The notes beneath the pieces are model-generated. The model had not been told where the DNA came from and made no database searches. It saw nothing but the letters and a program-made list of their open reading frames with translations. This document shows, in pieces, positions 1 through 64,000 of a DNA stretch of 64,000 bases (its first letter is position 1; the number at the start of each line of letters is the position of its first letter). Made by a program: the position numbers and the translations under genes. Source of the DNA: Calothrix sp. PCC 7716 (lineage in GTDB: Bacteria; Cyanobacteriota; Cyanobacteriia; Cyanobacteriales; Nostocaceae); assembly GCF_019977735.1 (NCBI RefSeq), contig NZ_AP025018.1, positions 9,428,580-9,492,579 on the forward strand, read 5' to 3'.

Positions 1-497
1 CGCTTGCGCGGGCGAAGTCTTATTGAGTGCAGGTTATGGTATGGCAAACCTGGAACATAATGTTCCCCATACACCTAAAACAAAGTTTCGCATTGGTTCT
101 ATTACCAAGCAGTTTACCGCAGCGGCAATTCTAAAATTGCAAGAACAAGACTTACTGAGCGTGCATGATACGATTTAGCAGCGATTTTGTTTGGTCAACC
201 TTATGAGCTACCTAAGCAAAGACAAGCAATTGAACTCGACCCAACGATTTATGATACATATGTTGGGCAATATGAACTGGAACCTGGGTGGGTATGATTG
301 TTACTACAGAGGATAATCGCATCTTTACCCAATGGGCAGGGCAAAAGCGAGTTGAGTTATATCCGGAGTCTTCAACCAAGTTCTTTACAAAGCTAATTGA
401 TTCTCAACGTACATTTTTAATATCAGACGCAGGTAAAGCAACACAGGTAATTGTCCATCAAAGTGGGCGAGACCGTGTGGCAAATAGAATCCATTAA
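1..497 (+). pseudogene. beta-lactamase-like serine hydrolase, broken
   Basis: The first 170 bases translate to a class C beta-lactamase/penicillin-binding-like segment with the nucleophile motif SITK inside FRIGSITKQFTAAAILKLQ, then hit a stop near base 178. From 181 another reading resumes with the C-terminal tail of such hydrolases (AILFGQPYELPKQ to VGQYELEPG), and a further shift near 290 leads to MIVTTEDNRIFTQWAGQ and a stop at 497. The middle of the enzyme is missing and at least two frame breaks are visible, so this is a remnant. The 5' end lies outside the window. The family call rests on the SxxK motif and tail; the original substrate cannot be told. Confidence 0.7.
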
Positions 498-641
498 AGC
501 CACATTTTGCATCAGTGGGCTAACCACCACACATAATATATTTGGAGTGTATAAGGATTAGTCAAAAAAATATACGAAAACATTCCTTACAATAAATACT
601 TAGGCTGCCAAAACTGTCCAGCTTTTTATTAGGTGAAAGGA

Positions 642-1280
642 ATGACTAAGATGACTAACAAACAATCACCAAGTTTTGTGATTGCTATCAGTGGTTCTTC
701 TGGATCAGGAAAAACTTCTCTGGTTCAAAAAGTAACCAGTTTGCTAGAAGATGCTGTATCGCTCTATTTCGACGATTATGCTGCCGTATCTACATACCCC
801 TCGAACTTTTCTGAGTGGATTAGAGAGGGAGCTGATCCTAATCAATGGAAAACCCCGCAACTCCTTGAAGATTTGCAGATGTTACGCCGTGGGGAAGCCA
901 TTTCTCTCCCTGGTAACAAAGGAATGGTTAAGTCAGCTAGCTTTATTGTTATGGAGGAACCGTTTGGTAGAGAAAGAGCCGGAATGAACGAGCTTATTGA
1001 TTTTGTAGTGTGTATCGACCTTCCACTAGAAGTTGCCCTAGCACGTCGGCTGCTTCGAGATATCGAATGGTGTCTCAGTGAGAGAAATGCAGAATACTTG
1101 GCGCTCTATCTCAAAGAGTACTTAACAGGTTATCTCGGTGGTGCTACCCGCGAAATGTATCTTGAAGTAAACACAAGAGTCTTGAGAAATTGCGATTTAG
1201 CTTTAGATGGAATCAAATCCATAGACGAGTTAGCAGATGAGATTGTCGTTGCGCTCAAAACAAAACTGGGGACAGTTTAA
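642..1280 (+). CDS. P-loop kinase, uridine kinase-like
   Basis: The protein opens with a beta strand and Walker A loop, VIAISGSSGSGKTSLVQK, followed by FDDY, the arrangement seen in uridine kinase/phosphoribulokinase-like small-molecule kinases. An acidic strand (DFVVCIDLPLEVALARRLLRD) carries the usual helix with paired arginines for phosphate contact. It probably phosphorylates a small metabolite in the cytoplasm; the substrate is unknown. Length (about 212 residues) fits the family. In-frame starts are GTG 633, ATG 642 and ATG 651; 642 is preferred because AAAGGA-like bases lie just upstream, but 651 is possible. It stands alone between a hydrolase remnant and a repeat array. Confidence 0.75.
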   Translation: MTKMTNKQSPSFVIAISGSSGSGKTSLVQKVTSLLEDAVSLYFDDYAAVSTYPSNFSEWIREGADPNQWKTPQLLEDLQMLRRGEAISLPGNKGMVKSASFIVMEEPFGRERAGMNELIDFVVCIDLPLEVALARRLLRDIEWCLSERNAEYLALYLKEYLTGYLGGATREMYLEVNTRVLRNCDLALDGIKSIDELADEIVVALKTKLGTV

Positions 1281-1502
1281 GTGCAATACCCGTGAATGAA
1301 ATTGATAAAGTGACGGTAGAATGAGTGATTCAGGTGCCTGTTGAGGTTATAAGACACGAGTTGATTCACGAGTATTGAGTTTAAGTGCAATTGGGGACAG
1401 GAATTTTTAATGGCACCATTTTTGAACTAAAAAATATAAAAAAATTTCACATAAAATTCTTACATGACAATATTTTGGGGATTCACACATGATTGTCTTG
1501 GG
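1281..1502. other. intergenic, no gene seen
   Basis: AT-rich stretch between the kinase and the 36-bp repeat array. I see no coding frame or strong hairpin. It could belong to the end region of the transposon suggested by the neighbouring repeats. Confidence 0.5.
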
Positions 1503-1632
1503 TTAAATAACGAATTTGTGTCAAATAATCGGCGTTGCTTAAATAACAGATTTGGCACCAATCATCGATGTCGCTTAAATAACGGATTGACACTAATAAT
1601 AAATGTCAGTTAAATAACAGATTTTGCGAAGG
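1503..1632. repeat. four TTAAATAAC repeats, 35-36 bp period (transposon-end-like)
   Basis: TTAAATAAC occurs at 1503, 1539, 1575 and 1610, spaced 36, 36 and 35 bp. Three of the units also carry GTC/GTCGC-like bases next to it (GTCGC-TTAAATAAC, GTCAG-TTAAATAAC). Spaced long repeats of this style are typical of TnsB binding sites at the ends of cyanobacterial Tn7-like elements, including CRISPR-associated transposons. No transposase gene or second end is seen in the window, so this would be an orphan end. The array stops where a broken copy of the 4.1-kb gene begins, so it marks a rearrangement joint. Confidence 0.45.
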
Positions 1633-1644
1633 TATTATAATCTG

Positions 1645-1776
1645 GAATTTATCGATAGTTATCTAGGGATATCATTAAATAGTAGCGACGAAATTGACAG
1701 CATCAAGAAAAGAGTTGCTCTCCTGGAGGAGTTCAAGGAACGTACAGAAAAAATCCTGCGGGAATTTATTGCCTGA
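1645..1776 (+). pseudogene. 3' remnant of ribbon-helix-helix gene copy
   Basis: This stretch repeats the 3' half of the gene at 4129-4380 from about base 4249 onward: same order of EFIDSYLGIS, the IDSIKK coiled coil and EEFKERAEKIL, with scattered substitutions. The first half, with the DNA-binding part and start codon, is missing. Homology continues past the stop to about 1880, including a decayed copy of the terminator hairpin near 1844-1875. It is a partial segmental duplication of 4249-4480, cut at the left next to the repeat array. Confidence 0.8.
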
Positions 1777-1974
1777 CAAATGCGTGGAAGTAACTCAAGC
1801 TGTGGGAGCGAACGCATTCACTAATTTTTAGCATCCGAAGAAAAAGCCTAAAACATAGCATTCACGGGCTTTATAATTATCCATTATTTTCTGGAATAAT
1901 AAAAACGTTGATGATGGCGCCACAAAGCTCAAATATTTTAAGTGCCTGAAATTATGTAGAAAAATTTCTGTACG

Positions 1975-2349
1975 CTAGTTCTTTAAACATTGCTGCAATT
2001 TAAAAATTAAATGAAAACAGCGTAGTAATATGCCAACCGAATAATGGTATGGCTTTCCGTAAAACCAACCCTCAATAGTTCTCTGGTTGTAACCAGTTAA
2101 TAAGGTAAGAGTCGCATTACAAGCTTTCATGTATCCAGTTGGGTTACGTTCCCCAGGAGTCGGAAGTTCTACATCTGGAAAAATTACTGGTATCCATAAG
2201 ATGCACCACTCGGATGGGGTCATCGGTTTCAAAAGTTCAAAAAATATTTGTTTACTCTTAGGGTTATCCCGTGTTGAGATTAATATAAACTTCGCTAGCC
2301 AACGCGGAATTTTTAGAGCTTGTTGTGATTCTTTATTTGGTATTTGCAT
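1975..2349 (-). CDS. conserved plasmid-type protein, HTH-like C-terminal half
   Basis: A 124-residue protein closely related to the one at 59085-59456; most of residues 15-122 match (PRWLAKFIL, MTPSEWC, ELPTPGER, GYMKAC, TGYNQRTIEGWFYGKPYHYS, GILLRCF). I do not recognise a named family. The segment LTLLTGYNQRTIEGWF has the spacing of a helix-turn-helix, so a DNA-binding role is possible. Two copies on one replicon, both near plasmid-type genes, suggest a backbone or mobile-element function. The CATs are followed by AT-rich DNA and no strong ribosome site is obvious. Confidence 0.7.
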   Translation of the reverse strand: MQIPNKESQQALKIPRWLAKFILISTRDNPKSKQIFFELLKPMTPSEWCILWIPVIFPDVELPTPGERNPTGYMKACNATLTLLTGYNQRTIEGWFYGKPYHYSVGILLRCFHLIFKLQQCLKN

Positions 2350-2388
2350 TTAATCATCTGTAATTATTTTGGATTTTGAATTCAAGAA

Positions 2389-2420
2389 GGGAAGTTTTTA
2401 AATATTTCATAAAACTTCCC
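2389..2420 (-). terminator. hairpin between two minus-strand genes
   Basis: GGGAAGTTTT at 2389-2398 pairs perfectly with AAAACTTCCC at 2411-2420 around a 12-base AT-rich loop. It lies just after the stop of the 2445-3848 gene and before the start of the 1975-2349 gene, as expected for a terminator of the upstream minus-strand gene. Confidence 0.6.
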
Positions 2421-2444
2421 GTTTAATGGAACGATTAGCAGATT

Positions 2445-3848
2445 TTAGTTCAACAGCTTCTGGTGAGATTGTTGAACATTCTGCATCCAAGCCTGTATCG
2501 CCGTAACTTCAGGAATTCCTGAAGCAACAGCCTCAACAACATGTTCGTGATACGAACTAACCACATGGTTAGGATGCTCAAATTTATCTTGCCCCCAAGA
2601 TAAACACATGCTTTTCACCAATTCGTCAACTTGGCTCTCTTCAAGTTCGCTTGGACGCTCTACTTCCTGAAAACTCAGCCATTCGATTACGCTCTTTACT
2701 GGGTAGTTTAGTAAAGTACGAATTTGCTTAACCCGCAAATCTTGATTCAGCTCAGGTGACAGAGGAACTACAACTTTACGTGTTTGTGCTTGTTCCTGTT
2801 GTGGTAAAGGAACCTCTATTGATGAACCAGCTAATTTAGATTGAACATAGCTTATGATTCCAGCCCAATCGGCATCTTTATTCCATTCGCACCGAATCCT
2901 GGTTTTAGTTGCAGCATCATAAAGTCGGCAGAAAACTACATTCTCCTCACCAGGCGTTGCCGCTAAAATTAGAGGTCTAGAAAAATCTTGAACTTGCGAC
3001 ACTGCTAAGAGGAATGTTTTTGCAAAGTTCGTTTCTATCCCGGTTCTAACGACATATAGTTCATCCGCTGCGACAACGATATCAAGTTTCATATTGTCCT
3101 TGCCTTTGAACTCTTTACTCGTTAATCGCAGATTTTGTAAATACCCGCTCAAAGCTCTTTGCTGCACCGGAATCGTTTTCTCGTTGTTAATATCGTAGTT
3201 ATACCAAAGGTAAGACTCACCACTGAGTTCTCCATTTTTGACGTACAAATAAATTGGCTCTGGTGGATTACAAAGCCCTAATTTAATTTCTGCAACCATT
3301 TCAATTCCTCCTTTATTGTCTGTAGTGATAGCAGCATCGTTACGGCAGTTGAGTTTATTTACGCGATATTTAAACTTGAATCTGTGGCGCCTGCTGCATT
3401 TAGTACTGATAATTGTACTAAAGCGATAATAAATTCGATGGTTTTTTCCTAATATTCTCGTTCGCAAACAATAATTGAAATTCAGTAACTCTCGTTTTTG
3501 GGAGTCAACAATAAATACAGGTATTTTGACGCGCGCACTCTTGGAGGCGCCTGTTTCTACTTCTTGCTGTTGCATGGGCAAAGTTTCTTGCTTGTAGTGC
3601 CATGTAATGTAGTTGTAACACTTAGCCCAAGTATTAGCCCTATGGATTTCTAAACCATTTATAATGACTAACCAATTTTGGGTAACAAACTCATCACTAT
3701 CGTAGATAATTTTTGCTATTAGCTTTTCTAATGCATATACTTCGTGGTTGTAAAACGAAATTTCCAAAGCCCTGATATTATCCTGGCTTTGAAGTGATTC
3801 CCGTTTATTACTTGTAAACGATTGCTCTGTATAGCTTACATACGTCAT
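2445..3848 (-). CDS. unknown plasmid protein; probably two translation units in one frame
   Basis: The open frame is 467 codons. An internal ATG at 3299 (MVAEIKLGLCNPPEPIYLYV) is preceded by a near-perfect Shine-Dalgarno AAAGGAGG, so a 284-residue protein (2445-3299) is likely made on its own. Its content is soluble, with no membrane segments and a C-terminal region that reads LNYPVKSVIEWLSF. The upstream 183 codons start at 3848 with AGGAA before ATG; their first 115 residues look protein-like, while residues 116-180 are basic, Asn/Arg-rich and less convincing. I recognise neither part. Possible explanations are a small upstream gene whose stop was lost, or a genuine long protein with an internal start. 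Confidence 0.6.
   Translation of the reverse strand: MTYVSYTEQSFTSNKRESLQSQDNIRALEISFYNHEVYALEKLIAKIIYDSDEFVTQNWLVIINGLEIHRANTWAKCYNYITWHYKQETLPMQQQEVETGASKSARVKIPVFIVDSQKRELLNFNYCLRTRILGKNHRIYYRFSTIISTKCSRRHRFKFKYRVNKLNCRNDAAITTDNKGGIEMVAEIKLGLCNPPEPIYLYVKNGELSGESYLWYNYDINNEKTIPVQQRALSGYLQNLRLTSKEFKGKDNMKLDIVVAADELYVVRTGIETNFAKTFLLAVSQVQDFSRPLILAATPGEENVVFCRLYDAATKTRIRCEWNKDADWAGIISYVQSKLAGSSIEVPLPQQEQAQTRKVVVPLSPELNQDLRVKQIRTLLNYPVKSVIEWLSFQEVERPSELEESQVDELVKSMCLSWGQDKFEHPNHVVSSYHEHVVEAVASGIPEVTAIQAWMQNVQQSHQKLLN
3299..3318 (-). promoter_or_regulatory. strong internal ribosome binding site
   Basis: On the minus strand AAAGGAGG (plus 3307-3314) stands 7 bases before ATG 3299 in the middle of the longer open frame. 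It is one of the best Shine-Dalgarno sites in the window and argues that the true gene, or a second product, begins here. Confidence 0.65.
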
Positions 3849-4128
3849 AATTAAATTCCTGACTCTATATAGGGTTAGGTATTTTATAAGGGGCGTACTT
3901 AAACAAGAACATCAACCCCTAACTGCGACCGCAAGTTCTCCAGACAAAGCGGTCGCATCTTTTTGTGATTTCCCTAGTATAGGCAAAGTCCGAAATAAAA
4001 TCAAGTACTTGTATATAGTTTTGTACAGGCAAAAAACATTGAACATCCTATGTTATAGGCAAAAAATAGGCTGACAAGTAGAATTAGGCATAGACTAAAA
4101 GCCATGATTGAGAAGCGAGAAACAGAGT

Positions 4129-4380
4129 ATGCCAAGAAATCTTGCAGAAGGGGAAACCCAGATGAACTTTCGTATTCCAGAAGAAAAGAAAGTAGCTTTT
4201 TTGAAAAAGGCCAAAGCAAACGGTACTTCAGCTAGTAAAATTTTACTAGAATTTATCGATAGCTATTTGGGAATATCATCAAATAACAGCTCAGAAATTG
4301 ACAGCATCAAGAAAAAAGTTGCGGAACTTGAGGAGTTTAAGGAACGTGCAGAAAAAATCCTGGGGGAATTAGCAGCCTGA
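4129..4380 (+). CDS. ribbon-helix-helix-like small protein with coiled coil
   Basis: An 83-residue protein. Residues about 8-45 (TQMNFRIPEEKKVAFLKKAK and following helix) match the strand-helix-helix pattern of MetJ/Arc/CopG-type DNA-binding proteins. The rest (IDSIKKKVAELEEFKERAEK) is a short leucine-type coiled coil that would mediate dimerisation. The TTG at 4108 extends the frame, but ATG 4129 (MPRNLAEGE) is the more natural start. It sits inside the TATAGGC repeat field upstream of the rep gene, so it may control copy number or its own expression by binding those repeats (inference). A broken copy lies at 1645. Confidence 0.7.
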   Translation: MPRNLAEGETQMNFRIPEEKKVAFLKKAKANGTSASKILLEFIDSYLGISSNNSSEIDSIKKKVAELEEFKERAEKILGELAA

Positions 4381-4448
4381 GAAGCGCCTCGGAGCAACTC
4401 AGGCTATCACGCGAACGCATTCGCCAATTTTTAGAATCCGAAGGTAAG

Positions 4449-4477
4449 ACCCCTGAAACTTAGCATTCAGGGGTTTT
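4449..4477 (+). terminator. intrinsic terminator after small gene
   Basis: ACCCCTGAA at 4449-4457 pairs with TTCAGGGGT at 4466-4474 and is followed by TTT, 70 bases after the stop of the ribbon-helix-helix gene. A degraded copy is present after the duplicated remnant near 1844-1875. Confidence 0.75.
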
Positions 4478-4610
4478 ACGGTTATTGAGACTCTTGCCAT
4501 GCTAGTTCATGGTTTGTAATTATAGGCTAGGCTAGCAACTAGCCTATAAAAATTATAGATTAACTATTGCTTTTATGATTTCCTTTGTATAGGCTAAGAA
4601 AGTGCCTATA

Positions 4611-4961
4611 TTCAAAAACCTTGCAAGATTTGGACGAGTATAACCAAATTCTCTCTGTGCTTTTGACTTAATTGGCTATCAGTCTCTTGTAAATGCGGCA
4701 TCTCTTTCTTGAAAGCCGCTTCTTTGTCATGGGGAGGGCGCCATACTGATCTAGATACAGTAATATTGACGAAAGCTGAAATTTAGATACAAGTGTAAAA
4801 CGCTCCTGCATCAAATTAAATTCTTTACCCTTTGCATCACAACGCTGCAACATTCAGTTTAGTTATAACAACACTCATCCCATAGAGCTTTACGTCAAAT
4901 ACTTATAAGCTGTAGATTGCGTTCTAGCTCATGGCAAATAGTTCAACAATTGGAGTTTTTT
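4611..4961. other. rep gene leader region, no convincing gene
   Basis: A 61-codon minus-strand frame is open at 4668-4853, antisense to the rep leader, but it has no clear protein signature. A small GCGGC/GCCGC inverted repeat (around 4691-4715) is the only structure seen. An antisense control RNA would be a reasonable place to look here, but nothing in the bases proves it. Confidence 0.3.
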
Positions 4962-7865
4962 ATGAACGCAGTTAATATCGACGAGAGTAATTTGCAATTT
5001 CAACATCTTACTGAATGGCTAAATAGCTCAGTTGATAAAGAAATCATTGCCCTTAATGTTATATCGCTATCAGGAACAACGCCCTACGAATATTTACTTT
5101 ATAGCTCTAGTATCTCACGTCGTAACGATGGGCGCCTGCGAGATGGGGATTTAAAGAAATATCGCCACATTGAATATGGAGGTTGGTGGTGTAATGGCAT
5201 TGACCCTCTCAACAACTACAATCCAATGATGTGGGGATGTTTCAAGCCAGATAAACCCAGACGCGATTATGAAAAAATTCATAAATTTATAAAATATGAG
5301 CATCCTTATAAAGAGGCAACGCGCGCGTTTTTTCTGCAAGTTCCAAAAAGGATTTGGGAGAAAGTTGCAGAGCGTTATAGTATTGCCGTTACTCCAGGTG
5401 AATGGGAACATCCGCATGGATTTTGGTACTGGGTATGGCGCCGCAATGTTCCGGTAGTAATTGTTGAAGGAGTTAAGAAAGCAGCTTGCTTACTAACCGC
5501 TGGTTATGCTGCAATTGCAATACCTGGAGTTAACGGTGGCTATCGCATTCCTAAAGATGAAGCAGGTAATGTAATTGGAAATATTTTTCTCGTGCCAGAT
5601 TTGAAACATTTTGCGACTCCAGATAGACAGATTACTATTTGCTTCGACCGAGATGAAAAGCCAGAAACTGTTCAACGGGTAAGAACAGCCACCCAAAGAA
5701 TGGGGAAATTACTTGCGTACTCTGGTTGTGAGGTTAAAGTTATTGATTTACCAGGTCCATCCAAGGGAGTTGACGATTTTATTTTTGCTCAGGGAGAAGA
5801 AGAATTTGAGACTCTTTACGAAAAAGCCGAAACTTTAGAGATGTGGCAAGTCAAACTTTTTACACTTCTGACTTATAAACCTGCAATTGCGCTTGAGCAA
5901 AAATATCTTGGACAAATATCAGTTCCAGAGTCTGAAAAGCTTATTCTCCTTAAATCCGGAAAGGGGACGGGTAAAACCGAATGGTTAACCTCGGAAGTTG
6001 CAAAAGCTCATGAACAAAATCGTCGGGTGTTAATCATTACCCATCGTATTCAGTTAGGAGAAGCATTATGCGAGCGTTTTGGAGTCAATTATGTAACTAA
6101 AGTACACTCTTCTGGCACGGGGGATTTACTTGGATATGGGGTCTGTATTGATTCTCTCCACCATACTAGTCAAGCTCGCTTTAATCCTAGCGATTGGTAT
6201 AACGATACGGTAATCATTGATGAGTGTGACCAAGTATTTTGGCATCTTCTCAATTCTTCAACAGAAGTCGCAAAACATCGGGTTTCTGTACTTAAAAACC
6301 TTAAGTTGCTAATTCAGAATGTTTTAAGTAGCCCCAAAGGTAAGATTTATTTAGCAAGCGCTGATGTATCCGATTGTGATGCTGACTACGTGCTTTCTTT
6401 AGCAGGAGAGATTAAGGTTAAGCCATTTGTAATTCTTAACAATTATCGACCAGTAGCAGGGAATTGTTATAGCTACGACGGTACTAATCCGAAAAATTTA
6501 GTTGCAGCACTTGATAAGGCAATTTCTAAGGGGGGACATCATTTACTGTGTTGTTCTGCTCAAAAAGCCAAATCAAAATGGGGAACTCAGGCATTAGAGG
6601 AAAGATTTCGGCGTAAATTTCCACAGTTGAGGATTTTAAGAATTGATAGCGAGTCGGTTGCAGACCCAGAGCATCCAGCTTATGGCTGTATTGCTCATCT
6701 TAACGCGATTCTGCGGGAATACGATTTAGTTATTGCTTCACCCAGTTTGGAAACTGGCGTGTCTATCGATATTCAAGGTCATTTCAACGCTGTATGGGGA
6801 ATATTTCAAGGAGTTCAGTCAGCAAATTCCGCGCGGCAGATGTTAGCAAGATTGAGAGAGACTGTTGACCGTCATATTTGGGTAAGGAATAGTGGCATGG
6901 GATTTGTAGGAAATGGCGCCGCCTCATTAGGTGTACTTTTAGCAAGTCAACATGTAGCGACAAGAGCAAACATTGCGTTATTGTCCGAAGCTGATAATGC
7001 TGATTACAGTTGCATTGATGAGAATTTTCAACCGGAATCGTTACAGACTTGGGGTAAACGAGCTTGTGTTATCAATGCTCAAATGCGCTGCTATAGAGAA
7101 TCTGTGCTGAAGGGCTTGGTAGAAGATGGTTACACAATTATTGATGTAGAAGATATTGAGCCTCTTGAAAGTGAGCAAGTGTTTGAATCTGTTAAAGCTG
7201 CTTCTTTGGAGCTACATACGTCTGAATGCCGTGCGGTTGAAACAGCATCTGATATCTCTGACGAAGAGGTAAAGAAACTAAAAGATAAGCGCGCGAAAAC
7301 TACTACCGAACGGCAGCAAGAGCGCAAAGCTGTGTTAAAAGAACTTTATGGTATTGAGGTAACGGCTTCCTTGGTATGGAAAGACTCGGATGGCTGGTAT
7401 CCTCAATTACGCTTGCATTACTTTTTGACCTTGGGACGAGAGCATCTTGCCCAACGTGATGTAACAACAGCTAAGGCACAAATAGAATTGGGTGAGAATG
7501 CAGTCTGGAAACCGGATTTTAACCGAGGGCAGTTATTACCTGTAGTTTTGTTATTGGAAAATCTCAATATCAGTTATTTTCTAACTCCAGGGGTGATGTT
7601 TCGTGGTTCTGACCCACAATTACAGCAGTTTAAGGCTTTGGCTGTACAGCATCGGTATATTATTAGGAACTATTTGGGGGTTTCCATTTCCGAGGGATTA
7701 GGCGCCATCACGATTGTTCAAAAAATACTGGGTAAGTTGGGTTTGGGATTATCCTACGTTGGGCGATTTGGGAGTAGAGGTCATAGGGAAAGAGTTTATC
7801 GATTTGTTGAGCCAAAAGATGAACGTGACGTAATTTTTGCCCAATGGGAAAAACGCTATGCTTAG
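4962..7865 (+). CDS. plasmid replication protein, CyRepA1-like (DUF3854 plus helicase)
   Basis: A 967-residue protein with the two-part build of cyanobacterial plasmid replication proteins. The N-terminal third has the TOPRIM-like DUF3854 pattern (VPVVIVEGVKKAACLLTAGY, ICFDRDEKPET, VDDFIFAQG). The centre is a helicase: Walker A KSGKGTGKTEW at about residues 331-341, ITHR, DECD at about 419-422, and a later SPSLETGVSID and QMLARLR that read as motifs V and VI. The C-terminus has a charged coiled segment and a winged-helix-like end. It would prime and unwind the plasmid at the adjacent repeat region. ATG 4962 is chosen because GGAG lies nine bases upstream; the frame extends to TTG 4917. Confidence 0.85.
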   Translation: MNAVNIDESNLQFQHLTEWLNSSVDKEIIALNVISLSGTTPYEYLLYSSSISRRNDGRLRDGDLKKYRHIEYGGWWCNGIDPLNNYNPMMWGCFKPDKPRRDYEKIHKFIKYEHPYKEATRAFFLQVPKRIWEKVAERYSIAVTPGEWEHPHGFWYWVWRRNVPVVIVEGVKKAACLLTAGYAAIAIPGVNGGYRIPKDEAGNVIGNIFLVPDLKHFATPDRQITICFDRDEKPETVQRVRTATQRMGKLLAYSGCEVKVIDLPGPSKGVDDFIFAQGEEEFETLYEKAETLEMWQVKLFTLLTYKPAIALEQKYLGQISVPESEKLILLKSGKGTGKTEWLTSEVAKAHEQNRRVLIITHRIQLGEALCERFGVNYVTKVHSSGTGDLLGYGVCIDSLHHTSQARFNPSDWYNDTVIIDECDQVFWHLLNSSTEVAKHRVSVLKNLKLLIQNVLSSPKGKIYLASADVSDCDADYVLSLAGEIKVKPFVILNNYRPVAGNCYSYDGTNPKNLVAALDKAISKGGHHLLCCSAQKAKSKWGTQALEERFRRKFPQLRILRIDSESVADPEHPAYGCIAHLNAILREYDLVIASPSLETGVSIDIQGHFNAVWGIFQGVQSANSARQMLARLRETVDRHIWVRNSGMGFVGNGAASLGVLLASQHVATRANIALLSEADNADYSCIDENFQPESLQTWGKRACVINAQMRCYRESVLKGLVEDGYTIIDVEDIEPLESEQVFESVKAASLELHTSECRAVETASDISDEEVKKLKDKRAKTTTERQQERKAVLKELYGIEVTASLVWKDSDGWYPQLRLHYFLTLGREHLAQRDVTTAKAQIELGENAVWKPDFNRGQLLPVVLLLENLNISYFLTPGVMFRGSDPQLQQFKALAVQHRYIIRNYLGVSISEGLGAITIVQKILGKLGLGLSYVGRFGSRGHRERVYRFVEPKDERDVIFAQWEKRYA

Positions 7866-8130
7866 GCGTGTCCAGCACTAATAATAAAGAGACTATTCAA
7901 ATAGATTTTGGACACAACTACCTATAATCTCCCAAATTATATGGGGGAATTTGGGCGCCTTTGAAAATACGAACAAAATAGTACAAATAAACAACTCCTC
8001 CGAACGGCAACTGTTGCCGTTCGATGATTATGTAATACACAACAGCTGAAACCTGTATATTGTAAGTGTTTTTATATGGATGCTCGTTTAAAGTTTGGAA
8101 TGACATCAAAGCGAGTTCGTGCTTCACCAT
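7866..8130. other. intergenic after rep; araC 3' remnant at its end
   Basis: No gene is seen. Bases about 8109-8131 (GAGTTCGTGCTTCACCATAA) copy the last codons and stop of the araC gene at 11293-12207, without the rest of the gene. They lead directly into the promoter module at 8131. Confidence 0.6.
8001..8023. repeat. CGAACGGCAA hairpin, copy 1 of 3
   Basis: CGAACGGCAA at 8001-8010 and TTGCCGTTCG at 8014-8023 form a perfect 10-bp stem with a 3-base loop, 135 bases after the rep stop codon. Near-identical hairpins lie at 50701 and 55641. All three are downstream of plasmid-type genes, so they may end transcription; no U-tract follows. Confidence 0.6.
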
Positions 8131-8191
8131 AATAATCTGATAAAGCTTTGTAAGAATTTGAAAGAAATCGAGTATTGGGACTTATTACAAT
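8131..8191 (+). promoter_or_regulatory. AraC-type promoter module, copy 1
   Basis: Half-sites AATAATCTGA (8131-8140) and AAGAATTTGA (8152-8161) are 21 bp apart; TACAAT at 8186-8191 is 34 bp after the second half-site start and should be the -10 box. There is no good -35 box: the second half-site covers that position, as in activator-dependent (class II) promoters. It precedes the methyltransferase remnant and the hydrolase gene. Confidence 0.7.
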
Positions 8192-8247
8192 TGGTGATAG
8201 TAAGGGAATAAACACGCAATACCGCTCCCGGTTAAAGGCAATTCAAA

Positions 8248-8459
8248 ATGAAAAACCAAACATCAAATTTTGTTTTTGACGAAGAACGTGCTGCTAATTA
8301 TGACAAGCAACTTGCCTGCACTAGCTCCACTGCGCTCCGGCACTTGATTTGTTAATCTATATAGTGCTTTCTGAACTTCCTCAGAACGCACGCATCCTCT
8401 GCGTCGGTGCGGGAACTGGAAGGGAATTGATTCACCCCTTCAGACATTTTTCACAGTAG
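8248..8459 (+). pseudogene. SAM methyltransferase, truncated and frameshifted
   Basis: ATG 8248 opens MKNQTSNFVFDEERAANYDKQ, the usual start of a class I SAM-dependent methyltransferase. The frame is lost around 8310-8330 and continues in another frame as DLLIYIVLSELPQNARILCV followed by GAGTGRELI, the SAM-binding motif I, before a stop at 8457. Most of the enzyme beyond motif I is gone. It is the first gene after promoter copy 1, so the cassette was probably occupied by an active methyltransferase before decay. Confidence 0.7.
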
Positions 8460-8493
8460 CAATTTTTATACTACATCTCTCATGAGTAATTTT

Positions 8494-9219
8494 ATGTCAA
8501 CTTTTGTCTTGGTTCACGGCTCGTGGCATGATGGTTCTGCTTTCCAAGCGGTCATCAAACATCTTGAAGCAAAAGGACATCAAGCTTTTGCCCCCACAAT
8601 CAAAGGGCATGGTAAAGGCGTGAATAAAAACGTCAACCATGCTGAATGCACGCAATCGATAGTCGATTACATTGTTGACAAAGACTTAACTGATATCGTT
8701 CTATTAGGGCATAGTTTTGGCGGTACAATTATTACTAAAGTTGCCGAAGCGATTAGTGAGCGCATTAGACGGCTTATTTTCTTCGATGCTTTTGTCCTCA
8801 ATGATGGTGAGAGCCTCACAGATAATATCCCACCCAACTCTCAAGTCTTATTCGACAAGCTGGCTTTTGAATCAGACGATCATACGATGATGATGCCTTT
8901 TGAGATTTGGCGAGAAATGTTTCTCAACGACGCTGACCTCCAACTGGCTCAATCGAGTTACGCACAATTATCGTCTGAACCGTATCAACCGTGGATTGAC
9001 AAGTTGGACTTGAAGTTGTTTTACTCGCTGCCCATTCCTAAAAGTTACCTTTACTGCACAGAAGACAACACCCTTCCTCAAGGCGAGTGGGGCTGGCATC
9101 CAAGAATGTCAAACCGCTTGGGGCAATTTCGGCTTGTGCAAATGCCCGGTGGCCATGAGGTGATGTTTTCTAACCCTATTGGTTTAGCAGAAAAGATTAT
9201 TATGGCAGGGCGCGACTAG
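8494..9219 (+). CDS. alpha/beta hydrolase
   Basis: A 241-residue alpha/beta-hydrolase starting MSTFVLVHGSWHDGSAF, with the oxyanion-loop HG, the nucleophile elbow GHSFGG and a C-terminal catalytic histidine in MPGGHEVMFS; an acid residue is expected after the sixth strand (CTEDNTLP). This resembles the esterase/salicylate-esterase-like branch (hydroxynitrile lyase type). ATG 8482 is also in frame; 8494 matches the family start. No strong ribosome site is seen. It lies downstream of AraC promoter copy 1 and upstream of a GMC oxidoreductase. The first ten codons recur, fused to another gene, at 15159. Confidence 0.85.
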   Translation: MSTFVLVHGSWHDGSAFQAVIKHLEAKGHQAFAPTIKGHGKGVNKNVNHAECTQSIVDYIVDKDLTDIVLLGHSFGGTIITKVAEAISERIRRLIFFDAFVLNDGESLTDNIPPNSQVLFDKLAFESDDHTMMMPFEIWREMFLNDADLQLAQSSYAQLSSEPYQPWIDKLDLKLFYSLPIPKSYLYCTEDNTLPQGEWGWHPRMSNRLGQFRLVQMPGGHEVMFSNPIGLAEKIIMAGRD

Positions 9220-9466
9220 CATAATAAAGCTAGGTAAAAAACAAAAAATCTAATTTTTACCACTTAATTTTTATGCTAGGTTTCCCCATACAGAAAAATG
9301 CCCAATATTTTTGCAGAGATTTTTAGCAGATACAAATGTTCTGATTATAATAATGTACTTGAAGAATATAGGTGCAACAAAACAAGCCGAACAACATCTC
9401 TACGTCCGCTTGCAGTTCCCACGTAATATTCTTCACAGGACATTTTGTAAACATAATGAAAATTCC

Positions 9467-11011
9467 ATGACTCAATATGACTATGTTGTTATTGGTGCAG
9501 GTTCGGCTGGTTGCGTTGTCGCTAATCGTTTGACCAAAGACCACCAAACAACTGTGTTGTTACTAGAAGCTGGAAATCCGGATACAAAACCGGAGATTCA
9601 AATTCCAGCAGAATATCTAAAATTAATCTGTTCCGAGGTAGACTGGGGCTATTTTTCTGAACCAGAACCATACTTAGATGATCGCAAAATGTTTTATTCC
9701 GGTGGCAAAGTCTTGGGTGGCAGTAGTTCGATTAATAACATGCTCTATGTGCGAGGGAATTCTCGCGATTATGACCACTGGCAGTCATTGGGCAACTTCG
9801 GTTGGAGTTATCAGGATGTTTTGCCCTACTTCAAAAAATCTGAGCATTACTCGCGCGGTGCCGACGCATATCATGGTGTTGATGGCGAGTTAAACGTTAC
9901 CGACCAAGAGGCGCCTGCTACTGTCTCCCAAAGATTTGTAGAGGCGTGTGTGTTACTGGGATATGACTATAATCCTGATTTCAACGCTACTAAGCAGAGA
10001 GGAGTTGGGCTGTTCCAGTTAAACATTAAAGATGCTCGGCGCCATAGTGCTGCGACTGCCTTTCTCTCGCCCATTAAAAAGCGCCCCAATTTGAATGTCA
10101 AAACGGGAGCATTGGTAACTCGGTTGTTGTTTGAAGGCGCCCGCGCGGTTGGGGTGGAATATCTACATGAGGGAACACTGCACCAAGCCAGGGTTAACCA
10201 AGAAGTAATTTTAAGTGCAGGCACGATTAATTCGCCCAAGCTGCTGCTGCAATCAGGCATTGGGGCTGCTAAATCCTTACAAGCAAGGGGCATTTCTGTC
10301 GTGGTTGATCTACCTGGGGTAGGTAAAAACTTGCAAGATCATATCGTTGTTCCTGTAGCATATATGTCAACTCAGAACATAGACTTGGCGATAACTAGTA
10401 GTGGAACTGAAGCTGGATTGTTTTTGCATAGCGAGGGGAATTTAGACGCGGCGCCAGATTTAGAGATTATGTTTTCTCCCATTCATGAAGCAGTTCCTAG
10501 CTCTTACTACTGTTGTTCAGGATTCATCGGTTCAGTTGTGTTGATGCATCCTCACAATATTGGCAGTGTCAGTTTGCGACCTACCAAAGGTAATGCGAAA
10601 AGAACACCTGACCCTCAAGATAAACCAGTAATTCGGCTTAACTATCTGCAAAATCAATCCGATGTGCGTCTTCTAACTGCCGGAGTTAAATTAATCCGCC
10701 AATTATTTGAAGAAAATGCTTTTGATGAGTTTCGTGGTGAGGAAATTGCACCAGGTTCCCAGGTTCAAAGTGATGAAGCCTTTGAAGTGTACATCCGAGA
10801 AATTTGCAGTCCAGGCAATCATGCCGTTGGCACCTGCAAAATGGGTATTGACCGAATGGCAGTCGTAGACCCCGAACTACGAGTACACGGAGTTGAAGGG
10901 TTGCGGGTTGTGGATGCCTCGATTATGCCAACTTTAATCACGGGAGATACAAACGCAGCCACCATAATGATTGGCGAAAAAGCAGCCGATTTAATTAAAG
11001 CCGCAAACTGA
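9467..11011 (+). CDS. GMC-family FAD-dependent oxidoreductase (choline dehydrogenase-like)
   Basis: A 514-residue glucose-methanol-choline oxidoreductase. The start MTQYDYVVIGAGSAGCVVAN contains the dinucleotide-binding GxGxxG; the GMC signature GGKVLGGSSSINNMLYVRG and the C-terminal GTCKMG and DASIMPTLITGDTNAA are present. The usual catalytic WHPVGTCKMG reads NHAVGTCKMG here, so the His is kept but the Trp and Pro are replaced. The frame is open back to 9311, but that extension has no family similarity, so ATG 9467 is preferred. It would oxidise an alcohol with FAD. A paralogue with the same pattern is at 15159-16727. Confidence 0.88.
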   Translation: MTQYDYVVIGAGSAGCVVANRLTKDHQTTVLLLEAGNPDTKPEIQIPAEYLKLICSEVDWGYFSEPEPYLDDRKMFYSGGKVLGGSSSINNMLYVRGNSRDYDHWQSLGNFGWSYQDVLPYFKKSEHYSRGADAYHGVDGELNVTDQEAPATVSQRFVEACVLLGYDYNPDFNATKQRGVGLFQLNIKDARRHSAATAFLSPIKKRPNLNVKTGALVTRLLFEGARAVGVEYLHEGTLHQARVNQEVILSAGTINSPKLLLQSGIGAAKSLQARGISVVVDLPGVGKNLQDHIVVPVAYMSTQNIDLAITSSGTEAGLFLHSEGNLDAAPDLEIMFSPIHEAVPSSYYCCSGFIGSVVLMHPHNIGSVSLRPTKGNAKRTPDPQDKPVIRLNYLQNQSDVRLLTAGVKLIRQLFEENAFDEFRGEEIAPGSQVQSDEAFEVYIREICSPGNHAVGTCKMGIDRMAVVDPELRVHGVEGLRVVDASIMPTLITGDTNAATIMIGEKAADLIKAAN

Positions 11012-11026
11012 TAGATAAAAGTGCAT

Positions 11027-11136
11027 TAATAATTAGTTTATGCCTTTAGGTAGATGAAAAATTAAATTTTGAGAGCAAAAATTAAGTATTTAATAATTAG
11101 TTTGTTTCTTTAGATAGATGCAAATTTAAATTTTGA
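11027..11136. repeat. 64-bp direct repeat, two imperfect units
   Basis: TAATAATTAGTTT starts units at 11027 and 11091. Both continue with CTTTAG-TAGATG and AAATTAAATTTTGA-like bases. It lies between the GMC gene stop and the araC gene, in an otherwise empty AT-rich 280-bp gap that also carries one GGCGCC near 11194. It may be part of the araC promoter region. Confidence 0.5.
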
Positions 11137-11292
11137 TATCTATGGCTAAATAGTCCAACCTAGTTTGAATAGCAATATTCTTTTATATTTGCGGCGCCAT
11201 CCATAAGAGATATTAAATGTTTACGCACACCTTGAACACCAAATTTAAAATTTTAATAAAATTGGCACTATTATTCAATCGGGGTAAGTCAA

Positions 11293-12207
11293 ATGCTGAA
11301 AACAAAATCTGTGACAAGTAGCCTCCTTAGATCAAACGAACTAAGCGAACGGTTGAATAAAACTCTAATGCTATCCAGTCGGCAACTGGGCTGGAATGGT
11401 ATTTTGGTTGAGCATTGCGAAACTCCTTCAGCTTCATCCTTTGAAATGGAACTTCCCGCTGTATCGGATCATTGGCTCAATTTACCTCTAGGGCGTCCCA
11501 GTTCTTTGATCCAAAAACGCGATAACGTAAAGCATGATTCAATTGTTCAAAAAGGTGACACTATCCTTATTCCTGCTGGACAACCAAGTTACTGGTGTCA
11601 GCCCGAAGCTAGCATCTGCTCTGCCCTGCACATTTGCTTAGAACCGAAGTTGATCGAACAAATTGCTACTGCATCCGAAATTGATCCTCTTCAATTCAAC
11701 CTCGTGAACTGTTTCCATAAGCAAGATTTACAACTTCATAATATTGCAATGCTGTTTTTAGCTGAATTGCGCTCAGATTGTATCATGGGGCGATTATATG
11801 TCGAATCATTAATTCAAATTTTAGTCATTCATCTGTTGCGAAATTATTCTAGTGTAACCCAAACTATTACATCTGAGAAACAAAGCTTAAATCGTACCCA
11901 GTTGCAGCAGGCAATTGACTATATTCACGCTTACATTGACCGAGATTTATCACTGGGAGAAATTGCAGAAGTCGTCAATATTAGCCCTACTTATTTTGCT
12001 AGCTTATTCAAACGTGCTATAGGTACTTCTCCTCATCAGTATGTCATTCAACAACGAGTTCAACAGGCAAAATTGCTGCTGTCGAAAACGGATTTGGCGA
12101 TTGCTGACATTGCTTTACAAGTAGGTTTTTCCAGCCAAAGCCATTTGACGCAACAATTTAAGCGACTTACTGGAGTGACACCAAAGCAGGTTCGCGCCTT
12201 ACCATAA
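11293..12207 (+). CDS. AraC-family transcriptional regulator
   Basis: A 304-residue regulator. Residues 1-190 form an unclassified sensing domain with no signal peptide. The last 100 residues carry two helix-turn-helix motifs: LSLGEIAEVVNISPTYFASL and IADIALQVGFSSQSHLTQQF, ending PKQVRALP. GGGGTAAG before ATG 11293 supports the start. The nine promoter modules described below have the two-half-site layout expected for an AraC dimer, and one (12206) lies straight after this gene. Duplicated fragments of its 3' end occur at about 8109, 13443, 17484 and 25425, and a stand-alone DNA-binding half at 44947. Its effector is unknown; redox or aromatic compounds would fit the neighbouring enzymes (inference). 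Confidence 0.9.
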   Translation: MLKTKSVTSSLLRSNELSERLNKTLMLSSRQLGWNGILVEHCETPSASSFEMELPAVSDHWLNLPLGRPSSLIQKRDNVKHDSIVQKGDTILIPAGQPSYWCQPEASICSALHICLEPKLIEQIATASEIDPLQFNLVNCFHKQDLQLHNIAMLFLAELRSDCIMGRLYVESLIQILVIHLLRNYSSVTQTITSEKQSLNRTQLQQAIDYIHAYIDRDLSLGEIAEVVNISPTYFASLFKRAIGTSPHQYVIQQRVQQAKLLLSKTDLAIADIALQVGFSSQSHLTQQFKRLTGVTPKQVRALP

Positions 12208-12266
12208 GAATCTGATAAAATTTCGTAAAAATCTGAAAGAAGTTGAGCATTATAACTAAATATACT
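12206..12266 (+). promoter_or_regulatory. AraC-type promoter module, copy 2
   Basis: AAGAATCTGA at 12206-12215 and AAAAATCTGA at 12227-12236 are 21 bp apart; TATACT at 12261-12266 is the -10 candidate, 34 bp after the second start. The first half-site overlaps the araC stop codon. It precedes the dehydrogenase at 12336. Confidence 0.75.
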
Positions 12267-12335
12267 TCAGATAGATAGAATTTTGCCGCTCACTGGACAG
12301 GGTGTACTAATTAACGTAGTATTTTGGAGGCTGAT

Positions 12336-13301
12336 ATGGAGTTTATGCAAGCTGCGGTACTGACCGCTTTTGGTAGACCCGAAGTATTTGAATTTCAAAA
12401 CATACCTAAGCCAGTTCCTTCTTCTACCCAAGTTTTGGTACGAGTACATGCGACCTCGATCAATCCTGTTGATTATCAAACTCGTCGGGGTGACTACAAA
12501 GATTTAGTTCGTCTCCCTGCAATTATTGGAGTTGATGTTTCGGGTGTGATTGAAGCCATTGGAGAAGCAGTAACCAGTTTCAAGGTAGGAGATGAAGTTT
12601 ACTACTCACCCCAGATTTTTGGAGAGTTTGGTAGTTATGCTCAATACCACGTTGCAGAGGAAAGCATTGTTGCAGTTAAGCCGATTAATTTGACCCATGT
12701 TGAGGCAGCTTGTTTTCCGTTGGCAGGAGGAACTGCTTGGGATTGCCTTGTAACCAGGGGGAATTTACAAGTCGGTGAGACGGTTCTAATTCATGCTGGA
12801 GCGGGTGGAGTCGGTTCTATGGCAATTCAACTAGCGAAAGCAATGGGTGCTTATGTATTTACAACATGCAGTGCAGAAAATTTTGACTTTGTTAAGAAGC
12901 TGGGTGCAGATTATCCCATCGACTACAAGCATGAAAATTATATTGAAGTGATTTATAGAGAAACTAACGGTCGCGGTGTTGATTTGGTTTTAGACACGGT
13001 TGGAGGAGATACAATTGAACGTAGCTCAGAAGTAATTCATCCGTTTGGCAAACTTGTCACAATTGTCGATACTGCAACTCCTCAAATACTTCTTGATGCT
13101 TGGGGTAAAAATTTGACTATTCACTTCGTTTTTAGTCCTCAGTATGGGGGCAAATTGGACGCACTGAGGAACCTGATTGAACGCTACCAAATTCGACCAG
13201 TAATTGATTCAGTTTTGCCTTGGAGTGACATAGTTCAAGCTCATCAACGTTTAGAAAAGGGAGGAATGCGAGGCAAAATTGTACTGCAATTGGCTGAGTG
13301 A
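12336..13301 (+). CDS. medium-chain dehydrogenase/quinone reductase-like protein
   Basis: A 321-residue zinc-independent medium-chain dehydrogenase. The N-terminal GroES-like domain (VLVRVHATSINPVDYQTRRG, PAIIGVDVSGVIEAIG) lacks the catalytic zinc cysteine/histidine set. The nucleotide-binding motif is AGAGGVGSMAIQLAKAMGA. It would reduce quinones or enones with NADPH. GGAGG five bases before ATG 12336 fixes the start (TTG 12324 is a frame extension). It is directly under promoter copy 2 and the araC gene, so it is the best direct target candidate of that regulator. Confidence 0.88.
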   Translation: MEFMQAAVLTAFGRPEVFEFQNIPKPVPSSTQVLVRVHATSINPVDYQTRRGDYKDLVRLPAIIGVDVSGVIEAIGEAVTSFKVGDEVYYSPQIFGEFGSYAQYHVAEESIVAVKPINLTHVEAACFPLAGGTAWDCLVTRGNLQVGETVLIHAGAGGVGSMAIQLAKAMGAYVFTTCSAENFDFVKKLGADYPIDYKHENYIEVIYRETNGRGVDLVLDTVGGDTIERSSEVIHPFGKLVTIVDTATPQILLDAWGKNLTIHFVFSPQYGGKLDALRNLIERYQIRPVIDSVLPWSDIVQAHQRLEKGGMRGKIVLQLAE

Positions 13302-13361
13302 TAAACCTGAACATTAATCTTCTAAGAGTACTCCAATTAAAAAAATGTCCCAGAATAAGCA

Positions 13362-13392
13362 TTGTAGGATAGGCGTCTCGCCTGTCCTACAA
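13362..13392. repeat. dispersed hairpin repeat
   Basis: TTGTAGGATAGGCG pairs with CGCCTGTCCTACAA (one mismatch) around a short loop. Such GTAGG-AGGCG...CGCC-CCTAC hairpins are common interspersed repeats in Nostocales genomes. It lies just after the dehydrogenase stop and could also act in 3'-end formation. Confidence 0.6.
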
Positions 13393-13459
13393 ATACACCG
13401 ACATCTGAGACAGATATGTTACGGTACGGGAGAATTTTTTTAGGTTCGTGCTTTACCAT

Positions 13460-13520
13460 AAAAATCTGATAAAGCTTTGTAAGAATCTGAAAGAAATCGA
13501 ATGTTAGAGCTTATTACAAT
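13460..13520 (+). promoter_or_regulatory. AraC-type promoter module, copy 3
   Basis: AAAAATCTGA (13460-13469) and AAGAATCTGA (13481-13490), 21 bp apart; TACAAT at 13515-13520. Directly before it, AGGTTCGTGCTTTACCATAA (about 13442-13461) is a copy of the last codons and stop of araC. It closely matches copy 1, including the bases after the -10, and precedes the small membrane protein. Confidence 0.7.
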
Positions 13521-13634
13521 TGGTGAGAGTAAGGGAATAAACTTGAATTGCTCCTGGTAGTGGCAGCAAAGCATTAAATGTATCAAACTTATTGTTCAGT
13601 AACGTTAAAATAATAAATTTTAGTAGGTATAATT

Positions 13635-13835
13635 ATGAATGATAATTCTGTATTTGTAATATTTATTGTCTTTGGATGTATGTGGCTGTTGATGGGGGTT
13701 GGTGGTGTTATTGCGTTGATGAAAATGGATGGTCAGGAGATAAGGTTTAGTAAAACTGCGCTTGTTGTTGTTATCCCTATTATTGTACCAATTATAGTTA
13801 CTCTTACTTATGCTGCAATTAGGGGCACATTTTAA
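13635..13835 (+). CDS. small two-helix membrane protein
   Basis: A 66-residue protein with two hydrophobic helices (about residues 5-28 and 41-61) separated by a short charged loop. Signals for a real gene: AGGT-like bases before ATG 13635, promoter copy 3 upstream, and a hydrophobic pattern maintained with normal codon use. I do not recognise a family. It would sit in the inner or thylakoid membrane. Confidence 0.5.
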   Translation: MNDNSVFVIFIVFGCMWLLMGVGGVIALMKMDGQEIRFSKTALVVVIPIIVPIIVTLTYAAIRGTF

Positions 13836-13913
13836 CTTAAAGAGCGAAAATGTAAAAGCTCTCCTTTCTTAATTTTGCGTTATGCAGCGCCTTTGCGGTT
13901 CGTTACTATATAT

Positions 13914-13990
13914 GTTGGGTTCCGCTGTCGCTCCAACGGCACTTTGCTCAACGGGGGAAACCCCCGCACGCAAGTGCCTCCCCAACCTAC
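13914..13990. repeat. nested palindromic repeat
   Basis: Nested pairs GTTGGG/CCCAAC, GGCACTT/AAGTGCC and GGGGG/CCCCC form one long folded structure. Repeats of this look (a GTTGGGTTTCG...CCAACCTAC hairpin) are scattered through filamentous cyanobacterial genomes. It occupies the gap between the small membrane gene and the rearranged segment at 14024; nothing else is seen there. Confidence 0.6.
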
Positions 13991-14023
13991 GTATTTTGCG
14001 TGTTTTATTTTTTGGCGTTAGTT

Positions 14024-14298
14024 GCAAATAACACTAGTATTACATCTGGTTGATTTTCACTCATAAGGCGCCATTTCTAAGTGGAAAGGTGTTGTAAATA
14101 ATCTTAGTCATGGTGATACGGTAACTGTATCGAAATATTTAGTACGGGAATATCAGCAAGTTGGTCAAATAGAAAATGCAATTCAAACTCGCGCATCAAC
14201 TTGTCGCGTACTATAAAAAACAGGCGCCCATAATATTGGATCGCTTCATTATGGCAAGTTGATGATGAATCCACAGCTAGATTAATTGGCAGTTTTTA
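14024..14298 (+). pseudogene. chimeric remnant: 25.3-kb fragment joined to deleted TPR-CHAT gene copy
   Basis: Three pieces are joined. Bases 14024-14066 match 25307-25356. From the GGCGCC at 14067 the sequence follows the TPR-CHAT gene from 29919 to 30080 with a few changes, including several that break the frame. At the next GGCGCC (14223) it jumps to 32184, the CHAT end of that gene, and runs to the ribosome-binding region of the SDR at 14310. Both internal joints and the left edge fall on GGCGCC, so about 2.1 kb was removed between two copies of that word. Confidence 0.85.
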
Positions 14299-14309
14299 GG
14301 AGAAACAGA

Positions 14310-15065
14310 ATGATACTTCAGGATAAAGTGGCGTTAGTCACTGGAGGAACAACGGGAATTGGCAGAGCAACGGCGATCGCATTCGGTGCTGCTGGAGCAA
14401 AGGTAGTATTCTCAGGCAGACGCGATGCAGAAGGTGAAAAAACTGCCAAACTGATTCATGAAACAGGCGCTGAATGTTTATATGTCCATTCAGATGCCTC
14501 GAATGAGGAAGAGATCAAAGCGTTAGTCCTTCATACCGTTGCAACCTACGGACGACTCGACTGTGCTTTCAATAGTGCAGGCATCGAAGGATTCCTCAAG
14601 CCGCTGCACGAACAGTCAATTGAGGATTTTGACAAACTGATGGCGATTAACGTGCGGGGACTGTTTTTGTGCATGAAGTACGAAATTCAGCACATGCTGA
14701 CTCAAGGTTCTGGCGTGATTGTGAATAACTCCTCAGCAGCAGGCTTGGTTGGATTTCCAGTAAGCTCTCCTTACAACGCGAGTAAACATGCAGTCATGGG
14801 GCTAACGCGATCCGCAGCGTTGGACTATGCAAAACAGGGCATTCGGATTAATGCAGTGAATGCTGGACTCATAAAGACCGAGATGATGGAACGCACACTC
14901 AGTCAATTAGGTAGCACAGTTGATTATCTGGCATCTCTGGTTCCAATGGGGCGCGTCGGTCAGGCAGAGGAAATTGCTCAGGCGGTTGTGTTCCTTTGCT
15001 CTGATGCTGCTAGCTATATCACTGGACAACCCTTCGCGATTGATGGCGGATATACAGCGAGTTAA
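14310..15065 (+). CDS. short-chain dehydrogenase/reductase (SDR)
   Basis: A 251-residue classical SDR: cofactor loop TGGTTGIGRA, NNSSAAG with the catalytic serine, YNASK catalytic Tyr/Lys, and C-terminal GQPFAIDGG. GRRDAEG after strand two suggests NADPH preference. AGGAG seven bases before ATG 14310 fixes the start; the frame extends to 14286 only through remnant DNA. A HIP1 site (GCGATCGC) lies at 14373-14380. It appears to start a run SDR-GMC-VOC. The first 40 bases plus ribosome site recur as a fragment at 28892-28939. Confidence 0.9.
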   Translation: MILQDKVALVTGGTTGIGRATAIAFGAAGAKVVFSGRRDAEGEKTAKLIHETGAECLYVHSDASNEEEIKALVLHTVATYGRLDCAFNSAGIEGFLKPLHEQSIEDFDKLMAINVRGLFLCMKYEIQHMLTQGSGVIVNNSSAAGLVGFPVSSPYNASKHAVMGLTRSAALDYAKQGIRINAVNAGLIKTEMMERTLSQLGSTVDYLASLVPMGRVGQAEEIAQAVVFLCSDAASYITGQPFAIDGGYTAS

Positions 15066-15158
15066 TTTTCGATCGTCAATGGTGAACTCACAGCGAACCG
15101 ATCCATTTCAAGAGAGAACAAATGAGCTTGATTTTCAAATCGCAACTAAAGGAATTCT

Positions 15159-16727
15159 ATGTCAATTTTTGTCTTAGTTCATGGTTCTCACAGTGCTGCT
15201 TTTGATTATATTGTGATTGGCGCCGGTTCAGCAGGCTGCGTTGTTGCCAACCGTCTTACAGAAGACCCTAATACTAAAGTATTGCTGCTCGAAGCGGGTA
15301 GTCCTGATACCAAGCCAGAACTTCAAGTTCCGAACTTATGGCCTACTAAACTCTTAGGCTCGGAAGTGGACTGGGCATACTTAACTGAAGGGGAACCTTA
15401 CTTAAATAACCGCAAAATTTTATCTTCACGCGGTAAAGTTTTGGGCGGCAGCAGTTCGATTAATGGCATGATTTATATACGAGGCAATCAGCGCGACTAC
15501 GATAGCTGGCAAGCGTTAGGTAATATTGGTTGGAGTTATCAGGATGTCTTGCCTTACTTCAAGAAATCGGAAAACCAGCAGCGAGGAGCATCGTTATTTC
15601 ACGGGGTTGATGGACCACTTAGCATCACAGATCCACTCAAAGCTGCAAAAGTGTCGCAACTCTTTGTGGAAGCCGCTCAAGAACAGGGCTATGAGCAAAA
15701 TCCCGACTTTAATGGCGTACAGCAGGAAGGTGCAGGACTTTACCAAGTGACCGTAAAAGATGGCAAACGCCAAAGTACAGCAGTGGCATTTCTGCGTCCA
15801 ATTAAAGATCGCCCTAACTTGACCATTCAAACAGGAGCATTGGTGACTCGTTTACTCTTTGAGGGAAAGCGCGCGGTAGGGGTAGTGTATGTTCAAAACG
15901 GAACGGAGTATACTGTTAGGGTCAACTCCGAAGTGATTTTGAGTGCTGGCGCCTTCGATTCTCCTAAACTGCTCATGCTTTCTGGAATTGGACCAGCTGA
16001 ACATCTGCGGGCAGTAGGCATTCCTGTAGTTCTTGATTTGCCGGGTGTCGGTCAAAATCTTCAAGATCACCCGCTTGCCGTTATTGCCTACCAGTCTACT
16101 ACTGACATACCACTTGCGCCAAGTAGTAATGGGGGAGAGGCTGGGTTATTTCTGCATGTCAACAATAATTTAGATGCGGCGCCTAATTTACAATTTACAA
16201 TTGTTCCGATTTTATATGTCGATCCTGCCTATGCACGTTCTGGTCCGGCATTCACCCTTCCCTTTTACATCACCCGTCCCGAAAGTCGTGGTAGTGTAAC
16301 ACTACGTTCCTCCTCCCCCTTTGACCCACCGTTGATTCGGGTCAACTATCTTCAGAAAGAATCTGATATGCAACTGATGGTTGAAGGACTTAAAATTTTG
16401 CGTCAAATTGTGTACTCTGATGCGTTTAATGAGTTTCGAGGCGAGGAAATTGCTCCAGGGAGTTCCGTGCATAGTGACAAAGCAATCGAAGATTATATTC
16501 GGCAAACGTGTGGTACAGCATGGCATCCTGTTGGGACGTGCAAAATGGGTATTGATCAAATGGCGGTTGTCGATCCTCAACTCAAGGTACGGGGGATTGA
16601 AGGGTTACGAGTTGTTGATGCATCGATTATGCCAACTATGATCACAGGAAACACAAATGCATCAACAATTATGATTGGAGAAAAGGCTGCTGATTTGATA
16701 AAAGTTGGAACAAAATTGCCCCAATGA
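15159..16727 (+). CDS. GMC-family FAD-dependent oxidoreductase with foreign first codons
   Basis: A 522-residue paralogue of the protein at 9467-11011 with an intact catalytic AWHPVGTCKMG, the GxGxxG in YIVIGAGSAGCVVANRL, and GGSSSINGMIYIRG. Oddly, it begins MSIFVLVHGS, which is the start of an alpha/beta hydrolase (compare MSTFVLVHGS at 8494), followed by HSAAFDYIVIG. So a deletion or fusion placed the hydrolase translation start in frame with the GMC body; AAAGGA before ATG 15159 comes with it. The protein may still work because the first ten residues lie before the FAD-binding fold. Alcohol substrate unknown. Confidence 0.88.
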   Translation: MSIFVLVHGSHSAAFDYIVIGAGSAGCVVANRLTEDPNTKVLLLEAGSPDTKPELQVPNLWPTKLLGSEVDWAYLTEGEPYLNNRKILSSRGKVLGGSSSINGMIYIRGNQRDYDSWQALGNIGWSYQDVLPYFKKSENQQRGASLFHGVDGPLSITDPLKAAKVSQLFVEAAQEQGYEQNPDFNGVQQEGAGLYQVTVKDGKRQSTAVAFLRPIKDRPNLTIQTGALVTRLLFEGKRAVGVVYVQNGTEYTVRVNSEVILSAGAFDSPKLLMLSGIGPAEHLRAVGIPVVLDLPGVGQNLQDHPLAVIAYQSTTDIPLAPSSNGGEAGLFLHVNNNLDAAPNLQFTIVPILYVDPAYARSGPAFTLPFYITRPESRGSVTLRSSSPFDPPLIRVNYLQKESDMQLMVEGLKILRQIVYSDAFNEFRGEEIAPGSSVHSDKAIEDYIRQTCGTAWHPVGTCKMGIDQMAVVDPQLKVRGIEGLRVVDASIMPTMITGNTNASTIMIGEKAADLIKVGTKLPQ

Positions 16728-16761
16728 TGGTGAAGAACATTCACAATTACAGGAGATTCAA

Positions 16762-17235
16762 ATGACAATTTTAACTCAAACATCTTCAACTCTAGGCTCA
16801 AATCCTCTGAGTTCGATGCAAATCGATCATGTTTGCTTGAATGTACCGAACTATGAGGAAACGCTTCAGTGGTATCAAGAAAAGCTAGATGCCACGATCA
16901 AGCGAGAATGGACAGTTGATGTCTTAAGCGACCTGAAACTGGCTTATTTGCAAGTCTATGGATTTCGGATCGAAATTATCGGCAGCACTCAGTCACGCTC
17001 TGGGATGCCCGAAGCTAAAGACCTTGGTGAAGGAGTACGCACGAGCGGCATTGGACATTTTTGTTTGCGTGTTGATGACGTGGATGCGTTACTGGCTGAA
17101 TTGAATCGACGCGGTGTGCCAACCTTTGTTGAATTGGGCAGTTACCCTGATGCTGGAGTTCGGCTCTGTTTTGTGAAGGACAATAACGGCAATCTCATTG
17201 AATTTGTCACTTTTTTGAAAGATTCTGCACAGTAA
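16762..17235 (+). CDS. VOC-family (glyoxalase/bleomycin-resistance-like) protein
   Basis: A 157-residue single VOC module: IDHVCLNVPNYEETLQWYQE, then GIGHFCLRVDDVDALLAEL and the C-terminal FVKDNNGNLIEFV that supplies a metal-ligand glutamate. It would be a metal-dependent lyase, isomerase or dioxygenase-type enzyme. AGGAG seven bases before ATG 16762 fixes the start; the frame runs back into the end of the GMC gene. It follows that gene by 34 bp and is likely in the same transcript. Confidence 0.88.
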   Translation: MTILTQTSSTLGSNPLSSMQIDHVCLNVPNYEETLQWYQEKLDATIKREWTVDVLSDLKLAYLQVYGFRIEIIGSTQSRSGMPEAKDLGEGVRTSGIGHFCLRVDDVDALLAELNRRGVPTFVELGSYPDAGVRLCFVKDNNGNLIEFVTFLKDSAQ

Positions 17236-17260
17236 TTCCTGGAAAAAATCCATATTCAAG

Positions 17261-17429
17261 AAGGGATTTAATGTGCAAGTCTATGAGCGAGCAAAAGTTT
17301 TGCGACCGATTGGTGCAGGTCTAAGCTTAACTCCAAACGGTTTGAATAGCCTCAATGCAGTTCAACCGGGGATAGCTGAGTTATTAATAAAAGCAGGCAG
17401 CCCAATCGAGACTATGACCTTGAAACGCA
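17261..17429 (+). pseudogene. 5' fragment of FAD monooxygenase (copy of 21537-21705)
   Basis: The 169 bases are nearly identical to 21537-21705, the region just after the MITE insertion in the FAD-dependent monooxygenase; I see only about two differences. Both ends are abrupt. After it come AAATTTTCAGGTAAGACGG-like bases that also occur at 32540-32565, then a 3' araC remnant. The near-identity points to a recent duplication. Confidence 0.85.
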
Positions 17430-17478
17430 CGCAAATTTTCAGGTAAGACGGTTTTGTATGTGAACTAATTGTCGAACG

Positions 17479-17552
17479 GGTTTTCTAGTCAAAGCCACTT
17501 GACGCAGCAGTTTAAGCGAATCACTGGAATGACACCTTCTTCAGGTTCATTT
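17479..17552 (+). pseudogene. 3' remnant of an araC gene
   Basis: This segment copies the last 25 codons of araC (reading SSQSHLTQQFKR-like, then TGMTP) with an altered end, and runs straight into promoter copy 4. The rest of the gene is absent. Confidence 0.75.
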
Positions 17553-17556
17553 CCAC

Positions 17557-17617
17557 AAGAATCTGACAAATCATTGTAACAATTTGAAAGAAGTCGAGCC
17601 TTGGAACTCAATACACT
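17557..17617 (+). promoter_or_regulatory. AraC-type promoter module, copy 4
   Basis: AAGAATCTGA (17557-17566) and AACAATTTGA (17578-17587), 21 bp apart; TACACT at 17612-17617. It lies 31 bp before the NTF2-like gene at 17648 and should drive that gene and probably the two flavoenzyme genes after it. Confidence 0.75.
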
Positions 17618-17647
17618 TTAAATAGATAGAACTAGGAGAATTCAATC

Positions 17648-18241
17648 ATGGTCAAACAGCAATCTGTAGACGAACAAGCAAATGGAAAGGCAACTAGCAA
17701 TCTGACACCAGCCCAGGAGTTTTTGCAAGAACTCTGGGAAGAGCATCTGCGACACGAGTTTGGTACTCACAACGTTGAAGATGCTCTTGCCACGATGGTT
17801 GAGGATGCTTATGTTAATGACATTCCGGTAATGACCGGGGGAGTAGGGAAACCAGCACTGCGCGAATTTTATTCCAAATACGGCATTCCACAAATACCGC
17901 CAGACATGGAGCTAATCCCAATCTCGCGCACGATTGGAACCGATCGGCTTGTCGATGAAATGCTGGTTAAGTTCACTCATACCATCCGAATGGACTGGAT
18001 GCTACCTGGCATTGCTCCGACTCTTAAACAGGTTGAAGTGGCATTGGTAGCGATCGTTCAGTTCCGTGACAACAAGCTAGCCCACGAACACATATACTGG
18101 GATCAGGCGAGTGTATTGGTTCAACTCGGCTTGCTCGATCCTGGTAATTTACCCGTTGTGGGCGTTGAAAGTGCGCGTAAGGCACTCGATCCGAGCCTGC
18201 CCTCAAATGCACTAATCGAACGCGCCAGCAATCGCGACTAA
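17648..18241 (+). CDS. NTF2/SnoaL-like protein
   Basis: A 197-residue protein with the NTF2-like fold pattern: an N-terminal helix (AQEFLQELWEEHLRHEFGTH), the DAYVNDIPVMTGG loop, and a long C-terminal strand set ending EHIYWDQASVLVQLGLLDPG, typical of SnoaL/ester-cyclase-like proteins. AGGAG before ATG 17648 supports the start. Members act as small-molecule cyclases, isomerases or binding proteins. It heads a run with an Old Yellow Enzyme and an FAD monooxygenase under promoter copy 4. Its base composition is visibly GC-richer than the backbone and it lacks GGCGCC. Confidence 0.8.
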   Translation: MVKQQSVDEQANGKATSNLTPAQEFLQELWEEHLRHEFGTHNVEDALATMVEDAYVNDIPVMTGGVGKPALREFYSKYGIPQIPPDMELIPISRTIGTDRLVDEMLVKFTHTIRMDWMLPGIAPTLKQVEVALVAIVQFRDNKLAHEHIYWDQASVLVQLGLLDPGNLPVVGVESARKALDPSLPSNALIERASNRD

Positions 18242-18422
18242 GTGTAGGAGCCAGCAAATATCAATGCTCTGCGTCCGATCGCAGTTTCAACGTAACATTG
18301 ATACAACGGTTTTAGAGGACAAGCCCATAGTTTAGCGTGAGTGAACGACTAGAAAATGTGCTGTTTGCCTGGAAGCAGCAGTAACGCCACCTTGATCGCT
18401 AAGAATTTCTCAAGAGGTTAGC

Positions 18423-19523
18423 ATGTCTACTAACACACTTTTCCAACCCTTTAGCTTTAAAGGATTGAAGCTGCCGAACCGAATTGTGATGGCTCCGATG
18501 ACGCGAGGCTTTTCACCTAATGGTTATCCAACGAAAGACGTAGCAAATTACTATGCAAAACGTGCCGCTGCTGAAGTCGGGCTAATTATCTCTGAGGGAA
18601 CAGGCATCGCACGACCCGTATCGCTGAACGGGGCTAACTTTCCCCGCTTCCACGGTGAGCAGGAGCTGGCTGGCTGGAAGCAAGTCATTGATGCAGTCCA
18701 CGCTGCCGGAGGATCGATGATCCCGCAACTCTGGCATGTTGGCGCAGTGCCACCCTCATACGGCGACGATCTGCCCGTTGACCTGTTTGAGAGTCCTTCG
18801 GGTCTAAATAGTCCTGACCAGCCGTTTGGAAAAGCGATGACTGACGCAGACATCGCCGATACGATCGCTGCCTTTGCCAGTGCAGCGGCGGATGCAAAGC
18901 GGCTTGGTTTCGATGCTGTTGAACTTCACGGGGCACACGGGTATCTGATCGATCAGTTTTTCTGGAAGGGCACGAACCGTCGCACCGATCGGTTTGGGGG
19001 AGTGACGATCGCCTCGCGCGGGCGTTTCGCTGCCGAGCTTATTCAAGCCGTCCGTGCAGCAGTCGGTTCTGACTTTGCGATCATCCTTCGACTGTCGCAA
19101 TGGAAACAACAGGACTACACTGCCCGAATTGCGAATACTCCAGCCGAGATGGAGGAGTGGTTACAACCGCTGGTGGATGCAGGTGCAGATATATTGCATT
19201 GCTCACAACGCCGTTTTTGGGAGCCGGAGTTCGACAAATCGGATCTAAACTTTGCGGGCTGGGCGAAGAAGTTGACAGGGGTTCCTACCATTACTGTAGG
19301 GTCGGTCGGTCTCAGCGGCGATTTTATCGGAGCTTTTAGTGGTGAAACATCACAGGCTGCGTCGCTTGGTGAACTGTTGCGTCGGTTAGAGCGTGGTGAC
19401 TTTGACTTGGTTGCAGTTGGACGCGCGCTGCTGCAAGATCCGCAATGGGCTGTAAAGATACATCAAAACCGTACCGCTGATCTCATGAACTTTAATCCCT
19501 CAGCGTTAGCAATGCTCACTTAG
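18423..19523 (+). CDS. Old Yellow Enzyme-family FMN oxidoreductase (alkene reductase)
   Basis: A 366-residue TIM-barrel FMN enzyme: LKLPNRIVMAPMTRGF, QLWHVG, and the substrate-binding HGAHGYLIDQFFWKGTNRRT followed by DRFGG; GRALLQDPQWAVKI closes the phosphate-binding end. It would reduce activated C=C bonds using NADPH, in the cytoplasm. No strong ribosome site is visible apart from AGAGG about five bases before ATG 18423. The gene is noticeably GC-rich, has no GGCGCC, and contains partial HIP1-like CGATCGC sites, suggesting a different origin from the plasmid backbone. Confidence 0.9.
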   Translation: MSTNTLFQPFSFKGLKLPNRIVMAPMTRGFSPNGYPTKDVANYYAKRAAAEVGLIISEGTGIARPVSLNGANFPRFHGEQELAGWKQVIDAVHAAGGSMIPQLWHVGAVPPSYGDDLPVDLFESPSGLNSPDQPFGKAMTDADIADTIAAFASAAADAKRLGFDAVELHGAHGYLIDQFFWKGTNRRTDRFGGVTIASRGRFAAELIQAVRAAVGSDFAIILRLSQWKQQDYTARIANTPAEMEEWLQPLVDAGADILHCSQRRFWEPEFDKSDLNFAGWAKKLTGVPTITVGSVGLSGDFIGAFSGETSQAASLGELLRRLERGDFDLVAVGRALLQDPQWAVKIHQNRTADLMNFNPSALAMLT

Positions 19524-19549
19524 AAGCACTGGTTTAAGGAGAACAAACT

Positions 19550-20947
19550 ATGAAAGCTCAACAAGCAATTGTCATTGGGGCAAGCATGGGCGGACTGCTA
19601 GCAGCGAGGGCATTATCAGATTATTACCAGCAGGTAATAGTACTAGAGAGCGATACTTTCCCTAACCCTGGCAAGAATCGCAAGGGAGTACCTCAAGGAC
19701 ACCACGCACACGGACTATTATCGAAGGGTCGAGAGGTGCTGGAGCAGCTTTTCCCTGGCATTACACAAGAACTCAACGCACAGGGAGCGCTATCGGGGGA
19801 TTCATTACAACAAACACGTTGGTTTATGAATGGAGGGTATTTATACCAAAAAAGCCCAAGTAATCTGAATATACTGTTTGTCAGTCGTCCCTTACTTGAA
19901 GCTCAAGTACGCAAACGTCTGTTGTCTTTGCCGAATATAAAAGTTATTGAGAATAGTCATGTACTGGGGTTGCTGACGACTCCTGACCATACTCGTATCG
20001 TTGGGGTACGCTTGATTCATCATCGATTTGATGGAAGTTCTGAGTCAGCACTAAACGCCGATTTGGTGGTAGATGCGACGGGGCGGAGGTCTCAAAGTCC
20101 TGTCTGGCTTGAGAAACTCGGCTATGAAAAGCCTCAAGAAGAACAGGTACATGTGGACATCGGCTATATGACTCGCATTTATCGCCGCCGACCAGAACAC
20201 CTCCGAGGCGATCTAGGTACAGTCATCTCACCCTCCCTCCCCAACTATCGCTATGGGGCAATCTTGGCTCAAGAAAGCGATCGCTGGGTTGTTACTATTG
20301 GTGGCTATCTTGGCGATCACGCACCAAGAAACGAAAAAGGCTTCCTCGAATTTGCCAAGTCCATACCTCCTCAAGATATCTACGAAGTCATCAAAGATGC
20401 TGAACCCCTCTCAGAACTATTACCCTATAAGTTTCCGAATAATCAACGCCACCATTATGAAAAAATGGCGCGTTTTCCCAAAGATTACTTGGTTTTTGGC
20501 GATGCCATTTGCAGCTTTAACCCTGTCTACGGTCAAGGCATGACAGTTGCTGCCCTTGAGTCCCTCGCTTTGCAAAATTGCCTTGCTCAAGGTGGCCAAA
20601 ATTTGCAGGCGCGCTTCTTCAAGGAGGCAGGTAAGATAGTAGACATCGCTTGGAGCATAGCTGTGAACAACGATCTGCATATTACCCAGGTGGAAGAGAT
20701 TCGCAGCTTACAAGTACGCTTTCTCAACTGGTATATGAGTAAGTTGCACGTTGCTGCCCAAAGAGATAGCCTGGTGGCGATCGCATTTTTGCAGGTGTCG
20801 AGCTTGATGGCTTCGCCTTATAGCTTGATGCACCCTAGAATTTTTCTAAGAGTGCTATGGGGTAATCTTTTACACAGGGCAAACGTATCTAAATTTTGGG
20901 CGCCTTGTATATCGGGGCTTTCAGGATTTTTTCACAAAAATAAATAA
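19550..20947 (+). CDS. FAD-dependent oxidoreductase/monooxygenase
   Basis: A 465-residue flavoprotein: AIVIGASMGGLLAARAL (FAD-binding GxSxGG), VVDATGRRSQSP, and YLVFGDAICSFNPVYGQGMT, the second FAD-binding region of p-hydroxybenzoate hydroxylase-type enzymes. AAGGAG before ATG 19550 supports the start. It follows the Old Yellow Enzyme gene by 26 bp, so co-transcription is likely. Two HIP1 sites (GCGATCGC, 20277 and 20777) occur in it. Substrate unknown; hydroxylation or reduction of a polyketide- or terpenoid-like compound would fit its neighbours. Confidence 0.88.
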   Translation: MKAQQAIVIGASMGGLLAARALSDYYQQVIVLESDTFPNPGKNRKGVPQGHHAHGLLSKGREVLEQLFPGITQELNAQGALSGDSLQQTRWFMNGGYLYQKSPSNLNILFVSRPLLEAQVRKRLLSLPNIKVIENSHVLGLLTTPDHTRIVGVRLIHHRFDGSSESALNADLVVDATGRRSQSPVWLEKLGYEKPQEEQVHVDIGYMTRIYRRRPEHLRGDLGTVISPSLPNYRYGAILAQESDRWVVTIGGYLGDHAPRNEKGFLEFAKSIPPQDIYEVIKDAEPLSELLPYKFPNNQRHHYEKMARFPKDYLVFGDAICSFNPVYGQGMTVAALESLALQNCLAQGGQNLQARFFKEAGKIVDIAWSIAVNNDLHITQVEEIRSLQVRFLNWYMSKLHVAAQRDSLVAIAFLQVSSLMASPYSLMHPRIFLRVLWGNLLHRANVSKFWAPCISGLSGFFHKNK

Positions 20948-21050
20948 TCAGCGAAACTGCGTTCAGAATGACATTGGGCATTTTTTTTCGTGGAGTTCTC
21001 TAAGTAGGTAAACGGTAAAATTTACCGCTATGTAACGGTTGGGCACCTTT

Positions 21051-21162
21051 CAATACTGCTCGGTTAAGAAAATTTTATAAATCGCAAACCTTGTAGAGAC
21101 GCGATTAATCGCGTCTCTACATCTCCGAAACCACGAAAAAAATCCTTAACCGAGCAGTATTG
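21051..21162. mobile_element. MITE-like element, family A (112 bp)
   Basis: Perfect 18-bp terminal inverted repeats CAATACTGCTCGGTTAAG (21051-21068) and its complement (21145-21162) enclose a second palindrome, TTGTAGAGACGCGATTAA-type, at 21091-21121. A relative with the same ends is at 26926-27282. No transposase is encoded, so it must be mobilised in trans if at all. Confidence 0.75.
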
Positions 21163-21201
21163 GGGCGCCTTTTGACAAACAAGACTGGGAAAAATAGCTT
21201 T

Positions 21202-22628
21202 ATGAACATTGCAATTATTGGAGGTGGGATTGGTGGTTTGGCTACCGCAAATGCACTATTACAATACCTTCGCCAAAAATATGATTGGCAAAAAGACTTT
21301 TGCCGTCAACGTTTTCAGTCAAACAAAATATCGAATCTGTCTGCTATACGTTGACCTCAGAGTCCTTATATACCAGGGTTTTGAATCTAAAAACCCGGTG
21401 TGGAATAACGGGACGGAGTTTTTAACTAGTATGGAAACTATAACGCTTATTTCTCTTATACGAAAAAGCCTTAATTCTAGAAGCGTTGATGCCACGTTAT
21501 GAATCCGAAATCTGGCGAAGGTATTGACTATTAAAAAAGGGATTTAATGTGCAAGTCTATGAGCGAGCAAAAGTTTTGCGACCGATTGGTGCAGGTTTAA
21601 GCTTAACTCCAAACGGTTTGAATAGCCTCAATGCAGTTCAACCAGGGATAGCTGAGTTATTAATAAAAGCAGGCAGCCCAATCGAGACTATGACCTTGAA
21701 ACGCAGCACTGGAGAGACAATCGCGTCAAAGCCAATGGAAATAATGCAGAAATATGGACAGCCCATGTTAAGCATTCAGTGGTCAAAGCTGCAAGCTATT
21801 CTTGTATCGGTACTGCCGCCTGAAATCATTCATCTTCAGCATCGCTGTGTTGGCTTTGAGCAGCAGGAAAACAGTGTTAAAGCTTATTTTACAGGTGGAA
21901 AAACAGTCCAGGTAGACTTGCTGATTGGTGCAGATGGGATTAATTCTATTGTTAGGCAGGGTTTAATAGGAGATAAGTTTCCTAGCTATGCAGGGCGAAT
22001 GTCTTGGCGTGGTGTCACCCAATATTTTCACAAGCAATTGTCTCCCAACGCAACAACTTTTATAACAGCACCCGATGGTAAAAATTTCATGCTGATGGAT
22101 GTAGGTGAGGGGTTTACCTTTTGGGGTGCAGGTGCATTATCGGCGGACGATTATGTTTATGAACGGGCAACCAATGCTAAGACGCGCGTTCTAGAGACAT
22201 TTGCAGAGTGGGCAGAGCCTGTAGAAGCAATAATCGCAGCCACACCCGAAGCAGACATTGTAGAGCGCCCTATTTGCGATCGACCGCCTTTAAAATATTG
22301 GAGTCAAGGCAGAGTGACGCTCTTGGGAGATGCGGCTCATCCTGTTGTACCCTCCCTAGGACAAGGCGCCAATATGGCGTTTGAAGATGCTTACGAATTG
22401 GCGGAGTGTCTTTTTGTCGCACCAAATATAGAGGCAGCACTTAACGCTTACGAAAACAGCCGCATTCCTCGTACAGCAGTTATTTACGATTGCAGTGCTA
22501 CTCAAAGCTATAAAGCTTATCAACCTGATAGTGAAACCATATTCACTAAAATGATGAAACCATCTCAAATGAGTCAAAATGACTTTGAAGCATGGCTCTA
22601 TAGCTATAACCAATACCAATCATCATAA
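21202..22628 (+). pseudogene. FAD-dependent monooxygenase, split by a 265-bp insertion
   Basis: ATG 21202 begins MNIAIIGGGIGGLATANALL, the FAD-binding start, and the rest resumes at about 21534 as KKGFNVQVYERAKVLRPIG and runs to 22628 with LIGADGINSIVRQ and RVTLLGDAAHPVVPSLGQGA, as in salicylate-hydroxylase-like enzymes. Between them lies a 265-bp element flanked by ACTATTA on both sides. Removing the insert and one ACTATTA restores one continuous frame. The 3' frame alone (GTG 21549) lacks the GxGxxG loop and should not bind FAD. A 169-bp copy of its 5' part is at 17261. Confidence 0.9.
21262..21526. mobile_element. 265-bp MITE with 14-bp inverted ends and 7-bp target repeat
   Basis: The ends are CAATACCTTCGCCA at the left and its exact complement at the right; ACTATTA occurs at 21255-21261 and 21527-21533 as the target duplication. 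Near the right end a short frame reads LEALMPRYESEIWRRY before a stop inside the inverted end, as transposase C-termini often do, so this may be an internally deleted insertion sequence. A short match to the end (GCGAAGGTATT) also lies at 1626-1636. Confidence 0.85.
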
Positions 22629-22649
22629 AGCCTGATTCGCTTAAATCGT

Positions 22650-22710
22650 AAGAATTTGACAAATTGTTGTAAGAATCTAAAAGAAGTTGAGCATTGGAAT
22701 TTAGTACACT
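22650..22710 (+). promoter_or_regulatory. AraC-type promoter module, copy 5
   Basis: AAGAATTTGA (22650-22659) and AAGAATCTAA (22671-22680), 21 bp apart; TACACT at 22705-22710. The following 60 bp, to about 22772, are also shared with copy 7 at 32426, so the two are a recent duplicate. It precedes the SDR at 22798. Confidence 0.75.
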
Positions 22711-22797
22711 TTCGGTATAAAGAATCAGGAGAATCCTATATAAACTTTCTCACATGTAGCGCAAATTTTCATCCCTAAACTCAACCAGGAAAACACT

Positions 22798-23550
22798 ATG
22801 TCACAAAAACTCTCAGGAAAAGTTGCGCTTGTCACCGGAGGCACCAGTGGCATTGGTCTTGCCACAGCCAAGCGATTTGTCGCTGAAGGCGCCTATGTCT
22901 TTATCACAGGTCGTCGTCAAACTGAACTTGATGCTGCTGTAAACGAGATTGGTAAAAACGTTACTGGCATTCAGAGCGATGTCTCAAATCTGGCAGACCT
23001 TGATCGGCTTTACGCCACGATCGAGCAAGAGCAAGGTCGCCTCGATGTCATCTTCGCCAATGCTGGCATTGGAGAACCCATCCCGCTCGGATCGATCACC
23101 GAAGAACACTTTGACAAAACATTTAACATCAACGTCAAAGGTCTACTTTTCACTGTGCAGAAGGCACTGCCGCTGATACCAGAGGGTGCTTCCATCATCC
23201 TGAATGCCTCAACTTCTTCTATCGTTGGTACAAAGGCCTTCAGTGTGTATGGTGCCACCAAAGCTGCCGTGAGATCGTTTGCCCGCAACTGGACACTCGA
23301 CCTTAAAGACCACAAAATCCGGGTGAATGCTATTAGTCCTGGCACGGTTCCGACTCCTGGTTACGATCAATTTGGATTCAGTGAAGAGCAGGCGAAAGAA
23401 TTTGTGGAGAGCCAAGCTAAAAATATTCCATTGGGACGAGTCGGCACGCCCGACGAGATCGCCAAAGCTGTTGTCTTTCTCGCTTCCGATGACAGCAGCT
23501 TTGTAAACGGCATCGAGCTATTTGTCGATGGTGGCATGGCACAAATCTAA
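22798..23550 (+). CDS. short-chain dehydrogenase/reductase (SDR)
   Basis: A 250-residue classical [13 protein letters not shown] cofactor loop, FANAGIG (NAG motif), LNASTSS with the active serine, YGATK catalytic pair, and C-terminal [13 protein letters not shown] after strand two suggests NADPH. AGGAAA before ATG 22798 supports the start. It is the first gene under promoter copy 5 and is followed by an exported MBL hydrolase and a RidA protein. Confidence 0.9.
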
Positions 23551-23669
23551 ATGGGTGCTGTGTCAAGAGCGGTCAGCTAACCATTCAAATTCTGCATTCA
23601 TAGGAGATTTTAATGCCTTCTTCAGGGGTGATTATCTATCGAGTCCTTTATTGCTAAAAGGGTTCTAAT

Positions 23670-24635
23670 ATGTTTTCTAGACTGATGATAGTGGTTGCAA
23701 CCATAGTGCTAACAATTGTGACCTCTTGTCTTTTTCCAGCGGTATCACCGAGCAAAAGTGCGATTGCTCAAGTGCCAGGTGTCTATCCATTCAAGTTAGG
23801 TGATTTCACAATTACAGTCCTGAGCGACGGCACACTCCCCCAAGATCTACATACGCTGCTGTCGAATACGAACCCAACAGAAACCGATCGCCTGCTTCAG
23901 AAAAACTTTCTGACTAATCCTGTCGAGGCATCGATTAATGCTTTCTTGATCGACACTGGAGATCAACAAGTACTCGTGGACACGGGAGCCGGAAACTTTT
24001 TTAGTCCAAAACTGGGCGGCAAGCTTCAAACATCGTTAAAGGCAGCAGGCTACACGCCTAACGAAATTGATGCAATTCTTCTGACTCATATTCATACCGA
24101 TCATAGTGGGGGGCTGGTCGAACAGGGGAAACGGGTGTTTCCTGGCGCCACGCTCTATGTCGGCAAGCTAGATGTCGATTTCTGGTTTGATCGAGCGAAT
24201 GCCAAGCGATTCAACGTTGCTGAAAAGTACTTTGACGAAGCCGCGAAAACTGTCAAACCTTATTTAGATGCAGGCAAGGTGAAATCGTTTTCTGGCAAGA
24301 CAGTTCTGCTACCGGGAATCACCGCGCATCCCACACCCGGTCACACTCCTGGTCATAGCTGTTATGTGGCGACAAGCAAGGGCGAGAGCATCGAGTTTTG
24401 GGGCGATATTGTTCACTTTGCTTCGGTGCAATTTCCCAATCCAGAAATTACAGTTGCTTATGATGTCGATGCCAATGCTGCTGCGGCACAACGCAAAAAA
24501 CAGTTTGTGAGAGCAGAAGCATCCCGAATTTTGATAGCAGGCGCACATTTGCCCTTTCCCGGCGTTGGACACATAATGGCAGCAGATCAAGGTTATGCCT
24601 GGGTGCCAGTGGATTACCGCTGGCGTGAACCCTAA
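23670..24635 (+). CDS. exported metallo-beta-lactamase-fold hydrolase
   Basis: A 321-residue protein with a hydrophobic N-terminal signal (about residues 5-35, cleavage plausible near SAIAQ-VPG; a TSC earlier could alternatively suggest a lipoprotein). The zinc-binding motif is THIHTDHSGG, with GHTPGHS, an acid in FWGDIVH, and a final His in AGAHLPFPG: all ligands of a di-zinc MBL enzyme of the lactonase/hydrolase group. It probably hydrolyses a lactone or ester in the periplasm. It follows the SDR in the same direction. Confidence 0.88.
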   Translation: MFSRLMIVVATIVLTIVTSCLFPAVSPSKSAIAQVPGVYPFKLGDFTITVLSDGTLPQDLHTLLSNTNPTETDRLLQKNFLTNPVEASINAFLIDTGDQQVLVDTGAGNFFSPKLGGKLQTSLKAAGYTPNEIDAILLTHIHTDHSGGLVEQGKRVFPGATLYVGKLDVDFWFDRANAKRFNVAEKYFDEAAKTVKPYLDAGKVKSFSGKTVLLPGITAHPTPGHTPGHSCYVATSKGESIEFWGDIVHFASVQFPNPEITVAYDVDANAAAAQRKKQFVRAEASRILIAGAHLPFPGVGHIMAADQGYAWVPVDYRWREP

Positions 24636-24715
24636 AGGATTCATAGCAATCATTTTAGCAACTTGATGATAGTTGCGCTCTCACCACAGTCAAATGTACT
24701 ACACAAAGGAACACC

Positions 24716-25117
24716 ATGAATCAGCCCAAGTTTTTTGTTACTCCCGGTTATGGCGAATACATGCTGAATAAATTGCATTACTCGCAAGCGGTAAAAATTG
24801 GCGATCGAGTGGAGACATCCGGTCAAGGTGGCTGGGATGATAATCTGCAAATTCCTGAATTGCTCGCAGACGAGATTGCTCAAGCGTTTCGGAACGTAGA
24901 GCGAACCTTGGCAACTGCTGGTGCGGGTTGGGAGCATGTTGTCCACATTAATTCTTACCATGTTGGCGGGTTTCCCCCAGAGGTTAACGATGAGATGGTC
25001 AAGCTATTTCGTCATTACATGCCCAACCATACCCCCATTTGGACAGAGGTAGGAGTTGCAGCTCTTGGACTTCCAACAATGCGTATTGAGATCCGCGTTA
25101 CTGCAATCACGAGCTAA
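24716..25117 (+). CDS. RidA/YjgF-family protein
   Basis: A 133-residue RidA-like protein: VETSGQGGWDDNL, then ERTLATAGAGWEHVVHINSY, and LGLPTMRIEIRVTA with the conserved Arg that binds the carboxylate of imines or enamines. It would deaminate reactive enamine intermediates. AAAGGA before ATG 24716 supports the start. A second, divergent RidA gene is at 45954. Its place after the SDR and MBL genes suggests one transcript. Confidence 0.85.
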   Translation: MNQPKFFVTPGYGEYMLNKLHYSQAVKIGDRVETSGQGGWDDNLQIPELLADEIAQAFRNVERTLATAGAGWEHVVHINSYHVGGFPPEVNDEMVKLFRHYMPNHTPIWTEVGVAALGLPTMRIEIRVTAITS

Positions 25118-25161
25118 AACCTTTTCTTCAAAAACTAATTTACATTTAATAAGGGTGTTTT

Positions 25162-25344
25162 ATGAATAGCAATCAAGTTTCTTCAAGTCGTGTTAACTCT
25201 TCCCTCAAAGCAACTACTTATGCTTCCTACAATCAGCATTTGAGTAAACAGTATATTTTACGCGCGCAACTAGGTTTTATTAATCTGCCTCTTACCTCTA
25301 GTCGTGCGTTAGTTGCAAGTAACACTAATACTATGTCTGGTTGA
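25162..25344 (+). CDS. small unknown ORF, possibly a remnant
   Basis: A 60-residue frame with AAGGGTG before ATG 25162. It is Ser/Asn-rich, has no recognisable domain, and its last third corresponds to DNA also present at 14024-14066, where the copy is joined to other sequence at GGCGCC. It may be a real small gene or the 5' piece of a broken one. Confidence 0.3.
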   Translation: MNSNQVSSSRVNSSLKATTYASYNQHLSKQYILRAQLGFINLPLTSSRALVASNTNTMSG

Positions 25345-25500
25345 TCTTCTAAATAAGGCGCCAATTAACAAAAATGAAGGGCGCCGTAGTGCAGAAGTTG
25401 TCAGTCGTATTGGCGAGACCTGTGGATTTTTCTAGCCAAAGCCATTCGACGGAATAATTTAAGCCTTCAAATGGTTCGCACTTGATCGGTATTTTATCGG
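25345..25500 (+). pseudogene. mosaic of gene fragments incl. araC 3' remnant
   Basis: After the GGCGCC at 25357 come fragments: a piece reading GRRSAEVVSRIGETCG from a second GGCGCC at 25380, and at about 25425-25476 an araC 3' fragment (SSQSHSTE then a stop). None forms a gene. The pattern of short coding scraps joined near GGCGCC repeats what is seen at 14024-14298. Confidence 0.5.
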
Positions 25501-25507
25501 AGAAAGA

Positions 25508-25885
25508 ATGAAGCGATTTACCTTGTTTACTTTCCTGTATCTCGCGCTGGGAGTTTGTTTGACGGCGATTGCGCTTGGGTACCCAAACCTACCTTCAAGT
25601 CTGAAAACAAGCTTGTTAATTAATGCAGGAGCGTCCTATATCGTTTGTATCCTCGGTACCTTCCCATTTTGGCGTGAGAAGACGCTCAACTTCTATCGCA
25701 GACAGAATTCAGTGGTAATTATACCCTGGTTGGTAATTGGAATAAAGATTGTTTGGATGATCTGGGATGCTCAAAGTCAGAACTGGACAATGGAAGCCAT
25801 TTTGCGAGCTTTTACGGGGCTATTAGTTGTTTTACTTTTTGCAGAAATCATTGTTATTACATGGCAAGTAAATTCTGAACATTGA
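25508..25885 (+). CDS. small integral membrane protein, four helices
   Basis: A 125-residue protein with four hydrophobic segments (about residues 6-24, 35-53, 68-87 and 97-117) joined by short basic loops (WREKTLNFYRRQ). GGAGAAAG before ATG 25508 supports the start. No catalytic motif is visible and I do not recognise the family. Confidence 0.65.
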   Translation: MKRFTLFTFLYLALGVCLTAIALGYPNLPSSLKTSLLINAGASYIVCILGTFPFWREKTLNFYRRQNSVVIIPWLVIGIKIVWMIWDAQSQNWTMEAILRAFTGLLVVLLFAEIIVITWQVNSEH

Positions 25886-25936
25886 ACATGTCATATCAGT
25901 ACAAAAATATTAACTCAAACATTTAGAGAGAACACC

Positions 25937-26314
25937 ATGAAAGCGTTCCTAAATTATTCCACAATTCTTCCAGCTTTGGCAATCAGCATGATACTTAATT
26001 TCGCCCTGCCTGCATCAGCAGATTCCACAGCTAATTTGCTCCTTAACTTGCAATGTGAAGGCGGATACAATGTCAATATCTGGAAAACTAAACAATCAGG
26101 AGAACTCCTTTATCGCTCAACCAGTTCCAATGGAAAATTGAGTTTGGGAAGAGGAACAAGCCAAGCAACGGAAGGCGTTCGAGTTTACAAGTTTCAGAAG
26201 GGTAATCATCAATACTGGGTTTGGGATGGAACATTGGATAGCCAGCAATCTGGAACACTAGAAGTGTACAAAAATAACACTATCCAACGGCGATATGCGT
26301 GTACGCAGCGTTAG
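25937..26314 (+). CDS. secreted small protein with two cysteines
   Basis: A 125-residue protein with a clear signal peptide (ILPALAISMILNFALPASA, cleavage after ASA). The mature part has two cysteines (QCEGGYN and YACTQR) that could pair, and beta-rich sequence; I do not recognise a named family. AGAGAG before ATG 25937 supports the start. It ends 12 bp before promoter copy 6. Confidence 0.65.
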   Translation: MKAFLNYSTILPALAISMILNFALPASADSTANLLLNLQCEGGYNVNIWKTKQSGELLYRSTSSNGKLSLGRGTSQATEGVRVYKFQKGNHQYWVWDGTLDSQQSGTLEVYKNNTIQRRYACTQR

Positions 26315-26325
26315 TTAAACACCAT

Positions 26326-26386
26326 AAGAATTTGATAAATCGTTGTAAGAATCTGAAAGAAATTGAGCCTTGAAACTTATTATACT
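26326..26386 (+). promoter_or_regulatory. AraC-type promoter module, copy 6
   Basis: AAGAATTTGA (26326-26335) and AAGAATCTGA (26347-26356), 21 bp apart; TATACT at 26381-26386. Upstream only ACCATAA of the araC end remains. It precedes the peptidoglycan-binding gene at 26539. Confidence 0.72.
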
Positions 26387-26538
26387 CAAAGAACGATAGA
26401 ACCTTGCTCTTACCATACAAATAAGGAACTTCCCAATAAAAAATATCCCAAATTTTTTGCGAGAAATTCCACCACATTTGGAACGAGCAAAAATGCCCAA
26501 CCTCTAAAAAATATAGAATTGTAAAAGGAGAAAAAACA

Positions 26539-26808
26539 ATGTCTGAAGTTCAATCTGCTGCTACTGCTTTATCAAATGATTTGCCGACTTTGAAGAAAAA
26601 CACGAAAAGTGAAGCAGTCAGATTTATACAAGAAATTCTGGTTCTCGCTTATGGATATAAACTCGAAATTGATGGCATTTTTGGTCCCAAAACTGAAAAT
26701 GCTGTTCAAGACTTTCAAGTCGTTCATAATCTTGAATCTGAATACGGTTTTGTTGGTGTGAAAACTTGGCGTGATATTAGTGCTAATATTATTAATGGTC
26801 GCTCTTGA
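26539..26808 (+). CDS. stand-alone peptidoglycan-binding domain protein
   Basis: An 89-residue protein that is one PG_binding_1 domain: LKKNTKSEAVRFIQEIL, DGIFGPKTENAVQDFQ and GVKTWRDI. No signal peptide is visible, unusual for a wall-binding protein; small stand-alone versions occur in cyanobacteria with unknown roles. AAAAGGAG before ATG 26539 supports the start. Likely under promoter copy 6. Confidence 0.82.
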   Translation: MSEVQSAATALSNDLPTLKKNTKSEAVRFIQEILVLAYGYKLEIDGIFGPKTENAVQDFQVVHNLESEYGFVGVKTWRDISANIINGRS

Positions 26809-26925
26809 GTTTGATTAGCACTGTAACACTACAGTTAATCAAAAAAAAAACCACAAAGCACACATAAAAAGCGAGAATTTCCCGTTTACGTTTACGTTAA
26901 CGTAGTGTGTAGGTTTTTTACCTTT

Positions 26926-27282
26926 CAATACTACTCGGTTAGCGAATTTTCCCGAAATCGATCCCCCCTGACCCCCCTTAATAAGGCTATCCATTACCCG
27001 GATCTTTCTCAACATTCATGAGAGTGTCCACTCACACCCCTCTAACCCTTATGGCGCCGTTTTTCATTCTCAATAAAAATCTTATTTTGGCGATAATATA
27101 AAAGCAAAATTGTCAAGGATGTTTGACTCCTCAGTCTCCAAGATGCTTTTATAACAAGGGTTTTAGGATTGTTAAGAAAGATGTGACTAATGGATAGCTT
27201 AATAAGGGGGGGAAAATAGCGGCTCTTAGCTCCCCGAATTCGCGGGGGTTGGGGGGATTTTACTCTTAACCGAGTACTATTG
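26926..27282. mobile_element. long palindromic MITE-like element, family A relative
   Basis: Ends CAATACTACTCGGTTA (left) and CTTAACCGAGTACTATTG (right) match the element at 21051-21162. Inside, the arms are again inverted: CCCTTAATAAG-CTATCCATTA on the left against TAATGGATAGCTTAATAAGGGGG on the right, near 26973-27000 and 27188-27211. So about 100 bp at each end can pair around a centre of 180 bp. No frame is conserved. Confidence 0.7.
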
Positions 27283-27404
27283 AATTAACTTTAACTGTGT
27301 AATAATCAATAACTTGGTCAAGGTATTGAGAAATAATGCAGTTTTTATATGAAGCTTTATTCGCCTCAAGACGCTCCCCCTCAGACATTACAAGGTGAAA
27401 GTTT

Positions 27405-28836
27405 ATGCATAAACGTGAAGATACAATTCAAAAGTTTTCAACTTTTCTTAGCTTTCAAGATAAGAGTCGTAACAAAAATTTATTTTGGCAAACTGACTTA
27501 AGACTTGAGCGAAGAATGAGAATGCTGGTAGAATCAAATTTAGAGGCTCAACCAGATACTTGGGCGCGCTATTTTTTAACAATTGCCAAAGGAGTAGAAG
27601 ATACATCGAAAGTTTTATTGTCGTCTGCAATGGCAGAAAAACATTTATCGGCTTATCTACAAGAAGCATGTCTTTTTGCTGCTCAAGCATTATATAAAAA
27701 ATTTATATTTCTTAGACATTCTTACTCTTTCGAAGAGTTTTTTCAGATGGCGAATACTGTTGCTAATCCGGCAGCAAAACTTAAAAAATTTTAATTTTGA
27801 ATATCCTTATACAAATATATTAAGTTATGCTAAAACTGCAATAATTCGTTTAGTCCAAAACCAAATATATCAGCACGACATTGAAGCAAAAAGAAGTCAA
27901 TTCTCTGATTATGCTCTTTTAAAAGACTTAAGTAACAAAGAGTTAAAAGAATGCTTAATTTTAGGAGGCATTAATCAAGAGCAGCTTAACTTATATTGCT
28001 TAGTTTTTCAATGCTTTGATGAAATCTACCAACCAACTTATGGTTCATATAGTAGTGGTTTGAGAAAACCCAATCAAAACCAACTAGAAGAAATGTTTTT
28101 GTTTTACAATCAAAGATGTAATCAATTAAATTTAAGTACACAAGTATCAACGGTAGAGGATATTCAGTCAATACTTACAACTTGCATTCAATTAGCTCGT
28201 GAATACAGAACTAAACGTTTTTTACCTTTAAAAGATAAAGAAGAGAATATTTTACATTTTCGAGCTAATCCTTTAGATACAGCAATAGAGCAAGAAGAAA
28301 AAGACCGACTGTATCTACTTATTTGTAAATTGTTTACAAAGTGTTCAGAAGTTAATCAAATCATGTTAAAGCTTCGATTGGGTTTAAACCTAACCCAAAC
28401 GGAAATAGCAATGGTATTAAAAAATAAATACTCACAATTTCAAAAACAATATCAGATTGCTCGTCAATTAGAAAAAGCTAGTAAACATTTATTAAGCCGT
28501 TTTATTCAAGATTGGAATGAAGCTAATCCGGAAAATCTAATTAATACTAATAATACGGAATTAATTAAAGAATTGCTAATCAATTGTTTACAGTTACATT
28601 GTCAAAAAAACTTATTTGATATCATAACACAAATAAAACAACAATTTTCCAAAGACAAAACATTAATTTATGCTAATCAAAATCAATCAAAAGTCTTAAG
28701 TAAACGTTGTTTTGGAGAATCATTACAATTAGCTTTCCAATATGAGCTAGAATCAGGAATGTGTCTCCCGAATAATTCTCTTTCTGTTATTAAAAATAAA
28801 TTGCCTAAATTGATAGACAATTTTTATGGTGATTAA
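27405..28836 (+). pseudogene. cyanobacterial sigma-70-family factor, one frame break
   Basis: Codons from ATG 27405 read a 129-residue start (FSTFLSFQDKSRNKNLFWQT, HLSAYLQEACLFAAQALYKK, FEEFFQMANTVANPAAKL) that continues, one frame on, as NFNFEYPYTNILSYAKTAII to 28836. The joined 476-residue product resembles cyanobacterial sigma-70-like proteins often found beside CHAT and exoprotein genes, with ILSYAKTAIIRLVQN as a region-2-like part and LRLGLNLTQTEIAMVLKNKY as a region-4-like HTH. The break is at A6 (27783-27788): removing one A restores the frame. This is either a disabled gene or a slippage site. AAGGTGAAAG before ATG supports the start. Confidence 0.7.
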
Positions 28837-28891
28837 ATTTTCTGATTTTTTGCTGAATATTTCAAGAGAGAACAACCGGACTTAGATTTTG

Positions 28892-28939
28892 GGAGAAATA
28901 GAATGATACTTCAGGATAAAGTGGCGTTAGTCACTGGAG
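28892..28939 (+). pseudogene. 5' scrap of SDR gene
   Basis: Bases match the ribosome site and first codons of the SDR at 14310 (MILQDKVALVTG) almost exactly and then stop matching. It lies 60 bp before the azoreductase gene. It shows that a leader-plus-start segment of that SDR has been copied elsewhere. Confidence 0.8.
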
Positions 28940-29000
28940 ACACGTTAGCTTAAGTTGTTGGCTTACTTAGATGGCAATTGAAATTTATGGTTGAGGCACT

Positions 29001-29621
29001 ATGGCAAGCATTCTGCATGTTGATTCAAGTCCGCGTGGCGATCGCTCTAAATCTCGCAAGTTAGCCAAAGAGTTTATGGCTGCGTGGCAAAACCTGCATC
29101 CTGATGATGTGATTACCTATCGCGACCTAAAGCAAACGCCAGTTCCTCACGTCACCGAAGATTGGATTGTGGCTTGCTTTGCTCCACCAGAAGCACTAAA
29201 TCCAGAAATGGCTGAAGTGCTGAAGTTTTCCGATGATTTGGTGGATGAGTTTTTGGCAGCCGAGCGGTGTGTGTTCAGTGTGCCGATGTACAACTTCAGC
29301 ATTCCGTCCAACTTCAAAGCATACATTGACCAAGTGATTCGTGTGGGTCGCACATTCACGGAGGAGGATGGTCGAGTCAAAGGACTTGCGAGCAATAAAA
29401 AAGTGTTGTTCATTACATCACGAGGGGCTGAATTTGGAGTAGGTTCTCCTTATGAAGGATGGGATTGTCAGGAACCTGCGCTCCGGTGTGCTTTTCAATT
29501 TATGGGTGTTACCGATATTCAGTTCATTCATGCTAATGGTCTAGATATGGGAGACGAGGCACGGAAACGAGCGTTAGACGAAGCACAATCTAAAATTCAA
29601 GAATTAGTGAGCAGTTGGTAG
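29001..29621 (+). CDS. azoR: FMN-dependent NADH:quinone/azo reductase (AzoR-like)
   Basis: A 206-residue flavodoxin-like reductase: SSPRGDRSKSRKLAKEF phosphate loop, VFSVPMYNFSIPSNFKAYID (FMN-contacting loop) and FITSRGAEFG. Family members reduce quinones and azo dyes by two electrons with NADH and dimerise. ATG 29001 follows GAGGCACT. It carries a HIP1 site (GCGATCGC, 29038-29045) and no GGCGCC, unlike its neighbours, suggesting transfer from another cyanobacterial background. Confidence 0.88.
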   Translation: MASILHVDSSPRGDRSKSRKLAKEFMAAWQNLHPDDVITYRDLKQTPVPHVTEDWIVACFAPPEALNPEMAEVLKFSDDLVDEFLAAERCVFSVPMYNFSIPSNFKAYIDQVIRVGRTFTEEDGRVKGLASNKKVLFITSRGAEFGVGSPYEGWDCQEPALRCAFQFMGVTDIQFIHANGLDMGDEARKRALDEAQSKIQELVSSW

Positions 29622-29702
29622 CTAAAGCCAGCTAACAATTCGATGAAACGCATTATGTAAAAAATAATTACACTTTAATCTCATACTAAAGATGGATTTG
29701 TA

Positions 29703-32393
29703 ATGATGATAAAGGCGCCGGAAATATTCATTATGAGGTCGCGTCACTTGAAAAACCGCTTAGTCTACGTGTTTGCTATTAGCTTGACTCTTTGTTTATA
29801 CTTCGGTCAAGTTACCCTGATAGTGTTAAATTCGGGCGCCAGTGTTTCTGCTTCTCTTGTATCTAACTCAAAATTGATAGAGCAAGGCTTAGACGATTAT
29901 AAAAATGGTGATTTCCTCGGCGCCATTTCTAAGTGGAAAGGTGTTGTAAATAATCTTAGTGATGGTGATACGGTAACTGTATGGAAATATTTAGTACGGG
30001 CATATCAGCAAGTTGGTCAAGTAGAAAATGCGATTACAACTCTCAATCAACTTGTCGCGTACTATAAAAAAGTAGGCGCCCGTCAAGAAATGGGAAGAAT
30101 GTTTACAGAACTTGCTCAAGCTTATAATAGTTTGGGACAACGACGTAAAGCTATTACTTTGTTATGCGGTGACTCAGAACAATGTACGTCATATAGTGCT
30201 GTTGCAATTGCTCGTGAAAGTTCTGACTCTATAGGAGAAATTAGCGCAATTATTAGTTTAGGAAACACTTACCGTAATATCGGTGATTATAATCAGTCGA
30301 TTAAATATCTTGAACAAGCGTTGACAAATGCAAAAAAACATGATTACAACTCTTATATTATTTCTACTTTAAATGGTTTAGGAAATACTTATGTGAGTCT
30401 TGCAAAACGCTCTAGAATGTATCTAGAATTTGCAGTTCAGGCAGGAGATAAAACAGAAGAAGAAAAGTTTACTTCCTCGTCTCGCGATTTTGATAATAAA
30501 GCTATAAGTTACTTTGAAGCAGGTCTTAATTTGTCTCGTGGGCAGAATTCCATAAATGAACTACGATTAATGATTAATTTAGCTGTTCCTTATTATTATA
30601 GTCGTACAGTCAGCAACACAAAGAGCATTTTACAACAAGCATATAATTTATTAAACTTAAACTTAAACTTAAACTTAAATTCAATTCCAGATTCGCGTGA
30701 TAAAGTGTATGCTATGATAAGGCTTGCTAATTTATACAAATTAGTAACAGTACCAATAAAAGCTAAAAATACTGAGTCTACATATAGCTGTTCTAATCAA
30801 ATACCTTCTGAAACTGTTGAATTACTCCAAAATGCAGTTACACTCTCTCAACGTATTAAAGATAAACAATCTTTAGCTTTTGCACAGGGTCAGTTAGGAC
30901 ATGTGTATGAATGCAAAAAAGATTATAGTAAAGCATTAAAATTAACACAACAAGCGCAATTACTCGCAGGAATAGAACCGACTCATTACTTATGGGATTG
31001 GCAAGCAGGAAGAATTTTACAATCGCAAGGTAAAAATACTGAAGCAATTGCAGCTTATGAAACTTCGGTAAAGGCACTTAATTCAATACGTGGTGATTTA
31101 GCTATTGCTGGACGCGATGTCCAATTTGATTTTCGTGATACTGTTGAACCAGTTTATCGTGAATTGACGCAGTTATATTTAGAGCAAGATATAAAACAAA
31201 ACAGTCAAGTTAAAAATCTTGAATTTGCTTTAGAAACAATTGATGGTTTACGTGTAGCAGAGTTGCAAAATTATCTAGGTAGTGATTGTACATTACCGAC
31301 AATTAGCAAACCCGTAACGCGAATTAATCTTCATACGGCTATTATTAATACAGTAATTCTAGAAAACCGGGTTGCTGTTATTTTAACTTTACCTGGTAAT
31401 CACAATAATTCTACCTCACAACTATACTGGGCGCCTGTTACTCGTTCAAATGCGTCTTCAGTTATTAACGATTTGCGTTACAACTTAGAAAACCGTTCAG
31501 ATTTGACAAATGCTTATCAACAAAAAGCATCTCAGGTATACGACTGGCTAATTCGTCCTTTCTCTCAACAGTTGCAGCAATCCAAAATTGAAACTTTAGT
31601 ATTTATTCACGATGGAATTTTTCGCACCATTCCAATGGCAACGCTTTACGACGGCAACGAATTTTTAGTACAAAAATATGCAATTGCGAATACATTGAGC
31701 TTGACGTTGACAACGCAAACTCAACTAAGTACACAAAACTTGCAAGTTTTAGCGTTTGGTTTAACTCAACGCTCCGCTATTGAAGGTTCAATTTACTTTG
31801 AACCGTTAAATTATGTAAAATTTGAACTCGATAATATTAAAAGCGTGTTGCCAGGTAGTAAGGGGCTGATAGATAATGCTTTTACTCCAGAACGTTTGAA
31901 ACAAGAGTTAACGCAAAACACCTTTCCAATTATTCATTTAGCAACCCACGGAAAATTTGGTATTGATTCGCGCGATACCTTTTTAGTAACTGGTAAGCTG
32001 GAATCAGATGCGGAAACTACAAAGATTAAGCAATATAACGAAAAGTTGACAATGAGCGAACTTTATGATTTAATTCGTGCGAGTAAAAGTAACTCATTAG
32101 AACTGCTAACGCTAACAGCTTGTGAAACAGCAGTAGGTAGCGACCGTGATGCTTTGGGTATTGCAGGTCTTTCTTTACAAGCTGGCGCCCATAGTATTGT
32201 AGCTTCATTATGGCAAGTTGATGATGAATCCACAGCTAGATTAATTGGCAGCTTTTACGAGCATCTTCGTCAGGGAATGAGTCGTGCCAAAGCACTCCAA
32301 AAAGCTCAAAAACAATGGCTACAACAAAATTCAAATGAACGTAAACATCCAGGTTATTGGGCGCCTTTAATTTTGGTAGGAAATTGGTTGTAA
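29703..32393 (+). CDS. TPR-CHAT protein (caspase-like protease domain)
   Basis: An 896-residue protein: N-terminal hydrophobic export/anchor segment (VYVFAISLTLCLYFGQVTLI), a run of tetratricopeptide repeats (residues about 50-450, such as QVENAITTLNQLVAYYKKVG and YNQSIKYLEQAL), and a C-terminal CHAT domain with HLATHGKFG (His near residue 745) and LLTLTACETAVGSDRDALG (Cys near 805), the predicted catalytic dyad. Five TTAAAC hexamers at about 30653-30680 code a NL repeat and could slip. ATG 29703 is the first of several; 29733 is possible. A deleted copy is at 14067-14298. Such proteins are secreted or surface-linked and often sit beside haemagglutinin-type exoproteins. Confidence 0.9.
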   Translation: MMIKAPEIFIMRSRHLKNRLVYVFAISLTLCLYFGQVTLIVLNSGASVSASLVSNSKLIEQGLDDYKNGDFLGAISKWKGVVNNLSDGDTVTVWKYLVRAYQQVGQVENAITTLNQLVAYYKKVGARQEMGRMFTELAQAYNSLGQRRKAITLLCGDSEQCTSYSAVAIARESSDSIGEISAIISLGNTYRNIGDYNQSIKYLEQALTNAKKHDYNSYIISTLNGLGNTYVSLAKRSRMYLEFAVQAGDKTEEEKFTSSSRDFDNKAISYFEAGLNLSRGQNSINELRLMINLAVPYYYSRTVSNTKSILQQAYNLLNLNLNLNLNSIPDSRDKVYAMIRLANLYKLVTVPIKAKNTESTYSCSNQIPSETVELLQNAVTLSQRIKDKQSLAFAQGQLGHVYECKKDYSKALKLTQQAQLLAGIEPTHYLWDWQAGRILQSQGKNTEAIAAYETSVKALNSIRGDLAIAGRDVQFDFRDTVEPVYRELTQLYLEQDIKQNSQVKNLEFALETIDGLRVAELQNYLGSDCTLPTISKPVTRINLHTAIINTVILENRVAVILTLPGNHNNSTSQLYWAPVTRSNASSVINDLRYNLENRSDLTNAYQQKASQVYDWLIRPFSQQLQQSKIETLVFIHDGIFRTIPMATLYDGNEFLVQKYAIANTLSLTLTTQTQLSTQNLQVLAFGLTQRSAIEGSIYFEPLNYVKFELDNIKSVLPGSKGLIDNAFTPERLKQELTQNTFPIIHLATHGKFGIDSRDTFLVTGKLESDAETTKIKQYNEKLTMSELYDLIRASKSNSLELLTLTACETAVGSDRDALGIAGLSLQAGAHSIVASLWQVDDESTARLIGSFYEHLRQGMSRAKALQKAQKQWLQQNSNERKHPGYWAPLILVGNWL

Positions 32394-32425
32394 AGTCAAT
32401 AATTATTTTCAAACTATAACATCAT

Positions 32426-32485
32426 AAGAATTTGACAAATTGTTGTAAGAATCTGAATATGTTGAGCATTGGAATTTAGTACACT
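32426..32485 (+). promoter_or_regulatory. AraC-type promoter module, copy 7
   Basis: AAGAATTTGA (32426-32435) and AAGAATCTGA (32447-32456), 21 bp apart; TACACT at 32480-32485, here 33 bp after the second start because one base is missing. The 118 bp from here to 32543 are almost identical to 22650-22770. It precedes the CPBP protease. Confidence 0.75.
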
Positions 32486-32719
32486 TTCGGTATAAAGAAT
32501 CAGGAGAATCCCATACAAACTTCCTCACATATAGCGCAAATTTCAGGTAAGACGGTTTTGTACGTGTACCGATAATCGAACTTTTAATTTATTTAGATAA
32601 CTCCACGAATACTATCATTGATGGCGCCATTCTCAAATCAAAATTTGAAAAATAAATTCAGTATTAATTCTGTGCTACATTATCTACCCAGTATTTTAAT
32701 GTCTCTGGAGATTAAATCA

Positions 32720-33520
32720 ATGGCAGTTTTGAAACAATTTGGGATTCTATTTGTGTTGGGCATTGCGGGAATTGCGATGTTTACGATTACGTCGGTTCCA
32801 TTAGTTGAGCAACAGTTGGCAAAACTGTCTCCAGAAACACTGGCAAAAGTTCCGCCACTATGGGTTTTAATGCTGCTGCAAGGACTACAGTATACAGTTA
32901 TACTGGCAATCAGCATTCTGATCGGAATTGGCTGTGCCTATCGCGTTGGATTACGCTCACATTTGATTGACTACTGGGTACTTCATACACATTCGATTCT
33001 ATATTCTGTCATTGAGATGAAATGGAGCTTGGGTGTAGGTGCAGCAGTGACAATCATTCTCCTGTTGCTAGATCGGTTCATGAAACCTACTCTACCTGAA
33101 GCGCTACAGGCATCTAATAACACAGAACCGAATTGGCTGAGTTTACTTACAGCAATGCTTTATGGCGGCATCACTGAGGAAATTCTGATGCGCTGGGGCT
33201 TAATGTCGCTGCTTGTTTGGATAGCGTGGAAGGTATTAAAACAAGGCATTACGTTACCAAGCCAAGGAATATATCAAGGTGCGATTGTGCTAGTAGCGCT
33301 GGTATTTGGACTTTTACACCTGCCCGCGACTGCCGCGATAGTTCCACTCACTCCGGTTGTGATTATCCGAGCGATATTACTAAATGGGATTGCTGGCATT
33401 GCTTTTGGTTGGCTTTTTTGGCAATACTCGCTTGAGGCTGCGATGTTATCCCATGTCAGCTTTCATACCTTTTCCTTTGCTCTTAGTCTTTTGCTGGCAA
33501 GAATACACTTTCAGCGTTAG
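32720..33520 (+). CDS. CPBP-family intramembrane protease
   Basis: A 266-residue multi-helix membrane protein with the glutamic protease motif GGITEEILMRWG, FGLLHLP and HVSFHTF, the four CPBP (CAAX protease/bacteriocin-processing) motifs; about seven membrane segments. It cleaves within the membrane or processes peptides; in bacteria some give self-immunity to bacteriocins. ATG 32720 has GGAG nine bases upstream; the frame extends to ATG 32621 over DNA containing GGCGCC, a less likely start. It is under promoter copy 7. Confidence 0.82.
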   Translation: MAVLKQFGILFVLGIAGIAMFTITSVPLVEQQLAKLSPETLAKVPPLWVLMLLQGLQYTVILAISILIGIGCAYRVGLRSHLIDYWVLHTHSILYSVIEMKWSLGVGAAVTIILLLLDRFMKPTLPEALQASNNTEPNWLSLLTAMLYGGITEEILMRWGLMSLLVWIAWKVLKQGITLPSQGIYQGAIVLVALVFGLLHLPATAAIVPLTPVVIIRAILLNGIAGIAFGWLFWQYSLEAAMLSHVSFHTFSFALSLLLARIHFQR

Positions 33521-33604
33521 CAATACTGACTTAAAAGCGCTGGTTTGAATGTCTGATCAGTCAAGGCGTTACAATTAATTGCTTTCAATACAGGAAATTA
33601 TCTT

Positions 33605-34009
33605 ATGGCTATGACTCAAGGCGCCCACCACATTGGGCTTACTGTTCCAAACATAACGGCAACCCGTGATTTCTTTGTTAATGTTTTAGAATTTAAGCAA
33701 GTGGGGGAAGCTCCATCCTACCCGGCTTTCTTCGTCTCGGACGGTACTACTCTGCTAACGCTCTGGCAAGCAACCGACCCTAACACTGCGACTCCGTTTG
33801 ATCGCAAAAACAACATTGGGCTGCATCACTTCGCTCTGAGAGTACAAAATCTAGAAATGCTAAATTTTCTCCACCAAACACTGGCAATAACAGAAGGGGT
33901 GGAAATCGAATTCCCCCCTGAGCCTCTCGGTGGAAGTCCTACCCACCATATGATGCTCAACATTCCTGGTGGCATTCGCATGGAGTTGATTGCTCCTTTC
34001 ACAATATAG
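33605..34009 (+). CDS. VOC-family protein
   Basis: A 134-residue VOC module: HHIGLTVPNITATRDFFVNV with a first metal-ligand His, FVSDGTTLLTLWQ, GLHHFALRVQNLEMLNFL, and RMELIAPF with the Glu. It lies between the CPBP protease and a pyridoxamine-oxidase-like pseudogene; 39 bp separate it from the latter. No strong ribosome site, though AGGAAAT is near. Function unknown beyond metal-dependent small-molecule chemistry. Confidence 0.82.
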   Translation: MAMTQGAHHIGLTVPNITATRDFFVNVLEFKQVGEAPSYPAFFVSDGTTLLTLWQATDPNTATPFDRKNNIGLHHFALRVQNLEMLNFLHQTLAITEGVEIEFPPEPLGGSPTHHMMLNIPGGIRMELIAPFTI

Positions 34010-34048
34010 AAGCACTCAAGCACAGGATGATTTAGGAGTAGAAAAATT

Positions 34049-35025
34049 ATGGCAACCCCAGGTTGGACTCGCAGTGAACCTCCCTTTCATGCTGGTGAAA
34101 GGGCAATTCAAGCTCGATTGGGAACACAGGAACAGATGGATAAGTTAGGACGACAGGTAATTCGAGAATTTCTACCAGAACAGCACCGTCAGTTCTTTAC
34201 TCAGCTTCCTTATGTAATTGCGGGAGCCGTGGATGCAGCGGGCAATCCTTGGGCATCTATTTTGGTAGGCGAACCAGGTTTTCTTTCCTCCCCCAACAAT
34301 CGCACCTTACGAGTGGCTACCAAACCTTTATTTGGTGATCCTTTAGCAACTACTCTTGCAGACGGCATTGACATCGGCTTGTTAGGCATTGAACTACATA
34401 CTCGTCGCCGCAACCGCATAAATGGTGTTGTAACTGCAACCCATGCCAATGGCTTTGAAGTGCATGTGGGGCAGAGCTTTGGCAATTGTCCTAAATATAT
34501 TCAAGCTCGGATGTATGTACTAGAGGAGTTTGATCTAACAGCCCCCAAACCACTACATAAGATAACAGCATTGGCACAACCAGAACAAATTATGCTCGCT
34601 TTCTCAGACACCTTCTTCATTGCTACTGCCTATCAGGATGCTTCAGCAGGAGGCGCCAGTGGGGTCGATGTCTCGCATAGGGGAGGTAAACCTGGTTTTG
34701 TCCGAATCGATGATGACCATACCTTGACTGTTCCCGATTTTTCTGGCAATTATTACTTCAATACCTTTGGAAATTTGGAGTTAAATCCACGGGCTGGGCT
34801 GTTGGGCTGTTGTTCATAGACTTTGAGCAGGGCAACTTGCTATATCTCACAGGTACTGCTGAAGTGATTTGGGCCGGGGATGAAATTCTTACCTATGAAG
34901 GAGCAGAGCGTCTGTTTCGCTTCCGTTTAGAGCAAGGTTATCGAGTTGACGGAGGCTTACCTTTACGGTGGTCACCCCCAGAATTGTCGCCTCACCTTGA
35001 ACAAACTGGTTCATGGTGTTATTGA
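34049..35025 (+). pseudogene. PNPOx-like flavin oxidoreductase broken by 8-bp duplication
   Basis: ATG 34049 starts MATPGWTRSEPPFHAGE and the frame carries PYVIAGAVDAAGNPWASILV and a glyoxal-binding-like HHTRRRNR segment, a pyridoxamine 5'-phosphate oxidase-like split-barrel. The frame ends at 34819, then LFIDFEQGNLLYLTG continues in another frame to 35025. The sole cause is a tandem GGGCTGTT at 34796-34803 and 34804-34811: deleting one copy restores PRAGLLFIDFEQG and the full 324-residue protein. A recent, precise knock-out unless it is a sequencing error. AGGAG upstream supports the start. Confidence 0.88.
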
Positions 35026-35107
35026 GATACATATAAAAGCTCACCAATTAGTTTGGCGCCGCATATTATATTTTTGGTACGGTAAACCGAATAACCCGAA
35101 CCTAAAT

Positions 35108-38100
35108 TCATCCTGCATTTATGCAATGTCTATAATTTAAGGTTTTATTAGCGTCTCCCTGTACTAATTCTATATTGCCATTTTTGTCAGTTACCCAACC
35201 TGAAGCTTCTATAATAGTCGGCACCCCTGCCAGTCCGGAAGGCTTATTTATTCTGGTTGTATTTGATTCTAGTTTGGCAGGAAACATCATCCAATCAAAA
35301 CCAGTACTTTGATCTTGTAATAGTTCATTTGGAGTAACAGGTAAACCAGAGCGACCAGTTACAATAAAAGTACTTTCATGTTTAGGATTACCGGGAGTGC
35401 AAGCATTATAAATTTGGTTAGAGGCATCAACTAAACTAACAGGAAGTTCGACTAAACCTTTACTAGGGTCTACATCAGGTCTAGGAATCTGTATATTTCC
35501 GCTAAGTTGTGGAGTGGCGCCTTTGGCAGTAATCTCACTTACATTATCTGATGGATTATCGCTTGCATCAATACCAAAGATTCCTGCGATATTCTCAATA
35601 ATAACATTTCCGCCGCGAAAGTTAGCTGAATCTGCTCGAATATTGCTATTTTCTGAAGGAACAGCAACAATAAAGCCATTTTTGGCATTTATATTAATGT
35701 TACCGCCAGTAATATTATTACCACTTGCATTAGTAGTTATATTGCTACCTCGACGTAATAATAGTAAAGGTGAATTGAGAAATATATTTCCACCACCACC
35801 AGTCGTATCAGCAGTTATTTTGGCGCCATTATCTAGCAACATTGAGTTAGCATTTATAGTTAAGTTGCCAGCGAAACCAGAATTTGCGCTGCTGGCAAAT
35901 AAACCACTATTTGAACCAGATATTTTTACATTTGCAGCATTTACTGTAATATTACCTGCTTTACCACCACCAAATGTAGAAGTGAGGAGATACCCAGAGT
36001 TTTCTAGATTTAAGGTGTTAGTATCAATAATTATATTGCCACTAATTATATTGCCAGCAGCAAAATCGCTACTGCTACTAGTAGATATTCCACCAACAAC
36101 TTTATCGCTGGGGTTAATAATGCCAGAGATATCAACTAAATTTGCTTTAATGTAAATATCACCTCCGTTTCCCTCTGCCCCATCGCGAATTCTGTTCGTG
36201 ATATAACCGCCGTCTTTTAGTATTAATGAACTAGCTTGAAGGTTAAGGTTTCCACTCCTACTTTCTACTCCTTGCTGTAAGCCTAAAGTAATTCTACTTG
36301 CTCGTCGAGTATCGCCACCACCAGCTATTAAGATTGTGCCTTTGATATTTAAGTTAATGTCTCCTGACGGTTTTCGTCTACCCCCCTCAGCCTCAGAATT
36401 TAGTGCGGCGCCATTGGTAATAGAAAGCGAATTTGCTGTAATATTAATGCTGCCACTAGCACCTTCATTTGAAGAGCCTGTTGATATGCCACTATAAAAA
36501 AGTCCATTTGTTCCATCAAAAGATACTGTATCGGCATTTATATTAACGTTACCTGCATCTTTCTTCCCAAGAGTAATAGTATTTAATTGTGAACCATTAC
36601 TGACAAGTACATCTTTAGCTGTAATGTTAATGTTACCTCCCTTGCCTGTTGCCCCTTCTCTTACAGTGGTTAATACTCGACTTTGATTAAAGTTAACATT
36701 TTTGCGAGCATTGATATTCACATTGCCTGCATCCCCTTGTGCAAAAGTACTAGCACGAATTTCCACAGGATTAATATATATTGATTGTGCATTCATATTA
36801 ATATCTCCGGCTCTGCTGGCGCCATAAGTAGAGCTATTGATATTACCGTTAACCTTAATATCTCCGTTTTTACTAATTAAATTAACATTACCTCCATTTT
36901 GACCCTCATTAATAGTAACTAGTTGTCCATTAGCATTAATTGCCTCAGCACTATTAATATTGATGGCGCCACCGTTCGTAAAAATTTTCTGAGTGCTTAC
37001 ATTTCCTGATGCTGTAGTTAAGTCAACTATCCCTCCAACACCATTAAATGGTTCTAAGGTAACAGTTCCCCCTAATGTTATTCCTTCGGGGACATTTTCT
37101 GTGCTAAAAGTAGGTGAATTACCAAAATTAACCCCTTCATAAGTTAAACTTTCCTGACCTGAGCGTAAAATTAATGCTGTACTTGTGCTTAAAGTTTCTG
37201 TATCTTTACCAGCAGGTAAATTAGTATCAGGTCTAGTAATATTAACGTTACCCTGCAACCTAATATTACCTTTGCTTTCAACTAATAGCGATGCCCCTGT
37301 ATAATTAGCTGCAATATCAACATCACCCGACGCGCTAATAATTGGGTCATACTTGCTAACAAAATTTGCTAACCTCCCAGATATACTTCGTAGTGATAAA
37401 CCCAAACCACTAACAAAGCGTGCATCACCAGAGATAATACCATCGCTAATTAAGCTTAAATTGCCATTACTTACAAACGGCGCCCTACTTGGGTGATTTA
37501 CTGCTAATATATCAATACCTTGATTGCCTTGAATGGTCAAATTACCACCTGAAGTAGCAAGAAATGGTGCCGTTACACTATCTCGGACTTTTACAGTGTC
37601 AGTCGCTAAAAGCGTTAAATTTCCAGAAGCTTGTAACTGTCCAGTTAAATCTAATTTATCACCTACTAACGTTAGGTTTTTACCCGGCGCCAAATTTCCA
37701 CTATTCTTTATAGTTGCTCCCGGCTGACTAACTCCATACTGTAATCCTGGTGTAATATTTATTTCAAGTAAAGGTAATGCTTGAGTATTGGTTGCACTGA
37801 AGGTACTTCCATTACTGAACTTGACACTTGCGGTTGTTGCAGCAAATGAACCACCAATATTCAAACGTGCGTTACCACCAAATATAATTCCATTCGGATT
37901 AATTAAAAATAAGTTGGCTATACCGTTGGTGCGAATTAACCCATCTATATTAGAAATTGACTTACCTGTGACGCGCGTTAATATATTTTCAATATTTAAA
38001 CTATTGTTAAAATAAGCCTCAGTACCAGTCGGAACAGAGAACTCTGAAAAACTATGAAATAAATTGGCGCCTGCTGTTGTTCCACCTGATATAATTCTAC

Positions 38101-38245
38101 TACTACCGTCTAATTTGACATTCGAGTTATTCGGAAGCGTTGTATCTGGGAGAATTTGAGCATATGAACTCTTGGCGTACAAAAGAGTACCAAGAAGTGA
38201 TATTACTAAACTATACAAAAAGGAAAAATGTATAATTCTTATCAT
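35108..38245 (-). CDS. FHA-type two-partner secretion exoprotein
   Basis: A 1045-residue exported adhesin-like protein. Signal peptide ends near SSYAQ-ILPD; residues 35-160 form the TPS secretion domain ([40 protein letters not shown]), followed by about 800 residues of short beta-helix repeats rich in Gly/Asn ([19 protein letters not shown]). The C-terminus is a short cap with cysteines ([12 protein letters not shown]) rather than a membrane barrel. It would be released by a TpsB (ShlB-type) porin, which is not in the window. It is read away from the sigma/CHAT block and toward it. The usual length of such proteins varies widely. Confidence 0.88.
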
Positions 38246-38265
38246 ATACTTACTCCTTTATATAC

Positions 38266-39015
38266 TTAACGCTCCACAGAACGAATTGTACTATTTTGTA
38301 TCACCTGTAGTTCAGGATTATGCGCGGTTATATTATTAAATAAAGATAAGCGAAAGTCTTTGAATTGAGTTTCATTGCCAGGATACTTTAAAACAATTCC
38401 TAGAGCATCAAACAAAAGATTTTCTTGAGCGTATAGCTTTGCTTTTCCCAAATTATCGCGTACACGTTCTAGTTGACTTTTTAAACTTGGCTGTATTGGT
38501 GCAACTTGGATATCTGACTCAGCAAATAAATTACCAGATGGACGATTGGAGTCGCAAACTAGCACTACCTGCCAGCGATACTGCTTACCAACCTCTAAGG
38601 AAGGCGCCGACGAAGCAAGTGTTAGTGCTGTAATTCCAGAAGTGCTTTTAAAAGTATTACCTTTAACAAGCTTGTAACTATTATTTTCTCGCTCATATAA
38701 TCGAAATTCTATCGGTACTGATGCAGTATCACGTACAAACCAAGCAAATGTCGGACGTGTTAAAACTGTTTGTGCTGGAGAGGCAGTTGGACTAAGTAAA
38801 ATAAGTGCAGGACCGCTGTTTGATGCTACAGTGGTTCCACAACCGCGACTTCCAGATGACCTACCACTTGTAGGCGCCTGGTCAGGAGGTGGTTTTTTGG
38901 TGTTTGCTAAAACCGTCAAAGGTATTGCTGTAGATAGCGAAGTTTCTAAAGATACAATTATTAGCAGCATAGCCACCGCTTTCCTACTAGACTTTATAAA
39001 ATTGTAAAAATTCAT
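38266..39015 (-). CDS. DUF928-domain protein, exported
   Basis: A 249-residue protein with a signal-like N-terminus (AVAMLLIIVSLETSLSTAIPL) and the DUF928 pattern (PALILLSPTASPAQTVLTRP then TFAWFVRD, LEVGKQYRWQVVLVCDSN, NLFAESDIQV). It is a cyanobacterial family of unknown function usually found with FHA/CHAT and CHASE2 genes. Its start lies 20 bp after the exoprotein gene in the reading direction (it is upstream on the minus strand), so both are likely one transcript. Confidence 0.85.
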   Translation of the reverse strand: MNFYNFIKSSRKAVAMLLIIVSLETSLSTAIPLTVLANTKKPPPDQAPTSGRSSGSRGCGTTVASNSGPALILLSPTASPAQTVLTRPTFAWFVRDTASVPIEFRLYERENNSYKLVKGNTFKSTSGITALTLASSAPSLEVGKQYRWQVVLVCDSNRPSGNLFAESDIQVAPIQPSLKSQLERVRDNLGKAKLYAQENLLFDALGIVLKYPGNETQFKDFRLSLFNNITAHNPELQVIQNSTIRSVER

Positions 39016-40653
39016 AGCTAATTAAGAAAGGTGTAGAACACCCAATTTTTACATTTGTTTACTGCGTATCCTATTATAGAACTTATATTGTCTCAGTAAA
39101 CCTAACTATAGTATAGTATTACGCTGCATAAATTTTCTTATTAACGAATGTTTCAATTCAAGATTTTTTCAAGATACGTTGCCACCAAGGTTTAATATTT
39201 CGCCAAGTCAGTTCGCAAATGGTACCTTGGGGTAAACGTACTTTTCTTTGGAATGTGCCTCGTAACTTACTTGATAATTCTTGAGCTTGAATTGTGCCAC
39301 GTCCGCTTTTAGCACGGCGCCCCCCTGAATAGTTACTTTGGTCATTAAATCCGTTATCAATTATTTGTAGAATACATAAGTTCTGCTCTTGCTTGCAAAC
39401 TACATCTAAACGAGTTGGATTTTTTGCGTGTTTACCGACATTGCACAAGGCTTCTTCTAAAAAAAGGCACAAACCTATTTTATGTTCTGGGGAAAGAGAA
39501 CAGTCTTCAAGTGGGGTAAAGTCAGGAGGAATATAAGTTTTAATTGTATCGAATCCTGGTAAACTACGCATTAATGTGTTTTCGTAAATTTCGTATAATA
39601 AGGCTGGAATTGGAGTATCAACGTAGCGATTATTACAAGATAATAGCTCTTGATTCATTACTTCATAAACAGTCCGCACTTCATAATTTAAAGCTTGTAG
39701 CTGCATACGTAGTTGAGAGTTAGACGAGTTATCATCAAGACATCTCAGCATTGCTGCTATAGTTTGGAGTGGACCATTGTGAACTGCATCATAAGTACGT
39801 TTCAACGTCAATATCCGCTGTTCCATAAAAATTCTATAGTTTTGGTCGAATAATGATGTTGTTAAGCCGGCGCCGCACAATGCTAATAATGTTGGTACAA
39901 GAGGTATCCACCAGGATAAAACCATTAGCGAATAGCAGATTAATATCAGCAAGAAGCTAGCTAGAGCTAAACTTAGAAGTGTTTTCCAAGGAGATTGAAG
40001 AAGTAAACCAGTAGCAATTCCTAGTATACCCCATGTAAAAATCCACAAGTAGTCCCAAGCAAAAAACCAGGTTTGAATAAATGGTCTGTTATGAAGAACG
40101 TTGTTAATAATTTGACTTGTTGCATGTGCATGATACTCAACACCGTAAATTAGCTGGTATTGGTCGGTACTATTTACGACATCACTTAGCCAAGTACCTT
40201 TAGTTGCTGAAGTCATAAAAGTATCATTAATGCTCGTTGTCATCATACCAATTAGAACTATGCGGTTTTGCATCAACTGGGGTTTAACTCGGTTTAATAA
40301 AACATCGGTAAGCGATACAACCGTAAATGGATACTTACTGCTACGATAATTAATTAATATTTGATTGCCACCTGAAGCAGCGTTAACATAGGCGCCAGTA
40401 TGCGAATGAAAACGGTTTAGTTCAGTGTTACCAAAAAAAATGGGAAAATCAGCACGGGCGCCATGTTTAAAAGCAATACCCTTTGATTGTAAGTATAATT
40501 GTGCAAGTTTTAATGATAAAGAGTATTTAATTTGACTTTCATTCCCTCGACTTGCAAGTAAACAGCGTCTTAATTTTCCATCTGGGTCAAGAACCACATC
40601 AGAAATTGCGATGCGATTTGGTGGTAACTCTGGAGGTGGTTTGACAATTAAGG

Positions 40654-42895
40654 CTCACATTCCGCACCCCTAACTGTCACACAAGTGTTTTTACTGATTA
40701 TTTTCTCCATCAAAAGATTAAAGTTATACTTTCGTTATATTTATAACCGTATTATTTACCTATTTTAGAAAAGATTTCTATTCTCAATTAATATCAATAA
40801 ATATTCAGGTTTAACTAATAGCTAAAAGTCTATGATTATTTACAAAATAATTGTATTTAATTTATACAATAGCAATTATAAGTAACTAGAATTTGTGACC
40901 ATTAATTTCAATTAATAGCCTCTATAACAAATAAATTTTTAAATTTTTAATACAGTCAAATTAACATTGATAATAATAACGACAATTGTCTGGCAACAGG
41001 CTCAAAATATACTCTCTTTCTGAATTCCAGTTTGATATTAATATTCGATTATCAATTTTCACTAAATGTATCGATTGAAAACATTGAAATATCCACCGCA
41101 TGGTTGGATTGTTTACAGATTTACCAAGCTGATTTTTTATAGTAGATTTAGTCGCTACCAAAGCTTTTCTTATTTGTCTTTGGGCTAGAGTATATACTAG
41201 TAAACATAATCCCATTATCATAGCCATAGCTTCAATTCTTTCCGGAGATTTAAGAAAAATGCTATCTGCAAAAAATAAAGCATCTTTAAGAAACCTAAAT
41301 CCTCTTTCACAGCTTTGCTGTGCCTTATACTCAGAAATCATATCATCATTGGTAAGAGATTTTTCATCTAAAACATTTGTTGCAAGAATAAAGCGTCCAG
41401 CTCTTTGATGGGCTTTTTTGATTTCATTAATATTCTCCGAGAATGAAGCATTCACTTGATAAAAAGTTGTTTGCTCTTTTTTACTTGCTAATTGCCGTTC
41501 TAAGTATTCGATGTTATCGAGTTGATGATATTTTAACTGTTTGTTTAAATTCTCTACGGCTTGAACAGCTTCTTGATAAGAATGAAATTTTGAGTTAAGC
41601 AGTTTTTTCAACTTATCTAATGAACTAGTTTTTAGCCGAGATATTCTTTTCTCTAATTGACGTAAATCAGATTTTTTTCTTTCTACGCTCTCTACAACTA
41701 GCCATCTTTGTTCAACTCCACCATAATTACTTTTAACTACACAATAATAGTATCCTGTTAAAGAACTATTAATAAAATCAGTTGGTAATAATGTCGATAC
41801 TAATTCTTTTGCTAATCCTACAGTCATTGGCACTCTAGACAACCATCTTACTTCGGATAATAAATTGATATTTTTTGCATTAAATAAAGCTCCATCTGCA
41901 ACCAATAAATCCTCGTCCGACATCTGTTTTTGTGCTTTTTCTTTTTTTAGATGTTCCTTATATTCTAAAAATATTTGAGCAAAACTTGAAGAATCAGATT
42001 TATTTCCAGATTCTGGTTTTAAAAATATTGGTATATCTCCGTCTCCAGATGATATTAATTCTATAATAAATTGTTTTAAATCAGGTCTGTGGTCACGAGA
42101 ATAACCATAGGTAATTTCAATGGCTTGTGATGCCTTAATTTCAATCCCTGATGAATAATTAAAAACTCCCGAAGGTAAACTAGTACTATATTCACCATGT
42201 AAATGCATCGATGTTGAATCCAAATGTGAAGATTTTAAACTAATATTAAACTCTTTTATAACACTAATACTAATAGCTAAGAATACCTCCGTTAAACCTT
42301 TAATAAATAATTTGTCCATTACTCTACCTAATTTATCATCATTTAAATATTCTGCTTTGACTCCTTCTCCTATTAAATGCTCACAAGGTTTATCTTTAAA
42401 AAACTCTGGAAACATATACAAAGGGCTACTTACAAAACCTAACCCATTTAATATCATCGCCTTAACTACGTGTCCTGGGCTAACTTTTTCCCCTGATTCT
42501 TGTCCAACTATTTCATTAATAATTTCTACCAAGCCCATTGAATCTATAATCCCTGCAATTATACCCAAATGGTCTATGCTTTGAATTTCAACATCTCTAT
42601 GATTAAACATGACGATAAAATACAAGTTACGACATCTGTTAAAATTTTCGCACTTTATGTACCTGATAATTTCTTTTCAATCGTTGGCACCATTTCTCTT
42701 TAGCCATTCCACGCATACAAATGCACGACTAGGGTGCCGTTCATCTAGTTGGTACTTATATATAAATAGGATTTATTTTTATTAAGCTTTAAAATATACA
42801 TGAATATTGCCGCCATTTATAGTTCTAAAATACTCTTTTGTCAGCATTGCTTTAGTACTTAAGAACTTGTGACAGTTAGGGGTGCGGAATGTGGG
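40654..42895 (-). mobile_element. IS1634-family insertion sequence (2.24 kb)
   Basis: Terminal inverted repeats of about 28 bp begin CYCACATTCCGCACCCC at 40654 and end as the complement at 42895, with one mismatch near the ends. The target TTAAGG is duplicated at 40648-40653 and 42896-42901. It inserted into the CHASE2 kinase gene in the same direction as that gene. No GGCGCC occurs inside, unlike most of the window. The clean repeats suggest recent transposition. Confidence 0.92.
40961..42610 (-). CDS. IS1634-family transposase
   Basis: A 549-residue DDE transposase. It begins MFNHRDVEIQSIDHLGIIAG (a five-codon extension to 42625 is possible). The catalytic aspartates read HLDSTSMHL and LVADGALF, and the C-terminal Glu lies in QQSCERGFRFLKDALFF with the family's YREK-like arrangement; a long coiled insertion separates them. 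It fills the element and is uninterrupted, so it may be active. Confidence 0.92.
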   Translation of the reverse strand: MFNHRDVEIQSIDHLGIIAGIIDSMGLVEIINEIVGQESGEKVSPGHVVKAMILNGLGFVSSPLYMFPEFFKDKPCEHLIGEGVKAEYLNDDKLGRVMDKLFIKGLTEVFLAISISVIKEFNISLKSSHLDSTSMHLHGEYSTSLPSGVFNYSSGIEIKASQAIEITYGYSRDHRPDLKQFIIELISSGDGDIPIFLKPESGNKSDSSSFAQIFLEYKEHLKKEKAQKQMSDEDLLVADGALFNAKNINLLSEVRWLSRVPMTVGLAKELVSTLLPTDFINSSLTGYYYCVVKSNYGGVEQRWLVVESVERKKSDLRQLEKRISRLKTSSLDKLKKLLNSKFHSYQEAVQAVENLNKQLKYHQLDNIEYLERQLASKKEQTTFYQVNASFSENINEIKKAHQRAGRFILATNVLDEKSLTNDDMISEYKAQQSCERGFRFLKDALFFADSIFLKSPERIEAMAMIMGLCLLVYTLAQRQIRKALVATKSTIKNQLGKSVNNPTMRWIFQCFQSIHLVKIDNRILISNWNSEREYILSLLPDNCRYYYQC

Positions 42896-43306
42896 TTAAG
42901 GAAGAACGAGTGTTTAAAGCAGCTTCAATTCCAATTAAATTAGGGCTATTTTCAAGAATATTGCTCAATTTTACTCGGTCAGGACTATAAGTTAAATCTC
43001 GGAAAATGTCTAACCCGATAGCTGTAGGTTTATAACTTTGGATAATTGTTAACAATTGAGCTAAATCTCGGTCGGGGATAGGATATTTCCCAACGGTTCT
43101 GATATCATCTTCGTTAATTCCAACAATTACAACCTCTGGGTCGGATGCTTCGGGTGGACGTAACTGTAGAAAATTATCAAAAGCTATCCACTCTAATAGT
43201 TGCAAAGAACCCGTTAGCCGAACGAATATAATACAGGCTATCACTGCTAATCCTGGTAGTGCAAATTTACGCAAAATTTCTGCTCTAATCAGAATTTTCA
43301 ACATAA

Positions 43307-43975
43307 CTAGTTAATTAACCCTAACTTGCGTGCGGCAATTTCAATTTGAATTCTTAATTCCTTATCTGGTTCATCGTAAACACCCAAAGCATCTTGTAGT
43401 CGAACCCAGTAGTTACGGATGGTACGGTCGCTAAGTTGCATACGTTCGGCAATCGCTTTATCGGTTAGACCTTCTTGGAATTTGAGCGTTAAAACTTCTA
43501 ACCATTTGCGGTCAAATTCAGAACGTGACCGCAACTGGGGTGGTAGGTATATTGAACCTCGCAAAGCCAAATCAATTAATCTAAGCATCTCCTGTATTGG
43601 TAGCGATTTATCCATTGCAGCAAATCCACCCTCGTATGAATTAATCATAGGCTTTAACTGTATAAGGGGTTTAATATTTGTACTCAGTACTAAAATATTT
43701 GGAGCCAGCTTACTTTCAATTATAGTCTTAAGGAACTGCATCCCCACTTCTGGACTTGCTATAGCATGAGGTTTTGCTGGTAAACTTAAATCAATCACAA
43801 CTAGCGTTGGATGGTAACTTAGCTGCATTTGAGCAGTTTGTACATCTTGTGCTGTCAAGATTTCTGATGAAGGATAAGTACGCTTTAAAGCTGGGACTGT
43901 ACCCTCTAATATTGCCTCATGGTCATCAATAACCAAAAATATCTGCTTACTCGAATCATTTGTGTTTCGGCTCAT
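43307..43975 (-). CDS. LuxR/NarL-type response regulator
   Basis: A 222-residue response regulator. The receiver domain has VIDDHEAILEG, the phosphoryl acceptor in VVIDLSLP (Asp near residue 61) and NILVLSTN; the C-terminal HTH reads GLTDKAIAERMQLSDRTIRNYWVRL, a LuxR helix-turn-helix. Its stop lies 2 bp before the CHASE2 kinase ATG, so they form a two-component pair whose kinase is now split. A possible target is the exoprotein transcript downstream. Confidence 0.9.
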   Translation of the reverse strand: MSRNTNDSSKQIFLVIDDHEAILEGTVPALKRTYPSSEILTAQDVQTAQMQLSYHPTLVVIDLSLPAKPHAIASPEVGMQFLKTIIESKLAPNILVLSTNIKPLIQLKPMINSYEGGFAAMDKSLPIQEMLRLIDLALRGSIYLPPQLRSRSEFDRKWLEVLTLKFQEGLTDKAIAERMQLSDRTIRNYWVRLQDALGVYDEPDKELRIQIEIAARKLGLIN

Positions 43976-44151
43976 AGGCGATAATTCTCCAATATCACAT
44001 AACTTATATATTTTAGTAGGAATAACGATATTTTAAATCAATATGTAACAAAATAAATTTCTTTATAATGCAAACTAATTTCCAGATTTGGTAACTGGTT
44101 TTCCAAAAATGGAAACATAAAATGAATTTAATTAAGGCAAGCTTTTATCAT

Positions 44152-44212
44152 AAAAAGCTGACAAATTATTGTAAGAATTTGAAAGCGGTCAAGTATTGGA
44201 ACTCAGTACACT
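44152..44212 (+). promoter_or_regulatory. AraC-type promoter module, copy 8
   Basis: AAAAAGCTGA (44152-44161) and AAGAATTTGA (44173-44182), 21 bp apart; TACACT at 44207-44212. Thirty-three bp later starts the crystallin-like gene, whose ATG is preceded by AAGGAG. Confidence 0.72.
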
Positions 44213-44245
44213 TCAAATAGATAGGTTAAATAAGGAGAAAAAACA

Positions 44246-44584
44246 ATGTTAACGACTAAATTGAAGGTTTTGGCAGTTTTAGGTGCTAGTTTGATTGGGA
44301 GCGCCATTCAGCAAACAAATGTATTGGCACAAGGCGTACCAGATGTGATTTTGTGGGATCATAAAATTGGTAGAGGAGCATCATTTCAGACAAATAAAGC
44401 CGTGCCAGATTTGGGTAAATTTAACAACAGAGCTTCAGCGATTCAAGTCAATAATGGTCAGAAGTGGAGATTTTACGAAGGTAAAAACTTTACGGGTGCA
44501 TTTATTGAAATAGGTCCAGATGAAGCTCGTGGAAATATTGGACGGTTCAATAATAGAGTCTCATCTCTAAGAGCAGTTCGTTAG
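44246..44584 (+). CDS. secreted beta/gamma-crystallin-like protein
   Basis: A 112-residue exported protein: signal peptide (LKVLAVLGASLIGSAIQQT, cleavage after VLAQ), then WRFYEGKNFTGAFIEIGPDE and RFNNRVSSLRAVR, a Greek-key calcium-binding crystallin motif as in peptidase inhibitor family I36. One motif is clear and a degenerate one precedes it. A second, divergent copy is at 45511, also under an AraC module. Function is probably in the periplasm or outside. Confidence 0.8.
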   Translation: MLTTKLKVLAVLGASLIGSAIQQTNVLAQGVPDVILWDHKIGRGASFQTNKAVPDLGKFNNRASAIQVNNGQKWRFYEGKNFTGAFIEIGPDEARGNIGRFNNRVSSLRAVR

Positions 44585-44597
44585 TAATAAAAACCTC

Positions 44598-44625
44598 GTA
44601 GAGACTAAACATGCTTAGTCTCTAC
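44598..44625. repeat. dispersed hairpin
   Basis: GTAGAGACTAA pairs perfectly with TTAGTCTCTAC across a 6-base loop, 14 bp after the crystallin-like stop codon. It resembles the GTAGAGAC-type hairpins in the MITE at 21091. It could end transcription, but no U run follows. Confidence 0.55.
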
Positions 44626-44940
44626 ATTATGGGCTGACGTATTAGGCGCCTTCAAAATCAAAATTCTTTTACTATTACAGGTCATTCTAAATTACTAAAT
44701 AGTCTTTATAAACTACAAATTTGAGAGGTACGTAGTATCGCTTCAGCGAACAAAAGTATTAAAATAAAGACTCAGGCTAAAGCCTTACTACGTAGCTCCC
44801 TTAAATTTTCCATTTATGGAAACATAAGGGGAGTTCAGTTATTTATACTTAAATTATCTAATATTTGATATCTTATATCTTCCATTTAGAGGTAAAACCC
44901 GCTAAATAAAAATATTAGTGCTATTAATATTAAGTCAGGT
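44626..44940. other. intergenic, inverted repeat near TACTACG
   Basis: CGTAGTA (about 44733) and TACTACG (about 44797) bracket AGCGAAC-like bases, another interspersed cyanobacterial repeat pattern. No gene is seen. One GGCGCC occurs at 44645. Confidence 0.4.
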
Positions 44941-44946
44941 GAAGTT

Positions 44947-45369
44947 ATGAGTAAGTTATACGTTGAATCTTTAACTCAGGTATTGGTAATTCATTTACTG
45001 CGACACTATTCTACCAAAGCGCAAATTATTTCATCTAATAATAAAACCTTAACTGGCGCCCAATTGCAGCAAGCACTCGATTATATTCACACTCACCTTG
45101 ACGAAGATTTATCGTTAGTACAAATTGCAGAAGTCGTCAATATCAGCCCCACTTATTTTGCCAGTTTGTTCAAAATTACTACAGGTAATTCTCCGCACCA
45201 GTATGTGATTCAACAACGGGTGGAACGTGCGAAAATGCTGCTGTCGAAAACAGATTTAGCAATTTCAGACATTGCATTACAAGTAGGTTTTTCTAGCCAA
45301 AGTCATTTAACACAACAGTTTAAACGATTTACAGGTATGACACCAAAACAGGTTCGCTCCTTATCATAA
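44947..45369 (+). CDS. stand-alone AraC DNA-binding domain
   Basis: A 140-residue protein equal to the last 40-45% of the AraC regulator at 11293-12207: LSLVQIAEVVNISPTYFASL and SDIALQVGFSSQSHLTQQFK with TPKQVRSLS at the end. The sensing half is missing. GTGAAG precedes ATG 44947. Either a free activator that binds the same sites without an effector, or a truncated copy. Promoter copy 9 starts at its stop codon, as copy 2 does after the full gene. Confidence 0.75.
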   Translation: MSKLYVESLTQVLVIHLLRHYSTKAQIISSNNKTLTGAQLQQALDYIHTHLDEDLSLVQIAEVVNISPTYFASLFKITTGNSPHQYVIQQRVERAKMLLSKTDLAISDIALQVGFSSQSHLTQQFKRFTGMTPKQVRSLS

Positions 45370-45428
45370 AAATCTAACAAAATATCATAAGAATTTGAAA
45401 GCATTTAAGCATTAGAACTCAGTAAACT
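45368..45428 (+). promoter_or_regulatory. AraC-type promoter module, copy 9
   Basis: AAAAATCTAA (45368-45377) and AAGAATTTGA (45389-45398), 21 bp apart; TAAACT at 45423-45428. It directly follows the stand-alone AraC domain and precedes the second crystallin-like gene. Confidence 0.7.
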
Positions 45429-45510
45429 TGTAAATGTAAGGTCAAAGAATCATTCTTTGATTTTTGAAAAAACGTGAAAGCAATATTTGTTAGAAAAAGG
45501 AATGAAAGCC

Positions 45511-45885
45511 ATGAAATTTAATTTTGTAACCGCTGCTATTGCAACTAGCACTACTTTAGCCATTTCCGCTCTTTCTTATTTATCTATACCGGGATTTAGC
45601 CAACCTGCTTTTGGACAAAACTGTTCAAACCCTGCAAAGTTCTACAAAGACAGAGACTTGCGTGGCGCCTCATTCCAACTATGTTTCACTAACAGTAAGA
45701 CTATTCCTGCTCGCTTTAATGACCAAATTTCCTCACTCAGAATTCCCAAAGGGAGAAAATGTTTACTGTACACCAATGCTGGATTCAAAGGACGACGAAT
45801 AGAGTATATTGGAGCAACTAATGTTGTAAATCTCCAGCCTGAGTTCAATAATCAAGTATCAAGTATTCAGTGTACCACTTCGTAA
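45511..45885 (+). CDS. secreted beta/gamma-crystallin-like protein, second copy
   Basis: A 124-residue exported protein: signal segment FVTAAIATSTTLAISALSYL ending near FGQN, then AKFYKDRDLRGASFQLCF and LYTNAGFKGRRIEYIG, crystallin-type Greek-key motifs, with four cysteines. AAAAAGGA about 10 bases before ATG 45511 favours this start (ATG 45502 and TTG 45487 are alternatives). It is the direct gene under promoter copy 9. Confidence 0.78.
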   Translation: MKFNFVTAAIATSTTLAISALSYLSIPGFSQPAFGQNCSNPAKFYKDRDLRGASFQLCFTNSKTIPARFNDQISSLRIPKGRKCLLYTNAGFKGRRIEYIGATNVVNLQPEFNNQVSSIQCTTS

Positions 45886-45953
45886 GCAGGTAAAATTAGT
45901 CTTTCCATTTTATAGCTTAACTCTTTAACCAACAAATAGGAGAAACGACATTA

Positions 45954-46352
45954 ATGAGAAAGCAACTTATCAATCCGCCACAGGTTCATGATACAAATAA
46001 GTTCGGAATATCCCAAGCGGTTATTGATACCGCCGATGCTATCGTTTACATTTCTGGCCAAGTTGACTGGGACGCAAACTACCAAGTCTCATGCCATACC
46101 GTCGAGGGGCAACTAAAGAAGGCGCTGGCTAACCTAAGTACCGTCCTAGATGCATCGGGAAGCTCAGTAGAGTCTCTGCTTAGTACTCGCTTCTATATTC
46201 GTGGTGAAATTGAGGAATTCATTGGGGATATCGCACCAATTATCGTGCAATTTCTGGGAGAGTCGCGTCCTGCTCTTACTGTAATCGGCGTTTCCTCACT
46301 CGCTTCAAAAGAAACATTGGTTGAGATTGAAGCAACAGCAGCGCTTAAGTAA
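45954..46352 (+). CDS. RidA-family protein, second copy
   Basis: A 132-residue RidA-like protein: AIVYISGQVDWDANY, then LANLSTVLDASGSSVESLLS and TVIGVSSLASKETLVEIEAT. The catalytic arginine of typical RidA is not obvious here, so it may be a variant (Rid4-7 type) subgroup. AGGAG before ATG 45954 supports the start. It follows the second crystallin-like gene. Confidence 0.78.
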   Translation: MRKQLINPPQVHDTNKFGISQAVIDTADAIVYISGQVDWDANYQVSCHTVEGQLKKALANLSTVLDASGSSVESLLSTRFYIRGEIEEFIGDIAPIIVQFLGESRPALTVIGVSSLASKETLVEIEATAALK

Positions 46353-46353
46353 C

Positions 46354-46465
46354 ATCTTGCACTAGTCCGAGAAACCGGGCTTCTTGAGAAATATTTTGCT
46401 ATAAACCCCTAATTCGCCGTTCATATGCCCGGTTTCTTTAAGCTTGCCCTTGAATGGTGCAAGAT
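46354..46465. repeat. palindromic repeat with 9-bp ends (MITE-like)
   Basis: Ends ATCTTGCAC (46354) and GTGCAAGAT (46457) enclose a longer inner stem, AGAAACCGGGC against GCCCGGTTTCT. The AAACCGGG/CCCGGTTT theme is widespread among cyanobacterial repeats. It follows the RidA stop codon. Confidence 0.55.
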
Positions 46466-46845
46466 ATAAGGTTGGAGCCTTCGAGTGTGAAGGCAAGAAA
46501 ACATCACCTATTGAGTGTCCAAGCAAAGAAAAATCCTCTATACCAATTGAAGAGGCTGTTTGCAGAGCTTTGAGAAAAAAGACATAGGGGGCATAACAAT
46601 TCAGTTGCTGCGGCGAGCCAGGGTAAATTTTTTACAGGCGCCCGTAGCGCTTGGCATGGCGATGCCATACTCTTCGCCTTTATTTGTTTTTTAATTACTA
46701 TTAATAGCACATATTAACGGGGTTTGTGACGATTTATCAAGGCAATCTATGTTAACTCCATTAGTTAATTGTTGTTTTACACCCGCAATATTTCCTTGGC
46801 TTGCAAAATCATGAATTTTCATCTTTCAATTTTTACGATATAAAC
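46466..46845. other. intergenic, no gene seen
   Basis: A 68-codon minus-strand frame at 46504-46710 has no family signature. One GGCGCC at 46637. Nothing further is supported. Confidence 0.4.
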
Positions 46846-47280
46846 TCAAGTGTTCTCAGGTGTCGGTGCAAACTGTGCAAATAACTCTGCTCCTGTCATA
46901 TTCTTGGTTTCATTGGCAAAGGAATAATATTCTGGCTTTTCGTCAATAAAAACCTGATGGTCAAAAACAAGACCTTCGCTACTATCAAAGAGTCCAGCAG
47001 GCATAAAGTATTGATTATTTTGTTTCAATTTGTAAAATAGATGGCTACCACACCTTTGACAAAACCCACGTTCAGCCCATTCGGAAGATTCATAAACGCC
47101 AATATTTTCTTCGCCTTCAAAACTAACATCACTGCCACACTCAACGGCTAAAAATGCTCCTCCGCCCCATTTTCTACACATATTGCAGTGACAGGCGCCC
47201 ACATGATTACTCATATTTTTTGCTTCGACGTTTACCGCTCCACATAAGCAGCTACCTTTGACAACACTGGCATTAGACAT
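46846..47280 (-). CDS. GFA-family zinc protein
   Basis: A 144-residue protein with the glutathione-dependent formaldehyde-activating (GFA)/CENP-V pattern: GSCLCGAVNVEA, HVGACHCNMCRKWGGGAF, and GFCQRCGSHLFYK, giving the seven-to-eight cysteines that bind two zinc ions. It would act on a thiol adduct such as glutathione-bound formaldehyde, though function is loosely known. CTCCT on the plus strand just upstream (AGGAG on its own) supports ATG 47280. Confidence 0.85.
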   Translation of the reverse strand: MSNASVVKGSCLCGAVNVEAKNMSNHVGACHCNMCRKWGGGAFLAVECGSDVSFEGEENIGVYESSEWAERGFCQRCGSHLFYKLKQNNQYFMPAGLFDSSEGLVFDHQVFIDEKPEYYSFANETKNMTGAELFAQFAPTPENT

Positions 47281-47374
47281 ATTTTTCTCCTGTGCGTTAT
47301 CTGCATAACTATCTATTATATGGAGAAAGTAAGCTTTCTAATGGGCACCTCTCAAAACAAAACGTTATAAACTA

Positions 47375-48031
47375 TCACGGAGTGATAATTACATTTAATT
47401 CTTGTCGCAATTCTAACAACGGTTTAGACCACATTTCTTCCCATCTTTGAGCAATTAAAGGTTTTGCTTGTTTACCCATGTGCCAACCGCACGCGATTGC
47501 ATCCAACAATAACCCTGTTTCTTCTGGTTGGTACAAAATACTTCCCACCAAACCACTTGCTACTACCAAACCAGAGAATGGTAAGCCAAATTGTGCTAAG
47601 TAAAACGCTTGCAAACCGATTTCACCAATTTCAGAAATATCAAAACCTGTAATTACATGCCAAATATCATGGGTTTGGCGCCAGCGATATTCGACATAAC
47701 TCGTGTCAGAGTCAATATTTAGCATCGGTATGTAATTTAAATCTAATCCCTGTTCCTTCATCGTATTTGCATAAATGTAACCAAAGGAATTTTGAGGATA
47801 TTGCAATAACGCTTCTAAATCATGTTTGCTACCTACATACCGCTCTGACAAAATTGCTGCCATACTGGGTTCTGCTTGCATTTGCTTAACGACCAATTCA
47901 TAAGCACGACTGTTGGTCAACATTTCACCCAAGTCGAAAGCTGCTTTATCTACTCCTTCGGCATCGTTAGTAGTCATGGTTATGAATGCTTCCAATGCTT
48001 TTACATCACTAAAATTCATTACTTGACTCAT
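47375..48031 (-). CDS. Coq4-like protein
   Basis: A 218-residue protein with the Coq4 metal motif in TSYVEYRWRQTHDIWHVITG (His-Asp-x-x-His, with a downstream Glu). In eukaryotes Coq4 helps ubiquinone synthesis; cyanobacteria do not make ubiquinone, and the bacterial relatives are linked to plastoquinone-like or secondary pathways, so the substrate is open. AGGAG precedes the ATG. An operator-like repeat lies at 48077-48098, shared with the MFS gene 1.3 kb away. Confidence 0.82.
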   Translation of the reverse strand: MSQVMNFSDVKALEAFITMTTNDAEGVDKAAFDLGEMLTNSRAYELVVKQMQAEPSMAAILSERYVGSKHDLEALLQYPQNSFGYIYANTMKEQGLDLNYIPMLNIDSDTSYVEYRWRQTHDIWHVITGFDISEIGEIGLQAFYLAQFGLPFSGLVVASGLVGSILYQPEETGLLLDAIACGWHMGKQAKPLIAQRWEEMWSKPLLELRQELNVIITP

Positions 48032-48076
48032 TGTAAAAATCTCCTTTGTTTTGAACTATTGGTTTGGTTGAAATAT

Positions 48077-48098
48077 TTTATATCGAACACTCGTTATA
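48077..48098 (-). promoter_or_regulatory. shared operator-like repeat before coq4-like gene
   Basis: TTTATATCGAAC-ACTCGTTATA upstream of coq4-like closely matches TTTATATCGAAC-GTTTGTTATA at 49427-49448 upstream of the MFS gene. The core CGAAC/GTTCG is a near-palindrome, a TetR-type operator layout. Both lie 45-60 bp before a start codon on the minus strand, so one regulator probably controls both genes; no tetR-like gene is in the window. Confidence 0.6.
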
Positions 48099-48145
48099 AA
48101 ATAATTGTCGTACATATCTGCATTTGTGTCAAGAATGAAATACTT

Positions 48146-49390
48146 TTATTTAACTCTTACACCTGGTCTTGTCAGTGCGAACAAACCAGTACACACCATT
48201 AAAACTCCTGCTGCGACAAATAGAAAACTCAAGCTCACATCAATTAAAAAACCAGAAATTGCCTGAGAAAAAGGGTCAAGAGCAATCGATGCAAAAGCGA
48301 TTAAACTCATTACTCTCCCCTGCATGTGCATTTCTGTTTGTTCCTGTAACCAAGTCACAGCAAATACTCCAACAATTCCCCCACCTAACCCCATTGCTGC
48401 GAGAATAAAATAGGCAATTGTGATTTTATCGGTAAAGCCTAGAGCGATTAATCCTCCACCTAAAGCAAAGGATAACCATACAAGCATCATTCCAATGCTA
48501 TTTATTTGTCCGATAGCCCCCGCAATGATGATACCTAAGACGGCGCCTGCACCATATGCGGCAAGAAAATAACCGAATTGAATCGCATCACCACCAAATC
48601 TGACCTCTACCAATTTAGCTCCACCCACTACTAAGGGACCGAGGAGAGCAAAATTGAGCATAGCAGCAACAATCAGACACAACCGAATAATTCGATTTCG
48701 CCAAGCATATCGAAGTCCTTCCATAATTTCGCTACTGAAACTTTGTTGAGATGTCGAAACTTCTAGATTTGTTAAATTTAGATTTTTTGGTTGGCGAACT
48801 AGATATAAAAATAGACTACCTAAAGCAAAAAGCACAGTATTGATAGCAAAAGCAATAGGTAGTCCAAAATTACCGACTACAATTCCAGAAACCGCAGGGC
48901 CGATGACATTGGTAATTTGTTCTCCTCCTCCTAAAATCGCGTTCGCTCCTTGAAGTTGAGATTTATCAACAATCCTGGGCAAGATAGTCATCAATGCAGG
49001 GTAAATAAAAGCATCACTGGCGCCGAATAAGGCAGCAATGATAAATATTTGGGGTAGCTGTAAGCCATTGAACAATAATAATGTCGTACAAATTCCCACG
49101 AGTAGAGTCAAAGCCAAAGCACCACTAGCTGCAACCCGGTTGGGAATGAAACGGTCAATAATGACTCCCCCCACTAAAGTTAGAATTCCTCGTGGAATTG
49201 CAGCAGTCATCAATACGGAACCGATGACAGTGCCGGAATGGGTAGTTTTTAAAACGAGCCAAGTCAGAGCAACAACCCAAAATTGCACAGCACATAAAAT
49301 TAATGCTTGTCCCAGCCAAAGGAAACAAAAGTTCCGTTGCAGCATGGGGAATTTAGTTTGTTTTGGTTTTGATTTCGATGAAGTTGCCAT
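48146..49390 (-). CDS. MFS transporter
   Basis: A 414-residue major facilitator: about ten to twelve hydrophobic segments, the loop-2/3 motif (GGVIIDRFIPNRVAASG, an RxxRR-like GxxxDRFxxxR) and later GVFAVTWLQEQTEMHMQGRV. It resembles enterobactin/macrolide-type exporters. It may export a product of the neighbouring genes. An operator-like repeat 37-58 bp upstream is shared with the Coq4-like gene. Confidence 0.88.
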   Translation of the reverse strand: MATSSKSKPKQTKFPMLQRNFCFLWLGQALILCAVQFWVVALTWLVLKTTHSGTVIGSVLMTAAIPRGILTLVGGVIIDRFIPNRVAASGALALTLLVGICTTLLLFNGLQLPQIFIIAALFGASDAFIYPALMTILPRIVDKSQLQGANAILGGGEQITNVIGPAVSGIVVGNFGLPIAFAINTVLFALGSLFLYLVRQPKNLNLTNLEVSTSQQSFSSEIMEGLRYAWRNRIIRLCLIVAAMLNFALLGPLVVGGAKLVEVRFGGDAIQFGYFLAAYGAGAVLGIIIAGAIGQINSIGMMLVWLSFALGGGLIALGFTDKITIAYFILAAMGLGGGIVGVFAVTWLQEQTEMHMQGRVMSLIAFASIALDPFSQAISGFLIDVSLSFLFVAAGVLMVCTGLFALTRPGVRVK

Positions 49391-49426
49391 AATATGGGCT
49401 TTTTGTACTAATTGTGTTCGGCTCTA

Positions 49427-49448
49427 TTTATATCGAACGTTTGTTATA
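49427..49448 (-). promoter_or_regulatory. shared operator-like repeat before MFS gene
   Basis: Partner of the repeat at 48077: TTTATATCGAAC followed by GTTTGTTATA. The gap between the two (CG-containing) half-sites is the same, so a dimeric repressor could bind both. Confidence 0.6.
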
Positions 49449-49450
49449 TA

Positions 49451-49667
49451 TTAAGATAAGTTGTTCAGTTCGGTCAAGTCTTTTGCATTAGAGATTTTGT
49501 TGAATAAATGCCTTAAACCCTTATGCAGCGACAATTATAAATAAAGACTGTCTTTGCAACACTTCAACTCGTGCGTTGCCTATTGGGTAGAACGTAGGTC
49601 ACATTTTCTGCTGCGGCGCCTGCATCCAAGGCACCGAAGAGTTCTTCGTCTATATCGGGATAATATA
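49451..49667. other. intergenic, no gene seen
   Basis: Holds one GGCGCC at 49616 and no coding frame or hairpin I can support. The MFS and peroxiredoxin-like genes are both on the minus strand. Confidence 0.4.
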
Positions 49668-50459
49668 TTACTGTAAAAAGGATAAAGGGTTACTCATATT
49701 TTCGGCAAAACCAAGAATACCACAGTCGCGATGTTCATAAATTAAATTACTTTGGGAATCAAATAGAAAAGTGCCTCCCCGCTGTGTTAAGTAAGAGGAA
49801 TCTGGCACATAAGTACTCCAGTTACTTAAAACTTCGGTCATATTTCGTAGACGCAAGGTTGCTAATTCAAAGGGGCGTTGAAAACCTTCTCCTCCAGCAG
49901 CTTTGAAAAACGAACCTTTGATTGGTGGTAAGGGTGTATTTCTCACAAATTCCTCATTCGCAATTAACTGAGGAGCTTTTTTATCACCTCTATAACCTCG
50001 AAAAACTTCCTTCAAAGTTCCAGGACTACCAATTCCAGCACACATCAACATTAAATTTAACCAAGCTTTTTGTGATGTTGATAGTATTGGGAATTGTACA
50101 GATAAACCGCGATAAAGCCCCAAAAGTTTATGTATTTCAGCTTTTTCATCAACAAACAACCATTCAGCAGGAAATCCTGTATATTCACAAAACTTGATAC
50201 CTGAATTACGGTCGCCTATGCCAACCGCGCGGATTGTAATTCCTTTTGAAGCGAGCTTTTCTTTTTCTCTTCGCAGCCACCAAGCGTATTCTAAATTATC
50301 AAAATCCCCCAACTGCGACCAAATTAGTATCAGTAGCTGTGAGGTAGTTGAGCAACCATCCAACACGGGCTTAATTTCTCCATCGCTGACTCGCAAGCGT
50401 TGAATTTTACTCAAAATTGAGTAAATATTTGAAGAATTGGAGCTTGTTTGGGTATTCAT
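49668..50459 (-). CDS. peroxiredoxin-like AhpC/TSA family protein
   Basis: A 263-residue thioredoxin-fold protein: LLILIWSQLGDFDNLEYAWW, then SKGITIRAVGIGDRNSGIKF, LLGLYRGLSVQFP, and C-terminal RGGTFLFDSQSNLIYEHRDC then GILGFA. This matches the cyanobacterial peroxiredoxin-like (AhpC/TSA) group. The usual peroxidatic Cys near the N-terminus is not obvious, the segment reading GCSTTSQLLI instead, so peroxidase activity is uncertain. It would be cytoplasmic. Confidence 0.75.
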   Translation of the reverse strand: MNTQTSSNSSNIYSILSKIQRLRVSDGEIKPVLDGCSTTSQLLILIWSQLGDFDNLEYAWWLRREKEKLASKGITIRAVGIGDRNSGIKFCEYTGFPAEWLFVDEKAEIHKLLGLYRGLSVQFPILSTSQKAWLNLMLMCAGIGSPGTLKEVFRGYRGDKKAPQLIANEEFVRNTPLPPIKGSFFKAAGGEGFQRPFELATLRLRNMTEVLSNWSTYVPDSSYLTQRGGTFLFDSQSNLIYEHRDCGILGFAENMSNPLSFLQ

Positions 50460-50700
50460 TTAAATGGAAGCGACATTTTTGGTGTTATAGGTCATTAATA
50501 TCTTAAGTCAATCAGACAAGCATCCGGCATGTTGATATGATTGTTGAAAATAAACAGTACAAATACATTAAAAGCTTTGTATTATTTATACTACATTACA
50601 ATCAGGTTTCCTTTCCCAACTTGCTTTGTTTGGCGCCACCTTTTATGTTACATTTATATATATGTACTATTGGATAAATGCCGTGCGAGTGAGTATTTTA
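50460..50700. other. intergenic, no gene seen
   Basis: AT-rich leader of the peroxiredoxin-like gene. One GGCGCC at 50631. The open frame 50541-50873 on the plus strand has no protein signature. Confidence 0.4.
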
Positions 50701-50725
50701 CCGAACGGCAACAGTTGCCGTTCGG
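50701..50725. repeat. CCGAACGGCAA hairpin, copy 2 of 3
   Basis: CCGAACGGCAA and TTGCCGTTCGG form a perfect 11-bp stem around CAG. Compare 8001 and 55641. It lies between the starts of two minus-strand genes, 174 bp beyond the stop of the repeat-protein gene. Confidence 0.6.
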
Positions 50726-50898
50726 GAATTCAAACCAATATGCTTATAGTCGATTCGTATTAAAGCTGGTTTTGATGAAAGCGCGTGTACTGCGTTTAAG
50801 ATTAAAGGCGCCTCGTGAATCAGTTCATTACCAGTACTTAAATACTATACTGGATAGTGGCGCCTCAAATTAGTAAAGAACCAGAAATTCTACATTAT

Positions 50899-51510
50899 CT
50901 ATTCAACAAGCGATAATTCCTCTAGAGGTACATAGTTAGCACAGTAATCAAGCTTTGCTTCATCTCCCTGTATTTTACAAATTATAAAAGGCTGCCAACT
51001 TTGTAAGTGTGGGTAACAATTATTCCACACGACTGTATCTCCGACTTTTAAATGATGAGCAGAGTCTGTATTTGAGGTAGTATTGGATATTTCTTCGTGA
51101 GTCTCAACTTTTGCACAGCTCGTCTCGAATTCGTGCTTCAGTTCATGTATCCGGGCTTTTTGCTTCGAGTCAAGTAGTTCCCACGATAATGATTTCAAAT
51201 CGTCTGGGCAATTTTGCATTATAGCCACCACTTCTTCTGACCAGGTTTCAAGACCGGACAAGTACTCCGCAATTATTACTGCTTCTTCTAATAGTGAATC
51301 GCTGCCAAGAGAGCTTACCACTACTGGCTCACTAACGTCTGAGTTATTTACGTCATTATTAACTTCTGAATCGGCGCCACTATTAAAAACTACTACTGGC
51401 TGATTCGCATCCGAGTTATTAACTTCTTTTGCGGCGCCATTGTTAAACACCACTACTGGCTCACTGACATCTGAGTTATTAACTTCTTTTGCGGTGCCAC
51501 TATCAAACAC
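50899..51510 (-). CDS. repeat protein with C-terminal SH3-like domain
   Basis: A 203-residue protein from GTG 51510. Its first 65 residues are near-repeats of KEVNNSDVSEPVVVFNNGAA (three to four units); the C-terminus reads LKVGDTVVWNNC then HLQSWQPFIICKIQGDEAKL, a small beta-barrel also seen in the helicase at 55697 and possibly the coiled-coil protein at 59606. The frame is open upstream of 51510 over another repeat unit to a TGA near 51590, so an earlier start may once have existed. Function unknown; a plasmid-maintenance role is a guess from the shared domain. Confidence 0.6.
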   Translation of the reverse strand: MFDSGTAKEVNNSDVSEPVVVFNNGAAKEVNNSDANQPVVVFNSGADSEVNNDVNNSDVSEPVVVSSLGSDSLLEEAVIIAEYLSGLETWSEEVVAIMQNCPDDLKSLSWELLDSKQKARIHELKHEFETSCAKVETHEEISNTTSNTDSAHHLKVGDTVVWNNCYPHLQSWQPFIICKIQGDEAKLDYCANYVPLEELSLVE

Positions 51511-51590
51511 TACTACTGGCTCATTAGCATCTGAGTTATTTAGGCCGTTATCAACTTCTAAATTGGCGCCACTATCAAATATAACTAATT
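51303..51590. repeat. 60-bp tandem repeats, GGCGCC at unit starts
   Basis: Units starting at 51374, 51434 and 51494 are each about 60 bp (the last 72) and begin GGCGCC, GGCGCC and GGTGCC; a fourth start is at 51566. They code for the near-repeats of the 50899-51510 protein. Differences include 12-bp insertions and base changes. The GGCGCC at each unit edge shows that unit borders and the over-represented word coincide. Confidence 0.8.
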
Positions 51591-51654
51591 GATTACTTCA
51601 AAATAGTAAAAACATTTCATAGCTATAGTGGATTGTATCAAAGTGGCGCCAGTA

Positions 51655-52914
51655 TTACTCAGCAATCGAACAGTATCGTCTAAATTGAGGGTCTTCGTCC
51701 GCCTCTTCTTCTTTTTGATTATGGTTAATTAATTGACAATTTAACTGAGATAAGCGTTGAATCATCTCATCGGATAAATAGTTATCATGAACGTTTAAAA
51801 TATCGAGTTCATTTATTTCCGAAGAGTTTAGTAAAGCTTCGGCTCCTTCATCTGAAAGAGTTCCCATTGCTAGGTCAAGTGTATTAATAAACTTAATTAT
51901 AGGTGTATTGACTATTGCATGAGCAATCTCATCAGAATAATGACTATTTCGGAGTCCTAAATAACTCAAACTTGGAAATAAATCACCTTCTAGAATAGGC
52001 ATTAAATCATCGATAGTAGAATTTCCGCCGTAGCGATAACTACCTAGCCATAACTCCAAGTGCTGCAATGCAGGTAGCTGTAAACCACAAATTTGGGCAA
52101 TTGTATCACGAGCCAACGCACCGCTTTCAATAATGATAGCCTTTAAATTTTCATGGTACAACTGGCTAAACCTTAAACCAGAAGCTCCACGTATTTGTAT
52201 TACTTCTAATTGGGGATAAGCATTTAATAAAGGGCTAATATCACTTTGCTCTATACTAGAAATCATCCATTCGGAGAATTCTATATCACCAATAAATATA
52301 GCTTTGAGATTTTTTAATTTATATGCAGCTGATACTAAAGCATCAACCACGCAACTAGAATCATAATCACCACATTCATCCCACATGCCTATTACCAAAG
52401 CTTCTAGTTTACTTGCTTGTGCATCTTGGGTCAGACTTTCCAGTCTCTCTTTGAAGATTTCTAAATTTTCTTCCCATGCTTCACATCTAACAGCATAAGC
52501 AATTCCTGTAGAGTCAGTTAATCCGATTTGTGGGTTAAAATCCTCGACTTCTTTATTAAAAAATTTACTAACATGATGGTCTGAGTACCACTCTAAGCGC
52601 TCAGGTAATTTCCAGCTTTTAAATGCTTTTATTGCCTGTTTAATTTGTAATTCTGTTCTTTCTCGCAGAAGCAAATAGGCAGAAAGTCGTACTTGTGATG
52701 ATTCGTCTTGTAATGCTGCAATTACTAAGTTTAAACCTTCTTCACCATATTGTAAGGCTTCATTTACAGCATTTATTCTGAATTTGGCTGTAGAACTTGC
52801 CAAACGTCTCTTAACACCTTCAATTCCACCCAATACAGCACCTTGTAATGGTGGTGGCGTTTCTCCTCCAAGCACTGCATCGAATTCTGTGGGTTGATTT
52901 TGGTCGGTAGACAT
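51655..52914 (-). CDS. STM4015-like protein with HEAT and LRR-type segments
   Basis: A 419-residue protein. Residues 25-90 look like a HEAT/Armadillo helical pair (AVLGGIEGVKRRLASSTAKF, LNLVIAALQDESSQVRLSAY); residues 130-400 carry leucine-rich segments (LKAIFIGDIEFSEWM, LQHLELWLGSYRYGGN, YLGLRNSHYSDEIAHAIVNT) of the STM4015 type. These often sit beside WGR or kinase genes; function unclear. The ATG at 52914 is the natural start. GGCGCC at 51646 lies right after its stop. Confidence 0.78.
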   Translation of the reverse strand: MSTDQNQPTEFDAVLGGETPPPLQGAVLGGIEGVKRRLASSTAKFRINAVNEALQYGEEGLNLVIAALQDESSQVRLSAYLLLRERTELQIKQAIKAFKSWKLPERLEWYSDHHVSKFFNKEVEDFNPQIGLTDSTGIAYAVRCEAWEENLEIFKERLESLTQDAQASKLEALVIGMWDECGDYDSSCVVDALVSAAYKLKNLKAIFIGDIEFSEWMISSIEQSDISPLLNAYPQLEVIQIRGASGLRFSQLYHENLKAIIIESGALARDTIAQICGLQLPALQHLELWLGSYRYGGNSTIDDLMPILEGDLFPSLSYLGLRNSHYSDEIAHAIVNTPIIKFINTLDLAMGTLSDEGAEALLNSSEINELDILNVHDNYLSDEMIQRLSQLNCQLINHNQKEEEADEDPQFRRYCSIAE

Positions 52915-53406
52915 ATTTAAAAACTATTGAGCTAAACCCTTTCTATCTCAGACTTTCGTTATCAAACCACCGAAATATTGCTGAAAGTCATAAATGATGC
53001 CTTAACAATCGCATCAAACAAGTAAACTTAAATTATAAATTTTAATAATACCAGGCGCCTTGTAGGAGCAACCCATGCGTATGTCCACGGGAGCGAATCA
53101 ACCTAAAATTAAACCTATCATTAAGGTAGTATCACCCGCAAGCACGTTCAATAATCGATATTCCTAGCAGTTAGCTACAGAAAAGTTTCGTCCAACCGCG
53201 AAAACACATAGGTTTTTTGGTTGTAATTTTTACAAATATCATGCCAGTAGTTGTTTAGATATTCATAAATTATGAGCGCCGTTATTTAAAGTTGTTTAAT
53301 CCGCAACCAAAACCCAAGTGCAAACACTGCACTTCAGCTTATAGTACAAAAATATTGCAAACTGTATTTACCTCCTTGCTGTGTATAACCTGCCTAAACA
53401 TAAAAT
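52915..53406. other. intergenic, no gene seen
   Basis: About 490 bp between the start of the STM4015-like gene and the stop of the HxlR gene. One GGCGCC at 53055. No coding frame, hairpin or known repeat that I can support. Confidence 0.45.
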
Positions 53407-53847
53407 TCATAGGTTATTTTTACAAGCTGCTTTAACCTCTTGAATATGCTTACAAGCCCAATCACATAGAATTGCCAGTGGTTCAACCAATGTCTCACCT
53501 AGAGGAGTCAATGAATACTCAACTTGAGGTGGAACAACTGGATAAACTTTGCGACTAACCAAGCCACACTTTTCCAAACGGCGAAGATTCTGAATCAACA
53601 TTTTAGGAGACACGCCTTGAATCTGTCGTTTTAAATCGCTGTATCGTTTTGTACCTTGTGTCAAAGCATAAATAATCAATACTGTCCATTTATTGGCAAT
53701 TTGTTCGAGAGCTTGGTGTCCCTCACAGGTTTCATCAAAAATTTCGATTTGGGCAATCCGCTCTAACACTGGTTGAGCGTAGTAATTGGGTTTTGAAAAA
53801 TTACCATTCATATTGGACTGGCTCATTGAAACCTTTTTTACTGTCAT
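53407..53847 (-). CDS. HxlR-family transcriptional regulator
   Basis: A 146-residue winged-helix regulator: GHQALEQIANKWTVLIIYAL, RYSDLKRQIQGVSPKMLIQN and LVSRKVYPVVPPQVEYSLTP then LGETL, the HxlR signature. Cys near residue 40 (TCEGHQ) could be redox-sensing, as in some HxlR family members. It is divergent from the dehydrogenase at 53974, with 126 bp between, and probably controls it. ATG could also be residue 8 (MSQSN). Confidence 0.88.
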   Translation of the reverse strand: MTVKKVSMSQSNMNGNFSKPNYYAQPVLERIAQIEIFDETCEGHQALEQIANKWTVLIIYALTQGTKRYSDLKRQIQGVSPKMLIQNLRRLEKCGLVSRKVYPVVPPQVEYSLTPLGETLVEPLAILCDWACKHIQEVKAACKNNL

Positions 53848-53973
53848 TTTTCACCGTTTGGTAAGTATAGCACTTTTAAGTAAATACTTCCTTTACAGAT
53901 AAATAAAATGCTATTTAACAATTAAGACGCTTGGCACTAATCAAAAAATAGGCTTCTTGTTGAGGTAAAAGAA
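53848..53973. promoter_or_regulatory. divergent promoter region with AAGTA/TACTT operator
   Basis: Bases near 53873-53892 read AAGTATAGCACTTTTAAG then AAGTAAATACTT, i.e. AAGTA/TACTT inverted half-sites, the type bound by HxlR-like repressors. It sits between the HxlR gene and the dehydrogenase, so one site could control both. Confidence 0.5.
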
Positions 53974-54987
53974 ATGAAAGCATACCAACTTATTGGACAT
54001 AATTCTCTTGACGCACTTAAACTCATTGACTTACCAGACCCTGTTGTTGGCTCAAATGACGTGCTTGTAAGAATTCGTGCAAACTCTATGAATTACCGAG
54101 AGCTAGTGATTCTTCGTGGTGGATATATTCGCAATCAAACAATTCCTGTTATTCCTGTTTCTGATGGTGCTGGTGAAGTAGTTGAAACTGGTGAAAATGT
54201 CACTGCTTTTAAAGTCGGTGATAGAGTCGCTGGAACATTCTTCCGTGATTGGGTGACTGGAGTGCCAACTGAAAAGATGATGGATACGGCACATGGGGGA
54301 GGAATTGATGGTATGTTAGCGAACTATGTTGCATTACCGGAACATGCATGGGTGAAAATACCAGAACATCTTACTTATGAAGAAGCTGCAACACTTCCTT
54401 GTGCTGCTGTCACAGCATGGAATTCACTTGTTACTGGTAACTTGAGAGCTGGACAAACAGTTTTAACTCTCGGAACTGGAGGTGTTTCTATTTTTGCGCT
54501 CCAATTTGCCAAGCTTTTCGGCGCCAGAGTAATTATTACTTCAAGTAGTGACGAAAAACTCGAACGAGCCAGCGCGCTTGGTGCTGAGGAAACTATTAAC
54601 TATCGCACAAATCCTGAATGGCACGAGAAAGTACGTTCCCTAACGAATGGAGTTGGTGTTGACCAAGTAGTTGAAGTTGGCGGGGAAGGGACACTTTCAC
54701 GCTCGCTTTCTTCCGTGCGTATTGGTGGTTATATTGGCGCGATTGGGGTTCTCACAGGATTTGGGGGAGGTGGTTTAACTCCAGCATCTGTATTTTTCAA
54801 TCATCTGCGATTTCAAGGAATTTATGTGGGTAGTCAAGAGATGTTTTCTTCGATGATGAAAGCAATTGCGTTACATCGTTTAAAGCCTGTAATTGATGAA
54901 GTTATACCTTTTGCAGAAGTCAAGCGAGCTTACGAATTACTTGAACAAAAGAAGCACTTTGGGAAAATCGTCATTAGTCATTCGTGA
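53974..54987 (+). CDS. zinc-type alcohol dehydrogenase-like protein
   Basis: A 337-residue medium-chain dehydrogenase: VLVRIRANSMNYRELVILRG, PVIPVSDGAGEVVETG, GTGGVSIFALQFAKLFGARV (NAD(P) motif). Catalytic zinc cysteines are not obvious, placing it with the zinc-independent quinone-reductase-like group, as for the gene at 12336. Divergent from the HxlR gene. AGGTAAAAG before ATG 53974 supports the start. The next gene begins 16 bp after its stop. Confidence 0.87.
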   Translation: MKAYQLIGHNSLDALKLIDLPDPVVGSNDVLVRIRANSMNYRELVILRGGYIRNQTIPVIPVSDGAGEVVETGENVTAFKVGDRVAGTFFRDWVTGVPTEKMMDTAHGGGIDGMLANYVALPEHAWVKIPEHLTYEEAATLPCAAVTAWNSLVTGNLRAGQTVLTLGTGGVSIFALQFAKLFGARVIITSSSDEKLERASALGAEETINYRTNPEWHEKVRSLTNGVGVDQVVEVGGEGTLSRSLSSVRIGGYIGAIGVLTGFGGGGLTPASVFFNHLRFQGIYVGSQEMFSSMMKAIALHRLKPVIDEVIPFAEVKRAYELLEQKKHFGKIVISHS

Positions 54988-55003
54988 ATTAGGAACAAGA
55001 GAT

Positions 55004-55389
55004 ATGACAAATATAGAAGTTATTCAGGAACTGTATCGAGCTTTCAAAGAAGAGGATTACGGCGCCTTTGCAGATATTTGTACTACTGATATTGAGTGGT
55101 ACAAAATGAAGGCTTTCCTTCAGGCGCCACTTATAAAGGAGCTTCATCAGTTATTGAGGGTGTTTTTAAAGCTTTCAATCATGATTGGGAGTATTTTTCA
55201 TTTGATATCGAACAATATCTAGATGCCGGAGATAGCATTATAGTTATTGGAAGCTATGTGGGTAAGCATCGCAAATCTACTAAATTACTGCGTGCAGGTA
55301 CAGCGCATGTGTTTGAATTACGTGATGGAAAAGTATTAAGATTTCGGCAGTTTACCGATACCAAAGTTATCTGGGATGCGATGAGTTGA
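55004..55389 (+). pseudogene. SnoaL/NTF2-like protein, frameshifted
   Basis: ATG 55004 reads MTNIEVIQELYRAFKEEDYG and ADICTTDIEW, then, with one base missing near 55097-55100, the intact sequence continues as VQNEGFPSGATYKGASSVIE, a SnoaL-like domain, to 55389. One G restored in GAGTGG would give a 129-residue protein. It follows the dehydrogenase closely and was likely co-transcribed. GGCGCC occurs at 55062 and 55123. Confidence 0.8.
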
Positions 55390-55640
55390 ATAACGCAGTC
55401 AGGAGCTAATTACTGATATAGCTCTTGTACTGCTTCATTCATACCTTGATATGTATTATTACGTACACGTACTGACGGTTACTGCTTAATTAAATATTTC
55501 TGCCCTATACGCGCGCATTGTGGTACTTGAAAATCATCTGTTAACATTTAAGATGATGTTAAAGCACGATATCTATAGCAAAACTAATAAATCTTCATTA
55601 TTAATACGTTTGTATAATGAGTAGTTTACGACTATTCTAC
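55390..55640. other. intergenic, no gene seen
   Basis: Convergent gap between the frameshifted NTF2-like gene and the helicase. Apart from the hairpin at 55641 nothing is supported. Confidence 0.4.
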
Positions 55641-55663
55641 CGAACGGCATCTTTTGCCGTTCG
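55641..55663. repeat. CGAACGGCA hairpin, copy 3 of 3
   Basis: CGAACGGCA pairs with TGCCGTTCG around TCTTT, 34 bp beyond the helicase stop codon on the minus strand, where it can serve as its terminator. Compare 8001 and 50701. Confidence 0.6.
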
Positions 55664-55696
55664 AGGAATCCTTTCAATTTTTTTCAAACTTTGTAA

Positions 55697-58219
55697 TCAA
55701 ACACGACGTAAATCCACAAACCTGCACCAAGTTTCATTACTTTTAAGATTCATTAATTTTTGTCGTTCTGGGTAGCTGACATAACATAACCTGGGGTCAC
55801 TTGGATGGATTTTTACGATTTGTCCGCACCAATTGTAAGCTTGGTTATTGGGATTATTACTTGCAACTACGTCGCCAACCTGAAGTCGTAACGGATTGTA
55901 GATATCATTTGCAGCTTTTGTTTCGCTATCTTCAGCTAAAGTAAAAAGATTTAATTGAGTTGCTACTTTTACAACTGGTGTATAAGTATTTTTAGCAACT
56001 GCTGTATCCTGACTTTTTGTACTAATGCGTTCAGTAGTGGTAACGTTACTATTTTCTTTAATGGCTGTAGAGTGTGATTTAGCATTAACGTTATTATCTT
56101 TCTTAATATTTGTGGAATGTGAGTTAGTATTGTCCACAGATGAATTTGGTTCATTTTCGGCTGTTTGAATTGGATTCTCATCTTGCCATTTACGATATGC
56201 TTGTTTTTCTTCCTGAGTTAAGGATGTCCAAACTCGTTGTTTAATTGTCAAGTCTAGACGTTGAACATATTCTCTAACAAATTTAAACGTACTCGTTGCA
56301 ATACTATGCTTAATTGTATAAATATGTTTATCGATTGTTGATTGGTCTTGCGTATGATACTCGATACCTTCGGCAATTGCCATACCAAGCAATTCCATAT
56401 AAGCTTCTAAAAGATGCGGTTTGTCAGTAAAACGTAGTTCGTACCTGGACTTACAAAATTCATAATTATAAATAATCGAATGTGCATCTGGTGGTTGTGT
56501 TGAGCCAATTATTACCCACCAAGGCTGATAGTCAATTAATTTTTTGATACTTTCTGATATCCGCGCTTCAATATTATCTCTTGAGGCGTTGTATTCACTA
56601 TAAGAACGTCTAAAATTATCTTTAGCATACTGTATTGCTGACTTAAACTCGCGTTCTATTAATTGCTGCATCTTACTTTTTGCACTTGTTGAGCCAGGAT
56701 TGGGTATAACAATAAGTAGATAACGCCAATAATGTTGTACATATACTTCCCAAGCATCCAATTCGTGACCAAAAATTAAACCATCGTACCAATCGGATGG
56801 CGCCTCATATCCAAATTCGTTAGAAAACAATGAGCCTAAATCGTCAATCGGTTTGCGTTTATTGAAAGCATTTACCGCACGATTGTTAAGAAAACGTACA
56901 TGTTTTTGTTGTTCAGGGGATAAAATTTCTTCAAATTTACGTTTTACTGCTTTTGCTTTTTTTGTTCCAGAATCGAAAATAAATCCGCAATGCGGGCACA
57001 CTTTTTCATAGATTGCAATTTCTGAACTACACTGCGGGCATGTTTTAGTTGATATTGGTGCAATTGGTTTAGGGTCGGGGCATAAAAGAAGTCGATGTGA
57101 ATGTGTTGGTAAACCCAATCTCTTGAGATTGCCGCAAAAGTCAAGAAACCAACAATCAGGTTTTCCATTCATAGGTCGCAATCCACGACCGTTCATTTGT
57201 ACCCATAAAGCTTTTGATTTAACTGGACGGCATACAAGAATACTAGTTACAGACGCTTCATCGAAGCCTTCCGTTAGCACCCCAACGCTTGATATAAGTT
57301 TGATGGCGCCACTACTAAATTTAGAAAATATTTCTTCACGCTCGTTTTCGGGTGTTTCACCAACGATACATTCAGCTTCAACACCAACCAAGCTAAATTG
57401 GCGCGCCAAATCTTCAGCTTGTTTGACTGACGCACAAAATGCAATTAGTTTACGCTTTACATCTGGGTCTTTATCTAAATATAGTTTGACAATCTCACTG
57501 TTCAATGCAGGAGTACAAACGTCTGCCATTGATTTTTCTGTGTACTCACCATTTACGACTTTGAGCTTTGATTCATCAATGAGGTTAGTAAACGCAAACT
57601 GACGCGCGCGGCACAAATGACCCATCTCAATCAACTGCTTGGGATAAGGCGCCTGTACGATTGTTTGAAAAAATTGGCAGTACCCTTGGTCACTCTTCGC
57701 ACGCCAAGGAGAAGCAGACAAACCAAGAAATTTTGTTTTACTTAATACCCAAATACCACCCGAATACTTGTCCATGATTTGGCGCCATATTTGGAAGTAG
57801 GCGCCTGTGTGTGCTTCATCGAGGATAACTAAATCAATATCTGGCGGCAGTTCGCGATTGCGAATCGTTTGCAGCATTGCAATTTGAACAGGTTTACTAT
57901 AGTCAGGAGTATAATAATCACCCCAAATTACGCCAGATTCAATTCCAAAAAACTTACTTAATTTATCAAGAGTTTGGCGCACTAGTTTACCGCGATGCAC
58001 CATAAACATCACACGCTTACCTGCTCGAACATAATCAGCAATTATCTGTGAAGCGATAACCGTTTTCCCGGCGCCTGTTGGAGCATACAATAGTACTGAG
58101 CATAAGCCCGATTCAAAGTGTTGGTAGGTTTGAGAGATTACCTCTGACTGGTATTGTCTTAAGTCGAGGTCAAGTAATAAAGTTCCTTTGGGTGGCGCCG
58201 TTGTAGTCAAATGAAGCAC
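55697..58219 (-). CDS. RadD-like DEAD/DEAH helicase with zinc ribbon and SH3-like tail
   Basis: An 840-residue SF2 helicase: LRQYQSEVISQTYQ (Q motif region), Walker A APTGAGKT, motif II LVILDEAH, LSASP, VGVLTEGFDEASVT (motif V) and MNGRGLRPMNGK (motif VI). A four-cysteine ribbon (CPQCSSEI and VCPHCGFIF) near residues 390-420 matches RadD-type proteins. The last third is a Ser/Thr/Asn-rich linker ending in LRLQVGDVVASNN, a small beta-barrel shared with 50899. It probably acts in plasmid replication or DNA repair. AGAG-like bases precede ATG 58219. Confidence 0.85.
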   Translation of the reverse strand: MLHLTTTAPPKGTLLLDLDLRQYQSEVISQTYQHFESGLCSVLLYAPTGAGKTVIASQIIADYVRAGKRVMFMVHRGKLVRQTLDKLSKFFGIESGVIWGDYYTPDYSKPVQIAMLQTIRNRELPPDIDLVILDEAHTGAYFQIWRQIMDKYSGGIWVLSKTKFLGLSASPWRAKSDQGYCQFFQTIVQAPYPKQLIEMGHLCRARQFAFTNLIDESKLKVVNGEYTEKSMADVCTPALNSEIVKLYLDKDPDVKRKLIAFCASVKQAEDLARQFSLVGVEAECIVGETPENEREEIFSKFSSGAIKLISSVGVLTEGFDEASVTSILVCRPVKSKALWVQMNGRGLRPMNGKPDCWFLDFCGNLKRLGLPTHSHRLLLCPDPKPIAPISTKTCPQCSSEIAIYEKVCPHCGFIFDSGTKKAKAVKRKFEEILSPEQQKHVRFLNNRAVNAFNKRKPIDDLGSLFSNEFGYEAPSDWYDGLIFGHELDAWEVYVQHYWRYLLIVIPNPGSTSAKSKMQQLIEREFKSAIQYAKDNFRRSYSEYNASRDNIEARISESIKKLIDYQPWWVIIGSTQPPDAHSIIYNYEFCKSRYELRFTDKPHLLEAYMELLGMAIAEGIEYHTQDQSTIDKHIYTIKHSIATSTFKFVREYVQRLDLTIKQRVWTSLTQEEKQAYRKWQDENPIQTAENEPNSSVDNTNSHSTNIKKDNNVNAKSHSTAIKENSNVTTTERISTKSQDTAVAKNTYTPVVKVATQLNLFTLAEDSETKAANDIYNPLRLQVGDVVASNNPNNQAYNWCGQIVKIHPSDPRLCYVSYPERQKLMNLKSNETWCRFVDLRRV

Positions 58220-58424
58220 GAGTATAGTTGGTTTGCAGCACTTTATGTTTTAACAAATATTTAATTATTTGCCAACTTCTTTTATGAATACAATACATAG
58301 CTAAAGTCTTGATTCTGCATACAAAAATTTGGGTATAATAATCTTTCTCTTTTTACCAATTGCGAGTGTAGAAAGTGTTCTGAAGTTTGCTACATACGGG
58401 TGACTTCAACAATTGATAGAGTCG
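58220..58424. other. helicase leader, no gene seen
   Basis: AT-rich, no frame or hairpin supported. Confidence 0.4.
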
Positions 58425-58602
58425 ATGAATGCTCCTTCACAAATTTTTAATAAACAATTTGACAACTTGGCTGCAAGCGAAAAATGGTAAAAACTACTGT
58501 GTGGTTGCCACTTGGGATAATAGCAAGGCGCCAGTCGAAGAGTCAAAATTTATGGCATCGCTTAGTAGTACTTTTGCTCATGTCATGGCAAGTAAGTAAA
58601 TA
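58425..58602 (+). pseudogene. possible short broken ORF
   Basis: From ATG 58425 (MNAPSQIFNKQFDNLAASEK, stop soon after) and, in another frame, NYCVVATWDNSKAPVEESKF and ASLSSTFAHVMASK to 58602. The two pieces could be one small protein with a frame break near 58480. No family recognised; the coding-like composition is the only support. Confidence 0.25.
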
Positions 58603-58666
58603 TATAGTTTACATAAGTACTATTTTTGATGATTTGGGTGTGTAGATACCCTTGGTAAGTTATAAA

Positions 58667-58936
58667 TTATTTCGGAAATGAAATTATGCTATCTTCATAA
58701 TCTCCAAAATTCCAAATCCAGAATTTAAATTCTTTATCGATTTCATCTACTACTTTATATTGAGCCGCATCTTTCATCGTAAAATCAGTTATTAAAGCAT
58801 AATGTTCGCCTTCTTGTGCCACTTGGATCTTTATGCTTTTTTTATTATTAGTCAAACTTTTGGCTGCGGATTTTACACTATCTAAATTATCTTCACTAGG
58901 TGGCTTTGATACTAAAATCTTAAATCGTACATTCAT
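58667..58936 (-). CDS. small unknown protein
   Basis: An 89-residue soluble, Lys-rich protein (SVKSAAKSLTNNKKSIKIQV, GEHYALITDFTMKDAAQYKV) with no cysteine and no membrane segment. No ribosome site is convincing and I recognise no family. Codon use looks like that of its neighbours. It lies between the helicase and the copy of the 1975 gene. Confidence 0.45.
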   Translation of the reverse strand: MNVRFKILVSKPPSEDNLDSVKSAAKSLTNNKKSIKIQVAQEGEHYALITDFTMKDAAQYKVVDEIDKEFKFWIWNFGDYEDSIISFPK

Positions 58937-59084
58937 AGTTATAAAGATATAATCAAATGCATGAAATCATTATAAATGCAAGTCTAGCAGCATTTGGAAG
59001 TCAAGGATGCTGACTTTGAAAGGATGCCTGTACTGTCTGATAGCTAAGAAGAAAGAATTATGGTAATGCTTACTTCTTTACGAG

Positions 59085-59456
59085 TTATTTCAAAAATTGT
59101 TGCAATTTAAATATCAAATCAAAGCATCGCAGTAAAATTCCTACCGAATAATGGTATGGCTTACCGTAAAACCACCCTTCAATAGTTCTTTCGTTGTACC
59201 CTGTTAAGGTTGATAAAGTTGTAGTACATGCTTTCATGTACCCATGAGGACTTCGTTCTCCTTGGTGAGGCAGTTCAACACCTGGATGAATAATGGGAAT
59301 CCATGTCAGGCACCACTCAGATGGCGCCATTGGTTGAAGAAGTGCCAAAAATATTCGCTGGTTGTTTGGTTGCCCTTGTACTTGAGACAAGATAAATTTT
59401 GCTAACCAACGAGGAAGGTTAATTGTTTTGTCTGCTGCTTTATCTGGAGCTTGCAT
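59085..59456 (-). CDS. conserved plasmid-type protein, second copy
   Basis: A 123-residue paralogue of 1975-2349. Conserved blocks: NLPRWLAKFILSQVQ, MAPSEWCLTWIPIIHPGVEL, HGYMKACTTTLSTLTGYNER, TIEGWFYGKPYHYSVGILLR. The N-terminal 15 residues vary. GGCGCC at 59323 is inside. Presence of two diverged copies, one per end of this segment, suggests a plasmid-wide family. Confidence 0.72.
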   Translation of the reverse strand: MQAPDKAADKTINLPRWLAKFILSQVQGQPNNQRIFLALLQPMAPSEWCLTWIPIIHPGVELPHQGERSPHGYMKACTTTLSTLTGYNERTIEGWFYGKPYHYSVGILLRCFDLIFKLQQFLK

Positions 59457-59605
59457 TTAATATGTATCACTAATTTTCATGCTTTTCTTGTTTACTAATC
59501 TTTTGATACTAAGCGCGCTTCTTGTTGCTTACGCTGGCTTTAAAACCACTCGCTCGCGTGGCGCCGTTATACCCTTATTAATGGGCGCCGATTTTCGCTT
59601 TCCAT

Positions 59606-61078
59606 TTAAAACGCGACTTCGGGACATAGGTTATCTGAGTGCGTTAAATCTGAAATAAAAGCGGCAAGTGCATTTATACCAGTGTGTAACGTCCCATCTT
59701 CTGAGCGGTAGCCTCGGCGCCCCCAACCGTTCCAGCCTAGACTTTGCCCTACTTCTCCAAATGTCGTGATGACTTCTTCATAATCAGGCGCCGATGCAGT
59801 GTTTTGTTCTAATGCCTTCAACTCTTGCTGTTGCTTGACGCTAATTGTCCTTAGTTGAATTAATTCCTTATCCTTTAACTCGACAACATTTTGTAGGCGT
59901 TCGACTTGTGCCATCAACGGCGCAATAGTTTTTTCTAGGTCTGAGTTAACAACTTTGGCTGCTTGGGCGTTAAAAGTGTTACCCCAGCTGTTAGCATTGG
60001 CGCCTTCCAATGCTTTCTCTAACTCAGCTACTCGTTGTTCTAATTTTTGGTTTTCGATTTGTAGCGTGCGGACTGATTGTAGTTCCTCTTCTTTAGCCGC
60101 TAGTTGCTCAATTAATGCTTGTTTTGCTTGTACCAATTTTTGAGCATGTTGTTCGGCTGCGACAAGCTCGCGTTTTGCTGCTTGTAGTGCTGCATCCCGA
60201 ATTTCTATAAACCGCCCCTGCTCTTCCTCAGCTTTTTCTCTATCTTGTTGTGCCAAAGCTTGGGCTATTTTTTCTTCCACTTGTTCGAGCGTGAACAAAT
60301 TTTTGGAAGCACTGGAATTATTAACTTGTTTAGTTTCTGGTTGTAATTGGTTTTCTTTGAATAAATTTTTGACCTCCATTCCCTGAGCTACTGTGTTATC
60401 TAGTAACACCCAAAATGAATCAGACTGCTGGGACATGATAATCCCTCTATGACCAGCCCAAATTTTATCGTGCGTTACTATTACCCTTACTCCAGGAGAA
60501 AGAGGAGTGGGGGAATCAAGTTGACTCTTGTCATTTTGTAAGCTCTGTTTCGCTATTACTCCCCCACTTTCACGAACCTCCCCTCCCCCACTCTTCTTGA
60601 CCTGTTGTGCTGTTTTCTTTCCTGTGCGTACTAATTCTTTTACTAAATCAGTGCTAACTTTGGTTAATTGGCGAAGTGCTGATACGCTCCACTTTTGAAC
60701 ATTTTGACGCACAAGACGCTGTATTTTTGGAGAAAGCTTTTCAAACCAAGTCCATATTTCCATCGCTGAGGTTGCTATATAGCGGGAGCTTCCAAAATCG
60801 TCGCTTTTAACCCATTCTTCAAATACCTTCTTCCCATCAGGGCATTCACGCAAGCAGTCAAAATATAAGTCTTGCAATGCTCGTCCGACTTCTAACAACC
60901 CGTCAAAGGTTTGACGAACAAAACCTAAAAAGCTACCAAGAGTAGATTTTGCTTTGGTTTGTAGGTCAGGGAGCGCAAATTGGCTGTAATCAAAATTGTA
61001 AGCTAGCGCTACTGGTACTATGCTGCTAGCTTCTAAGTTCTGATGTACTGAAATAATACTCGGCTTATATGTCATCAT
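59606..61078 (-). CDS. coiled-coil plasmid protein with a DNA-binding-like region
   Basis: A 490-residue protein. Residues 45-150 are helical (LGSFLGFVRQTFDGLLEVGR, WFEKLSPKIQRLVRQNVQKW) and look like a partition/replication-associated domain; residues 185-240 resemble an SH3/KOW-like barrel (VRVIVTHDKIWAGHRGIIMS); residues 255-430 form a long coiled coil (AKRELVAAEQHAQKLVQAKQ). It may help organise DNA; I do not recognise an exact family. ATG 61078 is preferred, in MMTYKPS. An inverted GCGAGCGC/GCGCTCGC pair lies in its leader at 61115-61149. Confidence 0.65.
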   Translation of the reverse strand: MMTYKPSIISVHQNLEASSIVPVALAYNFDYSQFALPDLQTKAKSTLGSFLGFVRQTFDGLLEVGRALQDLYFDCLRECPDGKKVFEEWVKSDDFGSSRYIATSAMEIWTWFEKLSPKIQRLVRQNVQKWSVSALRQLTKVSTDLVKELVRTGKKTAQQVKKSGGGEVRESGGVIAKQSLQNDKSQLDSPTPLSPGVRVIVTHDKIWAGHRGIIMSQQSDSFWVLLDNTVAQGMEVKNLFKENQLQPETKQVNNSSASKNLFTLEQVEEKIAQALAQQDREKAEEEQGRFIEIRDAALQAAKRELVAAEQHAQKLVQAKQALIEQLAAKEEELQSVRTLQIENQKLEQRVAELEKALEGANANSWGNTFNAQAAKVVNSDLEKTIAPLMAQVERLQNVVELKDKELIQLRTISVKQQQELKALEQNTASAPDYEEVITTFGEVGQSLGWNGWGRRGYRSEDGTLHTGINALAAFISDLTHSDNLCPEVAF

Positions 61079-61114
61079 AGTGTTGACCTTAATATTATTG
61101 GGTCTAGATTGAAG

Positions 61115-61149
61115 GCGAGCGCCCGTTCCGCCAAGAAGGATGCGCTCGC
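61115..61149. promoter_or_regulatory. inverted repeat in the leader of the coiled-coil gene
   Basis: GCGAGCGC (61115-61122) and GCGCTCGC (61142-61149) are a perfect 8-bp inverted pair 37 bp before ATG 61078 (minus strand). It could be a binding site for the protein or for the XRE regulator transcribed away from it. Confidence 0.45.
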
Positions 61150-61311
61150 TTTCTATTTATGTTTAAATTTTAATACATGTGAGACACACATTTTTAGCTT
61201 TGTAAAAAATATTTATATATCTGTAATAGGAGAAGATGTACTTGAGAGCGATATTTGTTTAAACAGGCAACTGCAAGTAAATTAAAAGGAGTTGAATCTG
61301 TATGCTTTACA

Positions 61312-61662
61312 TTGATTAAGTGGCGACTGAAAGAAATTATGGCTAGGTACAACATTAAGGGCGTGAGCCTAGCCAGCAGATTAGACGTAGGTCCAAACGC
61401 TATTTCTGCTCTTAGAAACGCCAAAACAATGCCGCGTCTTGATGGGGTGGCATTAAATTCGCTATGCAATGCTTTAAATGAGTTGGCACAAGATTTGGAT
61501 AAGCCGATAACACCAACAGATTTACTAGATTATTTGCCAGACCCTGTAAATGCTCCTGAAACTTTGGAGCTTTTCAGCCTTCGGGGGCGCCATAACAAAA
61601 AACAAGGAAAAAATGCTCATGCGCGGCAGTCAGTAGACTCAGATACTGCAAATGCCTCGTAA
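61312..61662 (+). CDS. XRE-family (HTH_26-like) regulator
   Basis: A regulator starting LIKWRLKEIMARYNIKGVSL, with the HTH SLASRLDVGPNAISALRNAK and PRLDGVALNSLCNALNEL, as in Cro/CI-type HTH_26 proteins. The proper start is unclear: TTG 61312 matches the family start, with TTG 61255 and ATG 61339 as alternatives. ATG 61302 has a good AAGGAG site but opens only MLYID before a stop that overlaps TTG 61312, so a five-codon leader may couple translation to the TTG. It may control the divergently placed coiled-coil gene. Confidence 0.75.
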   Translation: MIKWRLKEIMARYNIKGVSLASRLDVGPNAISALRNAKTMPRLDGVALNSLCNALNELAQDLDKPITPTDLLDYLPDPVNAPETLELFSLRGRHNKKQGKNAHARQSVDSDTANAS

Positions 61663-62050
61663 AGCAGTTAGGCGTTTTTATCTAGCACAAGTAGAAAATA
61701 GTTTATTTATAACCTAGAACTCGTATCCCCTATCCTCAACCAATGATAAGGCACGCACAAAAAAGGCATCGAAGTTATAAACGCGCCCGTGATTAAAAGC
61801 ACGTCGGCTCCGAAGAGCTATCCCAATGGTGGTATTGTAGTATATGTATTATATAAGGATAAATCAATATGCCAATGGCATCCTTGCCCACCCGTAATAC
61901 TATAAAAACTACAGATTAGCGTATAATTTGTAATACAAAAATTACTAAAATAATACATGTATAAAAATTTAACTTTTGGGAACCGAAGTAAAAAAAAATG
62001 CTCATAATTAGGAGAGATGGCAGCTTTGGGTTTCCGGGAGATGCAGACGA
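61663..62050. other. intergenic, no gene seen
   Basis: About 390 bp, AT-rich, with no GGCGCC and no coding frame. A purine-rich stretch near 62006 precedes ATG 62051 and includes GGGAG. Confidence 0.45.
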
Positions 62051-63583
62051 ATGAGTCAGAGCGAGCGCAAATTTAATAAACAGTTAATCGATAGAGCGCT
62101 AGAAGATATTCTCCCTCCAGCGCTTAAACCTTTTATCTGTCGTAAGATGGAAGACAAGTATGGTTCAAACTGGATGCAGGAAGCTCAACGAGGTTTGGAA
62201 CACTACTACATTGACGGCGCCGATCTAAAATGGAATGACCCAGCAGCAGTAATTAAATTATTGCTAAATCAATGGAGAGAAGCTTTTTACGAACGGAACA
62301 AGCTTGAAAATCGCGAACGTAACTGGGTTGAAGAACTACGTAATATCCGCAATGAAATCAAGCACAATAACGATGTATTTGATTATGATTATAGTTTTCG
62401 TGCGCTCGATACTATGGAGCGGTTATTAGTTGCTGCCGAAGCTAAAAAAGCTGCCCAACAAGTCAAGCAGTTAAAAGAACAGTTGCAAAAATCGTTACCA
62501 GTAGGAGTACGTGGTGAGTTTCAAGCCCTAATTCAGGAGAAAACAGAGGGTTTTACAGGGCGCCATTATGTCTTTCAAGCAATACAAGAATTTATTGATA
62601 CTCAGCCAAAGGGATACTTTATTATTGAGGCAGACCCAGGAGTGGGTAAAAGCGCTATCCTGGCTGAGTATGTAAAACGCGCGCAGTGCATATTTTATTT
62701 TAATATTCGTTCTCAAGGCATTAATCGCGCCGAGCAATTTTTACAGAGTGTCACAAGTCAAATTATCTCTCGCTACAACTTACCTTATCCCTTAGAATTA
62801 CCACCGCAAGCAACGCGCGATGGTAAGTTTTTGGGTAAATTACTCGAAGAAGCTGGCACCAAACTAAAATCGGGAGAAAAGCTAGTTATTGCCGTTGACG
62901 CACTCGACGAAGTTGACCAAACTGACCATAAAGGCAGTAATATTCTTTATCTACCCATGACTTTGCCTAAAGGAGTTTACTTTGTCCTCACTCAGCGACC
63001 AATAAATTTACCTTTAAATCTTAACTCTCCTCCCCATCGATTCGACTTGATGCAGTACCAAGCCGAAAGCTTGCAAGACATCCAAAATTACATTAGCACT
63101 CGTACCCAAAATTCCAAGCTGTTACGAAAATGGATTGATGAGCAAGGAGTTAAGGTGGAGGATTTTGTCGTCCAGTTAGGTAACAAAAGTGATAATAATT
63201 TTATGTATTTGCGGTATGTACTGACAGATATTGAAAATGGGAAATACAGCAATTTAAGCATCGATAGTTTACCGCAAGGTCTTATGGCATATTATGAAGA
63301 CCATTGGCGCCGTATGGGAATGCTCGATGAACCCTTACCTATGCACAAAGTAGCAATTGTATACTTTTTAGCCGAACTGCGCGAACCAGTATCCCGTCGC
63401 TTACTTGCTGAGTTATCTGATGAAAAATCAGTGACAGTGCAATCGGTACTTAATGAGTGGAAGCAGTTTTTACGCGAAACACTTGTGAATACTGAAAACC
63501 GCTACAGTATTTATCATCAAAGCTTCTCTGATTTTTTATACCGTAAAGATATAGTACAAGCATATGGCGATGACTTTTCTTAA
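62051..63583 (+). CDS. HEPN-STAND ATPase (NACHT-like), frame broken at 3' end
   Basis: Residues 1-120 form a Swt1-type HEPN domain with the RNase-type motif R100-NEIK-H105 (in LRNIRNEIKHNN). A helical linker is followed by a P-loop ATPase: FTGRHYVFQAIQEF, Walker A ADPGVGKS at about 194-201 and Walker B LVIAVDALDEVD at about 278-289, then a helical region ending in YSIYHQSFSDFLYRK. This architecture occurs in NLR-like antiviral or stress-signalling proteins of cyanobacteria. The frame ends at 63583, while the natural continuation is in the next frame from about 63571. Removing one T from the T4 run would join them. Confidence 0.8.
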   Translation: MSQSERKFNKQLIDRALEDILPPALKPFICRKMEDKYGSNWMQEAQRGLEHYYIDGADLKWNDPAAVIKLLLNQWREAFYERNKLENRERNWVEELRNIRNEIKHNNDVFDYDYSFRALDTMERLLVAAEAKKAAQQVKQLKEQLQKSLPVGVRGEFQALIQEKTEGFTGRHYVFQAIQEFIDTQPKGYFIIEADPGVGKSAILAEYVKRAQCIFYFNIRSQGINRAEQFLQSVTSQIISRYNLPYPLELPPQATRDGKFLGKLLEEAGTKLKSGEKLVIAVDALDEVDQTDHKGSNILYLPMTLPKGVYFVLTQRPINLPLNLNSPPHRFDLMQYQAESLQDIQNYISTRTQNSKLLRKWIDEQGVKVEDFVVQLGNKSDNNFMYLRYVLTDIENGKYSNLSIDSLPQGLMAYYEDHWRRMGMLDEPLPMHKVAIVYFLAELREPVSRRLLAELSDEKSVTVQSVLNEWKQFLRETLVNTENRYSIYHQSFSDFLYRKDIVQAYGDDFS

Positions 63584-64000
63584 TAAAATTAAAGCTACGA
63601 TTGTCGATAAGTTTAGCGGGGGTCTAGCAACTAAGGATATCAGGAAACATTTAGATAGCTTGGTGTCTGAAGACAGAGACTATACCTTAAATCATTTACC
63701 TGCTCACATGGTTGAGGTTAATCGACTAGAGCAATTTTATCAATGGCTAACTAATTTCGATTTCATAAAAGATAAAATTTTTCATCCTGAAATTCCAATC
63801 CAAGCGTTAATAGAAGATTACAACTTAGCTTTGAATTCTGAGAGTTCATTTTCTGGCGAGCAAGCGGAAGTATTGAAATTAATTCAAGGAGCGTTGCAAT
63901 TGTCAACGCATATCTTAAATGAAGATAAAACGCAATTAGCAGAGCAATTGTTAGGGCGTTTGCTGCCTTTTGAAAATTTAGAAATTCAAAAGCTACTGCA
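63564..64000 (+). CDS. continuation of the STAND protein (partial)
   Basis: ATG 63564 overlaps the end of the previous frame and opens MAMTFLNKIKATIVDKFSGG, then LNHLPAHMVEVNRLEQFYQW and LIEDYNLALNSE, which resembles the helical segment that precedes WD40 repeats in cyanobacterial NACHT proteins. It runs off the window still open. Either it is a separate, coupled protein or the second part of a single gene with a one-base frame break. Confidence 0.6.
   Translation, partial: MAMTFLNKIKATIVDKFSGGLATKDIRKHLDSLVSEDRDYTLNHLPAHMVEVNRLEQFYQWLTNFDFIKDKIFHPEIPIQALIEDYNLALNSESSFSGEQAEVLKLIQGALQLSTHILNEDKTQLAEQLLGRLLPFENLEIQKLL

Follow-up and report, generated by a model that had tools for sequence, protein, structure and literature searches.

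The 64,000-nucleotide stretch of the Calothrix sp. PCC 7716 genome analysed here (the window) carries nine copies of a promoter-like module, a gene for an AraC-type protein and a truncated copy of that gene. The locus raises the question of whether the modules belong to one regulon, which protein reads them and where so many copies came from. On the sequence evidence, the nine modules are very probably activator-dependent promoters of a single AraC regulon, controlled by the protein encoded at 11293-12207, and of the class II type known from XylS at Pm.

Geometry and conservation of the modules

The first-pass annotation reported a half-site pair at nine positions, and a search of the 64-kb window allowing at most 3 mismatches recovered the pair at every one of them, each exactly placed. 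The AANAATYTGA-like half-sites were spaced exactly 21 bp, start to start, in 9/9 modules. The -10 box lay 34 bp after the start of half-site 2 in eight modules and 33 bp after it in the module at 32426, as had been described. The modules and the two AraC-coding frames are as follows.

8131-8191, + strand: promoter module 1; half-sites 8131-8140 and 8152-8161; -10 TACAAT 8186-8191; araC-tail homology upstream
12206-12266, + strand: promoter module 2; begins in the araC stop codon; -10 TATACT 12261-12266
13460-13520, + strand: promoter module 3; -10 TACAAT 13515-13520; weak araC-tail homology upstream
17557-17617, + strand: promoter module 4; -10 TACACT 17612-17617; araC-tail remnant upstream
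22650-22710, + strand: promoter module 5; -10 TACACT 22705-22710
26326-26386, + strand: promoter module 6; -10 TATACT 26381-26386
32426-32485, + strand: promoter module 7; one base shorter after half-site 2; -10 TACACT 32480-32485
44152-44212, + strand: promoter module 8; -10 TACACT 44207-44212
45368-45428, + strand: promoter module 9; begins in the stop codon of the AraC fragment; -10 TAAACT 45423-45428
11293-12207, + strand: AraC-type protein of 304 aa, the proposed activator
44947-45369, + strand: C-terminal AraC fragment of 140 aa, a truncated araC copy; the frame corresponds to residues 158-303 of the full-length protein

No TTGACA-like -35 box was present in any of the nine modules when the hexamer 17 bp upstream of the -10 box was checked, in agreement with the annotation. 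This hexamer was AGAART in 6/9 modules and ATATGT, AGCGGT and AGCATT in the other three, and it is overlapped by the end of the extended half-site 2. Modules 12206 and 45368 were likewise confirmed to overlap stop codons, the former that of araC and the latter that of the 140-aa AraC fragment. Apart from 3 bases at each of these two stop codons, 9/9 modules are intergenic, and 9/9 point at a gene. The intergenic share of positions 4900-46400 is 17.8% by our gene list, and the placement of all nine modules in it has a probability of about 2e-7.

With at most 3 mismatches, the half-site pair was matched 10 times in the window, against 1.26 times expected from dinucleotide shuffles. The tenth match, at position 5800, was rejected as a decoy sitting within a coding frame. 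A refined 34-base pattern gave 9 sites with at most 3 mismatches on the + strand of the window, while the tenth-best place had 9 mismatches; in 40 simulated windows the pattern never came below 6 mismatches. An equal frequency of the module inside unrelated coding regions, which the annotation had named as speaking against it, was not observed with the refined pattern.

In the whole 12.4-Mb genome, the refined pattern (at most 3 mismatches) was matched exactly 12 times, 9 times in the window and 3 times elsewhere, and the reversed pattern 0 times. The three modules outside the window adjoin a second araC, 83% identical to the one at 11293-12207. As this pattern sees it at that threshold, the regulon consists of two gene clusters, each around an araC gene. 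Across 217 genomes of the family, 55 held a total of 140 matches to the refined pattern, and none held a match to its reverse; the refined pattern is incomplete, and a free-gap search turned up a few more pairs with a different spacer. That search found 114 exact AAGAATYTGA pairs 12-42 bp apart in the 217 genomes, 84 of them at 21 bp (about five resembling coding repeats by eye) and none at 20 or 22 bp, with the remaining 30 scattered across 13 spacings. The reversed AAGAATYTGA pattern gave 10 matches. The 21-bp spacing is not merely an artefact of the search pattern.

The conserved columns were derived from 48 modules collected without use of the motif, with an effective number of about 15. 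They run from TAAGAATCTGAYAAA over six variable bases to TAAGAATCTGAAAGAAG, followed by a block GAGCATTRGAACT and, at offset 55-60, by TACACT; conservation fades by about +75. Among the 140 family matches, the best -10-like hexamer stood at a single offset in 128, and TANNNT was found at the -10 offset in 107, compared with an average of 1.8 occurrences at each of the offsets 62-109. Half-site conservation in these 140 modules is biased because the set was chosen by motif, and the protein-found sets are the unbiased ones. Identity among the nine window copies was 81-85% in the half-sites and the -10 box, 73% in the block between them and 57% in the spacer; it was 55% in the ten bases directly upstream and 30-37% in more distant flanks. 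Such a focus of identity between diverged flanks is the pattern left by selection on binding sites after long divergence. The geometry of the module is conserved in many cyanobacterial genera.

Linkage of the module to one AraC clade

The C-terminus of AraC 11293-12207 matched Pfam HTH_18 (8.3e-25) and HTH_AraC (7.6e-25), both above the curated cut-offs, and has the C-terminal double helix-turn-helix of the AraC/XylS family. Its sequence matches among solved structures, including the AraC DNA-binding domain 2k9s, are mainly confined to the DNA-binding domain, and no Pfam domain was found in the N-terminal part. In the predicted model (mean pLDDT 78), the N-terminus forms a cupin-like beta barrel followed by helices, for which Foldseek gave alignments with cupins, with the AraC arm domain (2arc) and with AraC-family proteins of two domains. 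Among the named AraC-family equivalogs of NCBIfam, the best 25 of 35 matched families all scored below their cut-offs, the top one being AryK with 97 bits against 850. The nearest named relatives, 95-96% identical, are from Scytonematopsis, Calothrix and Dulcicalothrix. The genome itself holds 48 AraC-like matches. The stretches expected from the AraC family to hold the recognition helices were near-invariant in 67 orthologue sequences and far more variable in 42 paralogues.

To relate the module to the protein independently of the motif, all distinct full-length AraC genes from protein-similarity searches were taken. The module was at the stop codon in 59/65 orthologues (at least 56% identity) and in 0/41 paralogues (at most 51% identity); orthologue counts are not independent observations because titled and untitled loci share species. 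The 6 orthologues without an intact module at the stop are the two tandem genes of locus L199 and one gene each of L281, L198, L204 and L309. An earlier, smaller subset, made up of the best loci and fetched stretches, with 20 paralogues hand-picked from a longer list, had given 33/35 and 0/20. At orthologue loci with record titles, the pair was present in 48/50, at most 14 bp behind the last matched codon and thus at the stop; a few of these 50 araC frames are broken. The two exceptions were Dulcicalothrix (L199), which has lost the second half, and Nostoc flagelliforme (L204), which retains one half-site. Near-identical genomes recur among the titled and untitled loci and were merged only where the downstream stretches were identical. 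These comparisons favour the single AraC-dependent regulon proposed in the annotation, in that the module follows the stop codons of this clade and not those of the examined paralogues.

An orthologue at E 1e-70 was found in 28/217 family genomes, and the module was present in 28/28 of them, a co-occurrence that is partly automatic because module and araC are physically linked. This count omits a weaker 46% match (G081) and includes two partial matches, one covering residues 103-301 near a contig start (G108) and one covering residues 2-259 (G147). The orthologue was present in 19/22 genomes with at least two modules, compared with 9/33 genomes with one module, and the share in multi-module genomes is the better sign of a regulon.

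No orthologue at E 1e-70 was found in 27 of the 55 module-bearing genomes. Of these 27, 26 hold only AraC paralogues or fragments, and one (G195) has nothing at E 1e-20; its single module match is probably due to chance. The -10 box was intact in 17/32 modules of orthologue-less genomes and in 93/108 elsewhere (p = 3e-4); with near-identical copies collapsed, the figures were 11/16 and 61/73, which is not significant (p = 0.18). Modules in the orthologue-less genomes may be relics or may be served by another regulator.

Direct repeats of any sequence at the stops of AraC paralogues were mostly near the shuffle level, and no such repeat is claimed. A paralogue with 44% identity (L269) had a suggestive repeat of 9/10 letters at 21 bp, and shuffles also reached 9. 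Two other paralogues had repeats of 9 letters at 18 bp (L053) and of 10 letters at 21 bp, the latter in a simple repeat further on (L057). Two further candidates were rejected as general cases. Autoregulation of araC was dismissed, the module being missing upstream of araC in 22/24 orthologues checked, and so was a working mini-regulator in the form of the short AraC remnant of Nostoc (at most 109 aa), in which early stops were found in 7/12. For the AraC fragment of the window compared with that of locus L121, dN was 0.012 and dS 0.021, changes too few for a selection call.

Origin of the copies and the genes behind them

The sequence directly upstream of the 140 modules was searched for araC by tblastn, and a match was counted if it extended to the C-terminal end: 23 modules were preceded by a full-length araC, 7 by a partial copy and 11 by a short tail, and 99 had no such match. 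At the DNA level, the 60 bases before the module showed homology to the araC 3' end that exceeded the 99% null level in 87/140 cases, a figure that includes intact araC genes. Within the Calothrix genome such homology stood upstream of 6/12 modules. In the window it was present at 8131, 12206, 13460 (barely), 17557 and 45368, and no significant araC tail was detected in the same 60 bases at 22650, 26326, 32426 and 44152.

The promoters of the window are partly copies by descent, a point absent from the first-pass annotation.

We infer that units of araC, promoter and gene were repeatedly duplicated and that spare araC copies decayed while their promoters were kept. On this reading, the stages can still be seen in living genomes, where a full araC, its C-terminal half, a short tail or no tail stands before the module. 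At somewhat less than even confidence, we suggest that the end of araC, with the promoter welded to its stop, has acted as the seed of the regulon: the unit would have been copied repeatedly, the spare activator eroding to at most its 3' end, and a surviving araC elsewhere would control the copies, so that the regulon grew by copying of the regulator's tail and not by site-by-site evolution. On the same tentative reading, the unit now fronts dozens of gene families. The 176 distinct proteins encoded behind modules grouped into 52 sequence clusters, with the downstream gene taken as the first ORF of at least 80 aa, a rule by which some choices will be wrong.

The genes behind the window modules are as follows.

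8482-9219, + strand: alpha/beta hydrolase, behind module 1
12324-13301, + strand: zinc ADH / quinone oxidoreductase-like protein, behind module 2
13635-13835, + strand: 66-aa ORF, membrane-protein-like by eye, behind module 3; then an SDR at 14286-15065
17648-18241, + strand: SnoaL/NTF2-like protein (Pfam match under the curated cut-off), behind module 4; then an old-yellow-enzyme-type oxidoreductase
22798-23550, + strand: SDR oxidoreductase, behind module 5; then an MBL-fold hydrolase and a RidA-like protein
26539-26808, + strand: peptidoglycan-binding-domain protein, behind module 6
32618-33520, + strand: CPBP/Rce1-like membrane protease, behind module 7
44246-44584, + strand: beta/gamma-crystallin-like protein, behind module 8
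45487-45885, + strand: beta/gamma-crystallin-like protein, behind module 9; then a RidA-like protein at 45954-46352

The annotation's account of these genes needs two corrections. Module 1 is followed first by a broken frame near 8249 that resembles a methyltransferase and only then by the hydrolase at 8482, and the module at 13460 directly precedes the 66-aa ORF, the SDR being further on.

Pfam searches were made with the window genes and 20 cluster representatives, 3 of which (3/20) had no Pfam match; some of the window genes listed sit further down gene runs and not directly behind a module. The oxidoreductases found included SDR, GMC, old-yellow-enzyme, quinone-reductase-like and flavodoxin-fold reductases. 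Also found were alpha/beta hydrolases, SnoaL/NTF2-like, glyoxalase, RidA-like and MBL-fold hydrolase proteins, as well as GST, intradiol dioxygenase, CPBP proteases, a TetR-type regulator, prolyl oligopeptidase and crystallin-like proteins. It is plausible that the regulated genes form a detoxification or aromatic/electrophile-handling set, and this is the weakest part of the inference.

Proposed regulation and known systems

AraC 11293-12207, probably as a dimer responding to some small molecule, would bind both direct 15-bp half-sites of TAAGAATCTGAYAAA-N6-TAAGAATCTGAAAGA on one helix face. The downstream half-site would substitute for the absent -35 box, and RNA polymerase would be recruited to the -10 box (TACACT), with transcription starting about 7 bp further on, as at XylS/Pm. 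The original promoter would begin at araC's own stop codon and drive the next gene. Other copies would derive from duplicated araC-promoter-gene units, whose spare araC copies then decay; their promoters would be kept because one activator works in trans. The sequence features expected of a class II promoter were found: direct repeats about 21 bp apart with the proximal one at the -35 region, a -10 box at a fixed distance and no good -35 box. This geometry, the predicted fold of the regulator and the clade-constant stretches of the recognition helices together suggest that AraC on both half-sites would replace the -35 contact. The elements of the module, their geometry and conservation, the clade linkage and the araC tails can be read from the DNA itself; binding, activation, the start site and the effector are proposed on that basis, as is the order in which duplication and decay took place.

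The same promoters might be read by a different regulator, either another AraC paralogue or a response regulator that binds direct repeats, the linkage to araC then being historical. The 48 AraC-like matches in the genome would supply candidates, and so would the paralogues or fragments in 26 of the 27 module-bearing genomes that have no orthologue. This is nevertheless unlikely, given the module at the stop of 59/65 orthologues against 0/41 paralogues, the orthologue in 19/22 genomes with at least two modules and recognition-helix stretches that are constant only inside the clade. It is very unlikely that the modules are non-functional dispersed copies of the araC 3' end, neutral repeats merely resembling promoters. 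The copies clearly share ancestry, many have araC tails, and araC remnants are decaying in some Nostoc genomes (early stops in 7/12); yet identity in the window is concentrated in the half-sites, the -10 box and the intervening block, with spacer and flanks diverged, the geometry is retained across many cyanobacterial genera, and 9/9 modules are intergenic and each points at a gene.

The least likely of these alternatives is that AraC on the module acts as a repressor or anti-activator. A downstream half-site over the -35 region would also suit the blocking of RNA polymerase, but a promoter with no usable -35 box would be weak unaided, and the geometry resembles known activator sites at Pm and cphA2A1. 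The cyanobacterial promoter set is a real one of AraC type, most likely a single regulon, and its promoters apparently have an unusual origin.

Studies of how bacteria recruit new genes into a regulon usually have to rely on individual binding sites. Here the module is long and unmistakable, and the araC tail marks where it came from, which makes recruitment traceable through cyanobacterial genomes. Few AraC-type regulons seem to have been described in cyanobacteria among the literature matches listed, and the specific, testable pair of promoter and activator is a candidate inducible expression system for these organisms.

The half-sites of XylS/Pm are spaced 21 bp. According to excerpts of the respective sources, XylS binds two direct repeats, the second of which overlaps the -35 box by two bases (PMC4225500), CphR at cphA2A1 has two 15-bp repeats at -35 to -49 and -55 to -69 (PMC6205950), and MtlR has two 15-bp blocks at -72 to -58 and -50 to -36 (PMC4514859). 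If transcription starts 7 bp after the -10 box, the half-sites of the present module lie at about -68 to -54 and -47 to -33. As in XylS/Pm and CphR/cphA2A1, so far as those excerpts describe them, there are two direct 15-bp repeats, the proximal one reaching -35, and a regulator of the AraC/XylS family, here a proposed activator (PMC4225500, PMC6205950). In contrast to XylS, with its half-site TGCAN6GGNTA, the half-site here is TAAGAATCTGAYAAA and does not match that motif. Unlike XylS/Pm, the present system has many promoters, a promoter that begins at the stop of the activator gene and other regulated genes.

In E. coli, AraC at araI1-I2 has direct half-sites 21 bp apart that adjoin the core promoter. 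The present system shares this spacing beside the core promoter, and its protein likewise has a predicted cupin domain and an AraC DNA-binding domain; it differs in that the module was found upstream of araC in only 2/24 orthologues checked, so araC is not generally under its own site. MarA, SoxS and Rob are AraC-family proteins each controlling several stress or detoxification promoters through single asymmetric sites, whereas each promoter of the present set has two direct half-sites and the genes are clustered around the regulator. Within cyanobacteria, IutR and other PchR-type AraC regulators are AraC-family transcriptional activators, according to an excerpt of PMC11221513. IutR controls iron uptake, and no iron-uptake family was seen among the examined Pfam matches behind modules. 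Among the literature matches listed, no account was found of this AraC, of its half-site or of regulon growth through copying of a regulator's 3' end. The parts are of known kind; the novelty lies in a promoter fused to the stop codon of the activator gene and in its apparent spread together with the tail of that gene.

Stand-alone domains and the paralogue stop codon

At locus L269, which encodes a paralogue with 44% identity to AraC, a diverged 21-bp direct repeat (AAAAACTGAA / AAAAACGGAA) lies behind the stop codon. This repeat is not significant alone but is suggestive of a stop-anchored layout that predates the AraC orthologue clade.

A stand-alone AraC DNA-binding domain recurs at L310, L311, L314, and L317 and also at L312, L313, L315, L175, and L105, in open frames of 119 to 135 codons. 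At the first four of these loci, no module was found behind the domain, and a similar downstream gene start follows. The domain resembles a single-domain regulator of the MarA kind with kinship to the AraC of the window.

Altered modules and modules upstream of araC

In Nostoc flagelliforme (L204), one half-site of a module remains near position 3546, as if the repeats had recombined. In the module behind araC at L306, part of the spacer is duplicated. Two araC copies of Phormidium tenue FACHB-886 (L232 and L234) have a module upstream, at 362 and 70 bp, respectively, and because of this placement the regulon itself may switch on some copies of araC.

Probable disrupted genes in the window

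The following features were recorded:

8249-8440, broken frame with start MKNQTSNFVFDEERAANYDKQ and an early stop, directly behind module 8131
39158-40597, part of a CHASE2-domain protein
40961-42625, minus strand, DUF4277/DDE transposase
42876-43304, ORF resembling, by eye, the N-terminal half of that CHASE2-domain protein

The transposase lies between the CHASE2-domain part and this ORF, and the region 39158-43304 is probably a sensor kinase interrupted by an insertion. The frame behind module 8131, also judged by eye, looks like a SAM methyltransferase. A tandem repeat (60-bp unit, 3.1 copies) at 51356-51540 overlaps the ORF 50899-51510.

Block before the -10 box

The modules carry a conserved block, GAGCATTRGAACT, at columns +40 to +53, counted from the first half-site start; it lies downstream of the second half-site and ahead of the -10 box. 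The class II promoter (XylS/Pm type) offers no obvious role for this block.
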